A DNA stretch of 64,000 nucleotides from Polaribacter sp. HaHaR_3_91 (GTDB lineage: Bacteria; Bacteroidota; Bacteroidia; Flavobacteriales; Flavobacteriaceae). A program made the translations under genes and the position numbers. Location: positions 1,956,001 through 2,020,000 of the forward strand of contig NZ_CP058986.1 in NCBI RefSeq assembly GCF_019278525.1. The letters run 5' to 3'. Shown here piece by piece: positions 1 through 64,000 of this stretch (positions are counted from its first letter, which is position 1; every line of letters starts with the position of its first letter). The notes below the pieces were generated by a model, which searched no databases, was not told where the DNA came from, and saw nothing but the letters and a program-made list of their open reading frames with translations.

Positions 1-1
1 T

Positions 2-766
2 CCTATAGATATTCATTTAAAAGAAACCACAAAAAATATACAAGGGTATTTTTCTTGGATTAGTTTTTTAGCTTTTTCTACATTTATGTTAATCTTATTG
101 GTTTCTAGATTACAGTTAAAAAAAGAATATGTAGAGAATATAAAGGTTGTAGAAGAAAAAGAACATTTAATAAATAGCAACGAGAAGTATCAAAAAGAAA
201 ATGCTATTCTGCAATTAAATCAACTTAAGAAAAAAATAAATCCACATTTTTTATTCAATAGTTTAAATTCTTTGCATGTTTTAATTGATTTAAATCCAGA
301 TTTATCTCAGCAATTTGTATTAAAACTGGCTGATGTATATCGATACCTTTTAGAAGAGCGTGAAGGAAATTTAATTTCTGTGAAAAAGGAAATTACTTTT
401 TTAGAACAGTATGTCTTTTTGCAAGAAATTAGATTTAATAAAAGCTTAAGTGTATCCATCGTTAATAATTGTGATGCTGAAATTTTGGGAAGAAATATTC
501 CGTTTCTGTCTTTAGAAACCTTGGTAGAAAATGCAATAAAACATAATGAAATCACTAAAATAAAGCCTTTAATTATAGAGATTATTATTGATAAAGATTT
601 TATTACTGTAAAAAATAATTTTACACCAAGAAAGCATAAAGCTAAAGATAGCCATCATATTGGGTTGAATTATTTAGAGAATACCTACCAATATTATCAA
701 ATTGCTACCTTTAAAACAGGTGTTGTAGACGGTAAATTTGTCTGCACATTGCCTTATATAACCTAA
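2..766 (+). CDS. Sensor histidine kinase, LytS/YehU type (5' end outside window)
   Basis: This is the C-terminal part of a membrane sensor kinase. The frame is open from base 2, so the gene starts upstream of the window; the first internal ATG is at 86. A hydrophobic segment (about codons 20-37) is followed by a short coiled coil. Next comes the His_kinase phosphoacceptor box with the INPHFLFNSLNS signature typical of the LytS/AlgZ class, then an ATP-binding N-box (ETLVENAIKHN) and a C-terminal HATPase remnant. Such kinases normally pair with a LytTR response regulator, which is not encoded downstream here, so the partner may lie upstream. The next gene follows after about 95 bp on the same strand, but no functional link is shown. 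Confidence 0.85.
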   Translation, partial: PIDIHLKETTKNIQGYFSWISFLAFSTFMLILLVSRLQLKKEYVENIKVVEEKEHLINSNEKYQKENAILQLNQLKKKINPHFLFNSLNSLHVLIDLNPDLSQQFVLKLADVYRYLLEEREGNLISVKKEITFLEQYVFLQEIRFNKSLSVSIVNNCDAEILGRNIPFLSLETLVENAIKHNEITKIKPLIIEIIIDKDFITVKNNFTPRKHKAKDSHHIGLNYLENTYQYYQIATFKTGVVDGKFVCTLPYIT

Positions 767-862
767 AAATAGTATTTCACTCCGTTTTTTATAGAGTTCA
801 CTCTATTCCGTTTTGCTAAGTTGTTGATATCATGCAAATTTGATGTTTTAACACTATTATTT

Positions 863-3409
863 ATGAAAACATCCTCTTTTAAAGGTGCTTTATTGGTTCC
901 ATTTTTAATGACTTCTCTTTTGATATTTACCTCTTTATCTGGTTTTTCTCAAGATAAAAAGGAAACAGCTAATGACGAAAAAAAAGATTCTATAAAATCT
1001 ACTGATGATAAAAAACTTTCCTACCAAAAGTTTTTAAAAGAAGGGAATGTTAAAGAAGGATTATTTAATGTATACGCTATAAAAGAAGATTATTATTTCG
1101 AAATTCCAGATTCGTTATTGTCTAGAGATTTGTTAATTGTAAATAAGGTATCTAGTGTTCCTTATGCTTTAAACGGACATGGTTTAAATAAAGGAATGAC
1201 TTTTGAAACCAAGCTTATTCGGTTTTATAAAGATACTATTCTAAACAAGGTTTGGGTTAAAACGGTGAATCCTAGAGTTCAATCTCCAGAAAATGATGCA
1301 ATTACTTTATCTGTAAAAGATAATTTTGGTGAGTCTATTATAGAAGAGTTTAAAATAGAAGCAATAAATACAGATTCTACATCCGTATTTATTAAAGTAA
1401 ATAAAATATTTAACGGTAAAGAACAGAGTTTTAGTGATTTGTTAACCAATATAGGTTTGGGCGGTAGTTTAAAAACAAACTTATCTATTTTAGAAACGAT
1501 TAAATCTTTCCCTAAAAATATTGTTGTAAAATCTTTATTAACGACTTCTGTTAAAGAGGGCGGAAGTGCAGCTTTACCTTTAACAATTGGAGTTACTACT
1601 AATATTGTTTTATTGCCAACAGATATAATGAAACCTCGTTTTTCAGACAAACGTATTGGGTATTTTGATAAACCAATGGATTATTTTTCTGATGATCAAC
1701 AAGAAGTTGAGTCTAGAGGAATGATTACAAGATGGAGATTAGAACCTAAAGAAGAAGATATTGAAAAATATAAGCGAGGAGAATTGGTACAGCCCAAAGA
1801 ACAAATCATTTACTATTTAGATCCTGCTACGCCAAAACAATGGAGACCTTTTATAGAACAAGGTGTGTATGATTGGAATGTAGCTTTTGAAGCTGCTGGA
1901 TTTAAAAATGTGCTAAAAGTAAAGTTTCCTTCGGATGAGGACAGGAATTTTGATGCAGATGATGTTCGCTATTCTGTAATAACCTATGCAGCATCAGAAA
2001 AACAAAATGCCATGGGACCTTCTGTAGTAGATCCTAGAAGTGGACAAATATTAGAATCAGATATTATTTGGTGGCATAATTTAATGAAAGGATTGCATTC
2101 TTGGATTCGTGTACAAACAGGACCAATTGATCCAAAAGCAAGACCTAATAAATTTTCTGAACAACATATGGGAGAGGCAATTCGTTTTGTTTCTTCTCAC
2201 GAAGTTGGTCATACCTTCGGATTAAAACATAATATGGGCGCATCATTTAGCTACCCAGTAGATTCTTTAAGATCTAAAACGTTTACCGCTAAAATGGGCG
2301 GAACAGCTCCTTCTATTATGGATTATGCTCGTTTTAATTATGTAGCGCAACCAGAAGATGAAATTACAGATATCACTCCTAAAATTGGTGTTTATGATAA
2401 ATATGCAATTGATTGGGGATATCGTTGGATTGAAAATACATCTGCTCATGAAGAACTTCCGGTTTTAAACCAATGGATTCGTAAACATGAAAATGATCCT
2501 TTATATTTTTATGGACCGCAACAAGCTCAAGTGATTGACCCGAGATCTCAAAGTGAAGATTTAGGCGATAATGCTGTAAAAGCGAGTGAATACGGATTGA
2601 AGAACTTAAAAAGAATATTACCAAATATTTTAGATTGGACAGCGGCAGAAGGACAAGATTATTACAAAGCATCAAAATTATACAAAGCAGTAATAGACCA
2701 ATGGGGAACTTATAATGGTCATGTAATGGCAAATATTGGTGGTGTTTATGTAAACAATACGGTTTATGGAGATGGCAAAAACACTTTTGAACCAGTATCT
2801 GCTAAAAGGCAAAAAGAGGCATTGAGTTATATCATAAAAAATGCTGTTTTACCTCAAAAATGGTTATTTATGCCAAAAATTATCAATAAGGTTTTTGCAG
2901 TAAGAGATGCGCCAGATGGAGAACGCTTTTATTCGCCTGTTTCTATGTTACGCATTCATCAAACCAATGCAATTTATGCGCTGATAAAAACAGATAGATT
3001 GATGAGAATTACCGAAAATGAAGTTTTATCAAAAGACAGTGAAGAAGTATTTACAGAGCAATATTTATTTGATAAATTATTTGAAGCCATTTTTAAGAAA
3101 ACAGAAAAAGGAAAGTCTTTAGATATGTTTGATAGAATTACTCAGAAAAATTATGTGGATGTATTAACTGTAGATCGAAATAAATTATTAGAGAAAACGA
3201 AAGAAAAAACAATTTCAGAAGATGCCAATACCTTTAAAAATGTACACTTTTCTTACCTACCAAGAGTAGCAGATATAGGTACCAATAAAAGAGCTGCATT
3301 AGAAAAAATATTAAAGCTTTTAAAGAAAAAAGAACATAGAGGAGATAGAGCTACTCAGGCACATTATAGTGACTTAATAGCAAGAATTGAATATAATTTG
3401 AAAAACTAA
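863..3409 (+). CDS. Secreted zinc-dependent metalloprotease (DUF5117/DUF5118 type)
   Basis: This is a large (848 aa) secreted or surface zinc protease. The start at 863 is preferred over 821 because it puts an N-terminal signal sequence (a hydrophobic stretch ending near GFSQ) at the beginning. The metzincin-like zinc site HEVGHTFGLKH lies at about residues 446-456, with the three His ligands and the Glu base intact, followed by a Met-turn-like SIMDY. The long N-terminal half matches the DUF5117/DUF5118 layout of Bacteroidota metalloproteases. It ends 3 bp before a SusC gene and forms an operon with SusC/SusD, which suggests it degrades extracellular protein whose products the porin imports. 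The substrate is inferred, not shown. Confidence 0.85.
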   Translation: MKTSSFKGALLVPFLMTSLLIFTSLSGFSQDKKETANDEKKDSIKSTDDKKLSYQKFLKEGNVKEGLFNVYAIKEDYYFEIPDSLLSRDLLIVNKVSSVPYALNGHGLNKGMTFETKLIRFYKDTILNKVWVKTVNPRVQSPENDAITLSVKDNFGESIIEEFKIEAINTDSTSVFIKVNKIFNGKEQSFSDLLTNIGLGGSLKTNLSILETIKSFPKNIVVKSLLTTSVKEGGSAALPLTIGVTTNIVLLPTDIMKPRFSDKRIGYFDKPMDYFSDDQQEVESRGMITRWRLEPKEEDIEKYKRGELVQPKEQIIYYLDPATPKQWRPFIEQGVYDWNVAFEAAGFKNVLKVKFPSDEDRNFDADDVRYSVITYAASEKQNAMGPSVVDPRSGQILESDIIWWHNLMKGLHSWIRVQTGPIDPKARPNKFSEQHMGEAIRFVSSHEVGHTFGLKHNMGASFSYPVDSLRSKTFTAKMGGTAPSIMDYARFNYVAQPEDEITDITPKIGVYDKYAIDWGYRWIENTSAHEELPVLNQWIRKHENDPLYFYGPQQAQVIDPRSQSEDLGDNAVKASEYGLKNLKRILPNILDWTAAEGQDYYKASKLYKAVIDQWGTYNGHVMANIGGVYVNNTVYGDGKNTFEPVSAKRQKEALSYIIKNAVLPQKWLFMPKIINKVFAVRDAPDGERFYSPVSMLRIHQTNAIYALIKTDRLMRITENEVLSKDSEEVFTEQYLFDKLFEAIFKKTEKGKSLDMFDRITQKNYVDVLTVDRNKLLEKTKEKTISEDANTFKNVHFSYLPRVADIGTNKRAALEKILKLLKKKEHRGDRATQAHYSDLIARIEYNLKN

Positions 3410-3412
3410 ATC

Positions 3413-6400
3413 ATGAATAAATTAATATACATATTAATTTTTATTCCGAGTTTACTTTTTGCTCAGCAAGAAAAAGTAATTAACGGAAAAGTTATGGATG
3501 CCGCCTTCCAAATGCCTATTGTTGGAGCATCGGTCTACGCGTCATCTGCAATAATAGGAAATGAAACGAATACCAAAGGAGTTATACAAGGTACCATGTT
3601 AGGTACTACCACAAATTTTGATGGTGAGTTTTCTTTAAAAGTGGAAGCAGACATTAAATACATTTTGATTTCTTATATCGGCTATGAAACAGAAAAAATA
3701 GATATTTCTAATGTAACTTCAAACCTAACAGTTGTTTTAAAGGAAAGTGCAGAAAGTTTAGATGAAATTATTGTTACGGGATATCAAAAAATTGAAAAAC
3801 GTAAAATAACATCTGCTTACGCAAAAGTAGAAATGACAGATATTAATCAGGCAGGTGTTTCTAGTGTAGATCAAATGTTGGTTGGTCAATTATCGGGTGT
3901 TGCCATTCAACCAATAAGTGGTGCTCCAGGAGCTCCTTCAAAAATATCTATTAGAGGAGCCGCTACTTTAAATGGCTCTTCAGATCCATTATGGGTGTTA
4001 GATGGTATTCCGTTAGACGGAAATGATATTCCACAAGATTTTAGAGACAAAGACAATATCGATAATTTACAATCGTATCCAATTGCAGGTTTAAATCCAG
4101 AAGATATAGAAAGTATTACCGTTTTAAAAGATGCTTCTGCAACTTCTATTTACGGAGCAAGAGCTGCCAATGGGGTAATTGTTATCACCAGTAAAAATGG
4201 TAAAAAGGGTGCAATGCGTATCAATGTAAACGCGAATGTATTTGTAACTCAAAAACCAGATTTTAGTAAGTTGAATTTAATGAACTCTTCGGAAAAAGTA
4301 GATTTCGAATTACTATTGGCAAGTAGACCAGATTTAAAATATCAACAAGATAGAGGAGGAGTTGCTAGAATTTTAAATAATTATGGCGAGTATAATAATT
4401 TTAGAGATAATGGTTTTGCTAGTATTTCTAGTGCCGCTCAAAATGACATCAATAATTTAAAAAACATCAATACTAATTGGGGAGACGAGCTATATCAAAT
4501 GGCAGTAAACCAACAATATGGTGTTAGTATTTCTGGAGGAACAGAGAATAATGATTACTATTTTTCTACAGGAATTTTTGATGAAACAGGAGCTACTAAA
4601 GGTACCGGTCAGAAACGATTTAATATTACGTTAAAAGATAATTTTAATATAAACGATAAATTAAAAGTAGGTGTGGCGTTGTTTGGTAGCCAAACAATAA
4701 CATCATCTTATATTACTGGTGCAGATGCGTATACAAATCCGTCTAACTATTCTAGAAATGCCAATCCATATTTAGAAATAAAAGATGCAGATGGTAATTA
4801 TGTTTATGATCCAGATTTGGTAGAAAGATCAGATTTAAATCTAAATTATAATATTTTAGAAGAACGAGAAAACACCAATTATGAGTTAGTAGCGAGTTCA
4901 TTAAAAGCCATTTTTGACGCAGGTTATAAAGTAAATGAAGAGATTCATTTTAATACACAACTAGGGTTACAGTTAGATTTTGATAAGACGGAAAAATATA
5001 GTGGTGAAGAAAGTTACTATACTCGTAAATATGAGCAAAGATCTCAATATGCAGCATCTACAGGTACTTCGTATTATATGCCTAAAGGCGGAATTATTCA
5101 GAATTGGAATGCAGATGTTTTTCAATATAACTGGAAAACAACAGCGAATTACAACACTTCTTTTAACGATGTGCATGAATTAGATGTTATGTTGGGTACA
5201 GAATTTAGAAGAAATAAGAGAACCCAAATTCATACCAAAGGTTTTGGCTATAATAGCAATACTTTAACTTCTATTGCTATTACAGATGAACGTTCATTAA
5301 CAAATTCTTTGTTTGATCCTTATCAAAAAACGTATAGTGAAAATGCGTATGCTTCTTTTTTCGGAACAGCTTCTTATACGTATGATCAAAAATATACCGC
5401 TTTTACGAGTTTAAGATATGATGGCTCTAACTTATTTGGAGTAAATCCTAAATATAGATACTTACCTATTTGGTCTTTTGCAGGTTCTTGGAATGTGTAT
5501 AAAGAAGACTTTATGTATGATTTAGATTTTGTAAGCGATTTAAAACTAAGAGCATCGTACGGAGTACAAGGAAATATAGATAAAACAACATCACCTTTTG
5601 TAGTTGGAGAATATTATACATCTTCTATTTTACCAGGTGTTAGTGAAGAAACCATTAGAGCTTTAAATGCGCCTAATGCAGATTTAAGATGGGAAAAAAC
5701 AGTATCATCAAACATTGGTTTGGATCTAGGCTTGTTTAATAATAAAATCTATATATCCGGAGATTATTATGCAAGAAAAAGTACCGATTTAATTGGTTTA
5801 AGATCTGTGCCTTTAGAGAGTGGCTATAATTTTATCAATACCAATTGGGCAACTGTAAGTAATAAAGGATTTGAACTTTCTATCAATACCACAAATATTG
5901 ATACACCTAATTTTAAATGGACAAGTGGATTTAATATTTCTCACAATAAAAGTATTGTTGATAATATAGAAATTAGAGAAGAAGACTTTAAACCTTCCTT
6001 AAAAGGATATAGTGTAAATGCCATTTTTGCAATTAAAACAGCAGGTTTAGATAGCAACGGATTGCCTTTGTTTTGGAAAGATGGTAAAAAAGTGTCTGCA
6101 GTAGATTTTTATAATTTAGAAGAAGGCACAAATGGAAACCAATTAACAAGAGAAGAACATAGAAACTTATACTCTTATGTAGGCGATGGAACTCCTAAAT
6201 TTAGCGGAGGATTTAGAAATAGTTTTAAACACAAACAGTTTGATTTACGTGTATTAACTAATTTTAATATTAAGCAAACCGTAAAAGCAGCACCAAGTTA
6301 CAATCTTGCTTTAGCACAACCAGGAAACAATTACAATACAGATATTTTAAAAGCAGGTACAGGGAATTATCCAGCTTTAATAGGATTAACATCGCCTGGT

Positions 6401-6706
6401 TTCGATACCGATTTAGTGTACACTTGGTTTAACTCTTCAGATGATGGGCAAACTTATAACGATCTAGATATTTGGGTTAAAGATATTTCTTACATCCGCG
6501 TAAGCAGTATTAAACTTAGTTATGCCATACCAAAAGAGAAATTAAAAAAGTTAAAAATATCAAGTTTAAATTTCAATCTAGAAGGACGTAATTTATTTGT
6601 TATTGGTACAGATTACAACGGATTCTTTGATCCAGAAACCTATGGAAGTTTGTATGCACAACCGATTCCTAGAATTATTTCAGCAGGATTTAATCTTTCT
6701 TTTTAA
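3413..6706 (+). CDS. SusC/RagA-family TonB-linked outer membrane protein
   Basis: This 1097-aa TonB-dependent transporter has a signal peptide (ending near LLFAQ), an N-terminal carboxypeptidase-regulatory-like domain (about 20-115) and a TonB-box-like region (DEIIVTGYQ). A plug domain follows with hallmark motifs IRGAATLNGSSDPLWVLDG and SIYGARAANGVIVITSK. The large beta-barrel ends in an aromatic (FNLSF), as expected for an outer-membrane protein. The regulatory-like domain carries an insertion of about 15 residues. It forms a pair with the downstream SusD lipoprotein, after 10 bp, to make an outer-membrane uptake complex. The metalloprotease upstream suggests peptides as ligand, though SusC sequence alone does not fix the ligand. 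Confidence 0.95.
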   Translation: MNKLIYILIFIPSLLFAQQEKVINGKVMDAAFQMPIVGASVYASSAIIGNETNTKGVIQGTMLGTTTNFDGEFSLKVEADIKYILISYIGYETEKIDISNVTSNLTVVLKESAESLDEIIVTGYQKIEKRKITSAYAKVEMTDINQAGVSSVDQMLVGQLSGVAIQPISGAPGAPSKISIRGAATLNGSSDPLWVLDGIPLDGNDIPQDFRDKDNIDNLQSYPIAGLNPEDIESITVLKDASATSIYGARAANGVIVITSKNGKKGAMRINVNANVFVTQKPDFSKLNLMNSSEKVDFELLLASRPDLKYQQDRGGVARILNNYGEYNNFRDNGFASISSAAQNDINNLKNINTNWGDELYQMAVNQQYGVSISGGTENNDYYFSTGIFDETGATKGTGQKRFNITLKDNFNINDKLKVGVALFGSQTITSSYITGADAYTNPSNYSRNANPYLEIKDADGNYVYDPDLVERSDLNLNYNILEERENTNYELVASSLKAIFDAGYKVNEEIHFNTQLGLQLDFDKTEKYSGEESYYTRKYEQRSQYAASTGTSYYMPKGGIIQNWNADVFQYNWKTTANYNTSFNDVHELDVMLGTEFRRNKRTQIHTKGFGYNSNTLTSIAITDERSLTNSLFDPYQKTYSENAYASFFGTASYTYDQKYTAFTSLRYDGSNLFGVNPKYRYLPIWSFAGSWNVYKEDFMYDLDFVSDLKLRASYGVQGNIDKTTSPFVVGEYYTSSILPGVSEETIRALNAPNADLRWEKTVSSNIGLDLGLFNNKIYISGDYYARKSTDLIGLRSVPLESGYNFINTNWATVSNKGFELSINTTNIDTPNFKWTSGFNISHNKSIVDNIEIREEDFKPSLKGYSVNAIFAIKTAGLDSNGLPLFWKDGKKVSAVDFYNLEEGTNGNQLTREEHRNLYSYVGDGTPKFSGGFRNSFKHKQFDLRVLTNFNIKQTVKAAPSYNLALAQPGNNYNTDILKAGTGNYPALIGLTSPGFDTDLVYTWFNSSDDGQTYNDLDIWVKDISYIRVSSIKLSYAIPKEKLKKLKISSLNFNLEGRNLFVIGTDYNGFFDPETYGSLYAQPIPRIISAGFNLSF

Positions 6707-6716
6707 AAAAGAGTTT

Positions 6717-8033
6717 ATGAAAAAAATAATATACAGCATCTTTATAACCTTAAGTTTTATCTCTTGTGATAAGTACTTAGATATAGAACCAGTAGGACAA
6801 GTTATACCTAAATCTGTAGAAGAATATAGAAGTTTTTTAACTTCTGCATATTCAATTACAAAAGAATCTAAAGTATTAACAACGTACAGAACTGATGAAT
6901 TGGCTTTAAGTGCAGATGCATTGGGTGTAGAACAATATGAGGATCTTTTTATCTGGAATGATGTAAACCCAAGTCTTTTAACAAGTGTTTTTCCGTATGC
7001 AAGTTTATACAATACTATTTTTTATACCAATCACGTAATAAATAGTGAAGCAACTATTGAAGGAAATCAATCAGATAAAGAGCAATTGTTAGGAGAAGCG
7101 TATGCTTTAAGAGCAATGCAATACTTCGAGTTGATCAATTTATATGCGAAACCTTACAATAAATCAACAGCAAATACTGATGCTGGTGTGCCAATTACTT
7201 TAGAATATGATGCCGAAAAAGAGTTTTTAGGACAAACTGTTGAAGATGTGTATGCCTTAATTTTAAGCGATCTTACCATGGCAGAATCTCTAATTAATAT
7301 CCAAAAACAAGAGGTCGGTTATAACTATAGATTTTCTATGATCGCTGTAAAAGCTTTTAAATCTAGAGTTTATTTATACCAACAAGATTGGCAGAAAGCG
7401 ATTGATTTGGCAAATGAAGCTTTGGCAATCAATACAGAAATTCAAAATTTAAATATAGACACTTCTATAATGCCATCAGAATATAACGCTGTAGAATCTA
7501 TTTTGGCATTAGAAACAGTTGCTTCTTTTGATCTGGTTAACAATACAACTATTTCTAAGACTTTAATTGATTCTTATAATCAAACAGCAGATGTCCGTTT
7601 TTCGCTTTATTTTAAAGAAAATACAGACGGAAGTTTTAGTTCTAATAAAAGTGCAGAAACTAAATTTAAGGTTTCTTATAGAACAGCAGAATTACATTTA
7701 ACCATTGCAGAATGTTTGGCAGCATTAAATGAAGATGTTTTGGCAAAAGAGAAGTTAATATCATTTGCAGAAAATAGATATACAACCGATGGTTTTACTG
7801 CTTATAAAGCAAACGTAAATTCATTAAATAGTAACGACCTAAAAGCAGAAATCTTAGAAGAACGTAGAAGAGAATTTGCAATTGAAGGTCAAAGGTGGAA
7901 TGATTTAAGAAGAACTACACAACCTAAATTAACCAAAGTTTTTAACGGAGTTACCTACACATTAGAGAATAATGACGACAGATATGTCATTCCTTTTCCT
8001 AATGATGCAACTATTAATAACCCTAATTTATAA
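6717..8033 (+). CDS. SusD/RagB-family nutrient-binding outer membrane lipoprotein
   Basis: This is the surface-exposed lid lipoprotein of the SusCD complex. The start at 6717 (about 438 aa) gives a clean lipoprotein signal with a lipobox around SFISC, the lipidated Cys being residue 17. An earlier in-frame ATG at 6597 lies inside susC and is unlikely. The family features are helical TPR-like segments (for example LLGEAYALRAMQYFELINLY) and the C-terminal motif with LEERRREFAIEGQRWNDLRR. It sits 10 bp after susC and is surely cotranscribed. The ligand is not evident. Confidence 0.93.
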   Translation: MKKIIYSIFITLSFISCDKYLDIEPVGQVIPKSVEEYRSFLTSAYSITKESKVLTTYRTDELALSADALGVEQYEDLFIWNDVNPSLLTSVFPYASLYNTIFYTNHVINSEATIEGNQSDKEQLLGEAYALRAMQYFELINLYAKPYNKSTANTDAGVPITLEYDAEKEFLGQTVEDVYALILSDLTMAESLINIQKQEVGYNYRFSMIAVKAFKSRVYLYQQDWQKAIDLANEALAINTEIQNLNIDTSIMPSEYNAVESILALETVASFDLVNNTTISKTLIDSYNQTADVRFSLYFKENTDGSFSSNKSAETKFKVSYRTAELHLTIAECLAALNEDVLAKEKLISFAENRYTTDGFTAYKANVNSLNSNDLKAEILEERRREFAIEGQRWNDLRRTTQPKLTKVFNGVTYTLENNDDRYVIPFPNDATINNPNL

Positions 8034-8044
8034 ATAATAAACCG

Positions 8045-8075
8045 TTGTAACCTGTTGTTATCTTATAGGTTACAA
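8045..8075 (+). terminator. Hairpin after susD, possible attenuating terminator
   Basis: A 9-bp inverted repeat TTGTAACCT / AGGTTACAA (8045-8053 and 8067-8075) encloses a 13-base loop directly after susD. The run of T after it is poor, so it may be a weak terminator or an mRNA-stability hairpin that separates susD expression from the next lipoprotein gene. Confidence 0.35.
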
Positions 8076-8119
8076 TTTCAATAAAAAGATAAAAACAACC
8101 CAATTAAATATTTTAAATT

Positions 8120-9163
8120 ATGAAGAAAATTTTTTCTATCCTTAGTGTTTTTTTAGCCTTAGCTATAACTACTGTTTCATGTTCTAGTGATGATGATGCT
8201 CCAATTTTATCGTCTTTGGCAACCATTACAGATTTTACAATTGCTATTGATGGCGTAAATGCTGATGATATTGTTTACGATTTAGGAACTGATATTATTG
8301 TAACTGTCCCTTTCGGAACAAATTTAACAGCAGTTGTACCTACTATTACAGTTTCAGAAAATGCAACTATCTCTCCAAATTCAGGTACAGAAATTACTTT
8401 TGTAGACGGAGAAGCAAAAACTTTTGTAGTAACTGCAGAAGATGAAGTAACTACTAAAAACTATACTGTAACCGTTAATGTTCGTGGTGAAGTTGGTAGT
8501 GGATCTCAATTAGAAACAACAGTTTTTACGGAAGATTATGTTTTTTTTGCAGCAAGCACAACTACTACTTATGAGTATGATGATAATTTTGGATTTGTAA
8601 ATAAAATCTCTATAGATGAAGGATTCGGAGCTTCTGTTTTTACTTTAGTTTATGATGATAAAAACCAAGTTATTGAAAAAACAAGTGACGCAACAAGTAC
8701 GGTTTATTCTTATGAAAATGGTCAAATTGTAAAAGGTGAATACAAAGAAGACGATGTGTTAGTTTATACTTATATCTATACCTATAATACATCTGGAAAC
8801 TTAATTAAAGAAGAAAGAACAAATCATGAAGGTGATGATGCTTTAGTAGATGATATTACTACTTTTGAATATGACGCTAATGGTAATGTTATAAAAACGA
8901 ACAGAGGAACAGCTCAAACAAATCCTTCTGAAGCAACTTATGACACAAAAAACAATCCTTTTAAAGGAATTTATCCAGCTGCATATGCTGCAATTAATGT
9001 TGGTTTTGATGCTGTAAATACAAACAATCCTCTTACTCGTGATACTGCAGATGCTAATGTTTCTTATGTATATAATACAGATGATTATCCTTTAGAATCT
9101 TCTTATACTAATAGTGAATTTGGCTTAACGGTACTTAGAACATTTACATATTACGCTAACTAA
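8120..9163 (+). CDS. Surface lipoprotein with DUF5018-like Ig domain
   Basis: This 347-aa protein has a lipoprotein signal (TTVSCSSDDD, lipidated Cys followed by an acidic stretch typical of export to the flavobacterial cell surface). Residues about 30-125 form an immunoglobulin-like repeat of the DUF5018 kind, ending KNYTVTVNV. The C-terminal half is rich in Tyr, Asp and Thr, with YEYDDNFGF- and FEYDANGNV-type units resembling YD/RHS-like beta-strand repeats. It lies directly after the SusCD pair and may be an accessory surface binding protein of that uptake unit. That role is inferred from position only. Confidence 0.6.
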   Translation: MKKIFSILSVFLALAITTVSCSSDDDAPILSSLATITDFTIAIDGVNADDIVYDLGTDIIVTVPFGTNLTAVVPTITVSENATISPNSGTEITFVDGEAKTFVVTAEDEVTTKNYTVTVNVRGEVGSGSQLETTVFTEDYVFFAASTTTTYEYDDNFGFVNKISIDEGFGASVFTLVYDDKNQVIEKTSDATSTVYSYENGQIVKGEYKEDDVLVYTYIYTYNTSGNLIKEERTNHEGDDALVDDITTFEYDANGNVIKTNRGTAQTNPSEATYDTKNNPFKGIYPAAYAAINVGFDAVNTNNPLTRDTADANVSYVYNTDDYPLESSYTNSEFGLTVLRTFTYYAN

Positions 9164-9201
9164 TTAGATCAATTAATTCCCCTTTTTTATTTATTACACA
9201 G

Positions 9202-9231
9202 ACACCCTTAATTTTAAGGGTGTTTGTTTTT
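9202..9231 (+). terminator. Rho-independent terminator
   Basis: The stem ACACCCTTAA / TTAAGGGTGT (9202-9211 and 9214-9223) with a tiny loop is followed by TTGTTTTT. It ends the metalloprotease-SusCD-lipoprotein transcription unit. Confidence 0.75.
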
Positions 9232-9248
9232 ATAAAACTTATTTTAAA

Positions 9249-9890
9249 ATGAAGAAATCCTTTTTAGTACTCTTTTCTTTTTTGATGTTTGCTTGTAATT
9301 CTAATTCTTCAAACGAAGTAATACTTCCTGAAAATGAAGAGATTCCATTAACAAAAGAAGAAGAAATAATTAAAATATATAACGAATCTGTTTTACCTTT
9401 ATTTAAAGAATATTCAGGTGCAGAAATACCTACACAGTTTAAAATAGATAAAAACGATTTAGGTATAAATGCAGGAGCAGCTTTTGGTTATGTAGAAGTG
9501 AGTCAGGGTTTGGTAAACTTAACCAAAGAAGATATTCAATTATTTGCTTTAACACATGAAGTTGCTCATATTGTAACTATAAAACAAGCAAGGCTTTTTG
9601 ATTTACAAGGAAGTATCCCTAAAGGTACTGTAACAAATGATTATAAAAAAGCAGAATATTTAGCAGACTTAATAGCTATCCATTTAATTAAAACCAAACA
9701 GAATAAAGAGTTTAATTTGTTAACCTCTAATTTTCCTTTTTTGCAAGATTTATTGGGTGATACTACTTTTACACATCCTTCTGGAAGTGATCGAATTAAT
9801 TGCATAAATACTTATTTAGAAAATACATTAGTAACAAGCAATGATATTGCTTTTAAAAATACGTTTCTAAACATATGGCAAATGGAGTAG
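9249..9890 (+). CDS. Lipoprotein with M48-like HExxH metallopeptidase motif
   Basis: This 213-aa lipoprotein has a short signal ending in a lipobox (MFACNSN). The central ALTHEVAHIV carries the HExxH zinc motif. A downstream AEYLADLIAIHL, about 50 residues later, fits the ExxxD third-ligand helix of M48-type peptidases. A late THPSGSDRI motif resembles the conserved HP..xxR region of that family. It therefore looks like a small membrane-anchored zinc protease, shorter than classic M48 enzymes and without their transmembrane helices. It lies after a terminator, so it is probably transcribed separately. Confidence 0.65.
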   Translation: MKKSFLVLFSFLMFACNSNSSNEVILPENEEIPLTKEEEIIKIYNESVLPLFKEYSGAEIPTQFKIDKNDLGINAGAAFGYVEVSQGLVNLTKEDIQLFALTHEVAHIVTIKQARLFDLQGSIPKGTVTNDYKKAEYLADLIAIHLIKTKQNKEFNLLTSNFPFLQDLLGDTTFTHPSGSDRINCINTYLENTLVTSNDIAFKNTFLNIWQME

Positions 9891-10110
9891 TGATACCTTG
9901 TTAGAAACCAATTATCAAAACTAATTGAAGGCTCGGTAATGGTTTTATAGTCATTTAAGATTATTGTAATAATTAAGATATTTCTTAAATGTAAATATTA
10001 TGAACGAAAAATGATGCTTTTAAAATTTTTTTAAAAAATAAGATGTTTATTCTTTAGATCATTTATTTTAAAGCTGTGATATAAGTTTTTTAGGGAATAT
10101 ATTAATCCTT

Positions 10111-10476
10111 TTACAATGCCGACTGATATACCCAATGATCATTTTCCTTTGAAAAAAAGGAATTTTCATGTATCAGATTTAAAGATCCATTTTCGTAAAA
10201 ATATGCTTTAAATTCAACCGTATTTTCTGTAGATTCTAAAACATCTAGTTTTATCCATTCTACGGATTTTGTCCAAGTTAATATTTCCTTTTTTTCAAGG
10301 TTAGAGGGTCTAGTTGTACTATGGTGACTTTTTTGTAGGTAATCAATATTAGCCATAACAAATGCACTATATCTTGAACGCATTAAAATTTCTGGGGTAG
10401 CTACAGTATGTATATTTTGATGCGCTTTTTTACAACAATCAACATATAATTTGGATGGATTACACGGACATTTCAT
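10111..10476 (-). CDS. YchJ-family protein with N-terminal SEC-C zinc motif
   Basis: This 121-aa protein begins with a SEC-C-type zinc-binding motif (CPCNPSKLYVDCC). It is followed by the YchJ/UPF0225 core (RSRYSAFVMANIDYLQKSHHSTTR). YchJ family members are small cytosolic proteins of unclear function. A candidate -7 element TATATTTG lies at 10547-10540 on this strand. No copy of the island operator is present here, so I place the gene outside the adjacent regulon. The 239-bp gap to the LRR genes upstream holds nothing else I can recognise. Confidence 0.85.
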   Translation of the reverse strand: MKCPCNPSKLYVDCCKKAHQNIHTVATPEILMRSRYSAFVMANIDYLQKSHHSTTRPSNLEKKEILTWTKSVEWIKLDVLESTENTVEFKAYFYENGSLNLIHENSFFSKENDHWVYQSAL

Positions 10477-10715
10477 TGTTTATTCTTTGCTAATACAATA
10501 TTTCCTTTTAAGTAGAAGGATTTAGTGAATTACTTAATGCAAATATAAAGGTATATCATCTTATTAGTATAGCTTAAATTACTATAAATTGATAGGGCAG
10601 CGAAACAATATATTTTTTGTAAAAATGAAATTGTTCGTTTAATTTGATTAACAATTAGACTAACAACTTCATTTTAGTAAACAAACCTATTCTTATTCCA
10701 AAATAAACATTTTAG

Positions 10716-13241
10716 CTACACCCTAAAAGGCACTTCACTATCTTCTTTATCAAAATTTCTTTGAGGTACCAATTTGTTTTCTAACGGCTCGTAGAGTTCA
10801 GATTTCATATTACTACCATTGAATTTAGAGGTCCAGTATACCAACTTCTTTAAATTCATATTTCTAAAGTCTTCAGATACTTTTTCCGAAAAATCACAAC
10901 CACTAATACTTAATACTTCCAACTGTGTTAGTGTTGCTAATTCCACAGGTAAAACCACCTGTTTAAAATTGTTTAGACCTAAAACACGTAGGTTTTTCAT
11001 ATGGGCAATCCAGGTCGGAATTTCTTCTTCTTTATGATGTGCTCTGATAAAAAGTGTTTCTAAATTTAATTCAGAAATCGTTTCAGGATACGTGCTATCA
11101 TTTTCATCTAAACCTTCTAACCAAAGATGTTTTAAAGAATTCCAACGCGATATTACTTCAATACTTTCATCACTAATATGATCACATTGTATCAGTTTTA
11201 CAGCTTCAATACTTTCAACGTTTAGGTTGTCTATGGTTTTAACAGCTACACTCTGCATTATTAATTTTTTAAGCTGAGGCAATGTTACCGCAGGAAAAGC
11301 ATCAAAACCTCTAGCTTCAAATACGTCTAAAAATTCAAGGTTTGGTGTATGTGTTAATAAACGCTCTAAAGCCTCGGTAGTTCCGTTATAACTATCAATT
11401 TTTAATACTTTTAAATTTTTATGTTGGTGAGCAGTTAATGCATTGTTATGTTCTGGGTTATTTTTTTTAAACGTAATGGTAAGCGCTTTTAAATTTGCGA
11501 AGTTTTTAAGCAAGCTTCCTAATTGACTCACATTACTGGTAAAATCAAACGATTCAATTTTTTCTGGATGTCTAAAGGTTTCAAAATTTAAGACATTATT
11601 TACATCAACATTTCTATGTCCAAGATTAAATTTAGCCGCACTAATTACTGCATAAAATTCCTGTAAATTAAGAATTGGTGTGGCTTTAACTTCCACATTA
11701 AACACATGAAACTCTTCTGTTCCTGCTTTTATGCCTTTAATTTCAGAAATAGTTAAATTGGTAATATGCTTAGGTAAATGGTCGGTGTTTACAACTAAAG
11801 CACTCGCATTTTTAATGGTAAGGTTTTCTAACTGCTCTATTTTTGAAAACACATTAGGAAAAATTCTAACAGCTAATTTTATATCTCTAGTACCTGACTC
11901 TTGAAACCTGTATAATTCTACATTTTTAAGATTTGTACATTGCTCAATCCCTTCTAAAAGCCAATCTAGTTTATGCTCTAGTTTGTAATTAAGCGTTGTT
12001 AAGTTTTTAAATGCAGCTAACGCTGTTTTATGTGGAATTTCTGGTGCTTCACAATCCACTGTTATCGTCTTTAAATTAGGGAAAAACGAGGCATTGTCTA
12101 ACACAAAGTTAAGTAGCTTGGGCGAATCTATTTCTATAGATTCTCGCAGACTTACTTCTGTCATTGGTGATATATTAGTTTCGCTATATGTAATTTTTGT
12201 TTCTAATTTAGGTCTAGGCGTTTCTTCAAAACATCTTGATTCGTCTCCAAAAAATAAGGTAGCTGATATGGAATCTATCTTAGGTGCATAAAGTTTAAAA
12301 AGTTCTAATTTTGGTAAATCTTCAAAACCACTTGGTAAGCTAGCTATGCTTTTAGATAAAATCTGAAACTTTTTTAGTTGCTTTAAATGACTAACATCTT
12401 TAGGTAATGCTCTTAATTCACCTAAGCAAAAAAAATCTATACGTTTTAAGGTTGCCGGAAAAACGACCTGAGACATATCTTCAACACCAACATGGTACAG
12501 CTTTAATACTTTTAATTTCGTAAGATTTGTAAGCCAATTAAAATCATTTAAATTCAGGTTGTCCTTACATGCTCTATTCCAATAATCACCTTCAATACGT
12601 AATTTTTTTAAGGATGTTAGCTGAGACATTGTACTTGGAAACTTTTTTAAACAAGGAGCAACAAGCTTTAATTTTTTTAAATTTGATAAATTACCAAAAT
12701 CCTCTGGTAGTTGTTCATAATCACCTTCTAGATCTATTTCTTCTAAAGACGTTAATTTTGATATCTCTTTAATAATACTATCATAAGTATTGCCTTTTCC
12801 TATTAAATGGATTTCTAAACTTTTTACGCCATTAAATCGTCTTAATATATGAGGATGTTCTAGCAAGCGATCTAAGAAGTCTGTTGAAAGATGAAAAGAT
12901 CTCATTTCTCTATTCTTTCTCGTCATTAGATCAAATAATTTAAGAAGATCTAAGTCTTTAGATAGCAATCCATATTCTAAAAGAGATATCATTCTATCGT
13001 CGTGCCTTCCTGTTTGTGTTATTTTTTTTCGGCTTTTAAAGGCTAGTTGCAAAGCTTCTGGGGCTTGTTTTTTTATGATGTTAGCACACTCTGCTCTATT
13101 TTTTTTATCTGTTGTTGCTTTTGCAATCGTAAAAATTTCGTAATAAAAATCTTCTGGAAAGTTTTTACCCTTTTTAATCTCTTCATAATATTCATCCATT
13201 TTATAATAGGTGAATTCAGGGATTTCTGTTGGTCTTGTCAT
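10716..13241 (-). CDS. Leucine-rich repeat protein LRR-1
   Basis: This 841-aa cytosolic protein (no signal peptide or membrane segment) has a helical N-terminal module (about 1-80, including YEEIKKGKNFPEDFYYEIF and KKQAPEALQLAFKSRKKI). About 700 residues of leucine-rich repeats follow, with units of the form LTSLEEIDLEGDYEQLP and LSNLKKLKLVAPCLKKFP. The N-terminal module recurs in the three other LRR proteins of this locus and defines the family. It is the last gene of a three-gene minus-strand unit led by LRR-3. It is nearly a copy of LRR-2, with 151-bp (11837-11987) and 113-bp (12124-12236) stretches identical between them. A protein-binding role is likely from the fold; the partner is unknown. 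Confidence 0.85.
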   Translation of the reverse strand: MTRPTEIPEFTYYKMDEYYEEIKKGKNFPEDFYYEIFTIAKATTDKKNRAECANIIKKQAPEALQLAFKSRKKITQTGRHDDRMISLLEYGLLSKDLDLLKLFDLMTRKNREMRSFHLSTDFLDRLLEHPHILRRFNGVKSLEIHLIGKGNTYDSIIKEISKLTSLEEIDLEGDYEQLPEDFGNLSNLKKLKLVAPCLKKFPSTMSQLTSLKKLRIEGDYWNRACKDNLNLNDFNWLTNLTKLKVLKLYHVGVEDMSQVVFPATLKRIDFFCLGELRALPKDVSHLKQLKKFQILSKSIASLPSGFEDLPKLELFKLYAPKIDSISATLFFGDESRCFEETPRPKLETKITYSETNISPMTEVSLRESIEIDSPKLLNFVLDNASFFPNLKTITVDCEAPEIPHKTALAAFKNLTTLNYKLEHKLDWLLEGIEQCTNLKNVELYRFQESGTRDIKLAVRIFPNVFSKIEQLENLTIKNASALVVNTDHLPKHITNLTISEIKGIKAGTEEFHVFNVEVKATPILNLQEFYAVISAAKFNLGHRNVDVNNVLNFETFRHPEKIESFDFTSNVSQLGSLLKNFANLKALTITFKKNNPEHNNALTAHQHKNLKVLKIDSYNGTTEALERLLTHTPNLEFLDVFEARGFDAFPAVTLPQLKKLIMQSVAVKTIDNLNVESIEAVKLIQCDHISDESIEVISRWNSLKHLWLEGLDENDSTYPETISELNLETLFIRAHHKEEEIPTWIAHMKNLRVLGLNNFKQVVLPVELATLTQLEVLSISGCDFSEKVSEDFRNMNLKKLVYWTSKFNGSNMKSELYEPLENKLVPQRNFDKEDSEVPFRV

Positions 13242-13322
13242 AGTAATCGTTAATTTTTAGGGTATAAATTTCTTTTGGAAATAGGGTTTTTAGATTGCGG
13301 TTCGCTCTAATTTTTTTTTTAG

Positions 13323-15848
13323 CTACCCCCTAAAAGGTACTTCACTATCTATATCATCAAAATTACGTTGAGATACTAATTTGTTCTCTAATGGCTCATA
13401 GATTTCAGACTTCATATTGCTACCATTAAATTTAGACGTCCAATACACCAATTTTTGTAGGTTAAGGGTTCTAAAGTCTTCGGCTACTTTTTCAGAAAAA
13501 TCACAACCACTAATACTTAATACTTCAAGTTGTATTAATGTTGATAATTCTACTGGTAAAACAACTTGTTTAAAATTGTTTATTCCTAATACGCGTAAGT
13601 TTTTAAGATTGGCAATCCAAGTCGGAATTTTTTCATATTTATGATGTGCACTGATAAAAAGCGTTTCTAAATTTAATTCAGAAATCGATTCTGGATATGT
13701 GCCTCCATTTTCATCTAAGCTTTCTAACCAAAGGTGTTTTAGAGAACTCCAATGCGATATTGCTTCAATACTTTCATCGTTAATATGATCACAATGTATC
13801 AGTTTTACCGCTTCAATAGTTTCAACGTTTAGATTGTCTATGGTTTTAAGCGCGACACTCTGCATTAATAATTTTTTAAGCTGAGGCAAATTTACAGCTG
13901 GAAAAGCATCAAAACCTTTGGCTTCAAATATCCCTAAGAATTCAAGGTTTGGTGTGTGTGTTAATAACCGCTCTAAGGCTTCGGTAGTTCCGTTATAATC
14001 ATCAATTCTTAACACTTTTAAATTGTTGTGTTTAAAGGCCGTTAATCCATTATTATGTTCTGAATTGGCCTTCTTAAATGTAATGGTAAGTTCCTTTAAG
14101 TTTATGAAGTTTTTAAGTAAGCTATCTAATTGACTCACATCACTGGTAAAATCAAACGATTCAATTTTTTCTGGATGTCTAAAGTTTTCAAAATCTAACA
14201 CATTATTGACATCATTATTTCTATGTCCAAGATTAAATTTAGCCGCACTAATTACTGCATAAAATTCCTGTAAATTAAGAATTGGTGTGGCTTTAATTTC
14301 CAGATTAAACACATCAAAAGGTTCTGTTCCTGCTTTTATGCCTTTAATTTCAGAAATAGTTAAATTAGTAATATGCTTAGGTAAATGGTCAGTGTCTACA
14401 ACTAAAGCACTAGCATTTTTAATCGTCAGGTTTTCTAACTGTGCTATTTTTGAAAACACATTAGGAAAAATTCTAACAGCTAATTTTATATCTCTAGTAC
14501 CTGACTCTTGAAACCTGTATAATTCTACATTTTTAAGATTTGTACATTGCTCAATCCCTTCTAAAAGCCAATCTAGTTTATGCTCTAGTTTGTAGTTAAG
14601 CGTTGTTAAATTTTTAAATGCTGCTAACGATGTTTTGTGCGGAATTTCTGGTGCTTCACAATCTACAGTTATCGTCTTTAAATTAGGGAAAAACGACGCA
14701 TTATCTAACACAAAATGAAGTAGTTTGGGTGAATCTATTTCTATAGATTCTCGCAGACTTACTTCTGTCATTGGTGATATATTAGTTTCGCTATATGTAA
14801 TTTTTGTTTCTAATTTAGGTCTAGGCGTTTCTTCAAAACATCTAGACGCATCGCCAAAAAAGAGGGTAGACGATATGGAATCTATCTTAGGAGCATTAAG
14901 TTTAAAAAGTTCTAATTTTGGTAAATCTTCAAAACCATTTGGTAAGCTATCTATGCTTTTAGATAAAACCTGAAACTCTTTTAGTTGCTTTAAATTACTA
15001 ACATCTTTAGGCAATGCTATTAATTCATCTAAGCCAAAAAATTCTATAATTTTTAAGGATGCTGAAAACTTGACTTGAGATAGATCTTGAACGCCGATAA
15101 AACGTAGTTTCAACTCTTTTAATTCAGTAAATTTTGTAATCCAATTAAAATCAGTTAGATTCATATTGGGAGTAGATTTCCCAGTCCAATAAGCGCCTTC
15201 AATACGTATTTCTTTTAAGGATGTTAACTGAGACATTGTACTTGGAAACCTTTTTAAACAAGGCGCAACAAGCTTTAGCTTTTTTAAATTTGATAAATTA
15301 CCAAAATCCACTGGTAGTTGCTCAAACTCTCCCTCGAGATCTATTTCTTCTAACGACGTTAATTTTGATATCTCTTTAATAATACTATCATACTTATTAC
15401 CTTGATCTTTTAAATGGATTGTCAATTTTTTAACACCGTTAAATCGGCTTAATATATGAGGATGTTCTAACAAGCGATCTAAAAAATGTACCGAAAACCA
15501 AAAAAATCCCAGTTCTCTATTCTTTCTCGTCATTAGATCGTGTAATTTAAGAAGTTCTAAGTCTTTAGATAGCAACCCGTATTCTAAAAAGGAAATCATT
15601 CTAGCTGCGTTCCTTCCTTTTTGTGTAATTTTTTTTCGGCTTTTAAAGGCTAGTTGCAAAGCTTCTGGGGCTTGTTTTTTTATAATGTTAGCACACTCTG
15701 CTCTATTTTTTTTATCTGTTGTTGCTTTTGCAATCGTAAAAATTTCATAATAAAAATCTTCTGGAAAGTTTTTAGACTTTTTAATCTCTTCATAATATTC
15801 ATCCATTTTATAATAGGTGAATTCAGGGATTTCTGTTGGTTTTGTCAT
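13323..15848 (-). CDS. Leucine-rich repeat protein LRR-2
   Basis: This protein has 841 aa, the same length and architecture as LRR-1: a conserved helical N-terminal module (1-80) and then LRR units to the C-terminus. The spacer upstream of its start matches the spacer upstream of LRR-1, so the duplicated block includes non-coding DNA. Differences between the copies cluster: residues about 80-150 and 200-260 diverge, while much of the central and C-terminal repeats is nearly identical. It lies in the middle of the LRR-3/LRR-2/LRR-1 unit, and no promoter motif is visible in the 78-bp gap before it. Confidence 0.85.
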   Translation of the reverse strand: MTKPTEIPEFTYYKMDEYYEEIKKSKNFPEDFYYEIFTIAKATTDKKNRAECANIIKKQAPEALQLAFKSRKKITQKGRNAARMISFLEYGLLSKDLELLKLHDLMTRKNRELGFFWFSVHFLDRLLEHPHILSRFNGVKKLTIHLKDQGNKYDSIIKEISKLTSLEEIDLEGEFEQLPVDFGNLSNLKKLKLVAPCLKRFPSTMSQLTSLKEIRIEGAYWTGKSTPNMNLTDFNWITKFTELKELKLRFIGVQDLSQVKFSASLKIIEFFGLDELIALPKDVSNLKQLKEFQVLSKSIDSLPNGFEDLPKLELFKLNAPKIDSISSTLFFGDASRCFEETPRPKLETKITYSETNISPMTEVSLRESIEIDSPKLLHFVLDNASFFPNLKTITVDCEAPEIPHKTSLAAFKNLTTLNYKLEHKLDWLLEGIEQCTNLKNVELYRFQESGTRDIKLAVRIFPNVFSKIAQLENLTIKNASALVVDTDHLPKHITNLTISEIKGIKAGTEPFDVFNLEIKATPILNLQEFYAVISAAKFNLGHRNNDVNNVLDFENFRHPEKIESFDFTSDVSQLDSLLKNFINLKELTITFKKANSEHNNGLTAFKHNNLKVLRIDDYNGTTEALERLLTHTPNLEFLGIFEAKGFDAFPAVNLPQLKKLLMQSVALKTIDNLNVETIEAVKLIHCDHINDESIEAISHWSSLKHLWLESLDENGGTYPESISELNLETLFISAHHKYEKIPTWIANLKNLRVLGINNFKQVVLPVELSTLIQLEVLSISGCDFSEKVAEDFRTLNLQKLVYWTSKFNGSNMKSEIYEPLENKLVSQRNFDDIDSEVPFRG

Positions 15849-15926
15849 AGTAATCGTTAATTTTTAGGGTATAAATTTCTTTTGGAAACAGGGTTTTTAG
15901 ATACAGTATGTTGTGCTTTAATTTCT

Positions 15927-18440
15927 TTAACAGCACAGATTATATTTTTCATCTCTGTTATCAAAATCCTCTTTTAAGATTTTATTTTTAGCTAATGCGT
16001 AAAACTTAGACGATTTCATATTGTTTCCATTAAATTTTGAATACCTGTAAATTAAATCCTCTAAATTCAGATTCTTAAATTTATCAGATACTTGTTCTGT
16101 AAAATCACACCCTCTGATACTCATTATTTTTAATTGGGTTAATTCGGCTAATTCTTCCGGTAATGGACAATAATAAAACTGTTCTATTCCTAGAACTCGT
16201 AAGGATTTCATTCTGCCTATCCATTTAGGTATTTGTCTTTTAGTTAAAAATCCATCAATAAAAAAGGTGTCTAAATTTAAGTCTGCAATGGTCTCTGGGT
16301 AGGTTTCAAGATCTTTACTAATGTGTTCTAACCAAAGAAACTTAAGCGTTTTCCAATGCGATGCCGTAACCATAGCATTGTAACCAAAATTGTCACACGA
16401 TAAAACTTTAAAAAGTTCTATGTTGGGCACTGTTAAGTTTTCTATAGACTGTATATCATCGCTATAAAATAATTTTAGCGTTTTTAGTTTATTTAAAGTA
16501 ACCTTAGGAAGATCTACAAGGCCTACACAATCGTAAATTTCTAAAAACTCTAGATGAGGCGTATGCTCTAATAATAATTTAATAACACTAGTGTCACCAT
16601 TAAAATTTTTAATAGTCAAGTTCTTTAAATTATGATGTGTATAAGCGGTTAAACCATTGTTTTGTTCGGCATTATCTACATTAAAATCAATGGTTAGTGT
16701 TTGTAAGTTACAAAGTGCTTTTAATGCCTTATCTAAGCCTTTTACATTACTATTAAATATAAAATCTTTAATGCTTTCAGGGTCTTTAAAATTATCAAAA
16801 TCTAAAGTCTCATTTTTAACACTATTTTCATCGCCTAATTTCATTTTTTTTGCACGTATTACCGAATAAAACTTTTGCAATGCGGTAATAGGTGTATCTA
16901 TTACTTTTAGATTAGTTACCTCAAAATCTTCAATACCCGGCTCAATTACTTTTATATCTGTAATGGTAAGACTATCTGTCTTTATAGGTAAATAATCTGT
17001 ATTTAAAACAAGTGCTTTTGCACGGTGTACTTTTAAGGTTTGCAAATGCTCTATTCTAGAAAATGCCTGAGGAAAATTAGCAACATCAGCGTTCGTTATT
17101 TCAGCATCAGCTCCATTATATATACCATAAATAAAAACGTCTTCTAGCTTTTTACATTCGTGAATACCCTCTAAAACCCATTCTAAATGATGCGCTAATC
17201 TATACTTAAGGTTTTTAAGTTTTTTAAATGCAGAAAGCGTATGTGCACTTCTTCTTTTTGGTGCATCACAATTAATTTCTATCTCTTTTAAATTAGTAAA
17301 AGACAAGGCATTATCTAATACAAAACTAAGAAGCTCTGGATGGGTGAAATCAATTCTTTTTAGCTTAGTTACAGGTGTTTCACCATAAGGCATAAACTCT
17401 GTATACAAACCTAGTAAACGTTTAATATTTGGTCCAAAAATAAAAGCAGCAGGAACTTTTTTTAATTTAGATAAATGAATAGCTTCTAAAACCTCTAAGG
17501 TTTTAAATTCACTAACAGATGCAGGAAAGTGTTCTAGCTCCCTCATACCACTTAGCCTTAATGTTTTTAGTTTTGGTAAGTGACCAAGTGTTTCGGGTAA
17601 AGCTGTTAGATTCTCAAACCTAAAAAGCTCTAATTTTTTTAAACTTGCCGGAAGCTCAACATCAGAAAGGTCTTGTACCGCAAAAGAACCTATTTTTAAA
17701 TGCTTTAAACTGGTAAGTTCTTTAAGCCAAGTAAAGTTAACTATATTAGGGTTAGGCTCGTCATTACCAAAAGGAAAACTTCCTCTAAACTCCAACTTTT
17801 TAAGTGTTTTTAGTTTTGTTATTCCTACGGGAACCCATACCAAATTAGGTGCTGCTAGTATAAACTCTTTTAAGTTAACTAAGCGTTCTAGTTCTTCTGG
17901 TATGTATTTATAATCAATGTCAAGCTCAAGTTTTTCTAATGAAGTAAGTTGCGTTATGTTGTTTACAACGCTACTAAAACCTTCTTTCTGTCTAGAGGTG
18001 CTAATTGTTAATTCTTTAATACCATTAAACTGACTTAAAAGATGTGGTGTTTCTATGAAAAGTTCAATAACTTCTTTACTTCTATATTCAAGCGAAAGCG
18101 TTAAACGCTTACAAACAAGTGTGTATAGTTTACAAAGGTCTAAGTCTTCTGAGAGTACGCCGTACTCTAATATAGCAATCAGTTTTTTGTTAAAAGATTG
18201 AGAATCTTGTATTGTCGTTATTTTTTTTCGACTCTTAAAGGCGAGTTGTAAAGCTTCTGGTGCCTGTTTTTTTATGATATTGGCACATTCGGTTCTAATC
18301 TGCTTGTTTTTAGTAGATTTAGCAAGTACAAAAATCTCATAATAAAAATCTTCAGGATAATTTTTACATCCTTTAATTTTTTCAAAAGATGCTTCATCTT
18401 CATAAAAGTTGAAACCAAGTTCGTGTTTAGCAAATATCAT
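15927..18440 (-). CDS. Leucine-rich repeat protein LRR-3, first gene of the LRR unit
   Basis: This 837-aa LRR protein is clearly homologous to LRR-1 and LRR-2 but much more diverged. It keeps the N-terminal module (NYPEDFYYEIFVLAKSTKNK, then ECANIIKKQAPEALQLAFKSRKK) and the same repeat layout, including the C-terminal signature LRVLGIEQF and a CDF motif near KIMSIRGCDF. It is cytosolic by sequence. It is preceded by a full operator plus -7 element (18511-18464), so it heads the transcription unit. It is divergent from the DUF4132 gene across a 237-bp regulatory region. Confidence 0.85.
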   Translation of the reverse strand: MIFAKHELGFNFYEDEASFEKIKGCKNYPEDFYYEIFVLAKSTKNKQIRTECANIIKKQAPEALQLAFKSRKKITTIQDSQSFNKKLIAILEYGVLSEDLDLCKLYTLVCKRLTLSLEYRSKEVIELFIETPHLLSQFNGIKELTISTSRQKEGFSSVVNNITQLTSLEKLELDIDYKYIPEELERLVNLKEFILAAPNLVWVPVGITKLKTLKKLEFRGSFPFGNDEPNPNIVNFTWLKELTSLKHLKIGSFAVQDLSDVELPASLKKLELFRFENLTALPETLGHLPKLKTLRLSGMRELEHFPASVSEFKTLEVLEAIHLSKLKKVPAAFIFGPNIKRLLGLYTEFMPYGETPVTKLKRIDFTHPELLSFVLDNALSFTNLKEIEINCDAPKRRSAHTLSAFKKLKNLKYRLAHHLEWVLEGIHECKKLEDVFIYGIYNGADAEITNADVANFPQAFSRIEHLQTLKVHRAKALVLNTDYLPIKTDSLTITDIKVIEPGIEDFEVTNLKVIDTPITALQKFYSVIRAKKMKLGDENSVKNETLDFDNFKDPESIKDFIFNSNVKGLDKALKALCNLQTLTIDFNVDNAEQNNGLTAYTHHNLKNLTIKNFNGDTSVIKLLLEHTPHLEFLEIYDCVGLVDLPKVTLNKLKTLKLFYSDDIQSIENLTVPNIELFKVLSCDNFGYNAMVTASHWKTLKFLWLEHISKDLETYPETIADLNLDTFFIDGFLTKRQIPKWIGRMKSLRVLGIEQFYYCPLPEELAELTQLKIMSIRGCDFTEQVSDKFKNLNLEDLIYRYSKFNGNNMKSSKFYALAKNKILKEDFDNRDEKYNLCC

Positions 18441-18463
18441 GAGGCAGTTTAATTTTGGTTTTA

Positions 18464-18511
18464 CAAACCTATTTTAAAAGTAGATGTAATTTATCACTGT
18501 ATTCTGTGATA
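18464..18511 (-). promoter_or_regulatory. Island operator and -7 element, LRR unit
   Basis: Read on the minus strand, the operator is TATCAC-AGAATACA-GTGATA (18511-18492), with perfect half-sites. It is followed after 20 bp by the -7 element TAGGTTTG (18471-18464). This is the most symmetrical copy in the island. The coding start at 18440 lies about 24 bp beyond the -7 element. Confidence 0.75.
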
Positions 18512-18557
18512 TTAATAATACACCTTCATTTTAAAAAGTTAAACCTTTACAAAAAAA

Positions 18558-18605
18558 TATCACTAAATACCGTGAGTAAAAAAAGTTGAAGTACTTTTAT
18601 CTTGC
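18558..18605 (+). promoter_or_regulatory. Island operator and -7 element, DUF4132 unit
   Basis: The operator TATCAC-TAAATACC-GTGAGT (18558-18577) is followed after 20 bp by a degenerate -7 element TATCTTGC (18598-18605). It drives the plus-strand unit starting at 18678 and sits back to back with the LRR operator. Confidence 0.65.
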
Positions 18606-18677
18606 CACTAATTATAACTCCTTTTTTTGATAAGGTTTATAATCAGCATTTATAATTGATTTAAAGAATTAAAAGAT

Positions 18678-21600
18678 ATGATTCCAGTAGAAGACGCTAA
18701 AAAATATATAGAAAAATATAAAAAACCAGCAATAGATCGGTTTGAATTTCGTGCATTTTCTGAACCTTATAGAGTTTTAGCTAAAATATTAGGAGGTTTT
18801 GATAAAGGTGAAAGAAGAAACTATTATAATGTAAGTGATTTTGTTGCTATTTTTGACGATCCAATTACGATAAATCCTTGGAGAACCGAAGAAGGAATGC
18901 GTTTAGGAATACAGTTGTATGGTATTGTTCAAACTCCATATTTAGCCGATATGTGGGACTTTATGGATACGTTACCTTATCAAAGAGGATATGACAGAAA
19001 AGCTTTTAGATCTGTAAAAACGCAAGATACATTACGTAATAAGTTACAGTTTTTTACGCAATTTTTACGATTAAGTAGAAGGGGTTTTGGCGGCTTAACA
19101 TTGCAAGAACAGTTTCAATACAGCACGTATTTTCCAGGTTCAAGTAGTTATTTCTTAGCAACCTTACTGCATAATGGAGATGGGATGTTTGATGAGTTAT
19201 TAGACGATATTATTCAGGCTGAAGATGAAATTGGTGGTATTAGTATAGATATTATAAAGGCGTTATTACTTTCTGAAAATGAAAAGCATTGGGAAATGGT
19301 TGGTAAATTATTGCTAGCAGCCCAACGTCAAGAAGGTTTAAGGCAAACTATTTTAGAATCTTTAGATGAAGCTGGTCTTGGAGCTTTAAAATACATGATT
19401 AATATCGTTTTAGAAAACGACCTTACTCGTTTTAGTAGTGTTACTAGAGCAGTAAGTACTTGGTTTGGATTAAATTGGGATACGCCTAAAAAATCGGTAA
19501 TCAACAGAGTTTTAGAATTGGCACAATCTTTAATTTTAAACTTAAAAGAAGTCGATACACTTCTTAAAAGTAAAGATAATTTAGAGGTTTTAGTCGCTTT
19601 ATGGTCTATTGCAATTTTAGATGTAGACAAAGCCAATGCCAAAGCGTTAGATCTTGTGTATACATCAGAAGATAGAAATAAAAAGATTTTAGCATTATAT
19701 TTTATATCTAAAACAGACAGAACAAACGATTCTTTAGTTGCTTATTTCAAAAAAGAAATTGGTAAAGATTATGCTTTAGATCATTGGATGGCAGTAAATT
19801 TACCACACAATACTTCATTAGATAATGACACTTTTTCAAAATTATTTGATGTAGCAAAAGCAGCAGAAGAAAAAGGTAAAACTTTCGAAACTAAAATATT
19901 CTCTTGGTGGAGTTTTACACCTAACTCTTATTATTTTTATCAGTTTCTTTTAAGCGGATCTACAGAAGAGCAATTAGAATTAATGGCGAACGATTTAGAA
20001 CTGTTGCCAACAGAATTTAGAGAGAGTTATATTCGTAAAGTTTTCCCTATAGATTACAGTTATTCTTTTTACAATTATCAACAAGATTCTAAGAAAAAAG
20101 AACCTTTAAATTTTGATAAAAATTCGTGGAAAAGAGCTTTAGCAAGAAAAGCAATTTATAACAGAAACGAATTGTTAATGGCTACCGGACTTAATTTGTT
20201 TAGTAGAATGCATCTTTATGATGAAGATTTAGAAATTGCAGAAGATTTATTAAGAAGAAAACATAAAGATTTACGCACCTCTTTAATTCAGTTATTGGTA
20301 AAATTACCAGCAGATCGTTTAAGAAACAGTGCTACAAATTTGGTAACAGCAAAAAGTATAGATCAACGTTTAGGTGGTTTAGAAATGTTAACGCTTTTAC
20401 ACGACGATAATAGACAGTCTAACTTTGTAGAAGAACAAATACGTATATATAACGAACGACCTAGAATTTCTAAAAATGAACAGGTTTATTTAGATAAATT
20501 TTCTGACAATGCAGAAGAGTTTAATTATAGTAATGGTTTTGGTGCTATAGATTATGATAACTTAACACCGTTATACATACCACAATCTCGTTTCGAAAAA
20601 AAGACCAGTTTCTTCGATAAATTAGGCATTACCACATCCGATTCAGCAGGGTTTAAATTTAAAGAATTTATAGACGCTAATAAGATTGTAAAAGAGGTAA
20701 ATAAGTTAATAGCAATTGTTACTAAAAACAAACATTTCGAATATCAAGCAGAACTATATAGAGGAGAAATAGCAACCACTTATATAGAAAAAGGGATTCG
20801 TAGTATAAAAAAATTAGGTGATGATGCTACTGCAGAAGATCATTTACAGAACCTTCCTTTAGCAAAATTATGGATTGCTTGGTACGAGCAAAGTAAATTG
20901 AATGATTTTGAGATGCACGCTGCAATCCGTTATTTAACTCACCATAATAATCCATTTGGAGATTACAAAGAATTAGGCATTTTTGCGAGACAATATTATC
21001 CAGATTTAGGCGGATTAAATTTAGATAAAGAAGATAGTTACAACTCAAAATCTGAAGCTTATAATGAAATTTTACAACGTCTATATAAAGTTTATGTAGA
21101 AGAAAAAACAATAGCTAATTTTAAGCTAGATGTTATGGAAGATATGATTGCTAATTTTCCAGACAAGCTGAAGCTAGTACAATATCAAACCTCTAATTAC
21201 CGCTATAATAAAAAAACGTACAATTGGGCAAACATCATTTTACCACTTGTACCAAGTTTAAGTATTAATAATTTAGAACTTCTTACAGAAGAACAAGTTC
21301 AAAAATATTGGAGCTTTTATATGTATTTAGTTGCGCAAGATATTGAACATCCTAATACTACTGCAGATGTAAAAGTAATAACAAAACAATTCAGTAGACC
21401 AGGAATTGTACCATTCCCAAGTATTGCAGTAACCTTAAGACTTTATAAAAAAGGATTAATTAACGATGATGATTTATGTTTTCAAGCCTTACATTCTCGT
21501 GAATTAATGGTCATTATGGACGGTGGTTTTAATTATAGAATGAACTATAAATGGATAGAAAGAGACAGCGTACCTAAACACGTATTAGCACCTTTAAAAA

Positions 21601-23684
21601 CCAATTTATTAGAAACAGAATTAGAACGTGGAGATTTAGAAACCACTGCTACAGGTTACATGAGTGGTATTCATTGTGTAGAGGGTGTAGATTATGTATT
21701 TAGAATTTTAGAACGTTTAGGTAAAGATAATTTTGAACGTGGTTATAGTTATTATGGAGAGAGTAAAAAAACTATTTTTAGTGCTATGCTTAAAAAATCT
21801 CTATTTAAAGATACTGAAAGTTATGCGGATTTTGCTGCACGTGCAGATGCTTCTAAAGTTACTAAAAAACGTTTGATAGAACTTGCCTGTTATGCAACAC
21901 AATGGACTGGTGTTATTGGCGAATATTTAGGATTAGAAAAATTAGAAGATGCCGTTTGGTGGTTTCAAGCACACGCTTCAGATCGTATGAATAGCGAACA
22001 AGAAACCATTATTTCGCGTTATTCTAACATTCCAAAAAGCGATTTTGCACTTGGTGCCATAGATGTAGATTGGTTTAATAGAGTGTATAAAACCATCGGA
22101 AAAACCAATTGGAAATTATTACATGATGCAGCCAAATATATTTCTGACGGAAACGGACATAGACAAGTAAAATTATATTCTAGCGTAATGTTAGGCGAAG
22201 TAAAAATTACCGAAACTTTAAAGAAAATTAAAGACAAACGAGATAAAGATTACGTGCGTGCTTTAGGTTTAATTCCGTTAAGTAAAACCATACCAGAAAA
22301 AGATTTATTAAAGCGTTACAACTTGTTGCAAGATTTCTTAAAAGAGAGCAAACAATTTGGAGCGCAACGTCAAGAAAGTGAGGCTATTGCTGTAGAAATT
22401 GGTTTAGACAATTTATCTCGTAACGCAGGTTATCAAGATCGTGTACGTTTTAGTTGGGCAATGGAAGCAAAGGCTACTCAAAAAATTATGGAGAATTCTA
22501 AAATTTCCATAGAAGAAACGGAGGTAGAATTGGTCATTAACAATCTTGGTAAAACAGATATTAAAGTTACAAAAGGAGGGAAGTCATTAAAAAATATTCC
22601 TGCCAAATTACGTAAAGACAAACAAGTAATTGCTTTAAAAGAAAGCAAAACATACCTTTCTAGACAATACAGTAGAACTCGTTTATCATTAGAAAATGCA
22701 ATGGTAAATGAAGATGAATTTACAGCACTAGAAATTCATAATATGATGCAACATCCTATTGTAAAAGTAATGTTGAGTAAATTGGTAATGTATGTTCCAG
22801 AAAAAGAAATTTCTGGTTTTTACAATGAAAGTGTTTTAACAGATGCTAGCGGAAAAATGCATCAATTAGAAGAAAACGACCTTTTAGTTATTGCGCACGC
22901 CTCTCATTTATACAAAGCTATAGAATGGGATATGTATCAGAAATACTTATTTGCAGAGCGTTTAACACAGCCTTTTAAACAAGTATTTAGAGAGTTGTAT
23001 TTAATTACAGATGATGAGCGAGAACACAGCAATCGTTCCGAACGTTACCAAGGACATCAAATTCAGCCTAAAAAAACCATAGCACTTTTAAGAAGTCGTG
23101 GTTGGACGGTTAGTATGGAAGAAGGTTTGCAAAAAGTATATCACAAAAAAGGTTTTATAGCAACCATGTATGCTATGGCAGATTGGTATTCGCCCTCAGA
23201 AGCAGAAGCGCCAACCATAGAAGATATCTGTTTTCATTCTGTAGATACATATCAAAGAATTCCGCTTACCGAGATTCCGTCTGTAATTTTTAGTGAAATT
23301 ATGCGAGATATAGATCTTGTGGTAAGTGTTGCGCATGTTGGTGGTGTAGATCCAGAAGCAAGTCATAGTACCATGCAAATGCGTGCTGCTTTGGCAGAAG
23401 AATCGGCAAGATTATTCAAGCTTAAAAACATTACCGTTAAAGAACGTTTTGTGTTTATTAAAGGAACCTTTGGCGAATACAGTATTCATTTAGGAAGTGG
23501 TCAAGTAAGCAAAAACGGATTAGCATTGTCTATAATTCCGGTGCATAGTCAGCACAGAGGACGTATGTTTTTACCATTTGTAGACGACGATCCAAAATCG
23601 GCAGAAATTATTTCTAAAATGAAACTTTTATCCGAAGATAATAAAATACAAGATCCAACAATTTTAGCACAGATAAATAGCTAA
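18678..23684 (+). CDS. Giant DUF4132-type protein (MolR/YehI-like)
   Basis: This 1668-aa protein has no signal peptide or membrane segments. About 1300 residues look like helical repeats (many Leu-rich amphipathic helices). A conserved C-terminal region of about 300 residues begins near LTQPFKQVFRELYLIT, with ALLRSRGWTVSMEEGLQKVYHKKGF, RDIDLVVSVAHVGGVDPEASHST and a closing region with SIHLGSGQVSKNG. That C-terminus matches my knowledge of the DUF4132 family (E. coli YehI/MolR), whose members often occur with vWA and MoxR-type proteins. A vWA gene is present 17 kb away in the same regulon, but I see no MoxR ATPase. It heads a four-gene unit. No biochemical activity can be assigned; a scaffold role is a guess. 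Confidence 0.7.
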   Translation: MIPVEDAKKYIEKYKKPAIDRFEFRAFSEPYRVLAKILGGFDKGERRNYYNVSDFVAIFDDPITINPWRTEEGMRLGIQLYGIVQTPYLADMWDFMDTLPYQRGYDRKAFRSVKTQDTLRNKLQFFTQFLRLSRRGFGGLTLQEQFQYSTYFPGSSSYFLATLLHNGDGMFDELLDDIIQAEDEIGGISIDIIKALLLSENEKHWEMVGKLLLAAQRQEGLRQTILESLDEAGLGALKYMINIVLENDLTRFSSVTRAVSTWFGLNWDTPKKSVINRVLELAQSLILNLKEVDTLLKSKDNLEVLVALWSIAILDVDKANAKALDLVYTSEDRNKKILALYFISKTDRTNDSLVAYFKKEIGKDYALDHWMAVNLPHNTSLDNDTFSKLFDVAKAAEEKGKTFETKIFSWWSFTPNSYYFYQFLLSGSTEEQLELMANDLELLPTEFRESYIRKVFPIDYSYSFYNYQQDSKKKEPLNFDKNSWKRALARKAIYNRNELLMATGLNLFSRMHLYDEDLEIAEDLLRRKHKDLRTSLIQLLVKLPADRLRNSATNLVTAKSIDQRLGGLEMLTLLHDDNRQSNFVEEQIRIYNERPRISKNEQVYLDKFSDNAEEFNYSNGFGAIDYDNLTPLYIPQSRFEKKTSFFDKLGITTSDSAGFKFKEFIDANKIVKEVNKLIAIVTKNKHFEYQAELYRGEIATTYIEKGIRSIKKLGDDATAEDHLQNLPLAKLWIAWYEQSKLNDFEMHAAIRYLTHHNNPFGDYKELGIFARQYYPDLGGLNLDKEDSYNSKSEAYNEILQRLYKVYVEEKTIANFKLDVMEDMIANFPDKLKLVQYQTSNYRYNKKTYNWANIILPLVPSLSINNLELLTEEQVQKYWSFYMYLVAQDIEHPNTTADVKVITKQFSRPGIVPFPSIAVTLRLYKKGLINDDDLCFQALHSRELMVIMDGGFNYRMNYKWIERDSVPKHVLAPLKTNLLETELERGDLETTATGYMSGIHCVEGVDYVFRILERLGKDNFERGYSYYGESKKTIFSAMLKKSLFKDTESYADFAARADASKVTKKRLIELACYATQWTGVIGEYLGLEKLEDAVWWFQAHASDRMNSEQETIISRYSNIPKSDFALGAIDVDWFNRVYKTIGKTNWKLLHDAAKYISDGNGHRQVKLYSSVMLGEVKITETLKKIKDKRDKDYVRALGLIPLSKTIPEKDLLKRYNLLQDFLKESKQFGAQRQESEAIAVEIGLDNLSRNAGYQDRVRFSWAMEAKATQKIMENSKISIEETEVELVINNLGKTDIKVTKGGKSLKNIPAKLRKDKQVIALKESKTYLSRQYSRTRLSLENAMVNEDEFTALEIHNMMQHPIVKVMLSKLVMYVPEKEISGFYNESVLTDASGKMHQLEENDLLVIAHASHLYKAIEWDMYQKYLFAERLTQPFKQVFRELYLITDDEREHSNRSERYQGHQIQPKKTIALLRSRGWTVSMEEGLQKVYHKKGFIATMYAMADWYSPSEAEAPTIEDICFHSVDTYQRIPLTEIPSVIFSEIMRDIDLVVSVAHVGGVDPEASHSTMQMRAALAEESARLFKLKNITVKERFVFIKGTFGEYSIHLGSGQVSKNGLALSIIPVHSQHRGRMFLPFVDDDPKSAEIISKMKLLSEDNKIQDPTILAQINS

Positions 23685-23698
23685 TATAAAAATAATAA

Positions 23699-23786
23699 GG
23701 GCGTTACCTCGCTTAGGCGAGGTCGGGCTTTTGTTGCAAGTCCTCGTGCTAACGCACTGTGGGCTTTCCACGACAATCCCTAACGC
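23699..23786. repeat. GC-rich interspersed intergenic element
   Basis: An 88-bp element, clearly more GC-rich than its surroundings, fills the gap after the DUF4132 gene. Its ends form an inverted GCGTTA / TAACGC pair (23701-23706 and 23781-23786). Inside are a short hairpin (CCTCGCTTAGGCGAGG) and the phrases GGTCGGGCTTTTGTTGCAAG and TCCACGACAATCCCTAACGC. I recall very similar GGGCGTT...AACGC elements scattered between genes of many flavobacteria, so this is probably one copy of a non-autonomous dispersed repeat. It has no coding capacity and sits inside an apparent operon. Confidence 0.65.
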
Positions 23787-23805
23787 AAAAAGCATTTAGC
23801 ATATT

Positions 23806-24219
23806 ATGGAATTAACGTTACAACTTAAAAGATTAGGCAAAAAGAAAGTAAAAAAAGTACCTTTTACTTTAGAAGAAAATCCTAAAAATTTAGAAGAATT
23901 ATTAATTGGTTGTGTAAAAAATCAAGTAGAAGCTTTTAATAAAAAACGAACAGAAGTTAATGTAATTGGGTTTTTAAGTCCGGCCGAAATACAAGAAAAA
24001 GCAGAAAGTGGTAAAGTAGAATTTGGCGAGTTAGCCAATACAGATTTAGCAAACCTGCAAAAAGCAATCGATAATGTTTTACTCGCTTTTAAAGACGGGT
24101 TGTTTGTGGTATTTGTAGATGAAGACGAAATTACAGATTTAAAAGCATCTTTAGAACTAACATCAGAAAGTGTAATTGCTTTTATAAGAATGACGTTTTT
24201 AGTAGGTACGTATTGGTAG
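23806..24219 (+). CDS. Conserved hypothetical protein downstream of the DUF4132 gene
   Basis: This is a 137-aa soluble protein I cannot place in a family. It starts with a basic strand (LKRLGKKKVKKVPF). A long helix rich in Glu and Lys follows, then two acidic helices (KAIDNVLLAFKDGLFVVFV and DEDEITDL). The last part (TSESVIAFIRMTFLVGTYW) is hydrophobic and looks like a buried C-terminal helix and strand. It follows the DUF4132 gene by 121 bp, which include the interspersed element, and no new promoter is visible, so I take it as the second gene of that unit and a possible partner of the giant protein. Confidence 0.7.
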   Translation: MELTLQLKRLGKKKVKKVPFTLEENPKNLEELLIGCVKNQVEAFNKKRTEVNVIGFLSPAEIQEKAESGKVEFGELANTDLANLQKAIDNVLLAFKDGLFVVFVDEDEITDLKASLELTSESVIAFIRMTFLVGTYW

Positions 24220-24237
24220 TTTTTTTAATCAATAAGT

Positions 24238-24561
24238 ATGAAAACAGAAAACATACAAACCCAATTAGCTGTACAAATTTCTAACCATAATAAAACCTGG
24301 GGAAATTTATTAGCGAATACAAACTTTGGTAACGAAGCTTCTAGTTATTGGACTGTTACATTGCAACCAACTAACATTTCTGTAGATATTACAACTAATT
24401 CTTTCACTTTTAAAAAAGCAGAATTTTTATTTGATGTTAATGTAGGTGTTTCTTCGGGTGATGATATTAGGCTTTTTACAAAACAAGTTTCCGGTAAAGG
24501 AGTTTATCAATTTACAAACAAGAAGATGATTGAACTTACAGTGCTTGAAATTGAGGAATAA
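24238..24561 (+). CDS. Small beta-rich hypothetical protein
   Basis: This 107-aa protein of unknown family has no signal or membrane segment. After a helical start, the pattern is mostly alternating strands (SSYWTVTLQPTNISVDITTN, then KKAEFLFDVNVGVSSG), suggesting a compact beta sandwich. It lies 18 bp after the preceding gene and is clearly cotranscribed. It may work with the DUF4132 protein; this rests only on position. Confidence 0.65.
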   Translation: MKTENIQTQLAVQISNHNKTWGNLLANTNFGNEASSYWTVTLQPTNISVDITTNSFTFKKAEFLFDVNVGVSSGDDIRLFTKQVSGKGVYQFTNKKMIELTVLEIEE

Positions 24562-24619
24562 AGTTTTAAGAAGCTGTTGAAAATTAATTAGAAAACAAAA
24601 AATAAATCTATTAAAAATA

Positions 24620-25105
24620 ATGGAAAAACAATTTAATACTAAAACAGGATTTTGTCATATTTTACCTGATAAGATTATTCTAACAAGAGACGGAATTATT
24701 GGAAATGTTGCAAACGTGGCGGTAGGAAAAAGCATAACTCGAGTTTTTATCATTTATGGAGGAATTGCTGCTTTCTTACTTTTTTCAGCATTTGATAGTT
24801 TTCAAAAAGGTCAAATTTTGATATCGATATTTTCTTTAATAGTTAGTTTATTTCTTCTGTATGGAATCTTTAAAAGCATTAATAATTCTGCAACACCAAT
24901 AATTGAACGAATAGATATTAAGAGTATCAAATTTAAAAAAGCAATATTCGGAATAACGCGTTCTAGATTTGAAGTCCTTTTTAAAGACGAAAAAGGAAAA
25001 ATTAAGAAACGTATAATAATGTTACCAGGTTCAATGAAAAATGGCACAAAAGAAACCGAAAAAGCAATAAAAATAATGAAAGAAGAGAATTTATTAAAGC
25101 AATAA
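24620..25105 (+). CDS. Small inner membrane protein with two TM helices
   Basis: This 161-aa protein has two closely spaced hydrophobic helices at about residues 39-57 and 66-86 (FIIYGGIAAFLLFSAF and ILISIFSLIVSLFLLYGIF). They are flanked by a hydrophilic N-terminal part (GFCHILPDKIILTRDGIIGN) and a C-terminal cytosolic part with basic strands (RFEVLFKDEKGKIKKRIIM). The layout resembles bacterial PH-like membrane proteins. It is the last gene of the DUF4132 unit, before a strong terminator. Its function is unknown. Confidence 0.65.
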   Translation: MEKQFNTKTGFCHILPDKIILTRDGIIGNVANVAVGKSITRVFIIYGGIAAFLLFSAFDSFQKGQILISIFSLIVSLFLLYGIFKSINNSATPIIERIDIKSIKFKKAIFGITRSRFEVLFKDEKGKIKKRIIMLPGSMKNGTKETEKAIKIMKEENLLKQ

Positions 25106-25247
25106 AAAAATGTGAAACACTAAACTCACATTGTTAATATACTCTTTTATGTAAAAAGTGGTAATATTGAAGGTATCGTATATCTATAAATCTAAACGCT
25201 ATGTTATAGATTTAGTAACGTTTTCTATTTCTAAGGAAATAATTATA

Positions 25248-25287
25248 AAAAAAAAGGCATTCTTAATATTAAGAATGCCTTTTTTTT
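25248..25287. terminator. Strong palindromic terminator
   Basis: A perfect palindrome, with A run, GGCATTCTTAAT / ATTAAGAATGCC and T run, centred at 25267/25268, ends the DUF4132 unit. Its symmetry makes it bidirectional. The same GGCATTCTT / AAGAATGCC stem recurs after the next gene. The rest of the 25106-25409 gap holds only the operator/promoter at 25337-25384. Confidence 0.85.
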
Positions 25288-25336
25288 ATAATTTTATTTA
25301 GAAAACGTCCAGAATAGATAAACCGTTAAATTTTGA

Positions 25337-25384
25337 AATAGCTGAATACAGTGATAAAAAAAATTAGATGCCTCTGTAGTTTTG
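25337..25384 (+). promoter_or_regulatory. Island operator and -7 element, first DUF1444-like gene
   Basis: The operator AATAGC-TGAATACA-GTGATA (25337-25356) has a good right half and a degenerate left half. It is followed after 20 bp by TAGTTTTG (25377-25384), a perfect TAnnTTTG -7 element. An A-tract directly follows the right half. Confidence 0.75.
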
Positions 25385-25409
25385 TAGTAAATAATAAAAA
25401 CAAAACATT

Positions 25410-26021
25410 ATGAGCGGTTCAGTAAACGGAAATGAAAATTCAAAAGAAGTAGAAAAAATAATTGAACAAACTGAAAATAGTGATAAAAAAATATATCCTA
25501 TTTTAAAACCAGGAAATTGGGTTGGTTTAAAAGCAGGTGCTTTAAGCAATACTTTAATTCCTTCCGAAAATGGAGCAGAAGTGGTAATTGCATATGGAAT
25601 GGATACACCAGATAACTTTGTGTTTTTAACTCAAAAACATTTAGAAACTATGGATGGACAGCAAATTACAAGTGAAGCTTTTGAAAACTTAGGAAACTAT
25701 GAAGCGGAATTAGAATTTGTTGGATCATTAGATAATAAAGCGGTTGCTACTAACGGAAACGACTTTTCTAGTGAAATAATTCTTTCTAAAGCACATATGT
25801 TAAAAGCACATGCTATGTTAGATGCAGAAGAGTTATTAGTATCTATTCCAAGAAGAACATGTATGACCATTATTTCTAGAGATGTAGATGAAGAAACAAT
25901 GAATAAATTTGCGTACTTACATAACTTTACTTGGGAAGATGATAGCTTTGGAAATGCACCTATTACCAATTCTCTTTTTATTGTAAAAGAAGGAACTATT
26001 GTAGGACACATTCCATTATAA
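25410..26021 (+). CDS. DUF1444/YtpQ-like protein, copy 1
   Basis: This 203-aa cytosolic protein resembles the C-terminal part of the DUF1444 family (B. subtilis YtpQ). Shared landmarks in order are the strand KIYPILKP, a VIAYGMDTPDNFVFLTQ segment, an AFENLGNYE helix, the ILSKAHMLKAHAML segment and LLVSIPRRTCMTIISRD. YtpQ-type proteins are longer (about 270 aa) and uncharacterised, so this gives a family and not a function. It has its own operator, promoter and terminator. It is clearly paralogous to the next gene, and the shared terminator-promoter-gene layout indicates duplication of the whole module. Confidence 0.65.
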   Translation: MSGSVNGNENSKEVEKIIEQTENSDKKIYPILKPGNWVGLKAGALSNTLIPSENGAEVVIAYGMDTPDNFVFLTQKHLETMDGQQITSEAFENLGNYEAELEFVGSLDNKAVATNGNDFSSEIILSKAHMLKAHAMLDAEELLVSIPRRTCMTIISRDVDEETMNKFAYLHNFTWEDDSFGNAPITNSLFIVKEGTIVGHIPL

Positions 26022-26039
26022 TTCAATTTAAATAATTAC

Positions 26040-26077
26040 AAAAAAGGCATTCTTATTTTTAAGAATGCCTTTTTTTA
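26040..26077. terminator. Terminator after DUF1444-like copy 1
   Basis: The stem AAAAAGGCATTCTT / AAGAATGCCTTTTT with a 6-base loop (26041-26054, 26061-26074) is followed by T residues. The stem core is identical to that of the terminator at 25248-25287. Confidence 0.8.
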
Positions 26078-26128
26078 TGGTTCTAATTCTATTTAATTAA
26101 ACATCATAAATAATTCCTTAAATCTAGA

Positions 26129-26176
26129 AATGGCTGAATACGGTGATAAAAAACTTTATATGCTTCTCTAATTTTG
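26129..26176 (+). promoter_or_regulatory. Island operator and -7 element, second DUF1444-like gene
   Basis: The operator AATGGC-TGAATACG-GTGATA (26129-26148) is followed by 20 bp and the -7 element TAATTTTG (26169-26176). It is nearly a copy of the module at 25337. Confidence 0.75.
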
Positions 26177-26204
26177 TAGTAAATAATAAAAACTAAACAT
26201 TATT

Positions 26205-26840
26205 ATGAGTGGTACTCTTTACGGAAAAGAAAAATCAGAAAAAGAAATAGAAAAAATAGTTGAAGAGACTAAAAATAGTGATCAGAAAATATATCCTATT
26301 TTAAAACCAGGCGATTGGGTTGGTCTTAAAGCTGGGGCGTTAAATTCTAACTTAATAAGATCAGAAGCGGGACCAAAAGTAGTTATTGCGTATGGTATAA
26401 ATACTCCAGATAATTTTGTATTTCTAACACAAAAGCATTTAGAAACTATGGATCAAAAGCAAATTACAAATGAAGCTTTTAGAAACTTAGGGAATTATGA
26501 AACAGAATTTACATATTCAGAAGTACTGCAAAATAAGGTTCTAACCTCTAGTGGAAACGATTTTTCTAGTGAACGTATTCTTTCTGAAGCACATATGTTA
26601 AAAGCACACACCATGTTAAAAGCCGACGAATTATTTGTTTCTGTACCAAGGCGCTCTTGTATGATGGTAATTTCGAGAAATGTTGAAGAAGAATTACTTG
26701 AAGCTTTTTTAGGCTTACACAAAGACGCTTGGGAAGACGATAGTTATGGAAATGCGCCAATAGCAAATATTCTTTTCACCATGAAAGCAGGTCGAATTAC
26801 TGGACATATCGCCTTAGATAATATAACAAGAGAGGAATAA
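26205..26840 (+). CDS. DUF1444/YtpQ-like protein, copy 2
   Basis: This is a 211-aa paralogue of the preceding gene, with the same order of landmarks: KIYPILKP, VIAYGINTPDNFVFLTQ, AFRNLGNYE, ILSEAHMLKAHTML, LFVSVPRRSCMMVISRN. The C-terminus is extended by about eight residues. Divergence is spread along the protein, so the duplication is not very recent, yet the upstream promoter module stays close to identical. It forms a single-gene unit with its own operator. Its function is unknown. Confidence 0.65.
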   Translation: MSGTLYGKEKSEKEIEKIVEETKNSDQKIYPILKPGDWVGLKAGALNSNLIRSEAGPKVVIAYGINTPDNFVFLTQKHLETMDQKQITNEAFRNLGNYETEFTYSEVLQNKVLTSSGNDFSSERILSEAHMLKAHTMLKADELFVSVPRRSCMMVISRNVEEELLEAFLGLHKDAWEDDSYGNAPIANILFTMKAGRITGHIALDNITREE

Positions 26841-26911
26841 AAATAGCTAAATACTATTTCTTTTATCAATTGAAAATTATAAAATCTATCAGATAAACCA
26901 CTAAATAAACA

Positions 26912-26959
26912 AATGGCTGAATACAGTGATAAAAAAACGTATGTGCTTGTTTAATTTTG
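26912..26959 (+). promoter_or_regulatory. Island operator and -7 element, third tandem copy
   Basis: The operator AATGGC-TGAATACA-GTGATA (26912-26931) is followed by 20 bp and the -7 element TAATTTTG (26952-26959). It is the third near-identical promoter copy in 1.6 kb, but it precedes an unrelated gene. Confidence 0.75.
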
Positions 26960-27076
26960 TAGTAAATGTATAAGATGTAGTATTATAAGTCTAACAAATT
27001 ACTGCCACTTATATTTCTTTTGTTGGTTGTAAATAGCGAACGATACATATTAAAAATAAACTTTAAAAAATAAAAA

Positions 27077-27451
27077 TTGAAAAATCTAGATTGTAGTATC
27101 AACTATAGGGTACAGAACTTAATGGTAGATGTTTTTGAGTCTATAAATGCTTCCGATAAAGCAACATTAATGATTAGTGAGCTTTTAGATACAAGAAGCA
27201 TTTTTGAACTTGTTTTCGAAATTGTTAAAGAATCTGGTTTTTACAGTCAAGATGAAAACTTTAATCTAATAAAAGCTTTAAATATAGATACTGATGAAGC
27301 TAATATTAAAGACGCTTTGTATGTGACTTGGGTAACGATGGGCGAAAACTTAAACACAGCAAAAACTCAGGAAGAATTTAATGCTAAGTTTGCTTTGTTT
27401 GTACCTATTATTTTAAAACGTATGGAAGCAATTAACCACATTTTTGCATAA
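27077..27451 (+). CDS. Small helical hypothetical protein
   Basis: This 124-aa all-helical soluble protein belongs to no family I recognise. Landmarks are LMVDVFESINASDKATLMISELLD and a C-terminal FVPIILKRMEAINHIFA helix. The start is uncertain: TTG at 27077 gives the longest form, while an ATG at 27122 would remove 15 residues; neither has a clear ribosome site. It is the first gene of the unit driven from 26912-26959 and is followed by LRR-4. Confidence 0.55.
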   Translation: MKNLDCSINYRVQNLMVDVFESINASDKATLMISELLDTRSIFELVFEIVKESGFYSQDENFNLIKALNIDTDEANIKDALYVTWVTMGENLNTAKTQEEFNAKFALFVPIILKRMEAINHIFA

Positions 27452-27528
27452 ATTTTTACATTATTTACGATTCTTAATAATTCCATTTGCCTAATAAATA
27501 GCCACGATTTGTATTCAAAAATTACATT

Positions 27529-29904
27529 ATGACATTAGATCTATCGAACCTTCAACGTTATTACAACAATTTAAAAGAAAAAGAAAATTACCCTAAAGCT
27601 TATCTCTATGAGCTTTTTGCAGTTGGTAAAACTTCTAGAGATTCAATTATTATTGATGAGGTTTCTAAAACTTTAGAAGCGCACGGTACGCCAGAACTTC
27701 TTAGCGCTTTTAACACCCGTAATAAACTGCCTGAAAACGGTGAAAATTCAGCAAATGTTTTAAACGCCTTGCTTAAATACGGACTAAAAGATCCATTGTT
27801 TCCTATTGGTAAAATCTACAATGCTTTTCAATTTTCATCACTTTCTATTAGAGAGGAAACGATTGCAGAAACACTAGAAAAGCAACCTGATCTTATTTCG
27901 CGTTTAAATGGTATTAGCCACCTAAAAATAGATGATCTGTTTAGTAACGGTTTGCCAAAGGAAATTTGTGATATTACCTCTTTAATGTCTTTAGAAATTA
28001 AAGGCAATTACCAAGTATTACCAGGTTCTATAGGGAATTTACAACAGCTAGAAAGTGTTACTTTAAAATTACCAAAACTCGCTTCATTTCCAGAATCGTT
28101 TTGGTCTTTAAAAAACATAAAAGAACTAGAATTAAGCGACATAGAAACAGACTTTCAAGAATCGCTTCAGCTAGAAAAACTTATAAAACTAGAAGAATTA
28201 GATTTTATTTTAGTCAATTTAAAAGATGCCTCTCAATTACAATTACCAACAAGTTTAAAGGAAATAAGTTTTATTCGTTTAAAACATTTAACTCAACTTC
28301 CTGCGCATATTTCTATGCTTAAAAACCTTAAGAAATTCGATTTGTACATGTGTCCTAATTTGAGTGAAATACCTAACGGATTCAATCAATTAGACAATTT
28401 ATTTGTACTGAAGTTAGATGCCATTCCTTTAATTAAAACCATAGAAGACACTAACATCTTTACCAAAAATTGTGAAAACATCACTTTAGATGATGACTTA
28501 GAAATTGTACCAGGAAATTCGCCAATTCTAAATACAGAATTATTAATTAATGATGTCGAAATCTTAAATTACGTGTTATCGCATCCGGAACGTTTTATAC
28601 ATCTAGAAAAACTAAAAATTCAATATATCACAGATTTTTCTGATGTAACGCTCGGATTCGGACAATTAACAACACTTAAAGCTATTGATGTTCATCAAGG
28701 AAGCCAAATGGAAACCTTGTTTCAAAATATTGAAAACTGCACACAATTACGCTATTTAAAATTATACGGTGCCAACATAGAAAGCATTCCTGAAGGTTTA
28801 AAAGACTTGCAACACCTAGATTATTTATGCTTTAACAGTTGTAGAAGTTTAGTTTTAGAGGCTAAAAATTTACCTTCTAAAATTAACGAATTACATTTAT
28901 TCGACATTAAGGAATATATTGCTTCAGAAAAATTATTAGAAACAGAACAGGCTTATTTTGGGAATTTAGCGATTGAAGATCCTCTAGTTTTATTTCGAAA
29001 TTTAATTACAACATCGCTTCATTTTTCTGGTATTAATAAAAGTGAAAACACAGAAGAAGACTTAATACAATATTTGCCAAAACCGGAAGTATTGACCACT
29101 CTAAAGGCTTATACTAATACTGGGCATTTTCAAAATATACTTCATTATTGTACCAACTTAATGTATTTACATTTAGATAATAATGAAGCTAGCCTTTTGG
29201 CTTTAACACCTAAACCTGCGCCTCAATTAAAATATTTAAAATTAGATTTTTATAAAGCTGAAAACCTAGAGGATATTATTGCTAATATGCCAAATCTAGA
29301 AACCTTAGAAATGGCCCATTATGACGTTACACCTAGATTTCCTAAAGTTAAATTGCAACATCTAAAAAAATTAAATGTAAGTTATACGTCTTTTGAAACG
29401 CTTGAAACTTTAGAGGCACCTGTTTTAGAATCTCTGTATATCGCATTAAGTTACCAATTTGGAATGGAAGCTTATGCTAAATTAAATCAGTTTAAAGCTT
29501 TACAAAAACTAAACCTTATGGGAATTAGTGGCGATGTAAACAGCATTCCTGAAAGTATTACGGAATTAAAGCTTACCGAATTTTTAATAGGTCACAAGTA
29601 CGACGCTTTACCAGAATACATTCAGCAGATTAAAACTTTAAAAACCTTATCCTTAGGCGGAAATGACTTTGTAGATTTACCAACTTGGATAGCCGATTTA
29701 CCTCAATTAGAACGCTTAGATATTGATGGTTGCTCATTTGAAAATGCAGTGCCAGAATACTTTACAAAACTAAAGCTGAAAGAACTAAAATATTACCTTT
29801 CTGGTTTTCGTGGTTATAACATGAGTCCAGATAAGTATAACAACTTAATAACGCAAGGTTACACCCAATTGAAAAAAGAGTTTAGCAAAGAAGCTATAGC
29901 CTAA
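27529..29904 (+). CDS. Leucine-rich repeat protein LRR-4
   Basis: This 791-aa LRR protein is the fourth, most diverged member of the local family and the only one on the plus strand. The N-terminal module is recognisable (YYNNLKEKENYPKAYLYELF, then TLEAHGTPELLSAFNTRNKL, matching the FPEDFYYEIF and APEALQLAFKSRKK segments of the others). LRR units fill the rest (for example LTTLKAIDVHQ, LPEYIQQIKTLKTLSLGGNDFVDLP). The C-terminus shares the LDIDGCSF and GYNMSPDKY motifs with the GCDF and GSNMKS motifs of LRR-1 to LRR-3. It is probably a protein-binding scaffold or sensor. Confidence 0.85.
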   Translation: MTLDLSNLQRYYNNLKEKENYPKAYLYELFAVGKTSRDSIIIDEVSKTLEAHGTPELLSAFNTRNKLPENGENSANVLNALLKYGLKDPLFPIGKIYNAFQFSSLSIREETIAETLEKQPDLISRLNGISHLKIDDLFSNGLPKEICDITSLMSLEIKGNYQVLPGSIGNLQQLESVTLKLPKLASFPESFWSLKNIKELELSDIETDFQESLQLEKLIKLEELDFILVNLKDASQLQLPTSLKEISFIRLKHLTQLPAHISMLKNLKKFDLYMCPNLSEIPNGFNQLDNLFVLKLDAIPLIKTIEDTNIFTKNCENITLDDDLEIVPGNSPILNTELLINDVEILNYVLSHPERFIHLEKLKIQYITDFSDVTLGFGQLTTLKAIDVHQGSQMETLFQNIENCTQLRYLKLYGANIESIPEGLKDLQHLDYLCFNSCRSLVLEAKNLPSKINELHLFDIKEYIASEKLLETEQAYFGNLAIEDPLVLFRNLITTSLHFSGINKSENTEEDLIQYLPKPEVLTTLKAYTNTGHFQNILHYCTNLMYLHLDNNEASLLALTPKPAPQLKYLKLDFYKAENLEDIIANMPNLETLEMAHYDVTPRFPKVKLQHLKKLNVSYTSFETLETLEAPVLESLYIALSYQFGMEAYAKLNQFKALQKLNLMGISGDVNSIPESITELKLTEFLIGHKYDALPEYIQQIKTLKTLSLGGNDFVDLPTWIADLPQLERLDIDGCSFENAVPEYFTKLKLKELKYYLSGFRGYNMSPDKYNNLITQGYTQLKKEFSKEAIA

Positions 29905-29938
29905 CTTTTGTGGTTATCTGCTATCTAAAACAAAATAG

Positions 29939-30709
29939 ATGAAAATAGAAAAATTAACTAATAATCGTTCGCCTTACCACGAAATGTTGTTTGACAGTTT
30001 CTTAATCGAAAATATAAAATCGTACGAAGAACTTATGGAGGTTTATCAAAACTACAAACAAAATCATCCTGACAAGACTATAATCTTAACCCTTGATGAT
30101 TTAGGTCAAGCCGAATATACTAGTGGTCATGCGTGTGACTATAATTCTTTGCTAGATACTGATGGCTATGATTTATCTGGACTTGATGAAGCTTGTTATG
30201 ATGAAGACAACGAACATTTGGGGCATCTTTCTACACCATCTGAATATTTCATTATAAAGGAAAACTTTTTGAAACGCACAAAAGGGATTGACTTTAAAAC
30301 GGTTTGTGAAAAAGATTTAACCATTTCTGAAGACGAAGTTTTAGATTTAGAAAACATTAATGAATCTCCATTAGCCTTTCTAGACCAACAAATTATACTG
30401 AAAATTCTTCCCGTTGAAAAGCCATACGAAGGACTTACAGGATTTCCGAATGGATATTTTGATGCTGACTTAAGTCCTTTTGAAAATTACGCGCTATCGA
30501 AGTACTTATTTGAAACCTATAATTTTGAACTTTTTGGAATTGGCGCTTCCTTTTTAGGATTTATTAAAAATGAAAAATTAGAAGACAATAAAGTAAAAGC
30601 ATTGATAGCTGACTTGGCAAAATTGTATAATACAACAGCATCAGAATTTGAAAAATTAGCAGAGATTATTAAAAATAAAAACCATTTATTTTTAAGATAC
30701 ACCGAATAA
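29939..30709 (+). CDS. Hypothetical protein, 256 aa
   Basis: This is a soluble protein I cannot assign to a family. The N-terminal half contains TIILTLDDLGQAEY followed by an Asp/Glu-rich stretch. The C-terminal half contains FPNGYFDADLSPFENYALSKYL and ELFGIGASFLGFI. The TLDDLG phrase resembles TWDDLG in the protein at 38972-39880, so the two may share a small domain. It lies 34 bp after LRR-4, is cotranscribed with it, and ends just before a bidirectional terminator. Confidence 0.6.
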   Translation: MKIEKLTNNRSPYHEMLFDSFLIENIKSYEELMEVYQNYKQNHPDKTIILTLDDLGQAEYTSGHACDYNSLLDTDGYDLSGLDEACYDEDNEHLGHLSTPSEYFIIKENFLKRTKGIDFKTVCEKDLTISEDEVLDLENINESPLAFLDQQIILKILPVEKPYEGLTGFPNGYFDADLSPFENYALSKYLFETYNFELFGIGASFLGFIKNEKLEDNKVKALIADLAKLYNTTASEFEKLAEIIKNKNHLFLRYTE

Positions 30710-30730
30710 TTTCAGTCATAAAAGAACTAA

Positions 30731-30768
30731 AAAGCCCAATTATAAATGTATAATTGGGCTTTTTTTAT
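30731..30768. terminator. Bidirectional terminator between convergent units
   Basis: A perfect 14-bp stem AAAGCCCAATTATA / TATAATTGGGCTTT (30731-30744, 30749-30762) with a 4-base loop has T runs on both strands. It serves the plus-strand LRR-4 unit and the long minus-strand unit that ends at 30789. Confidence 0.9.
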
Positions 30769-30788
30769 TTACGATGAATACCTGAAAT

Positions 30789-31220
30789 TTACTCAGAAAA
30801 TTGTTTAATAATTTCAAACAAGGTTAATTTAGTTCTCTTTATACTACCATCATCGTGACGAAAAAGATGTACTTTAGTATTATCATAGCATCCAAAAAAC
30901 AATAAATCACCTTCAGAATTAGCACCAATAGCTTTACCTAAAGCTAATTTTTCTAAACTCCACTTGTACCCATCTAAATCTTTAAATGTCGGATTCATAA
31001 ATTCACTTAACGTTTTAACATACGGATTTAATGCGTAAATCTTACTTACTTCCATACTATCTATGTTGGTAAGTTCCATCATTTTTTCAAAATTATATAA
31101 CTTAAATTCCTCTTCCTCAAATACAACTACCCTTGGTTTTTCCGCAATAAATTCTCTGTAATTTTTTCTAAACATCAGTTTTAGTTCATCTACAGAGGTT
31201 ATGATTAAATCTTCATTCAT
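30789..31220 (-). CDS. SUKH (SMI1/KNR4)-like protein
   Basis: This 143-aa soluble protein has a C-terminal half fitting the SUKH/SMI1 fold: GKAIGANSEGDLLFFGCYD followed by a strand and a final helix (TLFEIIKQF). SUKH proteins are common as immunity proteins of toxin systems and in wider signalling roles, but no toxin is recognisable next to it. It is the last gene of the minus-strand unit containing endonuclease V and the AlkB-like pair. The assignment rests on pattern only. Confidence 0.5.
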   Translation of the reverse strand: MNEDLIITSVDELKLMFRKNYREFIAEKPRVVVFEEEEFKLYNFEKMMELTNIDSMEVSKIYALNPYVKTLSEFMNPTFKDLDGYKWSLEKLALGKAIGANSEGDLLFFGCYDNTKVHLFRHDDGSIKRTKLTLFEIIKQFSE

Positions 31221-31240
31221 ATTTTTAACTTTTTAAAGTA

Positions 31241-31750
31241 TTAGTTCTTAATATTTTCTTTTGTTTTAGTATCTACAATTTGTAGTAATGTTGGCATTCG
31301 GTATTTACCGTGCATTCGTTTTATGGCGTTACAGATCTCATCTTTATCAGTACCAATAGCAGTTACATACAATGGCTTTTTACTTTCGCCACGAAACACT
31401 TCTTTAAATACAGCTGTTTTAGAGACAAACTCAGATTTAGCGATACCAACAACCGGAATTTTAGCTTCTAAAGCTTGGTACAAATAACCACCTAAGCCCA
31501 AATGTTTTTCTTCTAAAATTACGTAACCATCAACTATAATTAAGTCTATCTCATCTAAATTCACTTGTTTCAACAAGTTTAAAATACATGGCAATTCTCT
31601 TTTGTAAAAAGATCCAGGTTCGTATGGTTCTATACCTTCAATAATATCCGTATAAATTTTTGTTGGTTCGTCGTCTTCCCAATCGTTAAAGCTTACCGCA
31701 ATTGTTTTAGCTTTTCCGTTGTAATAATAAGTATCAAAAGCGAGTATCAT
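31241..31750 (-). CDS. Endonuclease V-like nuclease (short form)
   Basis: This 169-aa protein resembles endonuclease V, which cleaves near deaminated bases, chiefly inosine, in DNA or RNA. Family landmarks are an N-terminal Asp strand (ILAFDTYY, D6), a KRELP motif (E52), IDLIIVDGY (D74) and HLGLGGYLYQALEAKIPVVGIAK, giving the Asp-Glu-Asp metal set. It is shorter than the usual 220 aa because the N-terminus begins at the catalytic strand, and the His of the canonical DGHG motif is replaced by Tyr. It overlaps the AlkB-like gene before it by 4 bp, which implies translational coupling. Activity is likely but not certain. Confidence 0.75.
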   Translation of the reverse strand: MILAFDTYYYNGKAKTIAVSFNDWEDDEPTKIYTDIIEGIEPYEPGSFYKRELPCILNLLKQVNLDEIDLIIVDGYVILEEKHLGLGGYLYQALEAKIPVVGIAKSEFVSKTAVFKEVFRGESKKPLYVTAIGTDKDEICNAIKRMHGKYRMPTLLQIVDTKTKENIKN

Positions 31751-32571
31751 AATTGTTGTGTTTTTTTGTTATTGCATGTATCGTTCTCCTTTAATTTAGG
31801 AACGATAAGATCTGCTTTACTAAGTGTGTATTTTATCTTTGGATATGTAAAGTTTAAACTTCTATTTTCTTCACCGCGTTGTTTATAAAATTCTTTTTCT
31901 TGCGTTTCATTTGCAAGTTCCATTATTGTATTATCTTCAAAATAAGGAGTATCATTATTGAATTTCACCAAGGTTTTAGAGGTTCTAAAAGTGATGCCCA
32001 ACCATTTATTGTCTGTTAATTTTAATGCTTCACGGTTTGGGTTCTCTAGTATTATTTTATGAGAATATTTAGCATTCGTTTCAACAGAAAATAAAACAAG
32101 AGAATTATGAGTTAGAGTGATATCAAATTCTTCTTCGGTAGATTTATCTTTAATTCTAAGAGTACGAGTGGTTGTATCTGTTAACTTTTCTGGATGCTTA
32201 TAGCACGAAAACAAACCAATATAAGAGTCCGTTTTTAGATCTAAACTTAAATCTGAATGGTAACCCATTTTTGTGTAATTATCGTCATATATCTCAATAA
32301 GACCACAATTAAAAGCTGTTTTTGGTTGATTTTCTTGTTCTAAAATCTTATTTATTTGGTTTAAAATATTAAGATGAGGTACAGTAAAATAATGCGACAG
32401 AATTGTAAACTTAGTGATTGTTCTTACTATTGGAATAGCATCCATATACTTAACGATATGATTACCAACGCGTCCTTTTCCTAAAGTTTCAAAGACAATT
32501 TCTTTTGATAAAGATTCAAAAAGATTGGTTTCTAAAGGAAGTATCGTTTTATAAAATGGATGGTTATTCAT
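31747..32571 (-). CDS. AlkB-like 2OG-Fe(II) dioxygenase candidate A
   Basis: This 274-aa protein has a C-terminal two-thirds that follows the AlkB pattern. It has NCGLIEIYDDNY, then HSD (H104, D106, metal ligands), a YIGLFSCYKHP strand, an LTHNSLVLFS strand, H170 (YSHKI, third ligand) and R195 (ITFRTSKT, 2-oxoglutarate anchor). AlkB enzymes oxidatively demethylate nucleic acids or proteins. It is coupled by a 4-bp overlap to endonuclease V and follows a second, longer AlkB-like gene. I identify it by residue pattern and spacing only; the ligand spacing is wider than in E. coli AlkB. Confidence 0.6.
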   Translation of the reverse strand: MNNHPFYKTILPLETNLFESLSKEIVFETLGKGRVGNHIVKYMDAIPIVRTITKFTILSHYFTVPHLNILNQINKILEQENQPKTAFNCGLIEIYDDNYTKMGYHSDLSLDLKTDSYIGLFSCYKHPEKLTDTTTRTLRIKDKSTEEEFDITLTHNSLVLFSVETNAKYSHKIILENPNREALKLTDNKWLGITFRTSKTLVKFNNDTPYFEDNTIMELANETQEKEFYKQRGEENRSLNFTYPKIKYTLSKADLIVPKLKENDTCNNKKTQQL

Positions 32572-32589
32572 AACGGTTACATTTTCTAA

Positions 32590-33813
32590 TTAATAGATTG
32601 GTTTTTTATAATCTCCAGTATTCATACTAAAATGGACTTTACCATAATCGACACGTTTTACTGTTTTGTTTTCTTCGTAATAAGACGTTCTTAAATCAAC
32701 AAGATTTTCAGTATCCATAGCTTCTAATTGTACTAATTTATCCTCTTGTTTTATATAGGTTTGGTTATTTGTATAAACTGCTTCTAAGTTAGAACAGCGA
32801 ATTACATAGCCCATTCTAATGGGAATTAAATCGATGTCTAAAACGGATGGTCTAATTTCATGCGTGTATAATCTGTTGGTAGACAACGGAATTAAAAATA
32901 CAGAATTCGGATACAAAGTCACCGAAAATTCTTTGACTAAAGTAACATCTTTTACAGACGATTTTAATTTAAAAAGTAATCTAGATAAGCCGCTAGATTT
33001 ACCATAAACCCTATCAAATTTATTGGTTTTAGAAGGACTTAATTTATCAAAATTAGTTGTATCGTAAAACGTACAAAAGGCAATTAGACCTTCTTTTGGC
33101 ATGTCTTTCGTTTTATCAGAATGCGCTTTTATCTTCGCTTTTACATCTTTTGGATGGTCTTTGTCTTTCTTTTTATTCTCGTAAATTTGAGATAATACGT
33201 GGTTTAATTCGGTGTTTTTATCAAAATCGTATTGTACGGCTTCGTTAATTGTATTGACAATATGTGTGTCTGTTGCTCTAAAATTATCTGTTGGTCCGGT
33301 TAAATTACTAGAACATCTTAATAGTTTAAAATGAAGTTGCTCTTCGTTTTTATCTGATTCTTTCTTGGTTATTTTACTTAGATAAATTCCTTTTCTTAAA
33401 GCGACAGATTGTTTTGTAGATTCTGTTAAATGCTGAAATTGATGTTCTTTTTCTACCTTAGAAAAGTAATTATCTTCTTTAAAAAACTGACGATAAAACA
33501 CACCAGCATTATGGATATTTATAGGAATTTGTCCTTCATCAATAATTTTATATTTATCAGTATGAATGTCATCATAATTAAAAGAAAATTCTTTAATAAT
33601 TAAAACATCTTTAGCATTAGTATTTAGTAATTTAATATCACCAATAACATATATTCTAGTTGCTTTTTCTGTGTTTTTAATCTCAGAAAAATGGTTTACA
33701 ATACGACCATTAAAATTGGTTTTTAAATAATTTAAAGCTTCAGAAGTATCTGCTGAATTAGTTAAATCAATTAAAATATTTTTAGTTTTTGAGAGTACAT
33801 TTTCTATGTTCAT
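32590..33813 (-). CDS. AlkB-like 2OG-Fe(II) dioxygenase candidate B
   Basis: This 407-aa protein has an N-terminal region of about 190 residues with no recognisable domain, then an AlkB-like core. The core shows LNHVLSQIYENK, AHSDKTKDMP (H231, D233), GLIAFCTFYD, LYPNSVFLIPL, H318 (LYTHEIRPS) and R339 (GYVIRCSNL). It is distantly similar to the adjacent candidate A, and both end in an RxS motif. The extra N-terminal domain may set substrate choice. It overlaps the stop of the preceding gene by 1 bp. A metal-dependent oxygenase is likely; the substrate is unknown. Confidence 0.55.
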   Translation of the reverse strand: MNIENVLSKTKNILIDLTNSADTSEALNYLKTNFNGRIVNHFSEIKNTEKATRIYVIGDIKLLNTNAKDVLIIKEFSFNYDDIHTDKYKIIDEGQIPINIHNAGVFYRQFFKEDNYFSKVEKEHQFQHLTESTKQSVALRKGIYLSKITKKESDKNEEQLHFKLLRCSSNLTGPTDNFRATDTHIVNTINEAVQYDFDKNTELNHVLSQIYENKKKDKDHPKDVKAKIKAHSDKTKDMPKEGLIAFCTFYDTTNFDKLSPSKTNKFDRVYGKSSGLSRLLFKLKSSVKDVTLVKEFSVTLYPNSVFLIPLSTNRLYTHEIRPSVLDIDLIPIRMGYVIRCSNLEAVYTNNQTYIKQEDKLVQLEAMDTENLVDLRTSYYEENKTVKRVDYGKVHFSMNTGDYKKPIY

Positions 33814-34268
33814 TATTTTTCTATTTGATGTTCGTAATAACTCAATGCTTCCGCTCTCACTAAATCGGTATAATTCCTATTCTCAGAAATCGATTTTAAT
33901 AAATCGATGTGTTTTTTACGTTCTTCTTCTTTTAAACCATTAATAAACCGATTCAATAAAAGGGTAGCCATAATGGTTCCGTTTTCTGTATTGAACTTTA
34001 ATAACTCAGCATTATAAATTTTGTAATTTGGCTTGTCTATATGTTCTATAAAATGGATAAAAGAAAAATCTTCATCTAATTCTGGATCTTGACGTTTTAG
34101 AAAATCAAAAAGTGTTTGAATTAATTGTTCTTTTTGCAAATCTGTAAAATCACCTACATCAGTTAATTCATCTCCAATAACATCAAAAAATTCACTTATT
34201 TCATAATCTTCCATATCGTCATTGACGTTGAAGTTTTTAATTTTTGTGATTGCGTTATCTAAATTCAT
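33813..34268 (-). CDS. Helical hypothetical protein, immunity-like
   Basis: This 151-aa all-helical acidic soluble protein contains a DPELDEDFSFIHFIEHIDKP segment and a C-terminal LVRAEALSYYEHQ helix. The arrangement resembles small HEAT-like immunity proteins (Imm30-type), but I cannot confirm a family. It sits directly before the AlkB-like pair on the minus strand, overlapping candidate B by 1 bp, so it belongs to the same unit. Confidence 0.5.
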   Translation of the reverse strand: MNLDNAITKIKNFNVNDDMEDYEISEFFDVIGDELTDVGDFTDLQKEQLIQTLFDFLKRQDPELDEDFSFIHFIEHIDKPNYKIYNAELLKFNTENGTIMATLLLNRFINGLKEEERKKHIDLLKSISENRNYTDLVRAEALSYYEHQIEK

Positions 34269-34300
34269 TTAATCCGTTTTAACTTTTAATCTAAATATGT

Positions 34301-34729
34301 TTATTCGTCCTTTTTGTAAAAGCTAAAACTATTCAAATCAATTTCGTAGTTTAAAGCTTTCTCGTCGTTAACAGCCGCTTGTTTAATACTTACTTTGTTA
34401 TTTTTATCATTCCATTCAAAATCTGTAATTCGAGCATAAAATTTGATAGGGATAAAGAATAAAGCTTTAGGATTATTCTTCTGTAATTTTGATGGAAATA
34501 CACCTGCTTCTTTTAAATTTGGATAAACCGCTGTATCGAAAATAAAAACTTTACAATAATCAGCATCATGCATTCTCCCTGACTCCAAGTATATTGCTAA
34601 ACGACCATCTAAAGATTGAGAAATATGACTTTCTTGTTCTTTAAACTTTTCAAGACTTCTGTAATTAATTACAATACCTATTAGTAAAGAAATAAGTATT
34701 AGAAGAAGTAAGGCTACTTTTTTATTCAT
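34301..34729 (-). CDS. Membrane-anchored hypothetical protein
   Basis: This 142-aa protein has one N-terminal hydrophobic helix (LLLLILISLLIGIVI) that acts as an uncleaved signal anchor. A small soluble domain with alternating strands follows (ALFFIPIKFYARITDFEW, KVSIKQAAVNDEKALNYEIDL), probably in the periplasm. I do not recognise the family. It lies between a gene remnant upstream and the AlkB/endonuclease V block downstream. Confidence 0.55.
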   Translation of the reverse strand: MNKKVALLLLILISLLIGIVINYRSLEKFKEQESHISQSLDGRLAIYLESGRMHDADYCKVFIFDTAVYPNLKEAGVFPSKLQKNNPKALFFIPIKFYARITDFEWNDKNNKVSIKQAAVNDEKALNYEIDLNSFSFYKKDE

Positions 34730-34756
34730 ATTTAAAGACTTATTTAACGTAGTGTT

Positions 34757-34912
34757 TTATCTTAAATAACCTTCTCTTATAAAAGAGAATTCAGTATCAA
34801 TCAGCATTTGTAAATATGCTTCAAAACTATCTGCAATCACTTCAAACTCATTCGGATCGTGAAGAAACCTTACCACTTGTCCTATTTTTCCTTTTTCTGA
34901 AGGACTGCTCTG
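34757..34912 (-). pseudogene. C-terminal remnant of a SUKH (SMI1/KNR4) gene
   Basis: Between two annotated genes the minus strand holds an open frame without a start codon. It encodes about 51 residues that begin PSEKGKIGQVVRFLHDP and continue FEVIADSFEAYLQMLI. This is the hallmark end of a SUKH domain (GxxGQVI...ADSFEEFL). The upstream part of the domain is missing: the frame runs into TAA at 34913-34915, and its 5' portion overlaps the small membrane ORF at 34882-35070 in another frame. It looks like a gene whose N-terminus was lost by deletion or recombination. Confidence 0.6.
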
Positions 34913-35070
34913 TTATCAGTATTTAGAGCACTAAAAATAATATCACCATCTTTAATTTTTTCATTAAAAATTGAATTCGTATTAGCGCTTTCTTGGTTAT
35001 TAATAAAGAACCAAGAAAGCGTAAGAATGGCTAAAAGACCAATAAAAATATATTTGATTTTTGCTTTCAT
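34882..35070 (-). CDS. Short membrane ORF, possibly truncated
   Basis: This 62-aa ORF has one N-terminal hydrophobic helix (YIFIGLLAILTLSWFFI). A short hydrophilic tail (KIKDGDIIFSALNTDNRAVL) then stops abruptly inside the SUKH remnant. The tail starts like the KDGDIIF entry of YiiX-type NlpC/P60 proteins, though too little remains to be sure. I suspect the 3' part was lost in the same event that removed the N-terminus of the SUKH gene, leaving a fused junction near 34900. It may not be functional. Confidence 0.35.
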   Translation of the reverse strand: MKAKIKYIFIGLLAILTLSWFFINNQESANTNSIFNEKIKDGDIIFSALNTDNRAVLQKKEK

Positions 35071-35091
35071 TTAAAATGATGACTTATTATT

Positions 35092-35847
35092 TTATTTTAA
35101 TACAGGTATAAGGTGAGACCAGTTTAAAGCGGTAGCAAAATCTAAAGCTGTTTTACCTGTTTTAGTTTTTGCTGTTTTATCTGCGCCTAATTCTAATAAA
35201 ATATCTACCGCAGTTTTGTTTCCTGCAATGGTTTCTGTGTGTAATCTTGTCATTCCATTTTCATTTACAGCAACTACCACATCTAAGTTTTCTGTAAAGA
35301 AATCTCTTGCAGGTTTTTCCATAACTTTACTCATTGGGTGCTCAATAAGATTCTCTTTTTTCTCTTCTTGTAAGTGTGCAACCAGAATAGTATTGTAGTC
35401 GCCAAAGTTTAATCCCCAAGCATTATCATGGTTTTCTCTGGCTTTATCTGTCATATCAGAACGCAGTGCCTGAATGGTATATCCGCCATAAGTTTTACGA
35501 TCTATAGACAACATCCAATCTGATATTTCTGATACTTTTCTGGTTACGGTATCGCCTTCAGTAACATTAGTCAATTTATTTGGTGCGTTTTGTAAAATAC
35601 CTGTAATAAATTCTCCATCAAAATCAATTTCACTAATCCACATGTGTTCTACCAAAGGTTCTTCTTTTCCTTCAATTTTTTGTTGAAAAGGAATTTTTAC
35701 TAAAGCTAAATCGTGAGCAGGAACAACTCTTTTAGCTTCCCAATAAATTTCGCGCCAAAAGTAGTTAAAGGTAGACTGCGCTTTAAGATAAGCAGCTTTC
35801 ATTTTTTCGTTTTGTTCTGTGTAAAATATATTATTTTCTTGACTCAT
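35092..35847 (-). CDS. DUF2314 domain protein with C-terminal ankyrin repeats
   Basis: This 251-aa soluble protein has an N-terminal two-thirds matching DUF2314 (YegJ-like), with ATFNYFWREIYWEAKRVVP-like spacing, HMWISEIDFDGEFITGIL, SDWMLSIDRKTYGGYTIQ and an Asn-Ala-Pro turn. Residues about 190-251 form ankyrin units (GMTRLHTETIAGNKTAVDIL, LGADKTAKTKTGKTALDFA). DUF2314 proteins are uncharacterised and frequent near SUKH-type genes. It is the second gene of the unit starting at 36710; I see no promoter in the 131 bp before it. Confidence 0.8.
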   Translation of the reverse strand: MSQENNIFYTEQNEKMKAAYLKAQSTFNYFWREIYWEAKRVVPAHDLALVKIPFQQKIEGKEEPLVEHMWISEIDFDGEFITGILQNAPNKLTNVTEGDTVTRKVSEISDWMLSIDRKTYGGYTIQALRSDMTDKARENHDNAWGLNFGDYNTILVAHLQEEKKENLIEHPMSKVMEKPARDFFTENLDVVVAVNENGMTRLHTETIAGNKTAVDILLELGADKTAKTKTGKTALDFATALNWSHLIPVLK

Positions 35848-35978
35848 AATTTCTTTGTTTTTAATTATTTATTTTTTTAAATTTTAATACCAAATCAAAA
35901 GATTTGATGACTTTGTAAATAGCAATAATCTTTAGATTAAAAAGAACAGCTTATTTGCTTTATATTGTATTACCAATT

Positions 35979-36710
35979 TTATTTTTGCCAGTTATAATCT
36001 TTAGGTTTTTCTAAAGCATACGTCTTCATTTTAGAATGACTTATTTTATTACTGACCTTAAAGTTCTTTTTATAAAGGTATTGTGTCATTATTGGGTAAT
36101 TATTTTTTTCATTAGCATTGGTAAGTCCCAATTCTGTAAATTCAAAAATGTTAAATGTCCAATAATTGTTATTTTCATAATAATCAAGTTTCATCGTAAT
36201 CGTTTCAAAGATTCCATCCTTATTAAAATCTCTTTCTTCACGATTTCCATCCATCATATCATCATAAGAAATTTTTGAAAATCCTTTGTTTTTATTTTGT
36301 ATCAGATATATTACACGAACATTTAAAGCAGCTATTCCGTTACCCATATACGGAATTAAAAGTTTTATGTCTTTTAGATTATCTGCATTAAAATCAGTTA
36401 TTCTAATTGGTTCAAAAATATTTAACGTACTAAAAAACATATCCTCAGAAAGCTTCTGAATTTGAGTTTTACCTCTAAATATTCTTATGGAAGATTCTTG
36501 ATCTACATCATCTGTATAAGATGTTAATTGAATTGTTAGAGATTCTGTTTCGAAAAAATTATCAATTGTAATTGTATAATTTGCTTGTTGTTCGGTTTCT
36601 GTCCAGTTATTAAATTCCTCATAAACAGGTTGAGGCAATTCTTCAAAAGGATATTGACAATAACCCGTTAAATAAATTAAATTGAATATAATTAGTAATG
36701 ATTGTTTCAT
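35979..36710 (-). CDS. Secreted protein with Asp-rich EF-hand-like loops
   Basis: This 243-aa exported protein has a signal peptide ending near TGYCQ. The middle shows repeated FG-GAP/XAC2610-like motifs: ITDFNADNLKDIKLLIP, and ERDFNKDGIFETITMKL. The Asp/Asn-rich loops would bind calcium. It is likely periplasmic or on the surface. It is the first gene of the minus-strand unit that runs to 30789 and has its own operator and promoter. Confidence 0.65.
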   Translation of the reverse strand: MKQSLLIIFNLIYLTGYCQYPFEELPQPVYEEFNNWTETEQQANYTITIDNFFETESLTIQLTSYTDDVDQESSIRIFRGKTQIQKLSEDMFFSTLNIFEPIRITDFNADNLKDIKLLIPYMGNGIAALNVRVIYLIQNKNKGFSKISYDDMMDGNREERDFNKDGIFETITMKLDYYENNNYWTFNIFEFTELGLTNANEKNNYPIMTQYLYKKNFKVSNKISHSKMKTYALEKPKDYNWQK

Positions 36711-36794
36711 GTTATTGTAGCTTCTGTATAAAAAACATCTATTAAGTCTTTAAAAAAATGAATTGTTTTATCTCTAAATGATTTTTTATACGAA

Positions 36795-36842
36795 CAAAGA
36801 TGAAACTTTAGTGATGTTTTTAGCTAACTGTTTTCAGTGATA
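36795..36842 (-). promoter_or_regulatory. Island operator and -7 element, unit 36710-30789
   Basis: On the minus strand the operator is TATCAC-TGAAAACA-GTTAGC (36842-36823). It is followed after 20 bp by CATCTTTG (36802-36795), one mismatch from TAnnTTTG. The left half-site is intact and the right one degenerate. Confidence 0.65.
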
Positions 36843-36887
36843 TTAAAATATCAAAAAGTGTTTTGCTATTTTTTGTTTCTGATAGAA

Positions 36888-38144
36888 TTACCATTGCATA
36901 ATGGATTCTTCTTTCCAAAAAATGAACCTAAATTCTTCATAATGATTTCCATTTCCAATGGTGTGGTTATCTCTAAGACCTTTATCTAACTGTAGTTTAT
37001 GAAGCATTCCTGATGCAGAACCTATCCATAATTTGTTTTCATCATCAGAAATAGTAATACTAGTAATTGTAGAACCTAAAAAGTATTTCCAAATGCAATT
37101 TCCTTTGGTATCAATGGCTTTAATATATCCGAAAGCATCACCTAAAATATAATATTTAGAAGTTGCTACACCACAATAAACCCTCATTCCGTCATCTATA
37201 ACGGTATAATCTTCGCTTTCTTCATAAGCTGTTATATTGATATTTGTTAAGTTTGTAGCATCTACACCAATAGTTACACCATTATAAAAGTGACAAGAAT
37301 TTGTAATTAATTGATGGTCATTTTTAGAGAAAAGACAAAAATCTGGATAAGAAGATTGCGGATCAACTTCTCCAATTTCTTCGCCATTATTATCTAAAAT
37401 TCTATGGTCGCTGCATTGGTCGCCAACAACAATGTATCTATTATCATTAGAAATAGTAGCATTTTCCATATCTATATCAGATTCCCATTCTTCATCTTCT
37501 AAATCAGGAATTGGATGTATCATGTTTTCCGAACCTTTAGAAATAATATAAATTCCTTCGGATGTTGTGAGTAAAACTTTATGTCCGTCGTTAAAAGGAA
37601 TTAATTCTGAAATCCTTAAATCTTTAGCTTTATCTAAATTAAATGCAGCTATAACAGTACCTTCCCAACCTTGTGTTGTTACAATAGTATTGTTTGATGC
37701 AATAGCAAAAACATTATTTTGTTTAGATTTTCCTATTGCATTAATAGAGGTTTTAAGTTCTATAATTGTATCGTTTTTAAGAATATATGCTTGTCTTTTT
37801 TGATAAGCAGTACCTATTAAAAACACAATTTTCTGCTCATTTATAAAATGTAACTGCTCTACACTTTGTCCTTTATCTTGTATAAATTTGATGAAAGGCG
37901 TGTGTGCAGGCGGAAAATCATCTCTAAATTGAGTAATGGTATTATTTTTATTAGCCTCTTTTAAAAGCTGATAAACAGCATCTGCTAAATACTCTCTTTC
38001 GTCTTTAGGTTCTTCTCCTTTCCAATTTTCCCATCCGTTCGTTTCACCAAACTGCACCATTTTATTTACGTCAGAAGCATATTTGCTTCCTAATAAATTC
38101 CAAGCTTGTTTGATATCTTTTGTATTCTTGTCTGTGAATTTCAT
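36888..38144 (-). CDS. Beta-propeller-like (WD40-type) protein
   Basis: This 418-aa soluble protein has an N-terminal helical part (about 1-75, with NGWENWKGEEPKDEREYLAD). It is followed by repeating four-strand units with WD40/PQQ-like phrasing: NNRYIVVGDQCSDHRILDN-like, VFAIASNNTIVTTQGWEG, SITSITISDDENKLWIGSASG. A seven-bladed propeller is plausible. Propellers of this type usually act as interaction platforms or NTPase regulators. It is the second gene of the unit led by the gene at 38199-38846. Confidence 0.6.
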   Translation of the reverse strand: MKFTDKNTKDIKQAWNLLGSKYASDVNKMVQFGETNGWENWKGEEPKDEREYLADAVYQLLKEANKNNTITQFRDDFPPAHTPFIKFIQDKGQSVEQLHFINEQKIVFLIGTAYQKRQAYILKNDTIIELKTSINAIGKSKQNNVFAIASNNTIVTTQGWEGTVIAAFNLDKAKDLRISELIPFNDGHKVLLTTSEGIYIISKGSENMIHPIPDLEDEEWESDIDMENATISNDNRYIVVGDQCSDHRILDNNGEEIGEVDPQSSYPDFCLFSKNDHQLITNSCHFYNGVTIGVDATNLTNINITAYEESEDYTVIDDGMRVYCGVATSKYYILGDAFGYIKAIDTKGNCIWKYFLGSTITSITISDDENKLWIGSASGMLHKLQLDKGLRDNHTIGNGNHYEEFRFIFWKEESIMQW

Positions 38145-38198
38145 TTGTACTATTTTTTTCTTTTTTGGAGAGAACCTAAAGTTAAAAGAGGTTATTAT

Positions 38199-38846
38199 TT
38201 AATTAAAAGCGATAGCTGTTTTATTATTGATACTAAATTTAGCTGCATCTAAAAGAGTAACACAAACTAATATTTCAATCCAAAAATCACCTTCATCTGC
38301 TACAATTTTATTTAATTCGTCAATATTGGTAACATCATTATTTTCATCTAAACTAATACCTAAATGCTTTGTAATACTTTTTAATTCTTTTAAAAGATCG
38401 TAAGAAGACCCAATCATTGCGCCAGGTACAGGTGCTTTATCAGTATCGAAAAGAACTTCTGGTAATGCTACAGGAATATAAAAACCTTCAGCGTCTGAAT
38501 GTGTTAAAAGATGGCTAGACATATAAGAATAATGATCTTCTAAAATGGCATCACCTTCTGGCTCTTCTTCCGAAGAAAAAGGAGTTGGTGTCCAATCCCA
38601 ATTCTCATTATCTTTATGCTCCCAAACGTGGGCTGCAAAACGTCTTAAATGATGTAAAAAACTATAAGGAAAACCTCCAAATTGTAATGGCTCTATTTCC
38701 ATTTCATTTGGTTCTTGGTAAGTTTCAACACCATTTTTTATTAATATTGTATTTATATTATCAAAAATGACTTTATAAGCCTCGTAACCTTCTGGTTCAT
38801 TTTCTTTAAAATCTACTAATATTCCACTAGAAATTGTTAATCCCAT
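38199..38846 (-). CDS. Hypothetical acidic protein (start set by promoter)
   Basis: This is a soluble protein of 215 aa if it starts at 38846. A longer form beginning at 38876 is unlikely because the -7 element TAATTTTG occupies 38881-38874, so transcription should start downstream of that codon. The protein is acidic, with an SFLHHLRRFAAHVWEHKDNE segment and a C-terminal helix ILVCVTLLDAAKF. I recognise no family. It leads a two-gene unit with the propeller-like protein. Confidence 0.6.
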   Translation of the reverse strand: MGLTISSGILVDFKENEPEGYEAYKVIFDNINTILIKNGVETYQEPNEMEIEPLQFGGFPYSFLHHLRRFAAHVWEHKDNENWDWTPTPFSSEEEPEGDAILEDHYSYMSSHLLTHSDAEGFYIPVALPEVLFDTDKAPVPGAMIGSSYDLLKELKSITKHLGISLDENNDVTNIDELNKIVADEGDFWIEILVCVTLLDAAKFSINNKTAIAFN

Positions 38847-38873
38847 AACTATTTTGTTTTTTATATTGTTAGA

Positions 38874-38921
38874 CAAAATTAGAGGGAATGTGCTTTTTTT
38901 TTATCACTGAAATTAATGATA
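38874..38921 (-). promoter_or_regulatory. Island operator and -7 element, unit 38846-36888
   Basis: On the minus strand the operator is TATCAT-TAATTTCA-GTGATA (38921-38902). It is followed after 20 bp by a perfect -7 element TAATTTTG (38881-38874). Its position inside the longer alternative ORF start argues for the shorter start. Confidence 0.75.
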
Positions 38922-38971
38922 TTATCAAATCATACATTTCATTATTAAGTAAAAAAATAAAGGTTTTATTT

Positions 38972-39880
38972 TTATAACGATTCTGCGTCAATGCCCATTT
39001 TTTCAAACTCATCATAAACACAATCTTTAGCATAACATAAGGTTGCTTTTTTAAGGTTAGGAAATTGTTTGGCATCAACAGTCGTTTCCATATCCCAATC
39101 ATCTTCACCACCACCAGAAAAAGGGGAGAGGTTCATATAAATATCGTTTCCCCCATCTTGATAAATGTCTGTAATTTCTGTAGCCAAACGTTTAGGAATT
39201 GGTAAATCTTTAAAATATTGCACCACTTCTGCTATGGGTTCATAACCTTCTTCATTAATATCTATTTTACGCTCTCTATACCAATCTGCAAATTCATAAA
39301 TGTCGAATTTAGGTTCTAGTAAGCCTTTCATATACATTAATTCTTCTATTATAGACAGTTTAAAGCCAAAATCTATAAAAGTAATTTCTTCTTCATCTAA
39401 AGGTTTAATATTATATTTATCGTCTAGTATACCTTGCCAACGTACATAAGGTTGATAAGCACTTACTTCAATAGCCTTTATAGTTTCTTCTTCATTAACA
39501 CTAAACCAAGCACAAATAGTATTTAGAACTAAAGCGCCAGAATCATCATCTTTAAAAAGCTGTACACGTTCTTCTTTATTAGTTTTATAATAATTGGTAA
39601 TCTCTTGATCATTAAAATAAAACGCTCCAGAGAATTTATGCTTAGGACAAAAACTGTAAGTATCAAGTTGTAGTTCTAAAGTTAAAGATTCTATGCATTC
39701 ACCATTTTTAGAATATGCTAGAAGACCTAAATCATCCCAAGTAAAAATAGTATTGCTTTTTCTTTTAGTTGTTCTGTAATTATCATTTAAACATTCCTTT
39801 AAAGTGTTTATAGAAATAGGAAATTGAATAGAAACTGAATTAATTAAAAAACCTGTTGAAGATAAATGTATTGTTGTCAT
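38972..39880 (-). CDS. Hypothetical protein with TWDDLG motif
   Basis: This 302-aa soluble protein belongs to no family I can name with confidence. The N-terminal half is a beta-rich domain with NTIFTWDDLGLLAYSKNG and ESLTLELQLDTYSFCPK. The C-terminal half is acidic, includes ITFIDFGFKLSIIEE and a Gly-rich SPFSGGGEDDWDMET stretch, and ends with a KKATLCYAKDCVYDEFEKMG segment. The DDLG phrase is shared with the protein at 29939-30709. It forms a single-gene unit with its own operator, back to back with the operator of the vWA unit. Confidence 0.6.
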   Translation of the reverse strand: MTTIHLSSTGFLINSVSIQFPISINTLKECLNDNYRTTKRKSNTIFTWDDLGLLAYSKNGECIESLTLELQLDTYSFCPKHKFSGAFYFNDQEITNYYKTNKEERVQLFKDDDSGALVLNTICAWFSVNEEETIKAIEVSAYQPYVRWQGILDDKYNIKPLDEEEITFIDFGFKLSIIEELMYMKGLLEPKFDIYEFADWYRERKIDINEEGYEPIAEVVQYFKDLPIPKRLATEITDIYQDGGNDIYMNLSPFSGGGEDDWDMETTVDAKQFPNLKKATLCYAKDCVYDEFEKMGIDAESL

Positions 39881-39899
39881 AAGTACGTTTTAAGAATGC

Positions 39900-39947
39900 C
39901 AAAGATAATTACTCGTTTAAAAATGGTACTGCCTGATTTCAGTGATA
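39900..39947 (-). promoter_or_regulatory. Island operator and -7 element, gene 39880-38972
   Basis: On the minus strand the operator is TATCAC-TGAAATCA-GGCAGT (39947-39928). It is followed after 20 bp by a perfect -7 element TATCTTTG (39907-39900). The coding start at 39880 is about 20 bp beyond. Confidence 0.7.
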
Positions 39948-39978
39948 TTTAATTATAAATCTTTTAAATAAAAATATA

Positions 39979-40026
39979 AATCACCCTTTTCGGGGATAAA
40001 AAAATGAAGAGTTACCTATAATTTTG
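39979..40026 (+). promoter_or_regulatory. Island operator and -7 element, vWA/AdSS unit
   Basis: The operator AATCAC-CCTTTTCG-GGGATA (39979-39998) is the most diverged copy, with a compensating palindrome CCC...GGG. It is followed after 20 bp by a perfect -7 element TAATTTTG (40019-40026) and an A-tract after the right half. It moves the first gene's start to 40042. Confidence 0.65.
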
Positions 40027-40041
40027 TTGAAAATATATTTT

Positions 40042-40392
40042 ATGGAGGATAAAATTAAAAGTGCTGCTTTTTTAGATTCATTAAAGCGCAACAACGAAAA
40101 AATAAGAGACGATCGTGCAAGTGCTATTGCAGAAGACGCACAGTTAATGTATAAACGCGAAACAGAAGATTTAGCGTTATCATTAAAACGATTAAAACGC
40201 GAGCAAGAAAACATGTTAGACATGAGTCCGACAGACACAAATAGTTTGGTTTTAGCGTCAGATTTTGATGCAAAAGATTATGTAGCCAAAGACTTAGAAA
40301 TGTCTGTAAAGATTAGAAATTTAGAAATTAAATTAGAATTAGCCAAAAAGCGTTACACGCATTTATTTGGTGGAATCATAAATGAATTATAA
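40042..40392 (+). CDS. Small coiled-coil partner of the vWA protein
   Basis: This 116-aa hydrophilic protein has heptad-rich helices (SLKRNNEKIRDDRASAIAED, then ETEDLALSLKRLKREQENM, and a C-terminal RNLEIKLELAKKRYTHLFGG). The start at 40042 is chosen because an upstream ATG at 40024 lies within the -7 element. It is 2 bp from the vWA gene. The tight coupling and coiled-coil character suggest an adaptor that binds the vWA protein. I do not recognise the family. Confidence 0.65.
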   Translation: MEDKIKSAAFLDSLKRNNEKIRDDRASAIAEDAQLMYKRETEDLALSLKRLKREQENMLDMSPTDTNSLVLASDFDAKDYVAKDLEMSVKIRNLEIKLELAKKRYTHLFGGIINEL

Positions 40393-40394
40393 TT

Positions 40395-41258
40395 ATGGGA
40401 GGAGGAAGATTTAGTAACGACGCTTATAAACGATTAAGAAAAACGAAAGATTATAGTAACAAGTCTAGAGAAGAGATATTTACAGCTAGAAATATAGATG
40501 GAGAAATGGATCCTGTAAAGGCAATTGTAAGAGAATCTAGAGATTCTGAAGAACATCCAGAAACGGTATCTATTATTGTAGCATTAGATGTTACCGGAAG
40601 TATGGGGTTTGTACCAGAACATATTGTTAAGGAAGCTTTGCCAGATCTTATTGGTTCTTTAATGGAAGCAGGAATAGAAGATCCGCAAGTATTATTTTTA
40701 GGGATTGGAGATTTTATTTATGATGCTGCTCCTTTACAAGTTGGTCAGTTCGAGTCTTCAGCAGAATTGTTAGACCGTTGGTTAACGCGCGTTTATTTAG
40801 AAAGCGGTGGTGGCGGAAACAACCAAGAAGGGTACAACTTGGCACATTTGTTTGCTGCTCGCCATACTTCGATTGATTGTTGGGAAAAAAGAAAGCAAAA
40901 AGGTTTTTTATTCACCATTGGTGATGAACCTGTTTTTCCTACAATTCCAGCAGAAATTATAAAAAGATACACCAGCGCAGAAGAAGCAGAAACAATTACT
41001 ACGGAAAATATTATTAAGGAAGCTCAAGAAAAATACAATGTATTTCATATGCATTTAGAGCATAATGAATGGTCTAAAAGTGAACACCGAAAAGGAAATT
41101 GGAAAACGCTTTTAGGAGATAATTTTTTAGAAATTGCAGATTTTAAAACCGTAGCAAAACGTATTGCAGATGTGGTAATTCAAAATCATAAACCATTTAA
41201 TGCAGCCACAAATACCAATACTTCTTCTGATGATATAGAAGTAGAAAATATGTTATAA
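40395..41258 (+). CDS. von Willebrand factor A (vWA) domain protein
   Basis: This 287-aa cytosolic protein has a single vWA domain. The MIDAS motif DVTGSMG (D65, T67, S69) follows strand VSIIVAL. Later signatures include LFLGIGDFIYD, a Gly/Asn loop ESGGGGNNQEGYNLA and FLFTIGDEPVFP. vWA proteins with metal sites often recruit clients to AAA+ (MoxR) ATPases or to DUF4132-type partners. No MoxR gene is present in this window. It is followed 1 bp later by the adenylosuccinate synthetase paralogue, so the two products are made together. Confidence 0.88.
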   Translation: MGGGRFSNDAYKRLRKTKDYSNKSREEIFTARNIDGEMDPVKAIVRESRDSEEHPETVSIIVALDVTGSMGFVPEHIVKEALPDLIGSLMEAGIEDPQVLFLGIGDFIYDAAPLQVGQFESSAELLDRWLTRVYLESGGGGNNQEGYNLAHLFAARHTSIDCWEKRKQKGFLFTIGDEPVFPTIPAEIIKRYTSAEEAETITTENIIKEAQEKYNVFHMHLEHNEWSKSEHRKGNWKTLLGDNFLEIADFKTVAKRIADVVIQNHKPFNAATNTNTSSDDIEVENML

Positions 41259-42395
41259 ATGACAAAATGTAGTATTGTTATAGATTTAGGTTTTGGTGAT
41301 GCTGGAAAAGGGTTAACTACCGATTATTTAGCATCACAAAACTCTAAAGAAAGTTTAGTAGTTCGGTTTTCTGGAGGACATCAAATAGGGCATACTGTAA
41401 GTACAGAAACACTTACGCATACGTTTAGTAATTTTGGTTCTGGTACGTTATTAGGCGTTCCAACGTATTATTCAGAACATACTACACTTTTTCCGCCTGC
41501 TATTTTAGATGAAGGAGTATTCTTACAAAAATACCATCCAAAATTGTATTTTCATCCGCTTGCGATGATTACAACTTTTTATGATATTGCTTTTAATAGA
41601 GCGGTAGAAAAGCAACAAAATAATGGTTCTTGTGGTTTGGGTTTTGGAACAACTATTGCTAGAAATAAAGAAGAAGTTTATTTGTATGCAAACGATTTGC
41701 AGTTTCATTGGGTTTTAAAGCAACGTTTGATTAGTATAAAAAACTATTACGAAACAAAGTTAAAAACGGAACCAAAAAGCGTTCAGGAATATTACAAAAA
41801 CGAATTAAAGGACTATAACGAAGCGTATTTTATAGAAAGCTGTTTTTCTATTCAGAAATTTTATAATTTAAACTCTCTTTCTGATTTAGCAACCTCTTTT
41901 AAAAATTTTATTTTCGAAGGAAGTCAAGGTGTTTTATTAGATACACAACATGGTTTTCATCCGCATACCACGTGGAGTTACACTACTTCTAAAAATGCAA
42001 TTCAGCTTATAAAAATTCATTTAGGAGTTGACGCAGAAATAGCTATTTTTTATGTTACACGCTGTTATCAAACAAGACACGGAAACGGACCAATGGCTAA
42101 CACAGAACCTGTTTCACTTCAAAATAATGAAGATGAAGCAAATGTTACAAACGAATTTCAAGGTGTATTTAGAACACAAGCTTTAGATACACAATTATTA
42201 AATTATGCTTTAAGTGCTGATGCAATTCATCATCAGAATTTAAAACTAAAGAAAAATCTAATGGTAACTTGCATCGATCAATTACCTAGTTTTTCTACTA
42301 AAAATCTACTTCAAAATTTAGATGTAAAATTCAATATGGTTTACGAAAGTTACGGACGAAAACGAGAATGTATTACACAGATTTTATCAAAATAA
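41259..42395 (+). CDS. Adenylosuccinate synthetase paralogue
   Basis: This 378-aa protein is homologous to PurA, which joins IMP and Asp using GTP. Conserved motifs are DLGFGDAGKGLTTDY (catalytic Asp D14 and P-loop Lys K17), FSGGHQIGHT (His H41) and an EGSQGVLLDTQHGFHPHTTWS loop matching the PurA EGAQGTLLDIDHG region. VTRCYQTRHGNGPM and VFRTQALDT match the PurA VTKAYTTRVGAGP and R..WLD segments. It is about 50 residues shorter than housekeeping PurA and clearly diverged (the Glu after D14 is Ala). The catalytic Asp and His are kept, unlike phage PurZ, which lacks the Asp. The gene is in a vWA operon, not with purine genes, so a specialised role is likely. Confidence 0.85.
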   Translation: MTKCSIVIDLGFGDAGKGLTTDYLASQNSKESLVVRFSGGHQIGHTVSTETLTHTFSNFGSGTLLGVPTYYSEHTTLFPPAILDEGVFLQKYHPKLYFHPLAMITTFYDIAFNRAVEKQQNNGSCGLGFGTTIARNKEEVYLYANDLQFHWVLKQRLISIKNYYETKLKTEPKSVQEYYKNELKDYNEAYFIESCFSIQKFYNLNSLSDLATSFKNFIFEGSQGVLLDTQHGFHPHTTWSYTTSKNAIQLIKIHLGVDAEIAIFYVTRCYQTRHGNGPMANTEPVSLQNNEDEANVTNEFQGVFRTQALDTQLLNYALSADAIHHQNLKLKKNLMVTCIDQLPSFSTKNLLQNLDVKFNMVYESYGRKRECITQILSK

Positions 42396-42436
42396 TTACT
42401 GCATATCTATTGCTAAAAATATTCTGTAGTATTTAA

Positions 42437-42484
42437 AATCATTAGTTTCAGTGATAAAAAAAATATTGATCCAAAGTATCTTAG
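42437..42484 (+). promoter_or_regulatory. Island operator and -7 element, unit 42507-51637
   Basis: The operator AATCAT-TAGTTTCA-GTGATA (42437-42456) is followed by an A-tract and, after 20 bp, TATCTTAG (42477-42484), one mismatch from TAnnTTTG. It heads the six-gene unit containing the two-component system, so the proposed regulator would control its own synthesis. Confidence 0.7.
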
Positions 42485-42506
42485 CAGTATTAAAATATAA
42501 GAGAAA

Positions 42507-43550
42507 ATGAACAATAGCATTGCATATTCAGAAGATTTTAAATTATTAAAATGGGATGATTTTAATTTTGAACCTATCAAAATAGAGACACTTCCAATTC
42601 TTGAAGATCCTGAACATTACAAGAATTCTTTTACGTTTAGAGACGCGCTTTTAAAAGCTGTAGAAAAAGCGTCTGGAAAAAATTTATTAAACCTCATATT
42701 TATTACACCAGATTATGAAACCATTCATAAATTTTATGGTATTGGGTATTTAGAAGACAAAACGCTTTTTACTGTTGAAATAGAGCAGACGCCAATATTT
42801 GAAGCATGGTTTACAGTTATTCATGATGAACAACACAAAAGCGCTACAATTTATACCTTTAGTAATAACGGTTATAGCTCGCAACCCGTTTCTAATTTAA
42901 AGAATATTACTTTTCAAGAAAACACAGGTGCTTTTATTGCTGAATTTATTCCGAATCAATTTATAGCAGAAAAATTAGCCAAAGAAAAAACAGATTTTAT
43001 AAGCCCTTTTATTCAGTTAGAATCTAAAATTAATTTAGAAGAAGTAAAACAATCTTTTAATGCTTTAATTTTAGAAAAAGGATTGACAATGCATTCACCA
43101 AAAAACAATGAAGACATATATGTTAAGTTTGAAAAAGAAGCGGGTTTTCCTTTTCCAACAATAATTAAAGAGTACTTAACGTTGCATAATGGTATTGATC
43201 GATGCGCCATAATGAGTGCCGAAGATATCTATAAAGAGTGGAAACAATGGAAAGATTGTTATGATGATTGGACGCAAGAAGAGTTGTTAGACACATACTC
43301 GACAAACAAAGGAAAAGCATTATTAATGTACACCACACCATATTGGATTCCGTTTTTCGATTTACAGAATGGTAATTTTTTAGCCTTCGATTTTGCTCCG
43401 AATACAAAAGGTACAGCCGGACAAATTATTCGTTATGGTGCAGATCAAGAAATTGGATATATTGAAGCTGAAGATTTAAATACTTTCTTAAAAAGTTTAA
43501 TGGGTAACGAAGGCGAAATTGAAGAAAATGAATGGTTTTACATCGAATAA
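42507..43550 (+). CDS. SUKH (SMI1/KNR4) domain protein
   Basis: This 347-aa soluble protein has an uncharacterised alpha/beta N-terminal part (about 1-185). A SUKH domain follows: EAGFPFPTIIKEYLTLHNG, then YWIPFFDLQNGNFLAFDFAP, then NTKGTAGQIIRYGADQE and a closing acidic helix (EDLNTFLKSLMG). SUKH domains occur in immunity proteins and in general regulatory adaptors. Here the fused domain and lack of an adjacent toxin favour an adaptor role, which is inference. It is the first gene of the operon. Confidence 0.8.
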   Translation: MNNSIAYSEDFKLLKWDDFNFEPIKIETLPILEDPEHYKNSFTFRDALLKAVEKASGKNLLNLIFITPDYETIHKFYGIGYLEDKTLFTVEIEQTPIFEAWFTVIHDEQHKSATIYTFSNNGYSSQPVSNLKNITFQENTGAFIAEFIPNQFIAEKLAKEKTDFISPFIQLESKINLEEVKQSFNALILEKGLTMHSPKNNEDIYVKFEKEAGFPFPTIIKEYLTLHNGIDRCAIMSAEDIYKEWKQWKDCYDDWTQEELLDTYSTNKGKALLMYTTPYWIPFFDLQNGNFLAFDFAPNTKGTAGQIIRYGADQEIGYIEAEDLNTFLKSLMGNEGEIEENEWFYIE

Positions 43551-43606
43551 AATCTTCTGAAAAAGAATAAAATATATTAGAATATAATTTGAATAACACT
43601 TAGTAA

Positions 43607-46096
43607 ATGTCTACGATATTTAAAGAGAAAATAGTTCCGAAATTAGAGATGTCATCTTTAGAGGCTTCTGAAATAAAAGCAATCCTTCAAGTTTTAAAGT
43701 TGATGAATGCTACTGATAACGATGTTTATCTAAAGGCAAAAAACAATACTACTACAGAAGGTGTACATGCAGAATTTACAGAAAAAGTAGCACAACTTAT
43801 TTACTTTCATCCTACTGTTTTTGCAAACGAAAAAGAAGGATTAGAATTTATTGCATCTTGGTTACCGTTGTTAAAAAACGGATTTTATCCGGATAAAAAA
43901 AGTAGTGATAAACTTGTTGAGTTTTTATATTTTAGTCTGAGTTATTTACAAACCGATGCTATTTCTGACGATTTGAAAATGCAAATTTTTAATGTTTTAA
44001 AAATGTTGGTAAAAAGTGAATCTAAGGCTTCTCTTTCTGTAGCTCGTTTTTTAGTTCATAGAATTTTTGACATTAGAGATGTATTTAGTTCCGATTTTTT
44101 AATTCAGCATTGTATCAAAAATAATATTTTAAATGAAACCTATTCTGTCGTCAATTCAGACAAAACTATAACTACGTTTCCATTTAAAATAGACAACAAC
44201 TTTATTCAATATTTTTTTGATAATGATTGGCGAAAATTCATTACAAAATTTCATCAAATACTACCTGTAGGCCGTGTTTATGTTAAAGGCGCATACGATT
44301 TAATGTTGCCTTGGTTTAGTACAGAATTAGCTGCGTATTACTACAATAATTTACAAATAATATTTGAAGCGCATAAAGCAATTAAAGAGCGCATTATTTA
44401 TGTAGAAGCAAATAGTTTAGAGTTATTAAACCTAAAAACTACTGAAGGTTTCCACCCGTTAATTGCCGCTTTAGGACCTAAATTATTATGGGATGCAGGC
44501 GATGTTTTATTATTCAATAATCGTGATAAAAATATTCCGCAAGAGCAATTAGATGTTTGCTATTTAAGATTTGTAGATTGGTTAAACGCCGATGGCGGAA
44601 GCAATTTTTACTCAGAAACTTTTAAAGATTACGGAAAACAAATTTTTACTGAAAATAGGGCAGAAGCACTTCCGTTACAACTTATTCCGTTTTGGTTTGA
44701 TAAATGTCACCCTAAAACAGGTGTTAAAAATCAGACAGAAACCTTCAATACTATATTTTCAAATTTATTAATTAAAGACAGAAAAGGAAAATTTCCTGTA
44801 ATGCGTTATGATCACAAAGATTTTCAAATGACGGGTTCATTTTTAATTCAGAATGTTTATCAGAATAAAGACAACTTAAAAGGTTTTCTTGAAGACTTTA
44901 TAAAAGAAGGCATTAAAAATCCTTTAAATCAGTTTCTAATTCGCACTTTTTATGATGCTCGCGAAGAATTATCAACTTTGTACAATGCAGTTCAGCAAGA
45001 AATTTTACAATTGTATTTATTAGAAATTACTTATTCCGCAAGAGATGTTAGCGATGAAATTAGAAAAGAAAATTTACCTTTTATTGTAAAAACACTAGCT
45101 ATTTTATGTGTAGAACCTGGTAATTTTACGCGTGTAAATGAAATTTGGGCACTAAAAAACATTGATTCTTGCGTTACCGATCCTTGTAACGATTTTGCAA
45201 AAGGACATTACGTTAATGAAGATCGTCCTTTAAACTTACATATTATTCAAGCTTGGTTTAATTATTTAGGTGATTTTTATTACAGTTCTAGACAAGAAGC
45301 CGTTTGGATTTCAGATGTTTTAAGTACGCAAGGTACCCGAACAGCTAACTATTTTAATACCTTAGAAGAAGATGCGAGTTACTTTTTAGATAGAGCTATA
45401 AATAGAATTATCGCTTTTCATAGAAAATGCAAACTCAAAGAAAAGGACAACGGTATGTTAGGTTACATTTCGATGCAAATTGATACGTATTTAACCGATT
45501 TTCTAACGACATTAAATAAAAGGAAATTAAATGCAAACACGGTAAAATACCTTACTGATTATAGTAGAAGTGTTATAGCGTGTTTTACATATCAAGAAGA
45601 ATTATTAGCCGCTATTGATGGTTTTTATCATTTTCACTTTAAAGGAGAACCTCAAACAGAAATGGAAAGTATTGCAGCAGAGTTGCAAACTATTAATGTT
45701 GAAATGGAAGTTAAAGAAATTAACCAAAAATATGTAGATGCTGTACTTTATAATCTAGAAAATTATAAGGAAAATGGAAGTTACGATACTAAACTCTTAG
45801 AGCCTTTAGATGAAAAAATAGAAGAATTTAAAGTTTGGTTAGCTAATGATAAAACAGGAATTGAAGCTAAACTTATTCAAGCGCTTTATATGACTTTACT
45901 TGATACAAATTTAGCACCAAAAACGGAACAAGAAACCTACGGTACACTTTGTAGAAGTTTATTTGTGCATTTGGTAAAAGGAACTAAAATGGCGCCTTCA
46001 TACGGAATGGGATTAAAAGCGATGGCAAAATCTGGAGCCTATTCAGAAGATTTAACAACGGCTTTATTAGAAGTAGTTGACCATTTAAAAGCTTAG
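43607..46096 (+). CDS. Large hypothetical helical protein
   Basis: This is an 829-aa soluble protein with no domain I recognise. Predicted content is mostly helices with aromatic-rich motifs: TFPFKIDNNFIQYFF, GRVYVKGAYDLMLPWFSTEL, VLLFNNRDKNIP and YVNEDRPLNLHIIQAWF. The C-terminus is helical and ends near GMGLKAMAKSGAYSEDLT. No nucleotide-binding or catalytic motif is visible. It lies 4 bp from the DUF1266 gene and 56 bp after the SUKH gene, so it is a core member of the operon. Its size and position suggest a scaffold. Confidence 0.75.
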   Translation: MSTIFKEKIVPKLEMSSLEASEIKAILQVLKLMNATDNDVYLKAKNNTTTEGVHAEFTEKVAQLIYFHPTVFANEKEGLEFIASWLPLLKNGFYPDKKSSDKLVEFLYFSLSYLQTDAISDDLKMQIFNVLKMLVKSESKASLSVARFLVHRIFDIRDVFSSDFLIQHCIKNNILNETYSVVNSDKTITTFPFKIDNNFIQYFFDNDWRKFITKFHQILPVGRVYVKGAYDLMLPWFSTELAAYYYNNLQIIFEAHKAIKERIIYVEANSLELLNLKTTEGFHPLIAALGPKLLWDAGDVLLFNNRDKNIPQEQLDVCYLRFVDWLNADGGSNFYSETFKDYGKQIFTENRAEALPLQLIPFWFDKCHPKTGVKNQTETFNTIFSNLLIKDRKGKFPVMRYDHKDFQMTGSFLIQNVYQNKDNLKGFLEDFIKEGIKNPLNQFLIRTFYDAREELSTLYNAVQQEILQLYLLEITYSARDVSDEIRKENLPFIVKTLAILCVEPGNFTRVNEIWALKNIDSCVTDPCNDFAKGHYVNEDRPLNLHIIQAWFNYLGDFYYSSRQEAVWISDVLSTQGTRTANYFNTLEEDASYFLDRAINRIIAFHRKCKLKEKDNGMLGYISMQIDTYLTDFLTTLNKRKLNANTVKYLTDYSRSVIACFTYQEELLAAIDGFYHFHFKGEPQTEMESIAAELQTINVEMEVKEINQKYVDAVLYNLENYKENGSYDTKLLEPLDEKIEEFKVWLANDKTGIEAKLIQALYMTLLDTNLAPKTEQETYGTLCRSLFVHLVKGTKMAPSYGMGLKAMAKSGAYSEDLTTALLEVVDHLKA

Positions 46097-46099
46097 ATA

Positions 46100-46759
46100 A
46101 TGACACAAGAAATAACACCAAAAATACAAGACCAATTAAATTTATCGGCCTTGATTTTGAAGAAAAATTATAAAAGTGCCGACTTAACAAGTTGGTCTGG
46201 TTTCGATTTAGAAAATCAAATGGATGTTAAGCAAGCAAAACGTCTTTTAAGTTTATATGGCATAAAATCTGGTTTGCATTTACGTAATAGTTTGCAACGT
46301 TACGAAAACGGAGAAATGGTTTCTAATACATTCGAAAAACTTGCAATAGAATTCCGAATGAGTACTACAAAAGATTTTGATGCAAAATACAATGCCGAAG
46401 AAAATCCAAAAACGAAAGGCATTTATAAAATGGTTTGGAAATACCGTTTTAGTCTAAAAAAGCAAAAATTGTTTGGGTATGAAATGGCGTACTATATTTT
46501 TCAAATGCGCTTAGGGCACGTATTAGGTTTTATTGATACAAGAGAAATGATTTTACGTTTAGAAGAAGCGAACGAAACTATAAAATCTACCTTTTCTAGT
46601 TGGGGAGAATTTCATAGAAATGTATGTTTAGGAGATGAATATGTTTTAGGAACAACAGAACAAGATGTTAGTAAATTTCCTGGTATGGAAACACTTTGGG
46701 AATGCTACCAACGCTTATATATAGAACATGCCGATTGGTTTAAAACATGGAAAAAATGA
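46100..46759 (+). CDS. DUF1266-like protein
   Basis: This 219-aa soluble protein has a C-terminal half with the DUF1266 pattern: a GYEMAYYIFQMRLGHVLGFI helix pair, EMILRLEEANETIKSTFSSW, then GEFHRNVCLGDEYVLG. DUF1266 proteins (YbeU/YbeR-type) are uncharacterised. The stop overlaps the start of the TPR gene in an ATGA arrangement, showing translational coupling. It is part of the SUKH-829aa-DUF1266-TPR-kinase-regulator operon. Confidence 0.65.
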   Translation: MTQEITPKIQDQLNLSALILKKNYKSADLTSWSGFDLENQMDVKQAKRLLSLYGIKSGLHLRNSLQRYENGEMVSNTFEKLAIEFRMSTTKDFDAKYNAEENPKTKGIYKMVWKYRFSLKKQKLFGYEMAYYIFQMRLGHVLGFIDTREMILRLEEANETIKSTFSSWGEFHRNVCLGDEYVLGTTEQDVSKFPGMETLWECYQRLYIEHADWFKTWKK

Positions 46760-49005
46760 GTTTAACAAGACAAGAAGTTATCACACAAATAGCGCGTGCA
46801 GAAGAACTTTATAAAGCAAATCTTTATGCTCCTTTGCAACCTATTATGGCCAATATTCAAGAAAATATTGAAATATTAGGGGAGAGTTATCCTGCAGATA
46901 CTGCCAGATATTATCGTATGTATATGCTTTATATTGGTGTTTTTGAAGAACTAAATATGCCTGTTTTAGAGTCTTATTTACAGGCTTTAATCAATATAAA
47001 TGAAGTTTTACCTTCAGATTATGAATACGTTTGTAGTTATTATAAACAATGTAAAGATTGGGTGTATGAAACGGCATTAATGGCACATCCGTATAACGAA
47101 ACTTTACACATCCATTTTGCTTTAAAGCTGCAAGAAGAAAACCGATTTGAAGAAGCAATTGTTACGTTAAAATATATTTTAGAATGTTATCCTGCGTTAA
47201 CCGAAGCACGACTTTTACTTTGGGAAGTAGAAACTGCTCGTATAGAGCAATTACGTATTTCTACGGAAGTAATAGATTCTTATGAATTATTAAATTTAGC
47301 ATCAGATACTCATCGTAAAGAAATTTTAAAAGGCTTACAATTTGATGATAATTTAGAGCAAGCAGATCAAAATTTAGCACGTATTCAAGTGGCCTTATGG
47401 GACAATAAATCTTCCGAAAATAAAAAGCAATGGATTGCAGAATGGAGACATTTAGAATTAACAGATATTACTCGTTTTTTATTAGCAGATTATGCTAAAT
47501 CTTTTATGATGTACGATATGGTGTCACAAATTTTAGCAGCACCACAAAAACCTATATTTCCAGAAGAAAATTACACCAATTTTCAAGAATATCAAAATTA
47601 TATGAAAGCCTTAGCAAACTCTGGTTGGCAATTGGCACAACATCAATATTTGTTAATAGGAAATTCATCATACTATTATTCAAAAAACAAAAAAACCATA
47701 GAAATTTGTGTAGAACGCGGTTTAGCTATAAACCCGAAAAATCCGTTGCTACTAGTTTTAAAAGCGAAGTCTTTTTTCTTTGTAAAAGATTATAACGCTA
47801 CGGGAGCAGCTTATCATGAGGCCTTTAAAAATGGACTTAGAATGAGTGAATATTTGTTTTATTTACTAGAAGTGAATAGTAGAATAGAAAGTTGGCAAGG
47901 TATTTTAGATATTGTAGTACAATTTCACAGAAGAAAAGCACCAACGCTTAAAACCTTATTTTTTCAAGCGCGTGCGCTTATTAAATTAAACAGATTTAAT
48001 GAAGCTTATAAAGTTATTAATGAAGCACTTCTAGATTTTCCGTTACCACAACATTCGTACGCACCTTGGTTGTATAATTTACGTATGATTATTCATAAAA
48101 GAAACCATAATTACACCGCCTTTTTTGAAGATATGCAAGAAGAAATTAACTTTTATAAAATTGGTGATGACGATTATTGTAGTACCATGAATATGTGTAT
48201 TGAAGCACTTATAGAAAAAGGAGATTGTGAAGAAAGTTATAAATACGCAATCTATAATTATGAGCAAGGAAAATTATCGGCAGACTTATATCCTGTATTT
48301 CAATGGATCTGTTTTTACACCTTTTTAAAAAAACCAGACGATTTAAAGAAAGTTACGGAAGCAGATTTAGTACAAAACCCAACTACATTTATAGATTACA
48401 GAAATAACGGTTTTATCTTTTGGATGTTAAGAAATACTAAGGATGGATCTGAATCTTTAAAAAAGGCAGCAGAACTTTCTACGAATAAAGGTGCTTATTT
48501 AAAATTAGCATTAGTGTGTTTAACAGAAGGGTTTGATAAGCCATCTGCTATAGCACTTTGTGAAACCATTAAAAAAGAAGCTCCGGAAGCTAGAGATTGG
48601 AAACTAGATTTTGAGTATTCTAACTTATTAAAAGAAGATAACCAACATGAAGAAGCTTTATTAGCACATCAAAATTTATTACAACGTTATCCGGAAGAAT
48701 CGTTTTTTAATTTCCCTAAAGATGAGTATAATGTAATGTTAAGAGTCTTTAAGCATTTTTCTAAAGAGTTAAATAATGTAGAGGGATTTACAAAATACAA
48801 TGCGATGTATCTAAGTAAAGATAATCCGTCTGAAGATGCTTTGTTAGAACAATTAGAAATTGCAACCACAAATTATAAAGAAGATGTATTTTTGCAACAT
48901 AATTTACTGGAAAGCGTTTCTAAATTAAATATTGAATTTAAAAACGGAGAAATTGAAATGTTAAAAGAATTGAAAACAAAAATTAGAAACATTTATTTCG
49001 CTTAA
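46756..49005 (+). CDS. Tetratricopeptide-repeat protein
   Basis: This protein has about 749 aa. The start at 46756 overlaps the previous stop (ATGA); an ATG at 46747 would add three residues. It is built of TPR/SEL-like helix pairs, for example HIHFALKLQEENRFEEAIVTLKYILECYP-type units, FQARALIKLNRFNEAYKVI and HEEALLAHQNLLQRYPE. It has no signal peptide. It is probably an adaptor for protein complexes made by the same operon, and is distinct from the TPR sensor kinase that follows it. Confidence 0.8.
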   Translation: MSLTRQEVITQIARAEELYKANLYAPLQPIMANIQENIEILGESYPADTARYYRMYMLYIGVFEELNMPVLESYLQALININEVLPSDYEYVCSYYKQCKDWVYETALMAHPYNETLHIHFALKLQEENRFEEAIVTLKYILECYPALTEARLLLWEVETARIEQLRISTEVIDSYELLNLASDTHRKEILKGLQFDDNLEQADQNLARIQVALWDNKSSENKKQWIAEWRHLELTDITRFLLADYAKSFMMYDMVSQILAAPQKPIFPEENYTNFQEYQNYMKALANSGWQLAQHQYLLIGNSSYYYSKNKKTIEICVERGLAINPKNPLLLVLKAKSFFFVKDYNATGAAYHEAFKNGLRMSEYLFYLLEVNSRIESWQGILDIVVQFHRRKAPTLKTLFFQARALIKLNRFNEAYKVINEALLDFPLPQHSYAPWLYNLRMIIHKRNHNYTAFFEDMQEEINFYKIGDDDYCSTMNMCIEALIEKGDCEESYKYAIYNYEQGKLSADLYPVFQWICFYTFLKKPDDLKKVTEADLVQNPTTFIDYRNNGFIFWMLRNTKDGSESLKKAAELSTNKGAYLKLALVCLTEGFDKPSAIALCETIKKEAPEARDWKLDFEYSNLLKEDNQHEEALLAHQNLLQRYPEESFFNFPKDEYNVMLRVFKHFSKELNNVEGFTKYNAMYLSKDNPSEDALLEQLEIATTNYKEDVFLQHNLLESVSKLNIEFKNGEIEMLKELKTKIRNIYFA

Positions 49006-49028
49006 AGGTACTATGTTTACAGAACTTA

Positions 49029-50996
49029 ATGAAGCTACTTATAAAACATCATCTTTTAGTAATACTCCTTTTCTTAGGCGTAATTAATCTCACTTTTGCA
49101 CAGGCGGTAAATAATACGCCTCGTATAGATTCTCTTACTTTAGAATATCAAAAGAACCTTAATTCTAATCCGCAAGTAGCAAAAAAAGCAGCTACAGAAT
49201 GGCTTAAAGAAAGTAGAAAATTAAAAATTGATATTCAAGAAGTTAGTGCATTGTATGCTTTAGGTAATTTGGGTAATATTACTGGAGATTATAAGAGTAC
49301 CATTACGTATACAAATGAAGCAATCTCTTTACTTCATAAATTAAATATAGAAAAAGGTTTAGCAGCTTGTTATAATATTATGGCATCTGCTTATAAAAAC
49401 TTAGGAGAATACCCGAAAGCTATTGATAACTTTATGCAATGTTTAAGTTTTTCAGAAAAAACAAATGATAAAGTACAAGAGGCAAATGCTTATCAAAATA
49501 TTGCAACCCTTTATTTGCTTCAAAAAGAATATCAAAAATCTGCAGAAAATTTAGATCGTGCAGCCAATATTTACAGAGAATTAGGTGACAATGATGGCGT
49601 TTTAACTACCTTATTTAATTTTGCTAATATTTTAAAAGAAGAAGGAAAGTTTGATAAAGCGCGTAAGCATTATAAAACAATTTTAGACTATAGAGAAAGA
49701 GAAGGAAATAAAGCAGTTATTGCTTATGTAAACATTAATCTTTCTCAAATGTTGGTAGAAGAAGAACGTTGTGAAGCTGCTGTAATTGCTTTAAAGAAAA
49801 CATTAAGGCTTTTAAAAGAGCTAAAATTTTATTCTGATATTGCTATTGTTTTAAACGATTTGGGGTTATGTGAAGCTAAATTAGGTCATAAAAAAGAAGC
49901 TATTAATTACTTTAAAGAAGCATTGGCAATTGGAGATGAGCAATCTTTATCCGTTTACAAATCTGATATTTACAAGAATTTAGCACAACTTTATGAAGAA
50001 GAAAAAAACTATGAAAAAGCATTAGAGTTTTATCAAAAAGGAGTTGCTACCGTTGCAGAGCAAAAGACATTAGATAAAGAAAAATATGTAGCGAAAATTC
50101 AAGAAGGGTATGAAACACAATTAAAAGAAGCTAGAATTCAGCTTTTAGAAAAGGAACAAAAAATAAGTGAAGTTGAGTTACAAAAAGTAGAATTAACTGT
50201 TAAAAGACAACGTATTGTTAGAAATGCTTTTATAGCTGGTTTTGTACTTGTAGTAGTCATTTTAATTATACTTAGATTATCTTACGTTAAACGTTTACGC
50301 ATTCAGAAAGAATTAAATTTACAACAAGAAGAAAATGCAAAACAAAAAATTACAGATATGATGAAGGATCATAAATTATCTGTAATAGAACGTTATCAAG
50401 AAGGGCAAGATGAAGAACGTTCTAGATTAGCACGTGAAATTCATGATGGAATTGGAAGTGATTTGGCGGGTATAAAAATAGCTTTTGAACACTTTACAGA
50501 AAATAGTAAAGAGGAGTTACAATCTAAAAGAATTGCAAATGCTATAAATAATGCTTGTGTAGATGTGCGTAGTCTTTCTCATCAATTACATCCGCTTTCT
50601 TTTTCTAAAATAGGATTTACTAGCTTTTTAACTGATTTTATTGATCAAATAACAAAGAAATCTAAACTAGATATTCAAACCTATTTCTTCCCAGAAGAAG
50701 ATATAGATAAATTACCAGCAGCACTTTTAGCAGATGCTTATAGAATTGTACAAGAATTATTAAATAACATTCTAAAACATGCAGAAGCAACAAGTGCAGA
50801 TGTACAATTAACCAAGCATGAAGACCATTTAAATATTGTAATTACAGATAATGGTAAAGGGTTTGTAAAGAATAAAAAACAAGGAATTGGGCTACGTAAT
50901 ATTAAAGAACGTTTACAAAAAATAAATGGAACTTTAGATATAGATAGCAGTTCTAATCATGGAACTTCTATTACAATAGACATTCCAACAACATAA
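49029..50996 (+). CDS. TPR-domain sensor histidine kinase (NarX/HisKA_3 type)
   Basis: This 655-aa membrane sensor has an N-terminal signal sequence (LLVILLFLGVINLTFAQA) and a periplasmic TPR array (about 60-350, with LAACYNIMASAYKNLGEYPKAI). One transmembrane helix (AFIAGFVLVVVILIILRL) and a coiled coil follow. The dimerisation/phosphoacceptor box is REIHDGIGSDLAGIK with H472, followed by a HATPase domain (ELLNNILKHAE, VITDNGKGF, GIGLRNIKERL). It is the typical Bacteroidota TPR kinase and partners the regulator 5 bp downstream. The periplasmic TPRs imply that an envelope or imported ligand is sensed. Confidence 0.92.
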   Translation: MKLLIKHHLLVILLFLGVINLTFAQAVNNTPRIDSLTLEYQKNLNSNPQVAKKAATEWLKESRKLKIDIQEVSALYALGNLGNITGDYKSTITYTNEAISLLHKLNIEKGLAACYNIMASAYKNLGEYPKAIDNFMQCLSFSEKTNDKVQEANAYQNIATLYLLQKEYQKSAENLDRAANIYRELGDNDGVLTTLFNFANILKEEGKFDKARKHYKTILDYREREGNKAVIAYVNINLSQMLVEEERCEAAVIALKKTLRLLKELKFYSDIAIVLNDLGLCEAKLGHKKEAINYFKEALAIGDEQSLSVYKSDIYKNLAQLYEEEKNYEKALEFYQKGVATVAEQKTLDKEKYVAKIQEGYETQLKEARIQLLEKEQKISEVELQKVELTVKRQRIVRNAFIAGFVLVVVILIILRLSYVKRLRIQKELNLQQEENAKQKITDMMKDHKLSVIERYQEGQDEERSRLAREIHDGIGSDLAGIKIAFEHFTENSKEELQSKRIANAINNACVDVRSLSHQLHPLSFSKIGFTSFLTDFIDQITKKSKLDIQTYFFPEEDIDKLPAALLADAYRIVQELLNNILKHAEATSADVQLTKHEDHLNIVITDNGKGFVKNKKQGIGLRNIKERLQKINGTLDIDSSSNHGTSITIDIPTT

Positions 50997-51001
50997 ATAT
51001 T

Positions 51002-51637
51002 GTGAAAAAAACAAACATTATTATCGCAGACGATCACCTTATGTTTTTAGAAGGCATAAACACCATATTAAGTGATATGGAAGAAATTGGTGAAATACAT
51101 ATAGCAACAGAAGGTAAACAAGTAATTCGATTGTTAAGTCAGTTTGAAGTTGGCTTAATTATTAGTGATATTAGCATGCCAAAAATGGACGGTATTGAGT
51201 TACTTACCGAAATAAAGAAAAAGCATAGTAAGGTAAAAATTATTATGTTAAGCATGTTAGATAACCATAGAACGGTACATAAAGTAATACAAAAAGGTGC
51301 TGATGGTTTTGTGCCAAAATTTACAAGTAAAGACGAATTGCAAAAAGCGGTACGTACTGTTTTAGGTAACGAACAATATTTTTCTAAATTGATAAAAGAA
51401 CGTTATATGGAAAGCGTTTTTAAACGTAAAAAATATAAAAATATAGAAATTTCTCCTCGAGAAAAAGAAGTATTAGCGCTTTTATCGGAAGAGTTAACGT
51501 CTAAAGAAATTTCTGAAAAATTGTTTATTTCTGTAAATACGGTAGAAACGCATCGAAAAAATATCCTTTTAAAAACAGGCTCTAAAACAACAACCGGAGC
51601 TGTAAAATACGCCATAGAATCTGGTTTATTTGATTAA
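51002..51637 (+). CDS. NarL/LuxR-type response regulator
   Basis: This 211-aa regulator has an N-terminal receiver with the acidic pair (IADDH), phosphoacceptor Asp D56 (IISDISMPKMDG) and the conserved Lys. The C-terminal LuxR helix-turn-helix reads SPREKEVLALLSEELTSKEI, then ISVNTVETHRKNIL. The gene starts with GTG, 5 bp after the kinase gene, and is the last of the operon. As the only DNA-binding regulator in the island, it is the best candidate to bind the 13 operators. Dimeric LuxR-type regulators do bind palindromes near -40, but there is no direct evidence here. Confidence 0.92.
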   Translation: MKKTNIIIADDHLMFLEGINTILSDMEEIGEIHIATEGKQVIRLLSQFEVGLIISDISMPKMDGIELLTEIKKKHSKVKIIMLSMLDNHRTVHKVIQKGADGFVPKFTSKDELQKAVRTVLGNEQYFSKLIKERYMESVFKRKKYKNIEISPREKEVLALLSEELTSKEISEKLFISVNTVETHRKNILLKTGSKTTTGAVKYAIESGLFD

Positions 51638-51640
51638 TAA

Positions 51641-51676
51641 AAAAAGAGGCTTTACATATTGTAAAGCCTCTTTTTT
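51641..51676. terminator. Bidirectional terminator
   Basis: The stem AAAAAGAGGCTTTACA / TGTAAAGCCTCTTTTT (51641-51656, 51660-51675) with a 3-base loop lies between the response regulator and the convergent lipoprotein gene. Confidence 0.9.
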
Positions 51677-51700
51677 ATCTAAAAATTGACGGAAAAATCA

Positions 51701-52693
51701 TTATTTAGTTCTAATTCCTTCTTTTTCTATTGTTTCTACAATTTGTCTTAATTCTTTTACATAAGTATTTTTATCACTTTCTTCTGTTAGCAATTCTCCT
51801 TTATAAATAAATTTAGAATCTAAATCAAAATAGAGAACATAAAGTCCTGTTTGTGGGTTTTCCCATTTCCCTTTTCCATCATTTACAATTCTCTTGTCGT
51901 CTAAATACTGAATCCAAGCACCTTTAGATAAAGAAGACTTGTCCATATAAATTTTTCTATACTCCGTAATTTTAAAATAAGGATTAGAAACTTCTAATTT
52001 ATCTTCTATATTTTTTTGAATCATTGTTTCTAAAACTTCAAAATTATTGATAGATTCTGATAATAAATATGGTCTTCTTTCCCATTTACTATCTTCTATT
52101 ACTAACGGAATTATTATAAACCCTTCCGGGTGTTTAGGTGTTTTAATAACTAAGCTAAATTGAAACCCCGTATTTAACTCTTTTATAGTATTGTTTAATC
52201 GATCTGTAAAACGTGCTACTACATTCTCTAAAGCTGTTGGAGTTATATTTTTATCAAACTTTAATTCGATAGTTTCTGTAGAGAATTTTACTTCAGAAAT
52301 TTCATTTTTAAAATCATCAATAACTTCTTGCCTAGTTTCATATTGCTTTAATGCATCTTGGTATAAGTTATCTACCGTCATTACATCTGTAGTAGCATAC
52401 ATTGGTAAAGTATCATTTACTAATATATTTTTAGCATCAAGATGAGTATAGAATTCAATTTCTGGTATTTCTTTATCATAAATAAGAACACCAAATATAT
52501 TGGGATCCATTGTTGCTGCATTAAAAAAACGATTTAAATCACTAAAAACAAGTTTACCATTATATTCTCTTTGCAAATAGGTTTCTAAATTTAAAGAAGC
52601 TTTCTTTTTAGAAATTCCGATATAATTAGAACAACCTACAACGATTAGTATTAAAATTATTAAACAAATTACTGACATAATTGTAATTTTCAT
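51701..52693 (-). CDS. Lipoprotein of unknown family
   Basis: This 330-aa protein has a lipoprotein signal (IILILIVVGCSNY). The mature part is mixed helix and strand and includes DLNRFFNAATMDPNIFGVLIYD, a long helix before IKTPKHPEGFIIIPL, and KGAWIQYLDDKRIVNDG. I do not recognise a family. It may supply an envelope component sensed by the TPR kinase, which is guesswork from position. It has its own operator (52760-52741). Confidence 0.65.
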   Translation of the reverse strand: MKITIMSVICLIILILIVVGCSNYIGISKKKASLNLETYLQREYNGKLVFSDLNRFFNAATMDPNIFGVLIYDKEIPEIEFYTHLDAKNILVNDTLPMYATTDVMTVDNLYQDALKQYETRQEVIDDFKNEISEVKFSTETIELKFDKNITPTALENVVARFTDRLNNTIKELNTGFQFSLVIKTPKHPEGFIIIPLVIEDSKWERRPYLLSESINNFEVLETMIQKNIEDKLEVSNPYFKITEYRKIYMDKSSLSKGAWIQYLDDKRIVNDGKGKWENPQTGLYVLYFDLDSKFIYKGELLTEESDKNTYVKELRQIVETIEKEGIRTK

Positions 52694-52712
52694 ATGCTGT
52701 TATTTTATAAAA

Positions 52713-52760
52713 TAAATGTAGACGAATCTATTGGTAAAGTACTCACGGAATTCAGTGAGT
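52713..52760 (-). promoter_or_regulatory. Island operator and -7 element, lipoprotein gene
   Basis: On the minus strand the operator is ACTCAC-TGAATTCC-GTGAGT (52760-52741), nearly a perfect palindrome. It is followed after 20 bp by TACATTTA (52720-52713), one mismatch from TAnnTTTG. Confidence 0.7.
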
Positions 52761-52766
52761 TTTTAG

Positions 52767-52814
52767 TTTCACTTAATGATGGTACAAATTTAAGAATCTC
52801 TTCTAATATCTTTG
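52767..52814 (+). promoter_or_regulatory. Island operator and -7 element, gene 52844-53239
   Basis: A weak operator TTTCAC-TTAATGAT-GGTACA (52767-52786) is followed after exactly 20 bp by a perfect -7 element TATCTTTG (52807-52814). The spacing, more than the half-sites, supports it. It lies 6 bp from the divergent operator. Confidence 0.5.
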
Positions 52815-52843
52815 AAAGATTACAGAAATGAAAAAAAAGCATC

Positions 52844-53239
52844 ATGAAATTAGAAGAAAAAAAAGCGGTGAAATTAATAGAAGACCAATATTTAGGAGCT
52901 TATCAGAAAGAAGTAAATGAGATTCTAGGTAAAGAAATCCCTATTAATATTAATTGGGATACTTTTGAAATATACTTTATTAAATTTGTGCCAAGTATCT
53001 GTTTACAACGCCTTACAGATGGTTTAAAAGAAGTTTGTAGAAACGATAAATTAAGAGAAGTTATTGCAGCAAATATAAACGCAATAGAAATATATTGTGT
53101 ACCTAATGAAGATGCGGAAACTAAAAAAGAATTAAAATTAGGTGGTGGTGTATTTTCTTTAACAGCATGTTGGGGCGGTCATCAAAGTGGTTATTATACA
53201 GACTTAGATATTACCGAATATTTAGAAAGTAATTTATAG
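52844..53239 (+). CDS. Small hypothetical protein
   Basis: This 131-aa soluble protein belongs to no family I recognise. A helical N-terminus precedes INWDTFEIYFIKFVPSICLQRL. The C-terminal half is beta-rich (AIEIYCVPNEDAE, KLGGGVFSLTACWGGHQSGYY). It forms a single-gene unit with its own promoter, divergent from the lipoprotein gene. Confidence 0.6.
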   Translation: MKLEEKKAVKLIEDQYLGAYQKEVNEILGKEIPININWDTFEIYFIKFVPSICLQRLTDGLKEVCRNDKLREVIAANINAIEIYCVPNEDAETKKELKLGGGVFSLTACWGGHQSGYYTDLDITEYLESNL

Positions 53240-53288
53240 ATGTGCTAATTATTTTTTTATGTTTTAAATAGGATTTATAAATTGAATA

Positions 53289-53322
53289 AGAAGGCCTTTT
53301 AGATGTAGATCTTAAAGGCCTT
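53289..53322. terminator. Imperfect terminator hairpin
   Basis: The stem AAGGCCTTTTAGAT / ATCTTAAAGGCCTT, with one internal mismatch and a 4-base loop, lies between the convergent genes ending at 53239 and 53347. The T runs are short, so it may be weak. Confidence 0.55.
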
Positions 53323-53346
53323 TTAGATAATTATACTATAGATTTC

Positions 53347-53748
53347 TTAATTCATTTTTACATCATTAAAAACAACACCTGATAAAATTCCACTAAAATA
53401 AGTACCTTGAGACTGTACGTTATTTTCTGAAAAAGATTGATTGTAATTATGGATGATAGCATCATCAAAAACAAAATTAATTACAGGTTCATCTTGGTTT
53501 TGGTGATAAATTTTTAAACTACCAGACCATTCACCTGGTTTACGAGATAACCATTCTAAAAAGAAAGTACAAATATCATTATTCATTGCTCCAGATATAT
53601 TTACATCTAAACCTCTGTCTTGTTCTTCGTTTGGATAGAAAGTAGAAGATAAATTATAATCACATTGCGATAGCTTAAATAGCTTTTCTGTATGTTCGTC
53701 TTTTTTAATTCTTAACTCTATACGCTGAATTACATTTAATTCTTTCAT
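53347..53748 (-). CDS. TssD/Hcp-like protein (T6SS tube family)
   Basis: This 133-aa protein fits the Bacteroidota TssD/Hcp pattern. A first strand pair leads to KLSQCDYNLSSTFYP, then GLDVNISGAMNND, a FFLEWLSRKPGEWSGSLKI block, then PVINFVFDDAIIHNYNQSF and final strands with GTYFSGILSGVVF. It matches the usual order (CxYxL, FLEWM, SGxIxF, FEDAxxVxYxExF). No other type VI secretion gene is present in the window, so it is an orphan or a domestic adaptor. It is the last gene of the island on this side and has its own operator. Confidence 0.65.
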   Translation of the reverse strand: MKELNVIQRIELRIKKDEHTEKLFKLSQCDYNLSSTFYPNEEQDRGLDVNISGAMNNDICTFFLEWLSRKPGEWSGSLKIYHQNQDEPVINFVFDDAIIHNYNQSFSENNVQSQGTYFSGILSGVVFNDVKMN

Positions 53749-53773
53749 ATTATAATTGTTTTTTTATTTAATA

Positions 53774-53821
53774 CAAAGTTGAAGGAATTAACTTAAATAT
53801 TTCTAACTGTTTTCAGTGATA
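53774..53821 (-). promoter_or_regulatory. Island operator and -7 element, TssD-like gene
   Basis: On the minus strand the operator is TATCAC-TGAAAACA-GTTAGA (53821-53802). It is followed after 20 bp by CAACTTTG (53781-53774), one mismatch from TAnnTTTG. It is almost the same as the copy at 36842-36823. Confidence 0.65.
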
Positions 53822-53943
53822 TTTATAATCAACAATAAGAAGTGTGAATAGAGTGTTGTGCATATGCTTTTTTACAAAACTTAACTTTTAACTGCTATAA
53901 AAGCATCACCTTATTTATTACTAAATCTTCTTACATGTAGTTT

Positions 53944-53973
53944 TGTTTAATCAAAAGAAGTAATTGTTAAACA
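53944..53973 (+). promoter_or_regulatory. Candidate light-cluster operator, site 1
   Basis: The inverted repeat TGTTTAA-N16-TTAAACA lies just upstream of a -7-like TATATTTA (53979-53986) and the first gene of the photolyase cluster. The same arms with the same 16-bp gap occur at 60075-60104. Its position over the -33 region suggests repression when bound. Confidence 0.5.
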
Positions 53974-54000
53974 TTTTGTATATTTACACAAAAAATAGAG

Positions 54001-54168
54001 ATGTTCGGAATATTTAAAAAGAAAACAGAAGTACAAAAATTACAAAGTAAATATGAAAACCTTATGAAGGAAGCTTATTCTTTGTCTACTTCGGATAGAA
54101 AAAAGAGTGATAAAAAGACATGTGAGGCAGAAGAAGTGATGAAACAATTAATAGCTCTTAAGGCATAG
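54001..54168 (+). CDS. Lacal_2735-family small protein
   Basis: This 55-aa protein starts MFGIFKKKTEVQKLQ and continues with a helix (YENLMKEAYSLS) and TSDRKKSDKKTCEAE. This is the compact Lacal_2735 family known from flavobacteria. It is soluble, probably a helical hairpin, and of unknown function. It is the first gene of the light-associated cluster, 13 bp before the DUF2452 gene. Confidence 0.75.
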   Translation: MFGIFKKKTEVQKLQSKYENLMKEAYSLSTSDRKKSDKKTCEAEEVMKQLIALKA

Positions 54169-54181
54169 ATTTTATAAAGAT

Positions 54182-54583
54182 ATGAAAGAAGATAAAAAAC
54201 CAGACAATGTAGTTTTTAATACAGAAACTCAAAAGTATGATGCATCGCTGAAACCATATGCAACTTCTGTTGGTGCTCCGGTAATAACAACTTCTGATAG
54301 TATTGCTTGGAAAAATAGAAGTATTAATAAGGTGAATCATAAAATGAAGTCGAAGTATTTAGAGTTAAAAGCTGAATATGAAGATATGATGAAGGAGTAT
54401 GAGTATAATAAAATGATTTTTGATGCGGAATTTACTTTTGAACCTATTCTTGGAGAAATATATCATTTGTACAAAAGAGATAACGAAGAAACTTTTTTGT
54501 CAATTATAGCTCCAAATGAATGTCGTTTTAATTCTTTAGGTAGTTTTTATTTAAGTGCGGATCAAATTTGGAAAAAGGTATAA
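54182..54583 (+). CDS. DUF2452 protein
   Basis: This 133-aa soluble protein has the DUF2452 signature: PDNVVFNTETQKYDASLKPYAT, GAPVITTSDSIAWKN, then a coiled segment and LGEIYHLYKRDNEETFLSII. Members occur next to photolyase genes in marine Bacteroidota and Proteobacteria, where the role is unknown. It is tightly linked to its neighbours, ending 1 bp before the TIGR03643 gene. Confidence 0.85.
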   Translation: MKEDKKPDNVVFNTETQKYDASLKPYATSVGAPVITTSDSIAWKNRSINKVNHKMKSKYLELKAEYEDMMKEYEYNKMIFDAEFTFEPILGEIYHLYKRDNEETFLSIIAPNECRFNSLGSFYLSADQIWKKV

Positions 54584-54584
54584 G

Positions 54585-54875
54585 ATGAAATTAGAAACAA
54601 AACAATTTACAGAAAGAGAATTAGATCGTATTATAGAGATGGCTTGGGAAGATAGAACTCCTTTTGAAGCTATTGAATTTCAATTCGGATTACCAGAAAA
54701 GCAAGTAATACTTGTAATGCGAGGTAATTTAAAAGAATCAAGTTTTAAACGTTGGCGTAAACGAGTGCATAGTGGTGTAAGTCAAAAACACTTAAAAAAA
54801 CGCAATCCAAGTATTACACGTTTTAAGTGTTCTCGTCAAAAAGAAATTTCGGGTAATAGAATTAGTAAACGTTAA
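54585..54875 (+). CDS. TIGR03643-family protein
   Basis: This 96-aa basic protein begins at 54585; an upstream ATG at 54555 lies in the previous gene. The motif [23 protein letters not shown], followed by a helix-turn-helix-like part ([23 protein letters not shown]) and a basic tail, is diagnostic. The family is usually linked to photolyase/cryptochrome genes and may bind nucleic acid. Its biochemical role is unknown. Confidence 0.85.
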
Positions 54876-54984
54876 TAAGAGGGAGATAACAAGGTTATTA
54901 CTTTCCATATTTTATAAGGATAAAAATAAAATAATATCTAAAAAAAACTCGTGTTTACATCGAGGTCATTTATTTAAATTACTA

Positions 54985-56442
54985 TTGAAAAAACAAACTA
55001 TAAATATTGTTTGGTTAAAACGAGATATTCGTTCACAAGATCACGAACCTTTGCATAAAGCAGAGAAATCAGGTGTTCCGTACAAAATAATTTATGTGTT
55101 TGAACCTTCAATTATTGAATATCCAGATACCAGTCCAAGACATTTAAAGTTTATTTATAATTCTATTAAAGCTTTAAACAATACCCTTAAACCTTTTAAC
55201 AGAAATGTAAGTGTTTTTTATGCGGAAGCGATGGAGGTATATCATCATTTGAATGAAGAATTCAATATACAAAATGTTTTTAGTTATCAAGAAAGTGGAA
55301 TTCAAATAACTTGGCAACGTGATAAAACAGTTAGCTCTTTCTTTAATCAAAATAAAATAGTTTGGCAAGAATTTCAGCGTGACGGTATTTTACGAGGTAT
55401 TAAAAATAGAGATAATTGGAATAAGCAATGGCATATCACCATGCATACTCCGGTAATTCAAAATAGGTATTCAATTTCTAAAGAAGCAGCGCTGAAACAT
55501 CCTTTTTTGTTACCTGAAGCATTGGAAAAAGCATGGAAAGAATATCCAAAACAATTTCAACCTGCAGGAGAACGAAATGCTTGGCATTATTTAAAATCGT
55601 TTGCAGCAGAAAGAGGCAAAAATTACCAAAAGCATATTTCAAAACCAACAGAAAGTAGGGTCTCTTGTAGTAGATTATCACCATATCTTGCTTGGGGAAA
55701 TATTACAATAAAGCAAGCTTTTCAGTTTGTAGGTACGCATCCTAATGGAACAAAAAACGATAAAGCATTTTCTGCAATGTTAACACGTTTGCACTGGCAT
55801 TGTCATTTTATTCAAAAGTTTGAGGTAGCATGCAGTTATGAAACGGCATGTATAAATAAAGGTTATGAATTATTAGCACATCAAAAGAATGAAACCTTTA
55901 TTAAAGCATGGAAAACAGGAATGACAGGTGTGCCTTTAGTTGATGCTTGTATGCGTGCCGTTGAACAAACAGGATGGATTAATTTTAGAATGCGAGCAAT
56001 GGTAGTTTCATTTTTAACACTCAATTTAGACCAAGATTGGCGAGATGGAGCCTACCATTTGGCAAGGCAATTTTTAGATTATGACCCAGGGATACATTAT
56101 CCGCAGTTTCAAATGCAAGCAGGCACTACAGGTATTAATACAATACGTTTATATAATCCTGTAAAGAATTCTCAAGAGCACGACCCTGAGGGAGTCTTTA
56201 TAAAAAAATGGATTCCAGAATTAAGAAATGTTCCAGTAGCATACATTCACGAACCTTGGAAAATGACAATCATGGAGCAAACGTTTTGTGGAGTTATAAT
56301 TGGTGAAAATTATCCATTACCCATTGTTAATTTGCAAGAAAGTGCGCAATTAGCTCGAGATAAAATATGGGGACATAAAAAGCATCCTGCAGTAGAAAAA
56401 GAAAAGAATCGCATTTTAAATATGCACGTAAATAGAAAATAA
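54985..56442 (+). CDS. Cryptochrome/deoxyribodipyrimidine photolyase family protein
   Basis: This 485-aa flavoprotein likely repairs UV photoproducts using blue light or acts as a light sensor. The N-terminal antenna domain starts [17 protein letters not shown]. The C-terminal FAD domain has [54 protein letters not shown], and [29 protein letters not shown]. The start codon is TTG, with no better ATG nearby. It differs from the typical class I CPD enzyme and resembles the Bacteroidota cryptochrome-like clade. It overlaps the flavin reductase start by 1 bp. Confidence 0.9.
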
Positions 56443-57068
56443 TGATTTACAATAAACAAGATATAGAAGGATTTGACCGTGTTACTAAATTAAAAATCAT
56501 TAATTCGGTTACAGGTATAAAGCCAGCAAACCTTATAGGTACTATAAATAATAAAGGCCAAAGTAATTTAGCTATTTTTAGTTCTATAGTTCATTTAGGT
56601 AGTAGTCCTGCATTGTTAGGTTTTATTACAAGACCACAAACAGCAGAAGTAGGGCATACGTATGCTAATATTAAAGAGAATAAAGTCTATACAATCAATC
56701 ATATCCATCAAGGTTTTATAAAAAATGCGCATTATACATCAGCAAAGTTTGATACAAACACGTCTGAATTTAAACGCTGTAATCTTACTGAAGAATATAT
56801 GGAAGATTTTAAGGCGCCATTTGTAAAAGAAAGTAACTTTAAAATAGGAATGCGCTTTGTAGAAGCTATTGATATAAAACATAACGGCACCAAATTAATT
56901 ATAGGAGAAATAGAACAGTTAATTTTTCCAGATGATGCTATCGTAGATGGTGATATTGATTTAGAAGCTACCGAAAGTATTGGTATTTCTGGCTTAAATA
57001 GTTATTATTCCCTAAAAAAGATAGCAAAGCATCCTTATGTAAGAATAGATGAAGTTCCTGAATTATAA
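56442..57068 (+). CDS. Flavin reductase-like FMN-binding protein
   Basis: This 208-aa protein has a split-barrel FMN-binding fold: [41 protein letters not shown] and [17 protein letters not shown]. It belongs to the flavin reductase/nitroreductase-like group that transfers electrons to or from flavin. Overlap with the photolyase gene and the next two genes points to a flavin-related role in the photolyase cluster, perhaps supply or reduction of the cofactor (inferred). Confidence 0.85.
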
Positions 57069-57070
57069 GA

Positions 57071-57199
57071 ATGAAAAAACAACATCTTCCTGAAAAAATA
57101 TGTATCGTTTGTGAACGACCATTTACATGGCGTAAAAAATGGGAAAAGAATTGGGAAGCTGTAAAGTATTGTAGTGAACGTTGTAGAAGAAATAAATGA
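57071..57199 (+). CDS. DUF2256 zinc-ribbon-like small protein
   Basis: This 42-aa protein has two CxxC pairs: [16 protein letters not shown] and [11 protein letters not shown]. It is the very conserved DUF2256 family, nearly always found with photolyase-type genes. It starts 2 bp after the flavin reductase stop and overlaps the next gene by 4 bp (ATGA), so it is translated together with it. It probably binds zinc. Confidence 0.85.
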
Positions 57200-58677
57200 A
57201 AACAATCAATTTAATATTTCCGCATCAATTATTTGAAGAATCTCCAATTTTTCAAGTAGATGCACCTGTCTATTTAATAGAAGAATATTTATTTTTTAAG
57301 GAGTATTCTTTTCATAAACAGAAAATAGCATTTCATAGAGCTACCATGAAACGGTATGCTGATTTTCTTCAGAAAGAAAAAAATATTGATGTACATTATA
57401 TTGAAGCAATAACATATACTTCCGATATTAGAGAATTGATTCCTGCTTTAAAGCAAAAAGGAATTGAGCATATTAACTATATAGACCCAACAGATAATTG
57501 GCTTTATAAAAGAATAGAAAAAGTGTGCTTAGAACATAATATAACTTCTACAATTTATGATTCTCCTCTGTTTTTAAACTCAAAAGAAGAGTTGCAAGTT
57601 TTCTTTAGAAAGGATAAAAAGAAATACCATCAAACAACTTTTTATACCGATCAAAGGAAAAAACGAAATATTCTTTTAGAACCCGATGGAAAACCAACAG
57701 GAGGAAAATGGACTTTTGATACCGAAAACCGAAAGAAATATCCAGCTAAAAAAACACCACCGTCAATTCAGTTTCCTAATGTTGATGCATATTTTAAAGA
57801 AGCACAGCAGTATGTGAATACTCATTTTTCAAAGAATTTAGGGGATTTAACAAATTACGCTTTATATCCAACTGATTTTAAAACGAGTAAAAATTGGTTA
57901 CATCAGTTTTTTGAACAGCGCTTTATTGAGTTTGGGGTGTATGAAGATGCTATTGTTGCTGAAAATTCAATATTAAATCATAGCGTGTTAACACCAATGC
58001 TTAATGTTGGTTTAATAACGCCTAAATATATAGTTGATGCTTGTTTGTTATTTGCAGAAGAAAATAATATTCCTATTAATTCTACAGAAGGGTTTATAAG
58101 GCAAATTATCGGATGGCGAGAATTTATAAGAGGTATTTACGAAGCGAGAGGAAGTGAAGAAAGGACTACCAATTTTTGGAAATTTACAAAGAAGATTCCG
58201 AAATCGTTTTACGACGGAACTACAGGTATAGCTCCAATTGATCAGACGATTAAAAAAGTATTAAAAACAGGATATTGTAATCATATAGAACGTTTAATGG
58301 TGTTAGGTAATTTTATGATGTTAAGTGAATTTGATCCAGATGAGGTATACAAATGGTTTATGGAATTATTTATAGATGCTTATGATTGGGTAATGGTGAC
58401 TAATATTTACGGAATGAGTCAGTTTGCAGATGGAGGTTTAATAGCTACGAAGCCTTATATAAGTGGTAGTAATTATCTTATGAAAATGAGTAATTATAAA
58501 AAGGGAGAATGGCAAGCAACTTGGGATGGTCTTTTTTGGCGTTTTATGAATACACATCGTGATTTCTTTTTGTCGAACCCAAGATTAGGGATGTTAGTGC
58601 GTATGTTTGATAAAATGCCTTTAGAAAAACAAGAATTACATATTAAAAATGCTGAGAGGTATCTTTTAAAACTTTAA
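57196..58677 (+). CDS. Cryptochrome/photolyase family protein (PhrB-like, FeS ligands not seen)
   Basis: This 493-aa protein is of the bacterial (6-4) photolyase/PhrB clade. N-terminal [13 protein letters not shown], a [19 protein letters not shown] antenna segment, [15 protein letters not shown], and C-terminal [35 protein letters not shown] and [20 protein letters not shown] are its hallmarks. PhrB relatives usually carry four Cys for a [4Fe-4S] cluster. Here the segment after YISGS ([20 protein letters not shown]) has no Cys, so the cluster is probably absent. It is coupled to DUF2256 by overlap and is the last gene of this operon. Confidence 0.88.
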
Positions 58678-58798
58678 AAAAGTCATATAGAGAAAGGAAA
58701 AAATATTGCTTACAATAGTAATAGTTATATTGGTATAGGTTTATTTTTTTTAAGGAATGCTAAATAAATATACTCAATAATTTAATTTTAAAAAAAAT

Positions 58799-59290
58799 AT
58801 GGAACAATTAGTTATTTTTGATAGTAATACAAATCGTAATGCTGATAATTGGAAGATTATTAATGATGCCGTAATGGGGGGTAAGTCGTCTGGATTATTT
58901 TCTTTAAAAGAAAATGGTAATTGTGTTTTTAGTGGAACTGTGTCTTTAGAAAATAATGGCGGATTTTCTTTGTTGAGGAATCGTTTTGATAAAATAGTAC
59001 CGAACAAATATTCTAAAGTTATTATTAGAGTTAAAGGAGACGGAAAAAGATATCAATTTAGAATAAGAAGTAAAGTAACAGATGATCATGTTTATATCGC
59101 TTTTTTTGAAACGTCTAATGAATGGGAAGAAATTGAAATATTGTTATCAGATATGTATCCTACCTTTAGAGGTAATAAATTACAAAAACCAAATTATAGT
59201 AAAGAGAGTCTAGAAGAATTAGCTTTTTTAATTGGTAATAAAAAGGCTGAAGGTTTTAAGTTAGAAATAGAGGCTGTTATTTTAGAATAA
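58799..59290 (+). CDS. CIA30-family protein
   Basis: This 163-aa soluble protein is of the CIA30/NADH-dehydrogenase intermediate-associated 30 kDa type: ADNWKIINDAVMGGKSSGLF, FSGTVSLENNGGFSLLRNR, RVKGDGKRYQFRIRSK and SDMYPTFRGNKL. In bacteria these are carbohydrate-binding-like jelly rolls, often found in photolyase clusters. It starts 121 bp after the photolyase, a gap in which I see no feature, and ends in a terminator hairpin. Confidence 0.85.
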   Translation: MEQLVIFDSNTNRNADNWKIINDAVMGGKSSGLFSLKENGNCVFSGTVSLENNGGFSLLRNRFDKIVPNKYSKVIIRVKGDGKRYQFRIRSKVTDDHVYIAFFETSNEWEEIEILLSDMYPTFRGNKLQKPNYSKESLEELAFLIGNKKAEGFKLEIEAVILE

Positions 59291-59307
59291 TAACAGCCTT
59301 ATTTTTT
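59271..59307 (+). terminator. Terminator overlapping the CIA30 stop codon
   Basis: The stem AGGCTGTTATT / AATAACAGCCT (59271-59281, 59289-59299) is followed by TATTTTTT. The stop codon lies at the start of the right arm. Confidence 0.7.
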
Positions 59308-59327
59308 ATCGTTTTGTTGAGGTTCAA

Positions 59328-60011
59328 TTATATTTTAAACGATACAATACCGCAATCCATTTCAAATATTTGACCAGAAAAAGAAGCTGCATTGTCAGAT
59401 AATAAGAATTCAGCGGTTGCAGCTACTTCCTTGGGATTTAAAAATCTTTTTAAAGGATGTCTTTCTGTTATTTTTTCAATCATTTTATCATTTCTTAATA
59501 ATTTAGAAGACAATTCTGTATCTGTTATGGTTGGTGCAATTGCATTAACTCTAATTGTTGGAGCCAATTCAGCACCTAATGATTTAACCAAACCTTCTAC
59601 CGCAGATTTAGAGGTTGCAATACTTGCGTGAAATGGCATTCCTAACTTAGAGGCAACAGTGCTAAATAATAATATGGATGGATTAATTCCTTTTTTTAAT
59701 TGTGGTAAATATTTTTGAATCGCTTTTACGGCTCCTAAAACATTAATTTCAAAATCGTCTCTAAAATCACTTAATTTTAATCTAGAGATAGGTTTTAAAT
59801 TAATACTACCAGGGCAATAAACAAGACTGTCAACATTAGCCAAATCTGGTAATTCGTCAGTAAGTATATCGCAATTAAAATGTGTTAAATTAGGGTGTTC
59901 ATCTTCGAGTTTTGTTCTACTTATATTTATAACCTTGTTTTTATCCAAAAGTGAATTTACTATTTCGTGGCCAATACCTTTGCTTCCGCCTATTATTAAT
60001 ATATTTTTCAT
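59328..60011 (-). CDS. SDR-family protein with an altered catalytic Tyr
   Basis: This 227-aa short-chain dehydrogenase fold has an N-terminal Rossmann motif IIGGSKGIGHEI and a D..N..G core (VDSLVYCPG). The Ser strand is SILLFSTVASKLG. The catalytic segment reads HASIATSKSAVEGL, so the position of the usual Tyr in YxxxK is Ile while the Lys remains. The C-terminus (SFSGQIFEMDCG) is typical. It may bind NAD(P) without classic oxidoreductase activity. It is divergent from the FAD oxidoreductase, with a shared intergenic operator. Confidence 0.85.
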   Translation of the reverse strand: MKNILIIGGSKGIGHEIVNSLLDKNKVINISRTKLEDEHPNLTHFNCDILTDELPDLANVDSLVYCPGSINLKPISRLKLSDFRDDFEINVLGAVKAIQKYLPQLKKGINPSILLFSTVASKLGMPFHASIATSKSAVEGLVKSLGAELAPTIRVNAIAPTITDTELSSKLLRNDKMIEKITERHPLKRFLNPKEVAATAEFLLSDNAASFSGQIFEMDCGIVSFKI

Positions 60012-60047
60012 TATTTCTTTTTTTAAATAAATACGTATAAATTATTC

Positions 60048-60104
60048 TTGTATTACAACAAAAATACATAATTTTGTTTAATACTTTTTATTAAAAGTTA
60101 AACA
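60048..60104 (+). promoter_or_regulatory. Divergent promoters and light-cluster operator, site 2
   Basis: The plus-strand promoter has TTG (60048-60050) 18 bp before TAATTTTG (60069-60076). A minus-strand -7 element TATTTTTG lies at 60066-60059. The inverted repeat TGTTTAA-N16-TTAAACA (60075-60104) starts within the plus -7 element and runs into the leader, fitting repression. The same arms and gap occur at 53944-53973. Confidence 0.55.
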
Positions 60105-60114
60105 AAATAAAGAT

Positions 60115-61365
60115 ATGAAGAAAGAAGATCATAAAATATATATCATTGGTGCGGGTATTAGTGGTTTAATAGCAGCTACTGTACTTGAACAAAATGGGTA
60201 TTCTCCTACGATCATAGAAGTTACAGATAGTGTTGGAGGAAGGGTGAAAACAGATTTGATAGATGGTTATCAATTAGATCATGGTTTTCAAGTCTTACTT
60301 ACAGCGTATCCTGCAGCTCAAAAATATCTTGATTTTAAATCTTTAGAATTACAATATTTTTTACCAGGTGCCACTATTTTTAAAAACGGAACGCAAACCA
60401 CTTTAGGAGATCCTTTTAGAGATATATCGTTACTTTTTTCAACTTTATTTTCTGGTATAGGCAATTTTTCTGATAAAATTAAAATATTAAAACTGAATAA
60501 GAAGCTGAAGCAAAAAACGATGTCAGAAATATTTTCTTGCAAAGAGCAATCTACATGGTCATATTTAGAAGAGTTTGGTTTTTCTTTTAGGATGATAAAT
60601 GATTTCTTTACCCCATTTTTTAGCGGGATTTTTCTTGAAAACAAATTAGAGACATCTAGTAGAATGTTCGAATTTGTCTATAAAATGTTTCAGGAAGGTT
60701 ATGCTGCTTTACCCAAAAAGGGTATTGGAGAAATTCCTAATCAATTATATAGAAACTTAAAGAGAACTACTTTTAAGTTTGATACTAAAGTAGTTTCAAT
60801 AAAAGAAAGGAAAATAACTTTGGATAATAATACAATATTAGAAAGTAATTTTACAATATTGGCTACAGAAGCGCATGGTTTAATTCCTAATATGAAACAT
60901 CAAAAAATGGCATGGAGCTCTTGCGATACATTCTATTTTGAAATCGAAACTCGAACTATTAAAAAACCTTTAATCGGTCTTATTCCTAAAAAAGGCACTT
61001 TGATAAATAACATTTTTTATCATACAAGTTTAAAAACAACTAAGCATTCAAATAAAGAATTACTTTCTGTTACTGTGGTTGACAATCAAAATTTATCAAA
61101 GAAGGTACTTCTTGAGCGTGTACAAATAGAATTAAAGAAATATTGCAATATTGATGTTGTAAGATTTATAAATCAATATAGTATACCTTTTGCTTTACCA
61201 AAATTAAGCAATTTAAAATACGAAATGGCACCATCAGAAACAAGATTAACGCGAGGAGTTTTTTTGGCCGGAGACACATTATTAAACGGTTCGTTAAATG
61301 CAGCTATCATTTCCGGAGAAAAAGCTGCACTAGGAGTTATAGAAACGATATCAAACATGCCTTAA
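60115..61365 (+). CDS. NAD(P)/FAD-dependent amine-oxidase-like protein
   Basis: This 416-aa flavoprotein has the N-terminal dinucleotide motif IIGAGISGLIAATVLEQNG, then a typical VGGRVKTD motif. The C-terminal FAD motif is GVFLAGDTLLNGSLNAAIISGEKAA. It resembles carotenoid-type or UV-cluster FAD oxidoreductases that accompany photolyase genes; the substrate is unknown. It starts directly after the operator and is divergent from the SDR gene. The 232 bp after it hold no gene or clear terminator that I can see. Confidence 0.88.
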   Translation: MKKEDHKIYIIGAGISGLIAATVLEQNGYSPTIIEVTDSVGGRVKTDLIDGYQLDHGFQVLLTAYPAAQKYLDFKSLELQYFLPGATIFKNGTQTTLGDPFRDISLLFSTLFSGIGNFSDKIKILKLNKKLKQKTMSEIFSCKEQSTWSYLEEFGFSFRMINDFFTPFFSGIFLENKLETSSRMFEFVYKMFQEGYAALPKKGIGEIPNQLYRNLKRTTFKFDTKVVSIKERKITLDNNTILESNFTILATEAHGLIPNMKHQKMAWSSCDTFYFEIETRTIKKPLIGLIPKKGTLINNIFYHTSLKTTKHSNKELLSVTVVDNQNLSKKVLLERVQIELKKYCNIDVVRFINQYSIPFALPKLSNLKYEMAPSETRLTRGVFLAGDTLLNGSLNAAIISGEKAALGVIETISNMP

Positions 61366-61597
61366 TATTTATATCTGTGATAATTTTATTAACCACGTTT
61401 AATCTTTTAACTACAATATTTAGACTTAAATGTTATCAACTTTATATCTAAATTGAAGTATCCCTGTTTGATCACTTGCTGAATCTTAATCTATTATAAT
61501 CAATCTATTAAGGTTTTTGATGGAGTTCAAAAAAGACTGATTTAAAATATAATAATAATTAAATATATAGCAATTGCAAAGAAAATTTCTTTTGATT

Positions 61598-62056
61598 TTA
61601 TAGTTGATTATTTGGTTTTAACGTTTTCGTTTTTAATAAAATTATGGTCATAAAGCCTAATGGAAGTACAATTAATAGCCAACCGGTAATGCCGCAAATC
61701 AATTCAAAAAATAAACGCTTTATGGTATCTAAAAAAGAGACATTAAAAGCTGTTTTAATTTCTTCTACTGTTAATAAAGTATGATTGGTATTCATAATGC
61801 TTTCACCAATATGTATAAACGGTAAGAATAACATAAACTGTAATGGAGTTGCTATAAAGTTTACTGCAATCATAATTGGTAAATTCAATTTAAATTTAAT
61901 TGAAACATATGTGAGTATTATAGTTGTTATACCATAAAAAGGAATAATAGTAATAAGAAGACTAATGATAATTGCTTTTAATATCGATTTCCAATGCAAC
62001 CCTTGTTGAAAAGGTGCTTTAATTTTTTGAAAGATCTTTTTAAAATTTAATTGCAT
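61598..62056 (-). CDS. DUF2062 membrane protein
   Basis: This 152-aa inner-membrane protein fits DUF2062. An amphipathic start is followed by several hydrophobic helices (ILKAIIISLLITIIPFYGI, LNLPIMIAVNFIATPLQFMLFLPF, LICGITGWLLIVLPLGFMTIIL). The TPLQ motif after a helix with Asn is characteristic. DUF2062 proteins are linked to lipid or glycolipid biosynthesis in some genomes, but no role is shown. It appears to be a single gene. Confidence 0.85.
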   Translation of the reverse strand: MQLNFKKIFQKIKAPFQQGLHWKSILKAIIISLLITIIPFYGITTIILTYVSIKFKLNLPIMIAVNFIATPLQFMLFLPFIHIGESIMNTNHTLLTVEEIKTAFNVSFLDTIKRLFFELICGITGWLLIVLPLGFMTIILLKTKTLKPNNQL

Positions 62057-62122
62057 TGTAAAAATTTTAGTATTGTTTTATTATATAGACTTAATTATTT
62101 AGATTACTTACACTTTTTAGTT

Positions 62123-62160
62123 AAAAAAAAACCAAGATAAAATACGATATCTTGGTTTTA
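62123..62160 (-). terminator. Terminator of the YceI gene
   Basis: The stem AAAACCAAGATA / TATCTTGGTTTT (62128-62139, 62148-62159) with an 8-base loop has a T run of nine on the minus strand. Confidence 0.8.
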
Positions 62161-62195
62161 ATTATAATTAATAATACGATCTTCTTAGGAAGTTA

Positions 62196-62741
62196 TTAAT
62201 AATTTGCTTCAACAGTTACTTCCACAGTTTTAGAAATGTTTGTTGAAGGTTTTCCTTTTTCAAAAGCCACTTCATAATCTGCCAATGTAATATTGAATTT
62301 AGAAGTAAGATTAATTTTACCTTCAGCTATTGTAAATTTTACATTTTCAGTTATTGGTTTACTAACACCGTTAATAGTTAAGTTGCCTTTTACTTTGGCA
62401 GTATAAGTACCATTTTTACTAAACTTTATAGCTTCAACATTAACTACTTTTCCTATTAATTTTGCTTTAGGATTTGCTTTTGTATTTAAAAATTTTTTAC
62501 TGTTAAAATGTTTTTGCATTAAAGATTTTTCAAATTCAAAACTTTGCATTGGTACAGAAAATACAATATCACCAGTACTTGGATCTATGGTGCTTACGGC
62601 TTTATAATTATTGGCTTCAATATCTTCTGCTGGTGTTGTAGAGAAAAATTTCATGTGGGTATTAGCACTTACTTGTTTTTGAGCAAATGCAGTTAAAGAA
62701 ATGGCTATTACTGCGACGATTGTTAAAAATGATTTTTTCAT
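62196..62741 (-). CDS. YceI-family periplasmic protein
   Basis: This 181-aa exported protein has a signal peptide (IVAVIAISLTAFAQ). The YceI-like lipocalin fold binds isoprenoid chains in known members: TGDIVFSVPMQSFEFEKSLMQKHF, then FSKNGTYTAKVKGNLTINGVSKP and KINLTSKFNITLADYEV. It lies 59 bp downstream of the OB-fold gene on the same strand. Confidence 0.9.
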   Translation of the reverse strand: MKKSFLTIVAVIAISLTAFAQKQVSANTHMKFFSTTPAEDIEANNYKAVSTIDPSTGDIVFSVPMQSFEFEKSLMQKHFNSKKFLNTKANPKAKLIGKVVNVEAIKFSKNGTYTAKVKGNLTINGVSKPITENVKFTIAEGKINLTSKFNITLADYEVAFEKGKPSTNISKTVEVTVEANY

Positions 62742-62800
62742 GTTATTAGAATTTAATTTTAATTATTATTTGTTTGAATTATTTTGTAGTTACTCTTAAT

Positions 62801-63268
62801 TTATTTTGTGATAACATCACACTTTTCAAGTATCACGTTTTCGTACATATCTAAATCAGCATCAAATGCTGCTCCAGATCGTATTACACCTTTTACGGTG
62901 ATTTTGTCACCAATTTTAATGTTTAAAGTATGTGAGTTAGTTTCTGCTGTGAATGTGCAACTTACACCTGCTTTATCTGAGTCAGATTTTAATAGAATAA
63001 CTTTTTGTTTATTGAAGTCTTCAGAAATTTTAGCAACAATACCTTTAATTTCAAGCACTTTAGAGTTGCCTTCTTCGTCTAAGTATTTATTGTTTGCTTT
63101 TTGTGAATCTGTTAGATATTCATTTACAATTTCACTTGCATTATAGCTGAAATCTGTAGTAGTGTTTTGAACATCTCTGTGAGGTTGAAAGAATAGTACT
63201 GCAGCTATTATACCTGCAATTACAATTCCTAGACCTAAGGCGATAATTATTTTTTTCTTAATACTCAT
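62801..63268 (-). CDS. OB-fold membrane-anchored protein (tRNA_anti-like)
   Basis: This 155-aa protein has an N-terminal transmembrane anchor (IIIALGLGIVIAGIIAAVLFF). A periplasmic OB-fold-like domain follows: VLEIKGIVAKISEDFNKQKVILLKS, then LNIKIGDKITVKGVIRSG with GAAFDADLDMYENVILEKC. It resembles the tRNA_anti-like family of Bacteroidota. It is in one line with the zinc-finger gene, the sigma factor and YceI, so it may be part of a stress-response unit. Confidence 0.8.
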   Translation of the reverse strand: MSIKKKIIIALGLGIVIAGIIAAVLFFQPHRDVQNTTTDFSYNASEIVNEYLTDSQKANNKYLDEEGNSKVLEIKGIVAKISEDFNKQKVILLKSDSDKAGVSCTFTAETNSHTLNIKIGDKITVKGVIRSGAAFDADLDMYENVILEKCDVITK

Positions 63269-63341
63269 TTTATATCCTATTTTTTGGGTTACAATAGAAT
63301 AGACTCTGAGTTTTAATTTACTGACAAAAAAAAATTAAAAA

Positions 63342-63623
63342 TTATTGTTTTTTTATTTTTTCGAGGATTTTAGATTTCCTATCTGCTGAGAGTTGAACCT
63401 TGTTATGAGGCTGTTTTTGGTTATATAACTTAACTACAGCTTGGTCTAAAAATTTTGATTGTTCTTCATAAGCTTTGCATGTTTTGCAGATAGATTTGTG
63501 CAATTTTAATTTCGTTTTTTCTATTACCGATAATTTAGAAAACGTTTTTTTATCTATTAACTCAACTGTCTTTTTACAAGAGTTGGTTAATTTATTCAAT
63601 ATTCTGGGTATTGTATTCTTCAT
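63342..63623 (-). CDS. Small zinc-finger protein, possible anti-sigma factor
   Basis: This 93-aa basic protein has a Cys at 16 and a later HKSICKTCKAYEEQ motif (HxxxCxxC), the zinc-binding pattern of ZAS-type anti-sigma factors. It follows an ECF-like sigma factor gene by 15 bp, the usual order for a sigma/anti-sigma pair. No transmembrane segment is present, so it would be cytosolic and may inhibit the upstream sigma factor directly. Confidence 0.65.
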   Translation of the reverse strand: MKNTIPRILNKLTNSCKKTVELIDKKTFSKLSVIEKTKLKLHKSICKTCKAYEEQSKFLDQAVVKLYNQKQPHNKVQLSADRKSKILEKIKKQ

Positions 63624-63638
63624 TTAATTATCTCTTTA

Positions 63639-64000
63639 TCAAGCCCAATTAGTTTCTAAACACTCTTTTAGCAAAAGTTTGGCTCTGTGTATTATCTGCC
63701 AATAATTAGACACAGTTACACCCAAATCCTGACAAATTTCATCGGTCTTTTTACCCGTTAAATATTTTGAAGTGATGGCAACATTCCACTTTTTCGGTAA
63801 ACCACTAATGCAATTTGCAAAAACTCCATTAAAATTTTCATTATCTAATAAATGTTCCTCATTATCCCAAATTGGGTCTACTTTTCTATCTTTCCAACTA
63901 TTGGTTTCATCAAATAAGTCATCGGATAATTGAAAACCTTCTTTTTCAGAAATTTTAAATTCATGCTTTTTAATTTTAGCATTTTTTCGATAAAAGTCTA
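63639..64000 (-). CDS. ECF-type RNA polymerase sigma factor (5' end outside window)
   Basis: The frame is open to the window edge and ends with TGA at 63641-63639. It encodes about 119 residues of the C-terminal part. After an acidic linker comes region 4: NCISGLPKKWNVAITSKYLTG, then KTDEICQDLGVTVSNYW and IIHRAKLLLKECLE, the helix-turn-helix that binds the -35/-33 element. Region 2 is outside the window. It is followed by the small zinc-finger protein that may act as its anti-sigma factor. Confidence 0.85.
   Translation of the reverse strand, partial: DFYRKNAKIKKHEFKISEKEGFQLSDDLFDETNSWKDRKVDPIWDNEEHLLDNENFNGVFANCISGLPKKWNVAITSKYLTGKKTDEICQDLGVTVSNYWQIIHRAKLLLKECLETNWA

Follow-up and report, generated by a model that had tools for sequence, protein, structure and literature searches.

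Genomic islands under the control of a NarL-type regulator of their own are already known. In case of the SsrA-SsrB/SPI-2 system, a horizontally acquired island carries its own kinase and NarL/FixJ-family regulator, and SsrB reads a degenerate palindrome at the island promoters as well as upstream of its own operon, with only one good half-site at some promoters (excerpts of PMC2837388); all of these traits have a counterpart, in part a presumed one, in the island described here. OsdR of Streptomyces and DevR of Mycobacterium likewise resemble the present case in being NarL-family regulators with a palindromic site and many predicted sites around the regulator gene (excerpts of PMC5069765). 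As to flavobacterial promoters, start-site mapping in F. psychrophilum placed the sequence TAnnTTTG at −12 to −5 (excerpts of PMC9723704).

The window analysed here is the whole 64,000-nucleotide stretch of DNA from Polaribacter sp. HaHaR_3_91. It contains a 43-kb island with the same operator-plus-promoter element before nearly every gene group. To our knowledge, apart from those for sugar utilisation, Bacteroidota offer few known pairs of regulator and operator; here, operator, geometry and likely regulator are assignable from the sequence.

Operator-promoter modules of the island

All 13 sites of a preliminary description were recovered with their coordinates and strands by a direct check of the window sequence. 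The layout attributed to them, i.e., a near-palindrome of 20 bp separated by 20 bp from a TAnnTTTG-type box, applies to 12 full modules, the thirteenth (52767, plus strand) being a half-site beside a full operator. The box type holds for most sites, with deviants at 18558 (TATCTTGC), 42437 (TATCTTAG) and 52713 (TACATTTA). Transcription units covering all genes from 10716 to 53748 are consistent with gene order and strand, their boundaries being predicted ones. The E values given below for individual sites refer to a profile from the sites of related islands, searched against the genome of the strain.

The module at 18464..18511 (minus strand; operator 18492–18511, box TAGGTTTG at 18464–18471; E 5.9e-5), which has orthologous sites in G014 and G346, precedes 15927–18440 and probably also 13323–15848 and 10716–13241. 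These genes (10716–18440) encode a tandem of three LRR proteins of 837–841 aa, the first two of which start almost identically, suggesting a recent duplication. At 18558..18605 (plus strand; E 2.4e-5), the module precedes 18678–23684 (DUF5724-DUF4132-DUF7737) and the following genes; its box at 18598–18605 is of the TAnnTTGY type and fits motif SM5 of F. psychrophilum. A TAnnTTGC box is present at this promoter in all six relatives in which it was seen (G014, G236, G257, G329, G346 and G100), and a different sigma input is possible at the DUF5724 promoter.

Three successive plus-strand modules are located at 25337..25384 (E 2.9e-4; before the DUF1444-like 25410–26021), 26129..26176 (E 3.7e-4; before the DUF1444-like 26205–26840) and 26912..26959 (E 8.4e-5; before 27077/27122–27451, the LRR gene 27529–29904 and 29939–30709). 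They have additional sequence in common, TAGTAAAT after the box. The stretch 25337–26959 probably reflects a tandem duplication that copied its promoter, two of the three modules preceding similar DUF1444-like genes.

On the minus strand, the module at 36795..36842 (box CATCTTTG; E 1.9e-4) precedes 35979–36710 and the minus-strand genes to 30789, that at 38874..38921 (E 9.3e-5) precedes 38199–38846 and probably also 36888–38144, and that at 39900..39947 (E 0.009) precedes 38972–39880 (DUF7738-DUF6892). The plus-strand module at 39979..40026 (E 1.9e-4) is followed by 40042–40392, 40395–41258 (VWA family, according to the names of homologues) and 41259–42395 (adenylosuccinate-synthetase-like). 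Downstream of 42437..42484 (plus strand; box TATCTTAG; E 0.007), for which orthologous sites are present in G014, G236, G257, G100, G329, L042 and G346, lies the stretch 42507–51637 including the kinase and regulator genes.

The remaining full modules are those at 52713..52760 (minus strand; operator 52741–52760, box TACATTTA; E 6.5e-5), preceding 51701–52693 and with a dyad that aligns across 10 islands, and at 53774..53821 (minus strand; box CAACTTTG), preceding the TssD-like 53347–53748 and yielding the best match of the genome (E 2.9e-6). The half-site variant at 52767..52814 (plus strand) consists of the left half TTTCAC and the box TATCTTTG, 26 bp from the full palindrome at 52741–52760. 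It gave no profile match and is weak both with the relatives' matrix (score 9.8) and in the leave-one-out ranking of operators. In the 10-island alignment of the region between 51701 and 52844, the full palindrome is followed by an ungapped left half-site and a TAnnTTTG-like box. Thus, 52767 looks like a half-site promoter aided by the neighbouring operator rather than a standard module, and it probably drives 52844–53239.

Spacing and promoter geometry

Operators were picked in nine related islands with a symmetrised matrix from the window that was blind to the box. YAnnTT was found exactly 20 bp away in 36 of 46 operators, each other spacer from 8 to 35 bp accounting for 0–5 of them; the constant 20-bp spacer claimed for the window is therefore upheld in the relatives. 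Given TAnnTTTG at −12 to −5, the operator would extend from −52 to −33 and be centred at −42.5, i.e., the position of a class II activator. This geometry, already proposed in the preliminary description, fits the mapped flavobacterial promoters (excerpts of PMC9723704), in that the operator is fixed beside the core promoter with its centre near −42, the box position being adopted from F. psychrophilum. Predicted leaders measure 11–25 nt at 10 of the 13 sites, with the start codon chosen by us for three genes (27077, 38846 and 40042), and the published median is 24 nt (excerpts of PMC9723704). A TTG in the −33 element was present in none of 60 modules, as compared to only 3 of 32 in the control, which is too weak to establish a loss of this element.

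Distinction from chance and confinement to the island

With the operator alone, leave-one-out ranking of about 128,000 window positions placed 10 sites among the first 14, and the plus-strand sites 42437, 39979 and 52767 at ranks 25, 44 and 871; operator and −7 box combined placed 12 sites in the top 14 and 52767 at rank 22. A matrix and an Infernal profile were constructed from 47 sites of nine related islands, excluding the window's own sites. Since the 47 sites had been picked with the window's matrix, the test is held-out and not fully independent. With the relatives' matrix, 12 of the 13 sites take the first 12 ranks in the window (scores 22.1–34.5; next place 16.1). No place scoring at least 19 was obtained from 60 dinucleotide shuffles of the window (best 17.2), from the reversed window (best 10.5) or from 15 other loci of the same genome (152,014 bp; best 17.5), so that the site scores are out of reach of shuffles, reversal and control loci.

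In the 4,208,346-bp genome, the top 12 matches of the relatives' profile are again 12 of the 13 sites (E 2.9e-6 to 0.009), 150 of 6990 first-look candidates having been scored. The next matches (E 0.026–0.26) are partial and comprise operators at 3630 kb and 1024 kb, island dyads in another reading, and the two copies (359 and 370 kb) of a duplicated coding gene. Allowing up to 3 mismatches, a pattern of the whole module matched the genome 10 times, with 9 matches falling inside the island (none in the backward control), and a pattern of the operator alone 40 times, 16 in the island and 24 outside (backward control 13); the outside matches include strong dyads at 1024 kb and 3630 kb. What is confined to the island in this genome is the operator plus box at fixed distance, not the operator alone. 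The genome-wide scan, a check proposed in the preliminary description, revealed no similar density of the full module outside the island.

At 1024701–1024740 (L001 8702–8743), two near-perfect dyads with the same core are followed by ACCAAAAATGGGTATTG. The gene directly downstream of them, at 1024816, encodes a paralogous NarL-type regulator, and we read dyads and paralogue as a sister regulon with a different layout. At 3630263–3631024 (L002 9264–10027), dyads with the same core are found at three places 360–390 bp apart, each followed by TACCCCATAAATGGGTATTG. This gap of about 1 kb has no ORF of at least 90 aa and possibly contains small genes or RNAs.

Regulatory genes and related islands

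The island encodes a TPR histidine kinase as presumed sensor (49029..50996, plus strand; HisKA_3 3.5e-9, HATPase_c 1.4e-13) and one NarL/FixJ-type response regulator as presumed reader of the module (51002..51637, plus strand; PF00072 5e-27, PF00196 3.1e-14). The regulator is composed of a receiver domain followed by a LuxR-type HTH and has VraR, NarL and RcsB as PDB relatives; the HisKA_3 kinase adjoins it, and the two are paired by adjacency only. The preliminary description named no regulator; the island's own kinase and response regulator are likely to read the module. A 131-aa protein without assigned function (52844..53239, plus strand) is found in these islands and otherwise only in few, diverged systems. 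Of 397 family genomes, 10 encode it, namely the 7 carriers and, with weak matches, G011, G019 and G297; it co-occurs with the regulator in 7 of 7 carriers among these genomes and has 27 homologues in the protein database.

Six of the 396 other family genomes contain a regulator orthologue with 80–91 % identity, the remaining matches showing at most 46 % and none of them falling between 46 and 80 %. Carriers identified by name are Winogradskyella wichelsiae, Flavobacterium frigidarium, Leeuwenhoekiella aestuarii and Mesonia hippocampi; the locus of L. aestuarii duplicates G329 and was therefore left out of the counts. The DUF5724 block is inverted in four islands, including that of G100, with retention of its module, and the modules are kept at orthologous promoters despite this inversion. 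In G346, the kinase-regulator pair is split off with its own module 139 bp upstream, and the operon left behind keeps its module. The YchJ and DUF2452 neighbours of the window's island are located elsewhere in G014 and G346. The presence of close orthologues in few genomes without intermediates, together with these two displaced flanking genes, points to horizontal transfer, the best reading being that regulator and promoters accompany the island in its passage between flavobacterial genera.

Within the six carriers, 44 of 50 profile matches (E ≤ 0.05) belong to the island, most of those being training sites; the six outside it are distributed over G257 (two), G100 (one) and G346 (three). The module in G100 precedes a gene for a TssD-like paralogue (31 % identity; L154 4422–5028) about 90 kb from the island, and two of the three matches in G346 represent full modules whose downstream genes have no relation to the island. 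An apparent signal peptide is present in the G100 paralogue. Such full modules at unlinked loci in G100 and G346 imply that regulon and island need not coincide. The initial view of the island as one regulon is favoured by the genome scan and is still its best reading, with the qualifications that 52767 is a half-site and that the module also occurs at these unlinked loci.

Twelve genomes without a close orthologue comprised eight without a profile match and four with 1–3 (E ≤ 0.05). In 27 further genomes, chosen mostly for holding a more distant regulator, at least one match (E ≤ 0.1) was found in 17, in total 33, three of them within 3 kb of a regulator homologue. Eight scattered matches in G019, which has no close regulator orthologue, perhaps represent the dispersed regulon of a related regulator.

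Dyads at diverged kinase-regulator loci

A recognised kinase gene accompanies 18 of 20 diverged regulator homologues (40–45 % identity). In 10 of these 18 loci, a module at most 350 bp upstream of the kinase gene outscores more than 95 % of the remaining windows of that size in the locus. The combined p of 1.5e-10 is no more than indicative, given that windows overlap and that two pairs of positive loci each come from a single genus; one of the 10 is doubtful (G143, module 294 bp away), and 8 of the 18 kinase promoters have no module. When the box is disregarded, the best operator of the 13-kb locus is found 1.3–3.1 kb before the regulator in 10 of 20 cases. Full modules are present near the regulators of G001, G011 and G320 and before the 131-aa homologue of G019, and TAnnTT is exactly 20 bp off in 8 of the 12 dyads of these four genomes. 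The operator-only search of diverged loci located TAnnTT at 20 bp in 4 of 12 and at 21 bp in 3, and exact spacing is therefore not claimed there.

No module scoring above 21 was found at 101 further loci, mostly with more distant regulators, 78 of which are informative, the other 23 reaching only 1.5 kb with the kinase promoter outside. Counting of the core palindrome at 80 regulator loci yielded 2 dyads (islands L042 and L043) versus 2, 1 and 0 for three control cores, and thus revealed no general association at this stringency. The association of dyad and regulator appears only in closer homologues and not in all such regulators. The genome of the strain itself encodes several NarL-type regulators; one of six paralogues examined, that at 1024 kb, has dyads directly upstream. 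A recognition-helix code (E-T-x-R-K, in the island regulator and the 1024-kb paralogue) was dropped in view of many E-T-x-R-K regulators without dyad, a set biased by the use of that peptide as search pattern; E-S-x-R-K regulators with dyad also contradict it.

Proposed mechanism and alternative readings

Four features together point to a class II activator under positive autoregulation: the kinase-regulator pair inside the island, the dyad at −42.5, its fixed distance from the box, and the module preceding the operon of the pair itself. It is likely that the module represents a class II activator-dependent sigma-A promoter which is read by the island's own kinase-regulator pair in response to one signal and with positive feedback, and that the island moves with both. 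We infer signal, phosphorylation, binding and activation as follows. On a signal, the TPR kinase would phosphorylate the NarL/FixJ-type regulator, which, presumably as a dimer, would occupy the 20-bp dyad with its centre at −42.5. DevR likewise acts from a position near −42.5. The bound regulator, at a constant distance from the −7 box, would bring in RNA polymerase. Since the pair ends an operon that begins with a module, a single signal would induce the entire island in a positive feedback loop, and transfer between flavobacterial genera would carry regulator and promoters along. The activating sign is suggested by the geometry and by the precedents SsrB (excerpts of PMC2837388) and OsdR (excerpts of PMC5069765).

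It is unlikely that the dyad is read by another host regulator, e.g., a chromosomal NarL-type paralogue, with a different role for the island regulator. The genome does encode several NarL-type regulators, one of them at 1024 kb with two same-core dyads directly upstream, and has strong dyads at 3630 kb; however, outside dyads appear in the profile matches without a box at 20 bp, and the full module, box included, is limited to the island in this genome. Moreover, module and regulator are kept together across genera and chromosomal places, and the pair in G346 retains its own module after rearrangement. A second improbable reading considers the dyad a repressor operator, so that a protein at −52 to −33 would block RNA polymerase and the signal would derepress the island. 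A palindrome overlapping the upstream promoter region would suit a repressor, but the fixed spacer in nine islands is expected for polymerase contact and unnecessary for a blocker, and NarL/FixJ-type regulators of comparable islands activate (SsrB; excerpts of PMC2837388). Chance, or repeat-element copies spread through the island, can hardly account for the sites, even though the sites at 25337, 26129 and 26912, which resemble each other outside the motif as well and have related genes downstream, probably arose by duplication: spacing, genome profile and shuffle tests refute it for the whole set, the scores being unmatched by shuffles, reversal and control loci, and the spacer sequences differ at most sites with operator and box kept.

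Beyond activation by the island's own pair, it is fairly probable that the island constitutes a portable regulon, in which the pair, the rigid module at every unit and a mostly unstudied cargo move together between genera. The module would also capture unlinked genes in some hosts (the TssD-like paralogue in G100, three loci in G346), the regulon would form one lineage of a wider flavobacterial TPR-kinase/NarL-type family with the same dyad at its own promoter, and the DUF5724 operon may have a second input via its TAnnTTGC box.

Cargo of the island

The cargo includes DUF5724-DUF4132-DUF7737, DUF7738-DUF6892, LRR, SMI1/KNR4, DUF1266 and DUF2314 proteins as well as endonuclease V-like, 2OG-Fe(II) oxygenase-like, VWA-family and PurA-like proteins. 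Searches of Pfam, NCBIfam, PADLOC, PHROGs and the PDB revealed domains and no system, and the anti-phage models of PADLOC matched none of 10 submitted island proteins. The TssD-like profile matched Hcp1 of the PDB weakly (E 0.023); the type VI sheath VipB (PF05943) had no match in the genome of the strain, a search that a divergent sheath could escape. The two proteins encoded at 40395–42395 resemble phage families, the VWA-family protein phrog_2971 (2.6e-45) and the PurA-like protein phrog_1211, 2-aminooxy adenylosuccinate synthetase (1.2e-52). The VWA family has thousands of homologues.

The regulon provides a handle on this large set of unnamed proteins (DUF5724/DUF4132, DUF6892, VWA with PurA-like partner, LRR, TssD-like). 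They are probably co-expressed in response to one signal, identification of which would hint at the purpose of the island. Probably, the genes of the block are switched on together and the block carries its control system along when it passes from one bacterium to another; as a mobile block that keeps its control, it has a module and regulator that outlast inversions and transfer.

Comparison with known regulatory systems

No paper on the module or the island was found in the open-access literature of PMC, which is not proof of absence. As far as this literature search tells, three features appear to be new: the module is rigid, every inferred unit has it, and it is conserved among genera of Bacteroidota.

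The promoters share with the sigma-A promoters of F. psychrophilum the TAnnTTTG-type box at −12 to −5, and its SM5 variant TAnnTTGY matches the box of the DUF5724 promoter; in contrast to the present island, no activator operator is described with such promoters in the excerpts of PMC9723704. OsdR and DevR differ by a 16-nt G+C-rich palindrome, by their occurrence in actinobacteria and by their stress and dormancy genes, with no mobile island shown in the excerpts of PMC5069765.

SsrB recognises an 18-bp palindrome of 7-4-7 structure without strict spacing to the start, whereas the present island has a 20-bp dyad and a fixed 20-bp spacer, and SsrB has many unlinked targets, whereas here the best 12 genome matches are all in the island (for SsrB, excerpts of PMC2837388). 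The cargo of SPI-2 is also unrelated to that of the present island. Nevertheless, the island belongs with self-regulated islands of the SPI-2 kind, in that the regulator is encoded inside and the sites lie at the island promoters, which the regulator would recognise.
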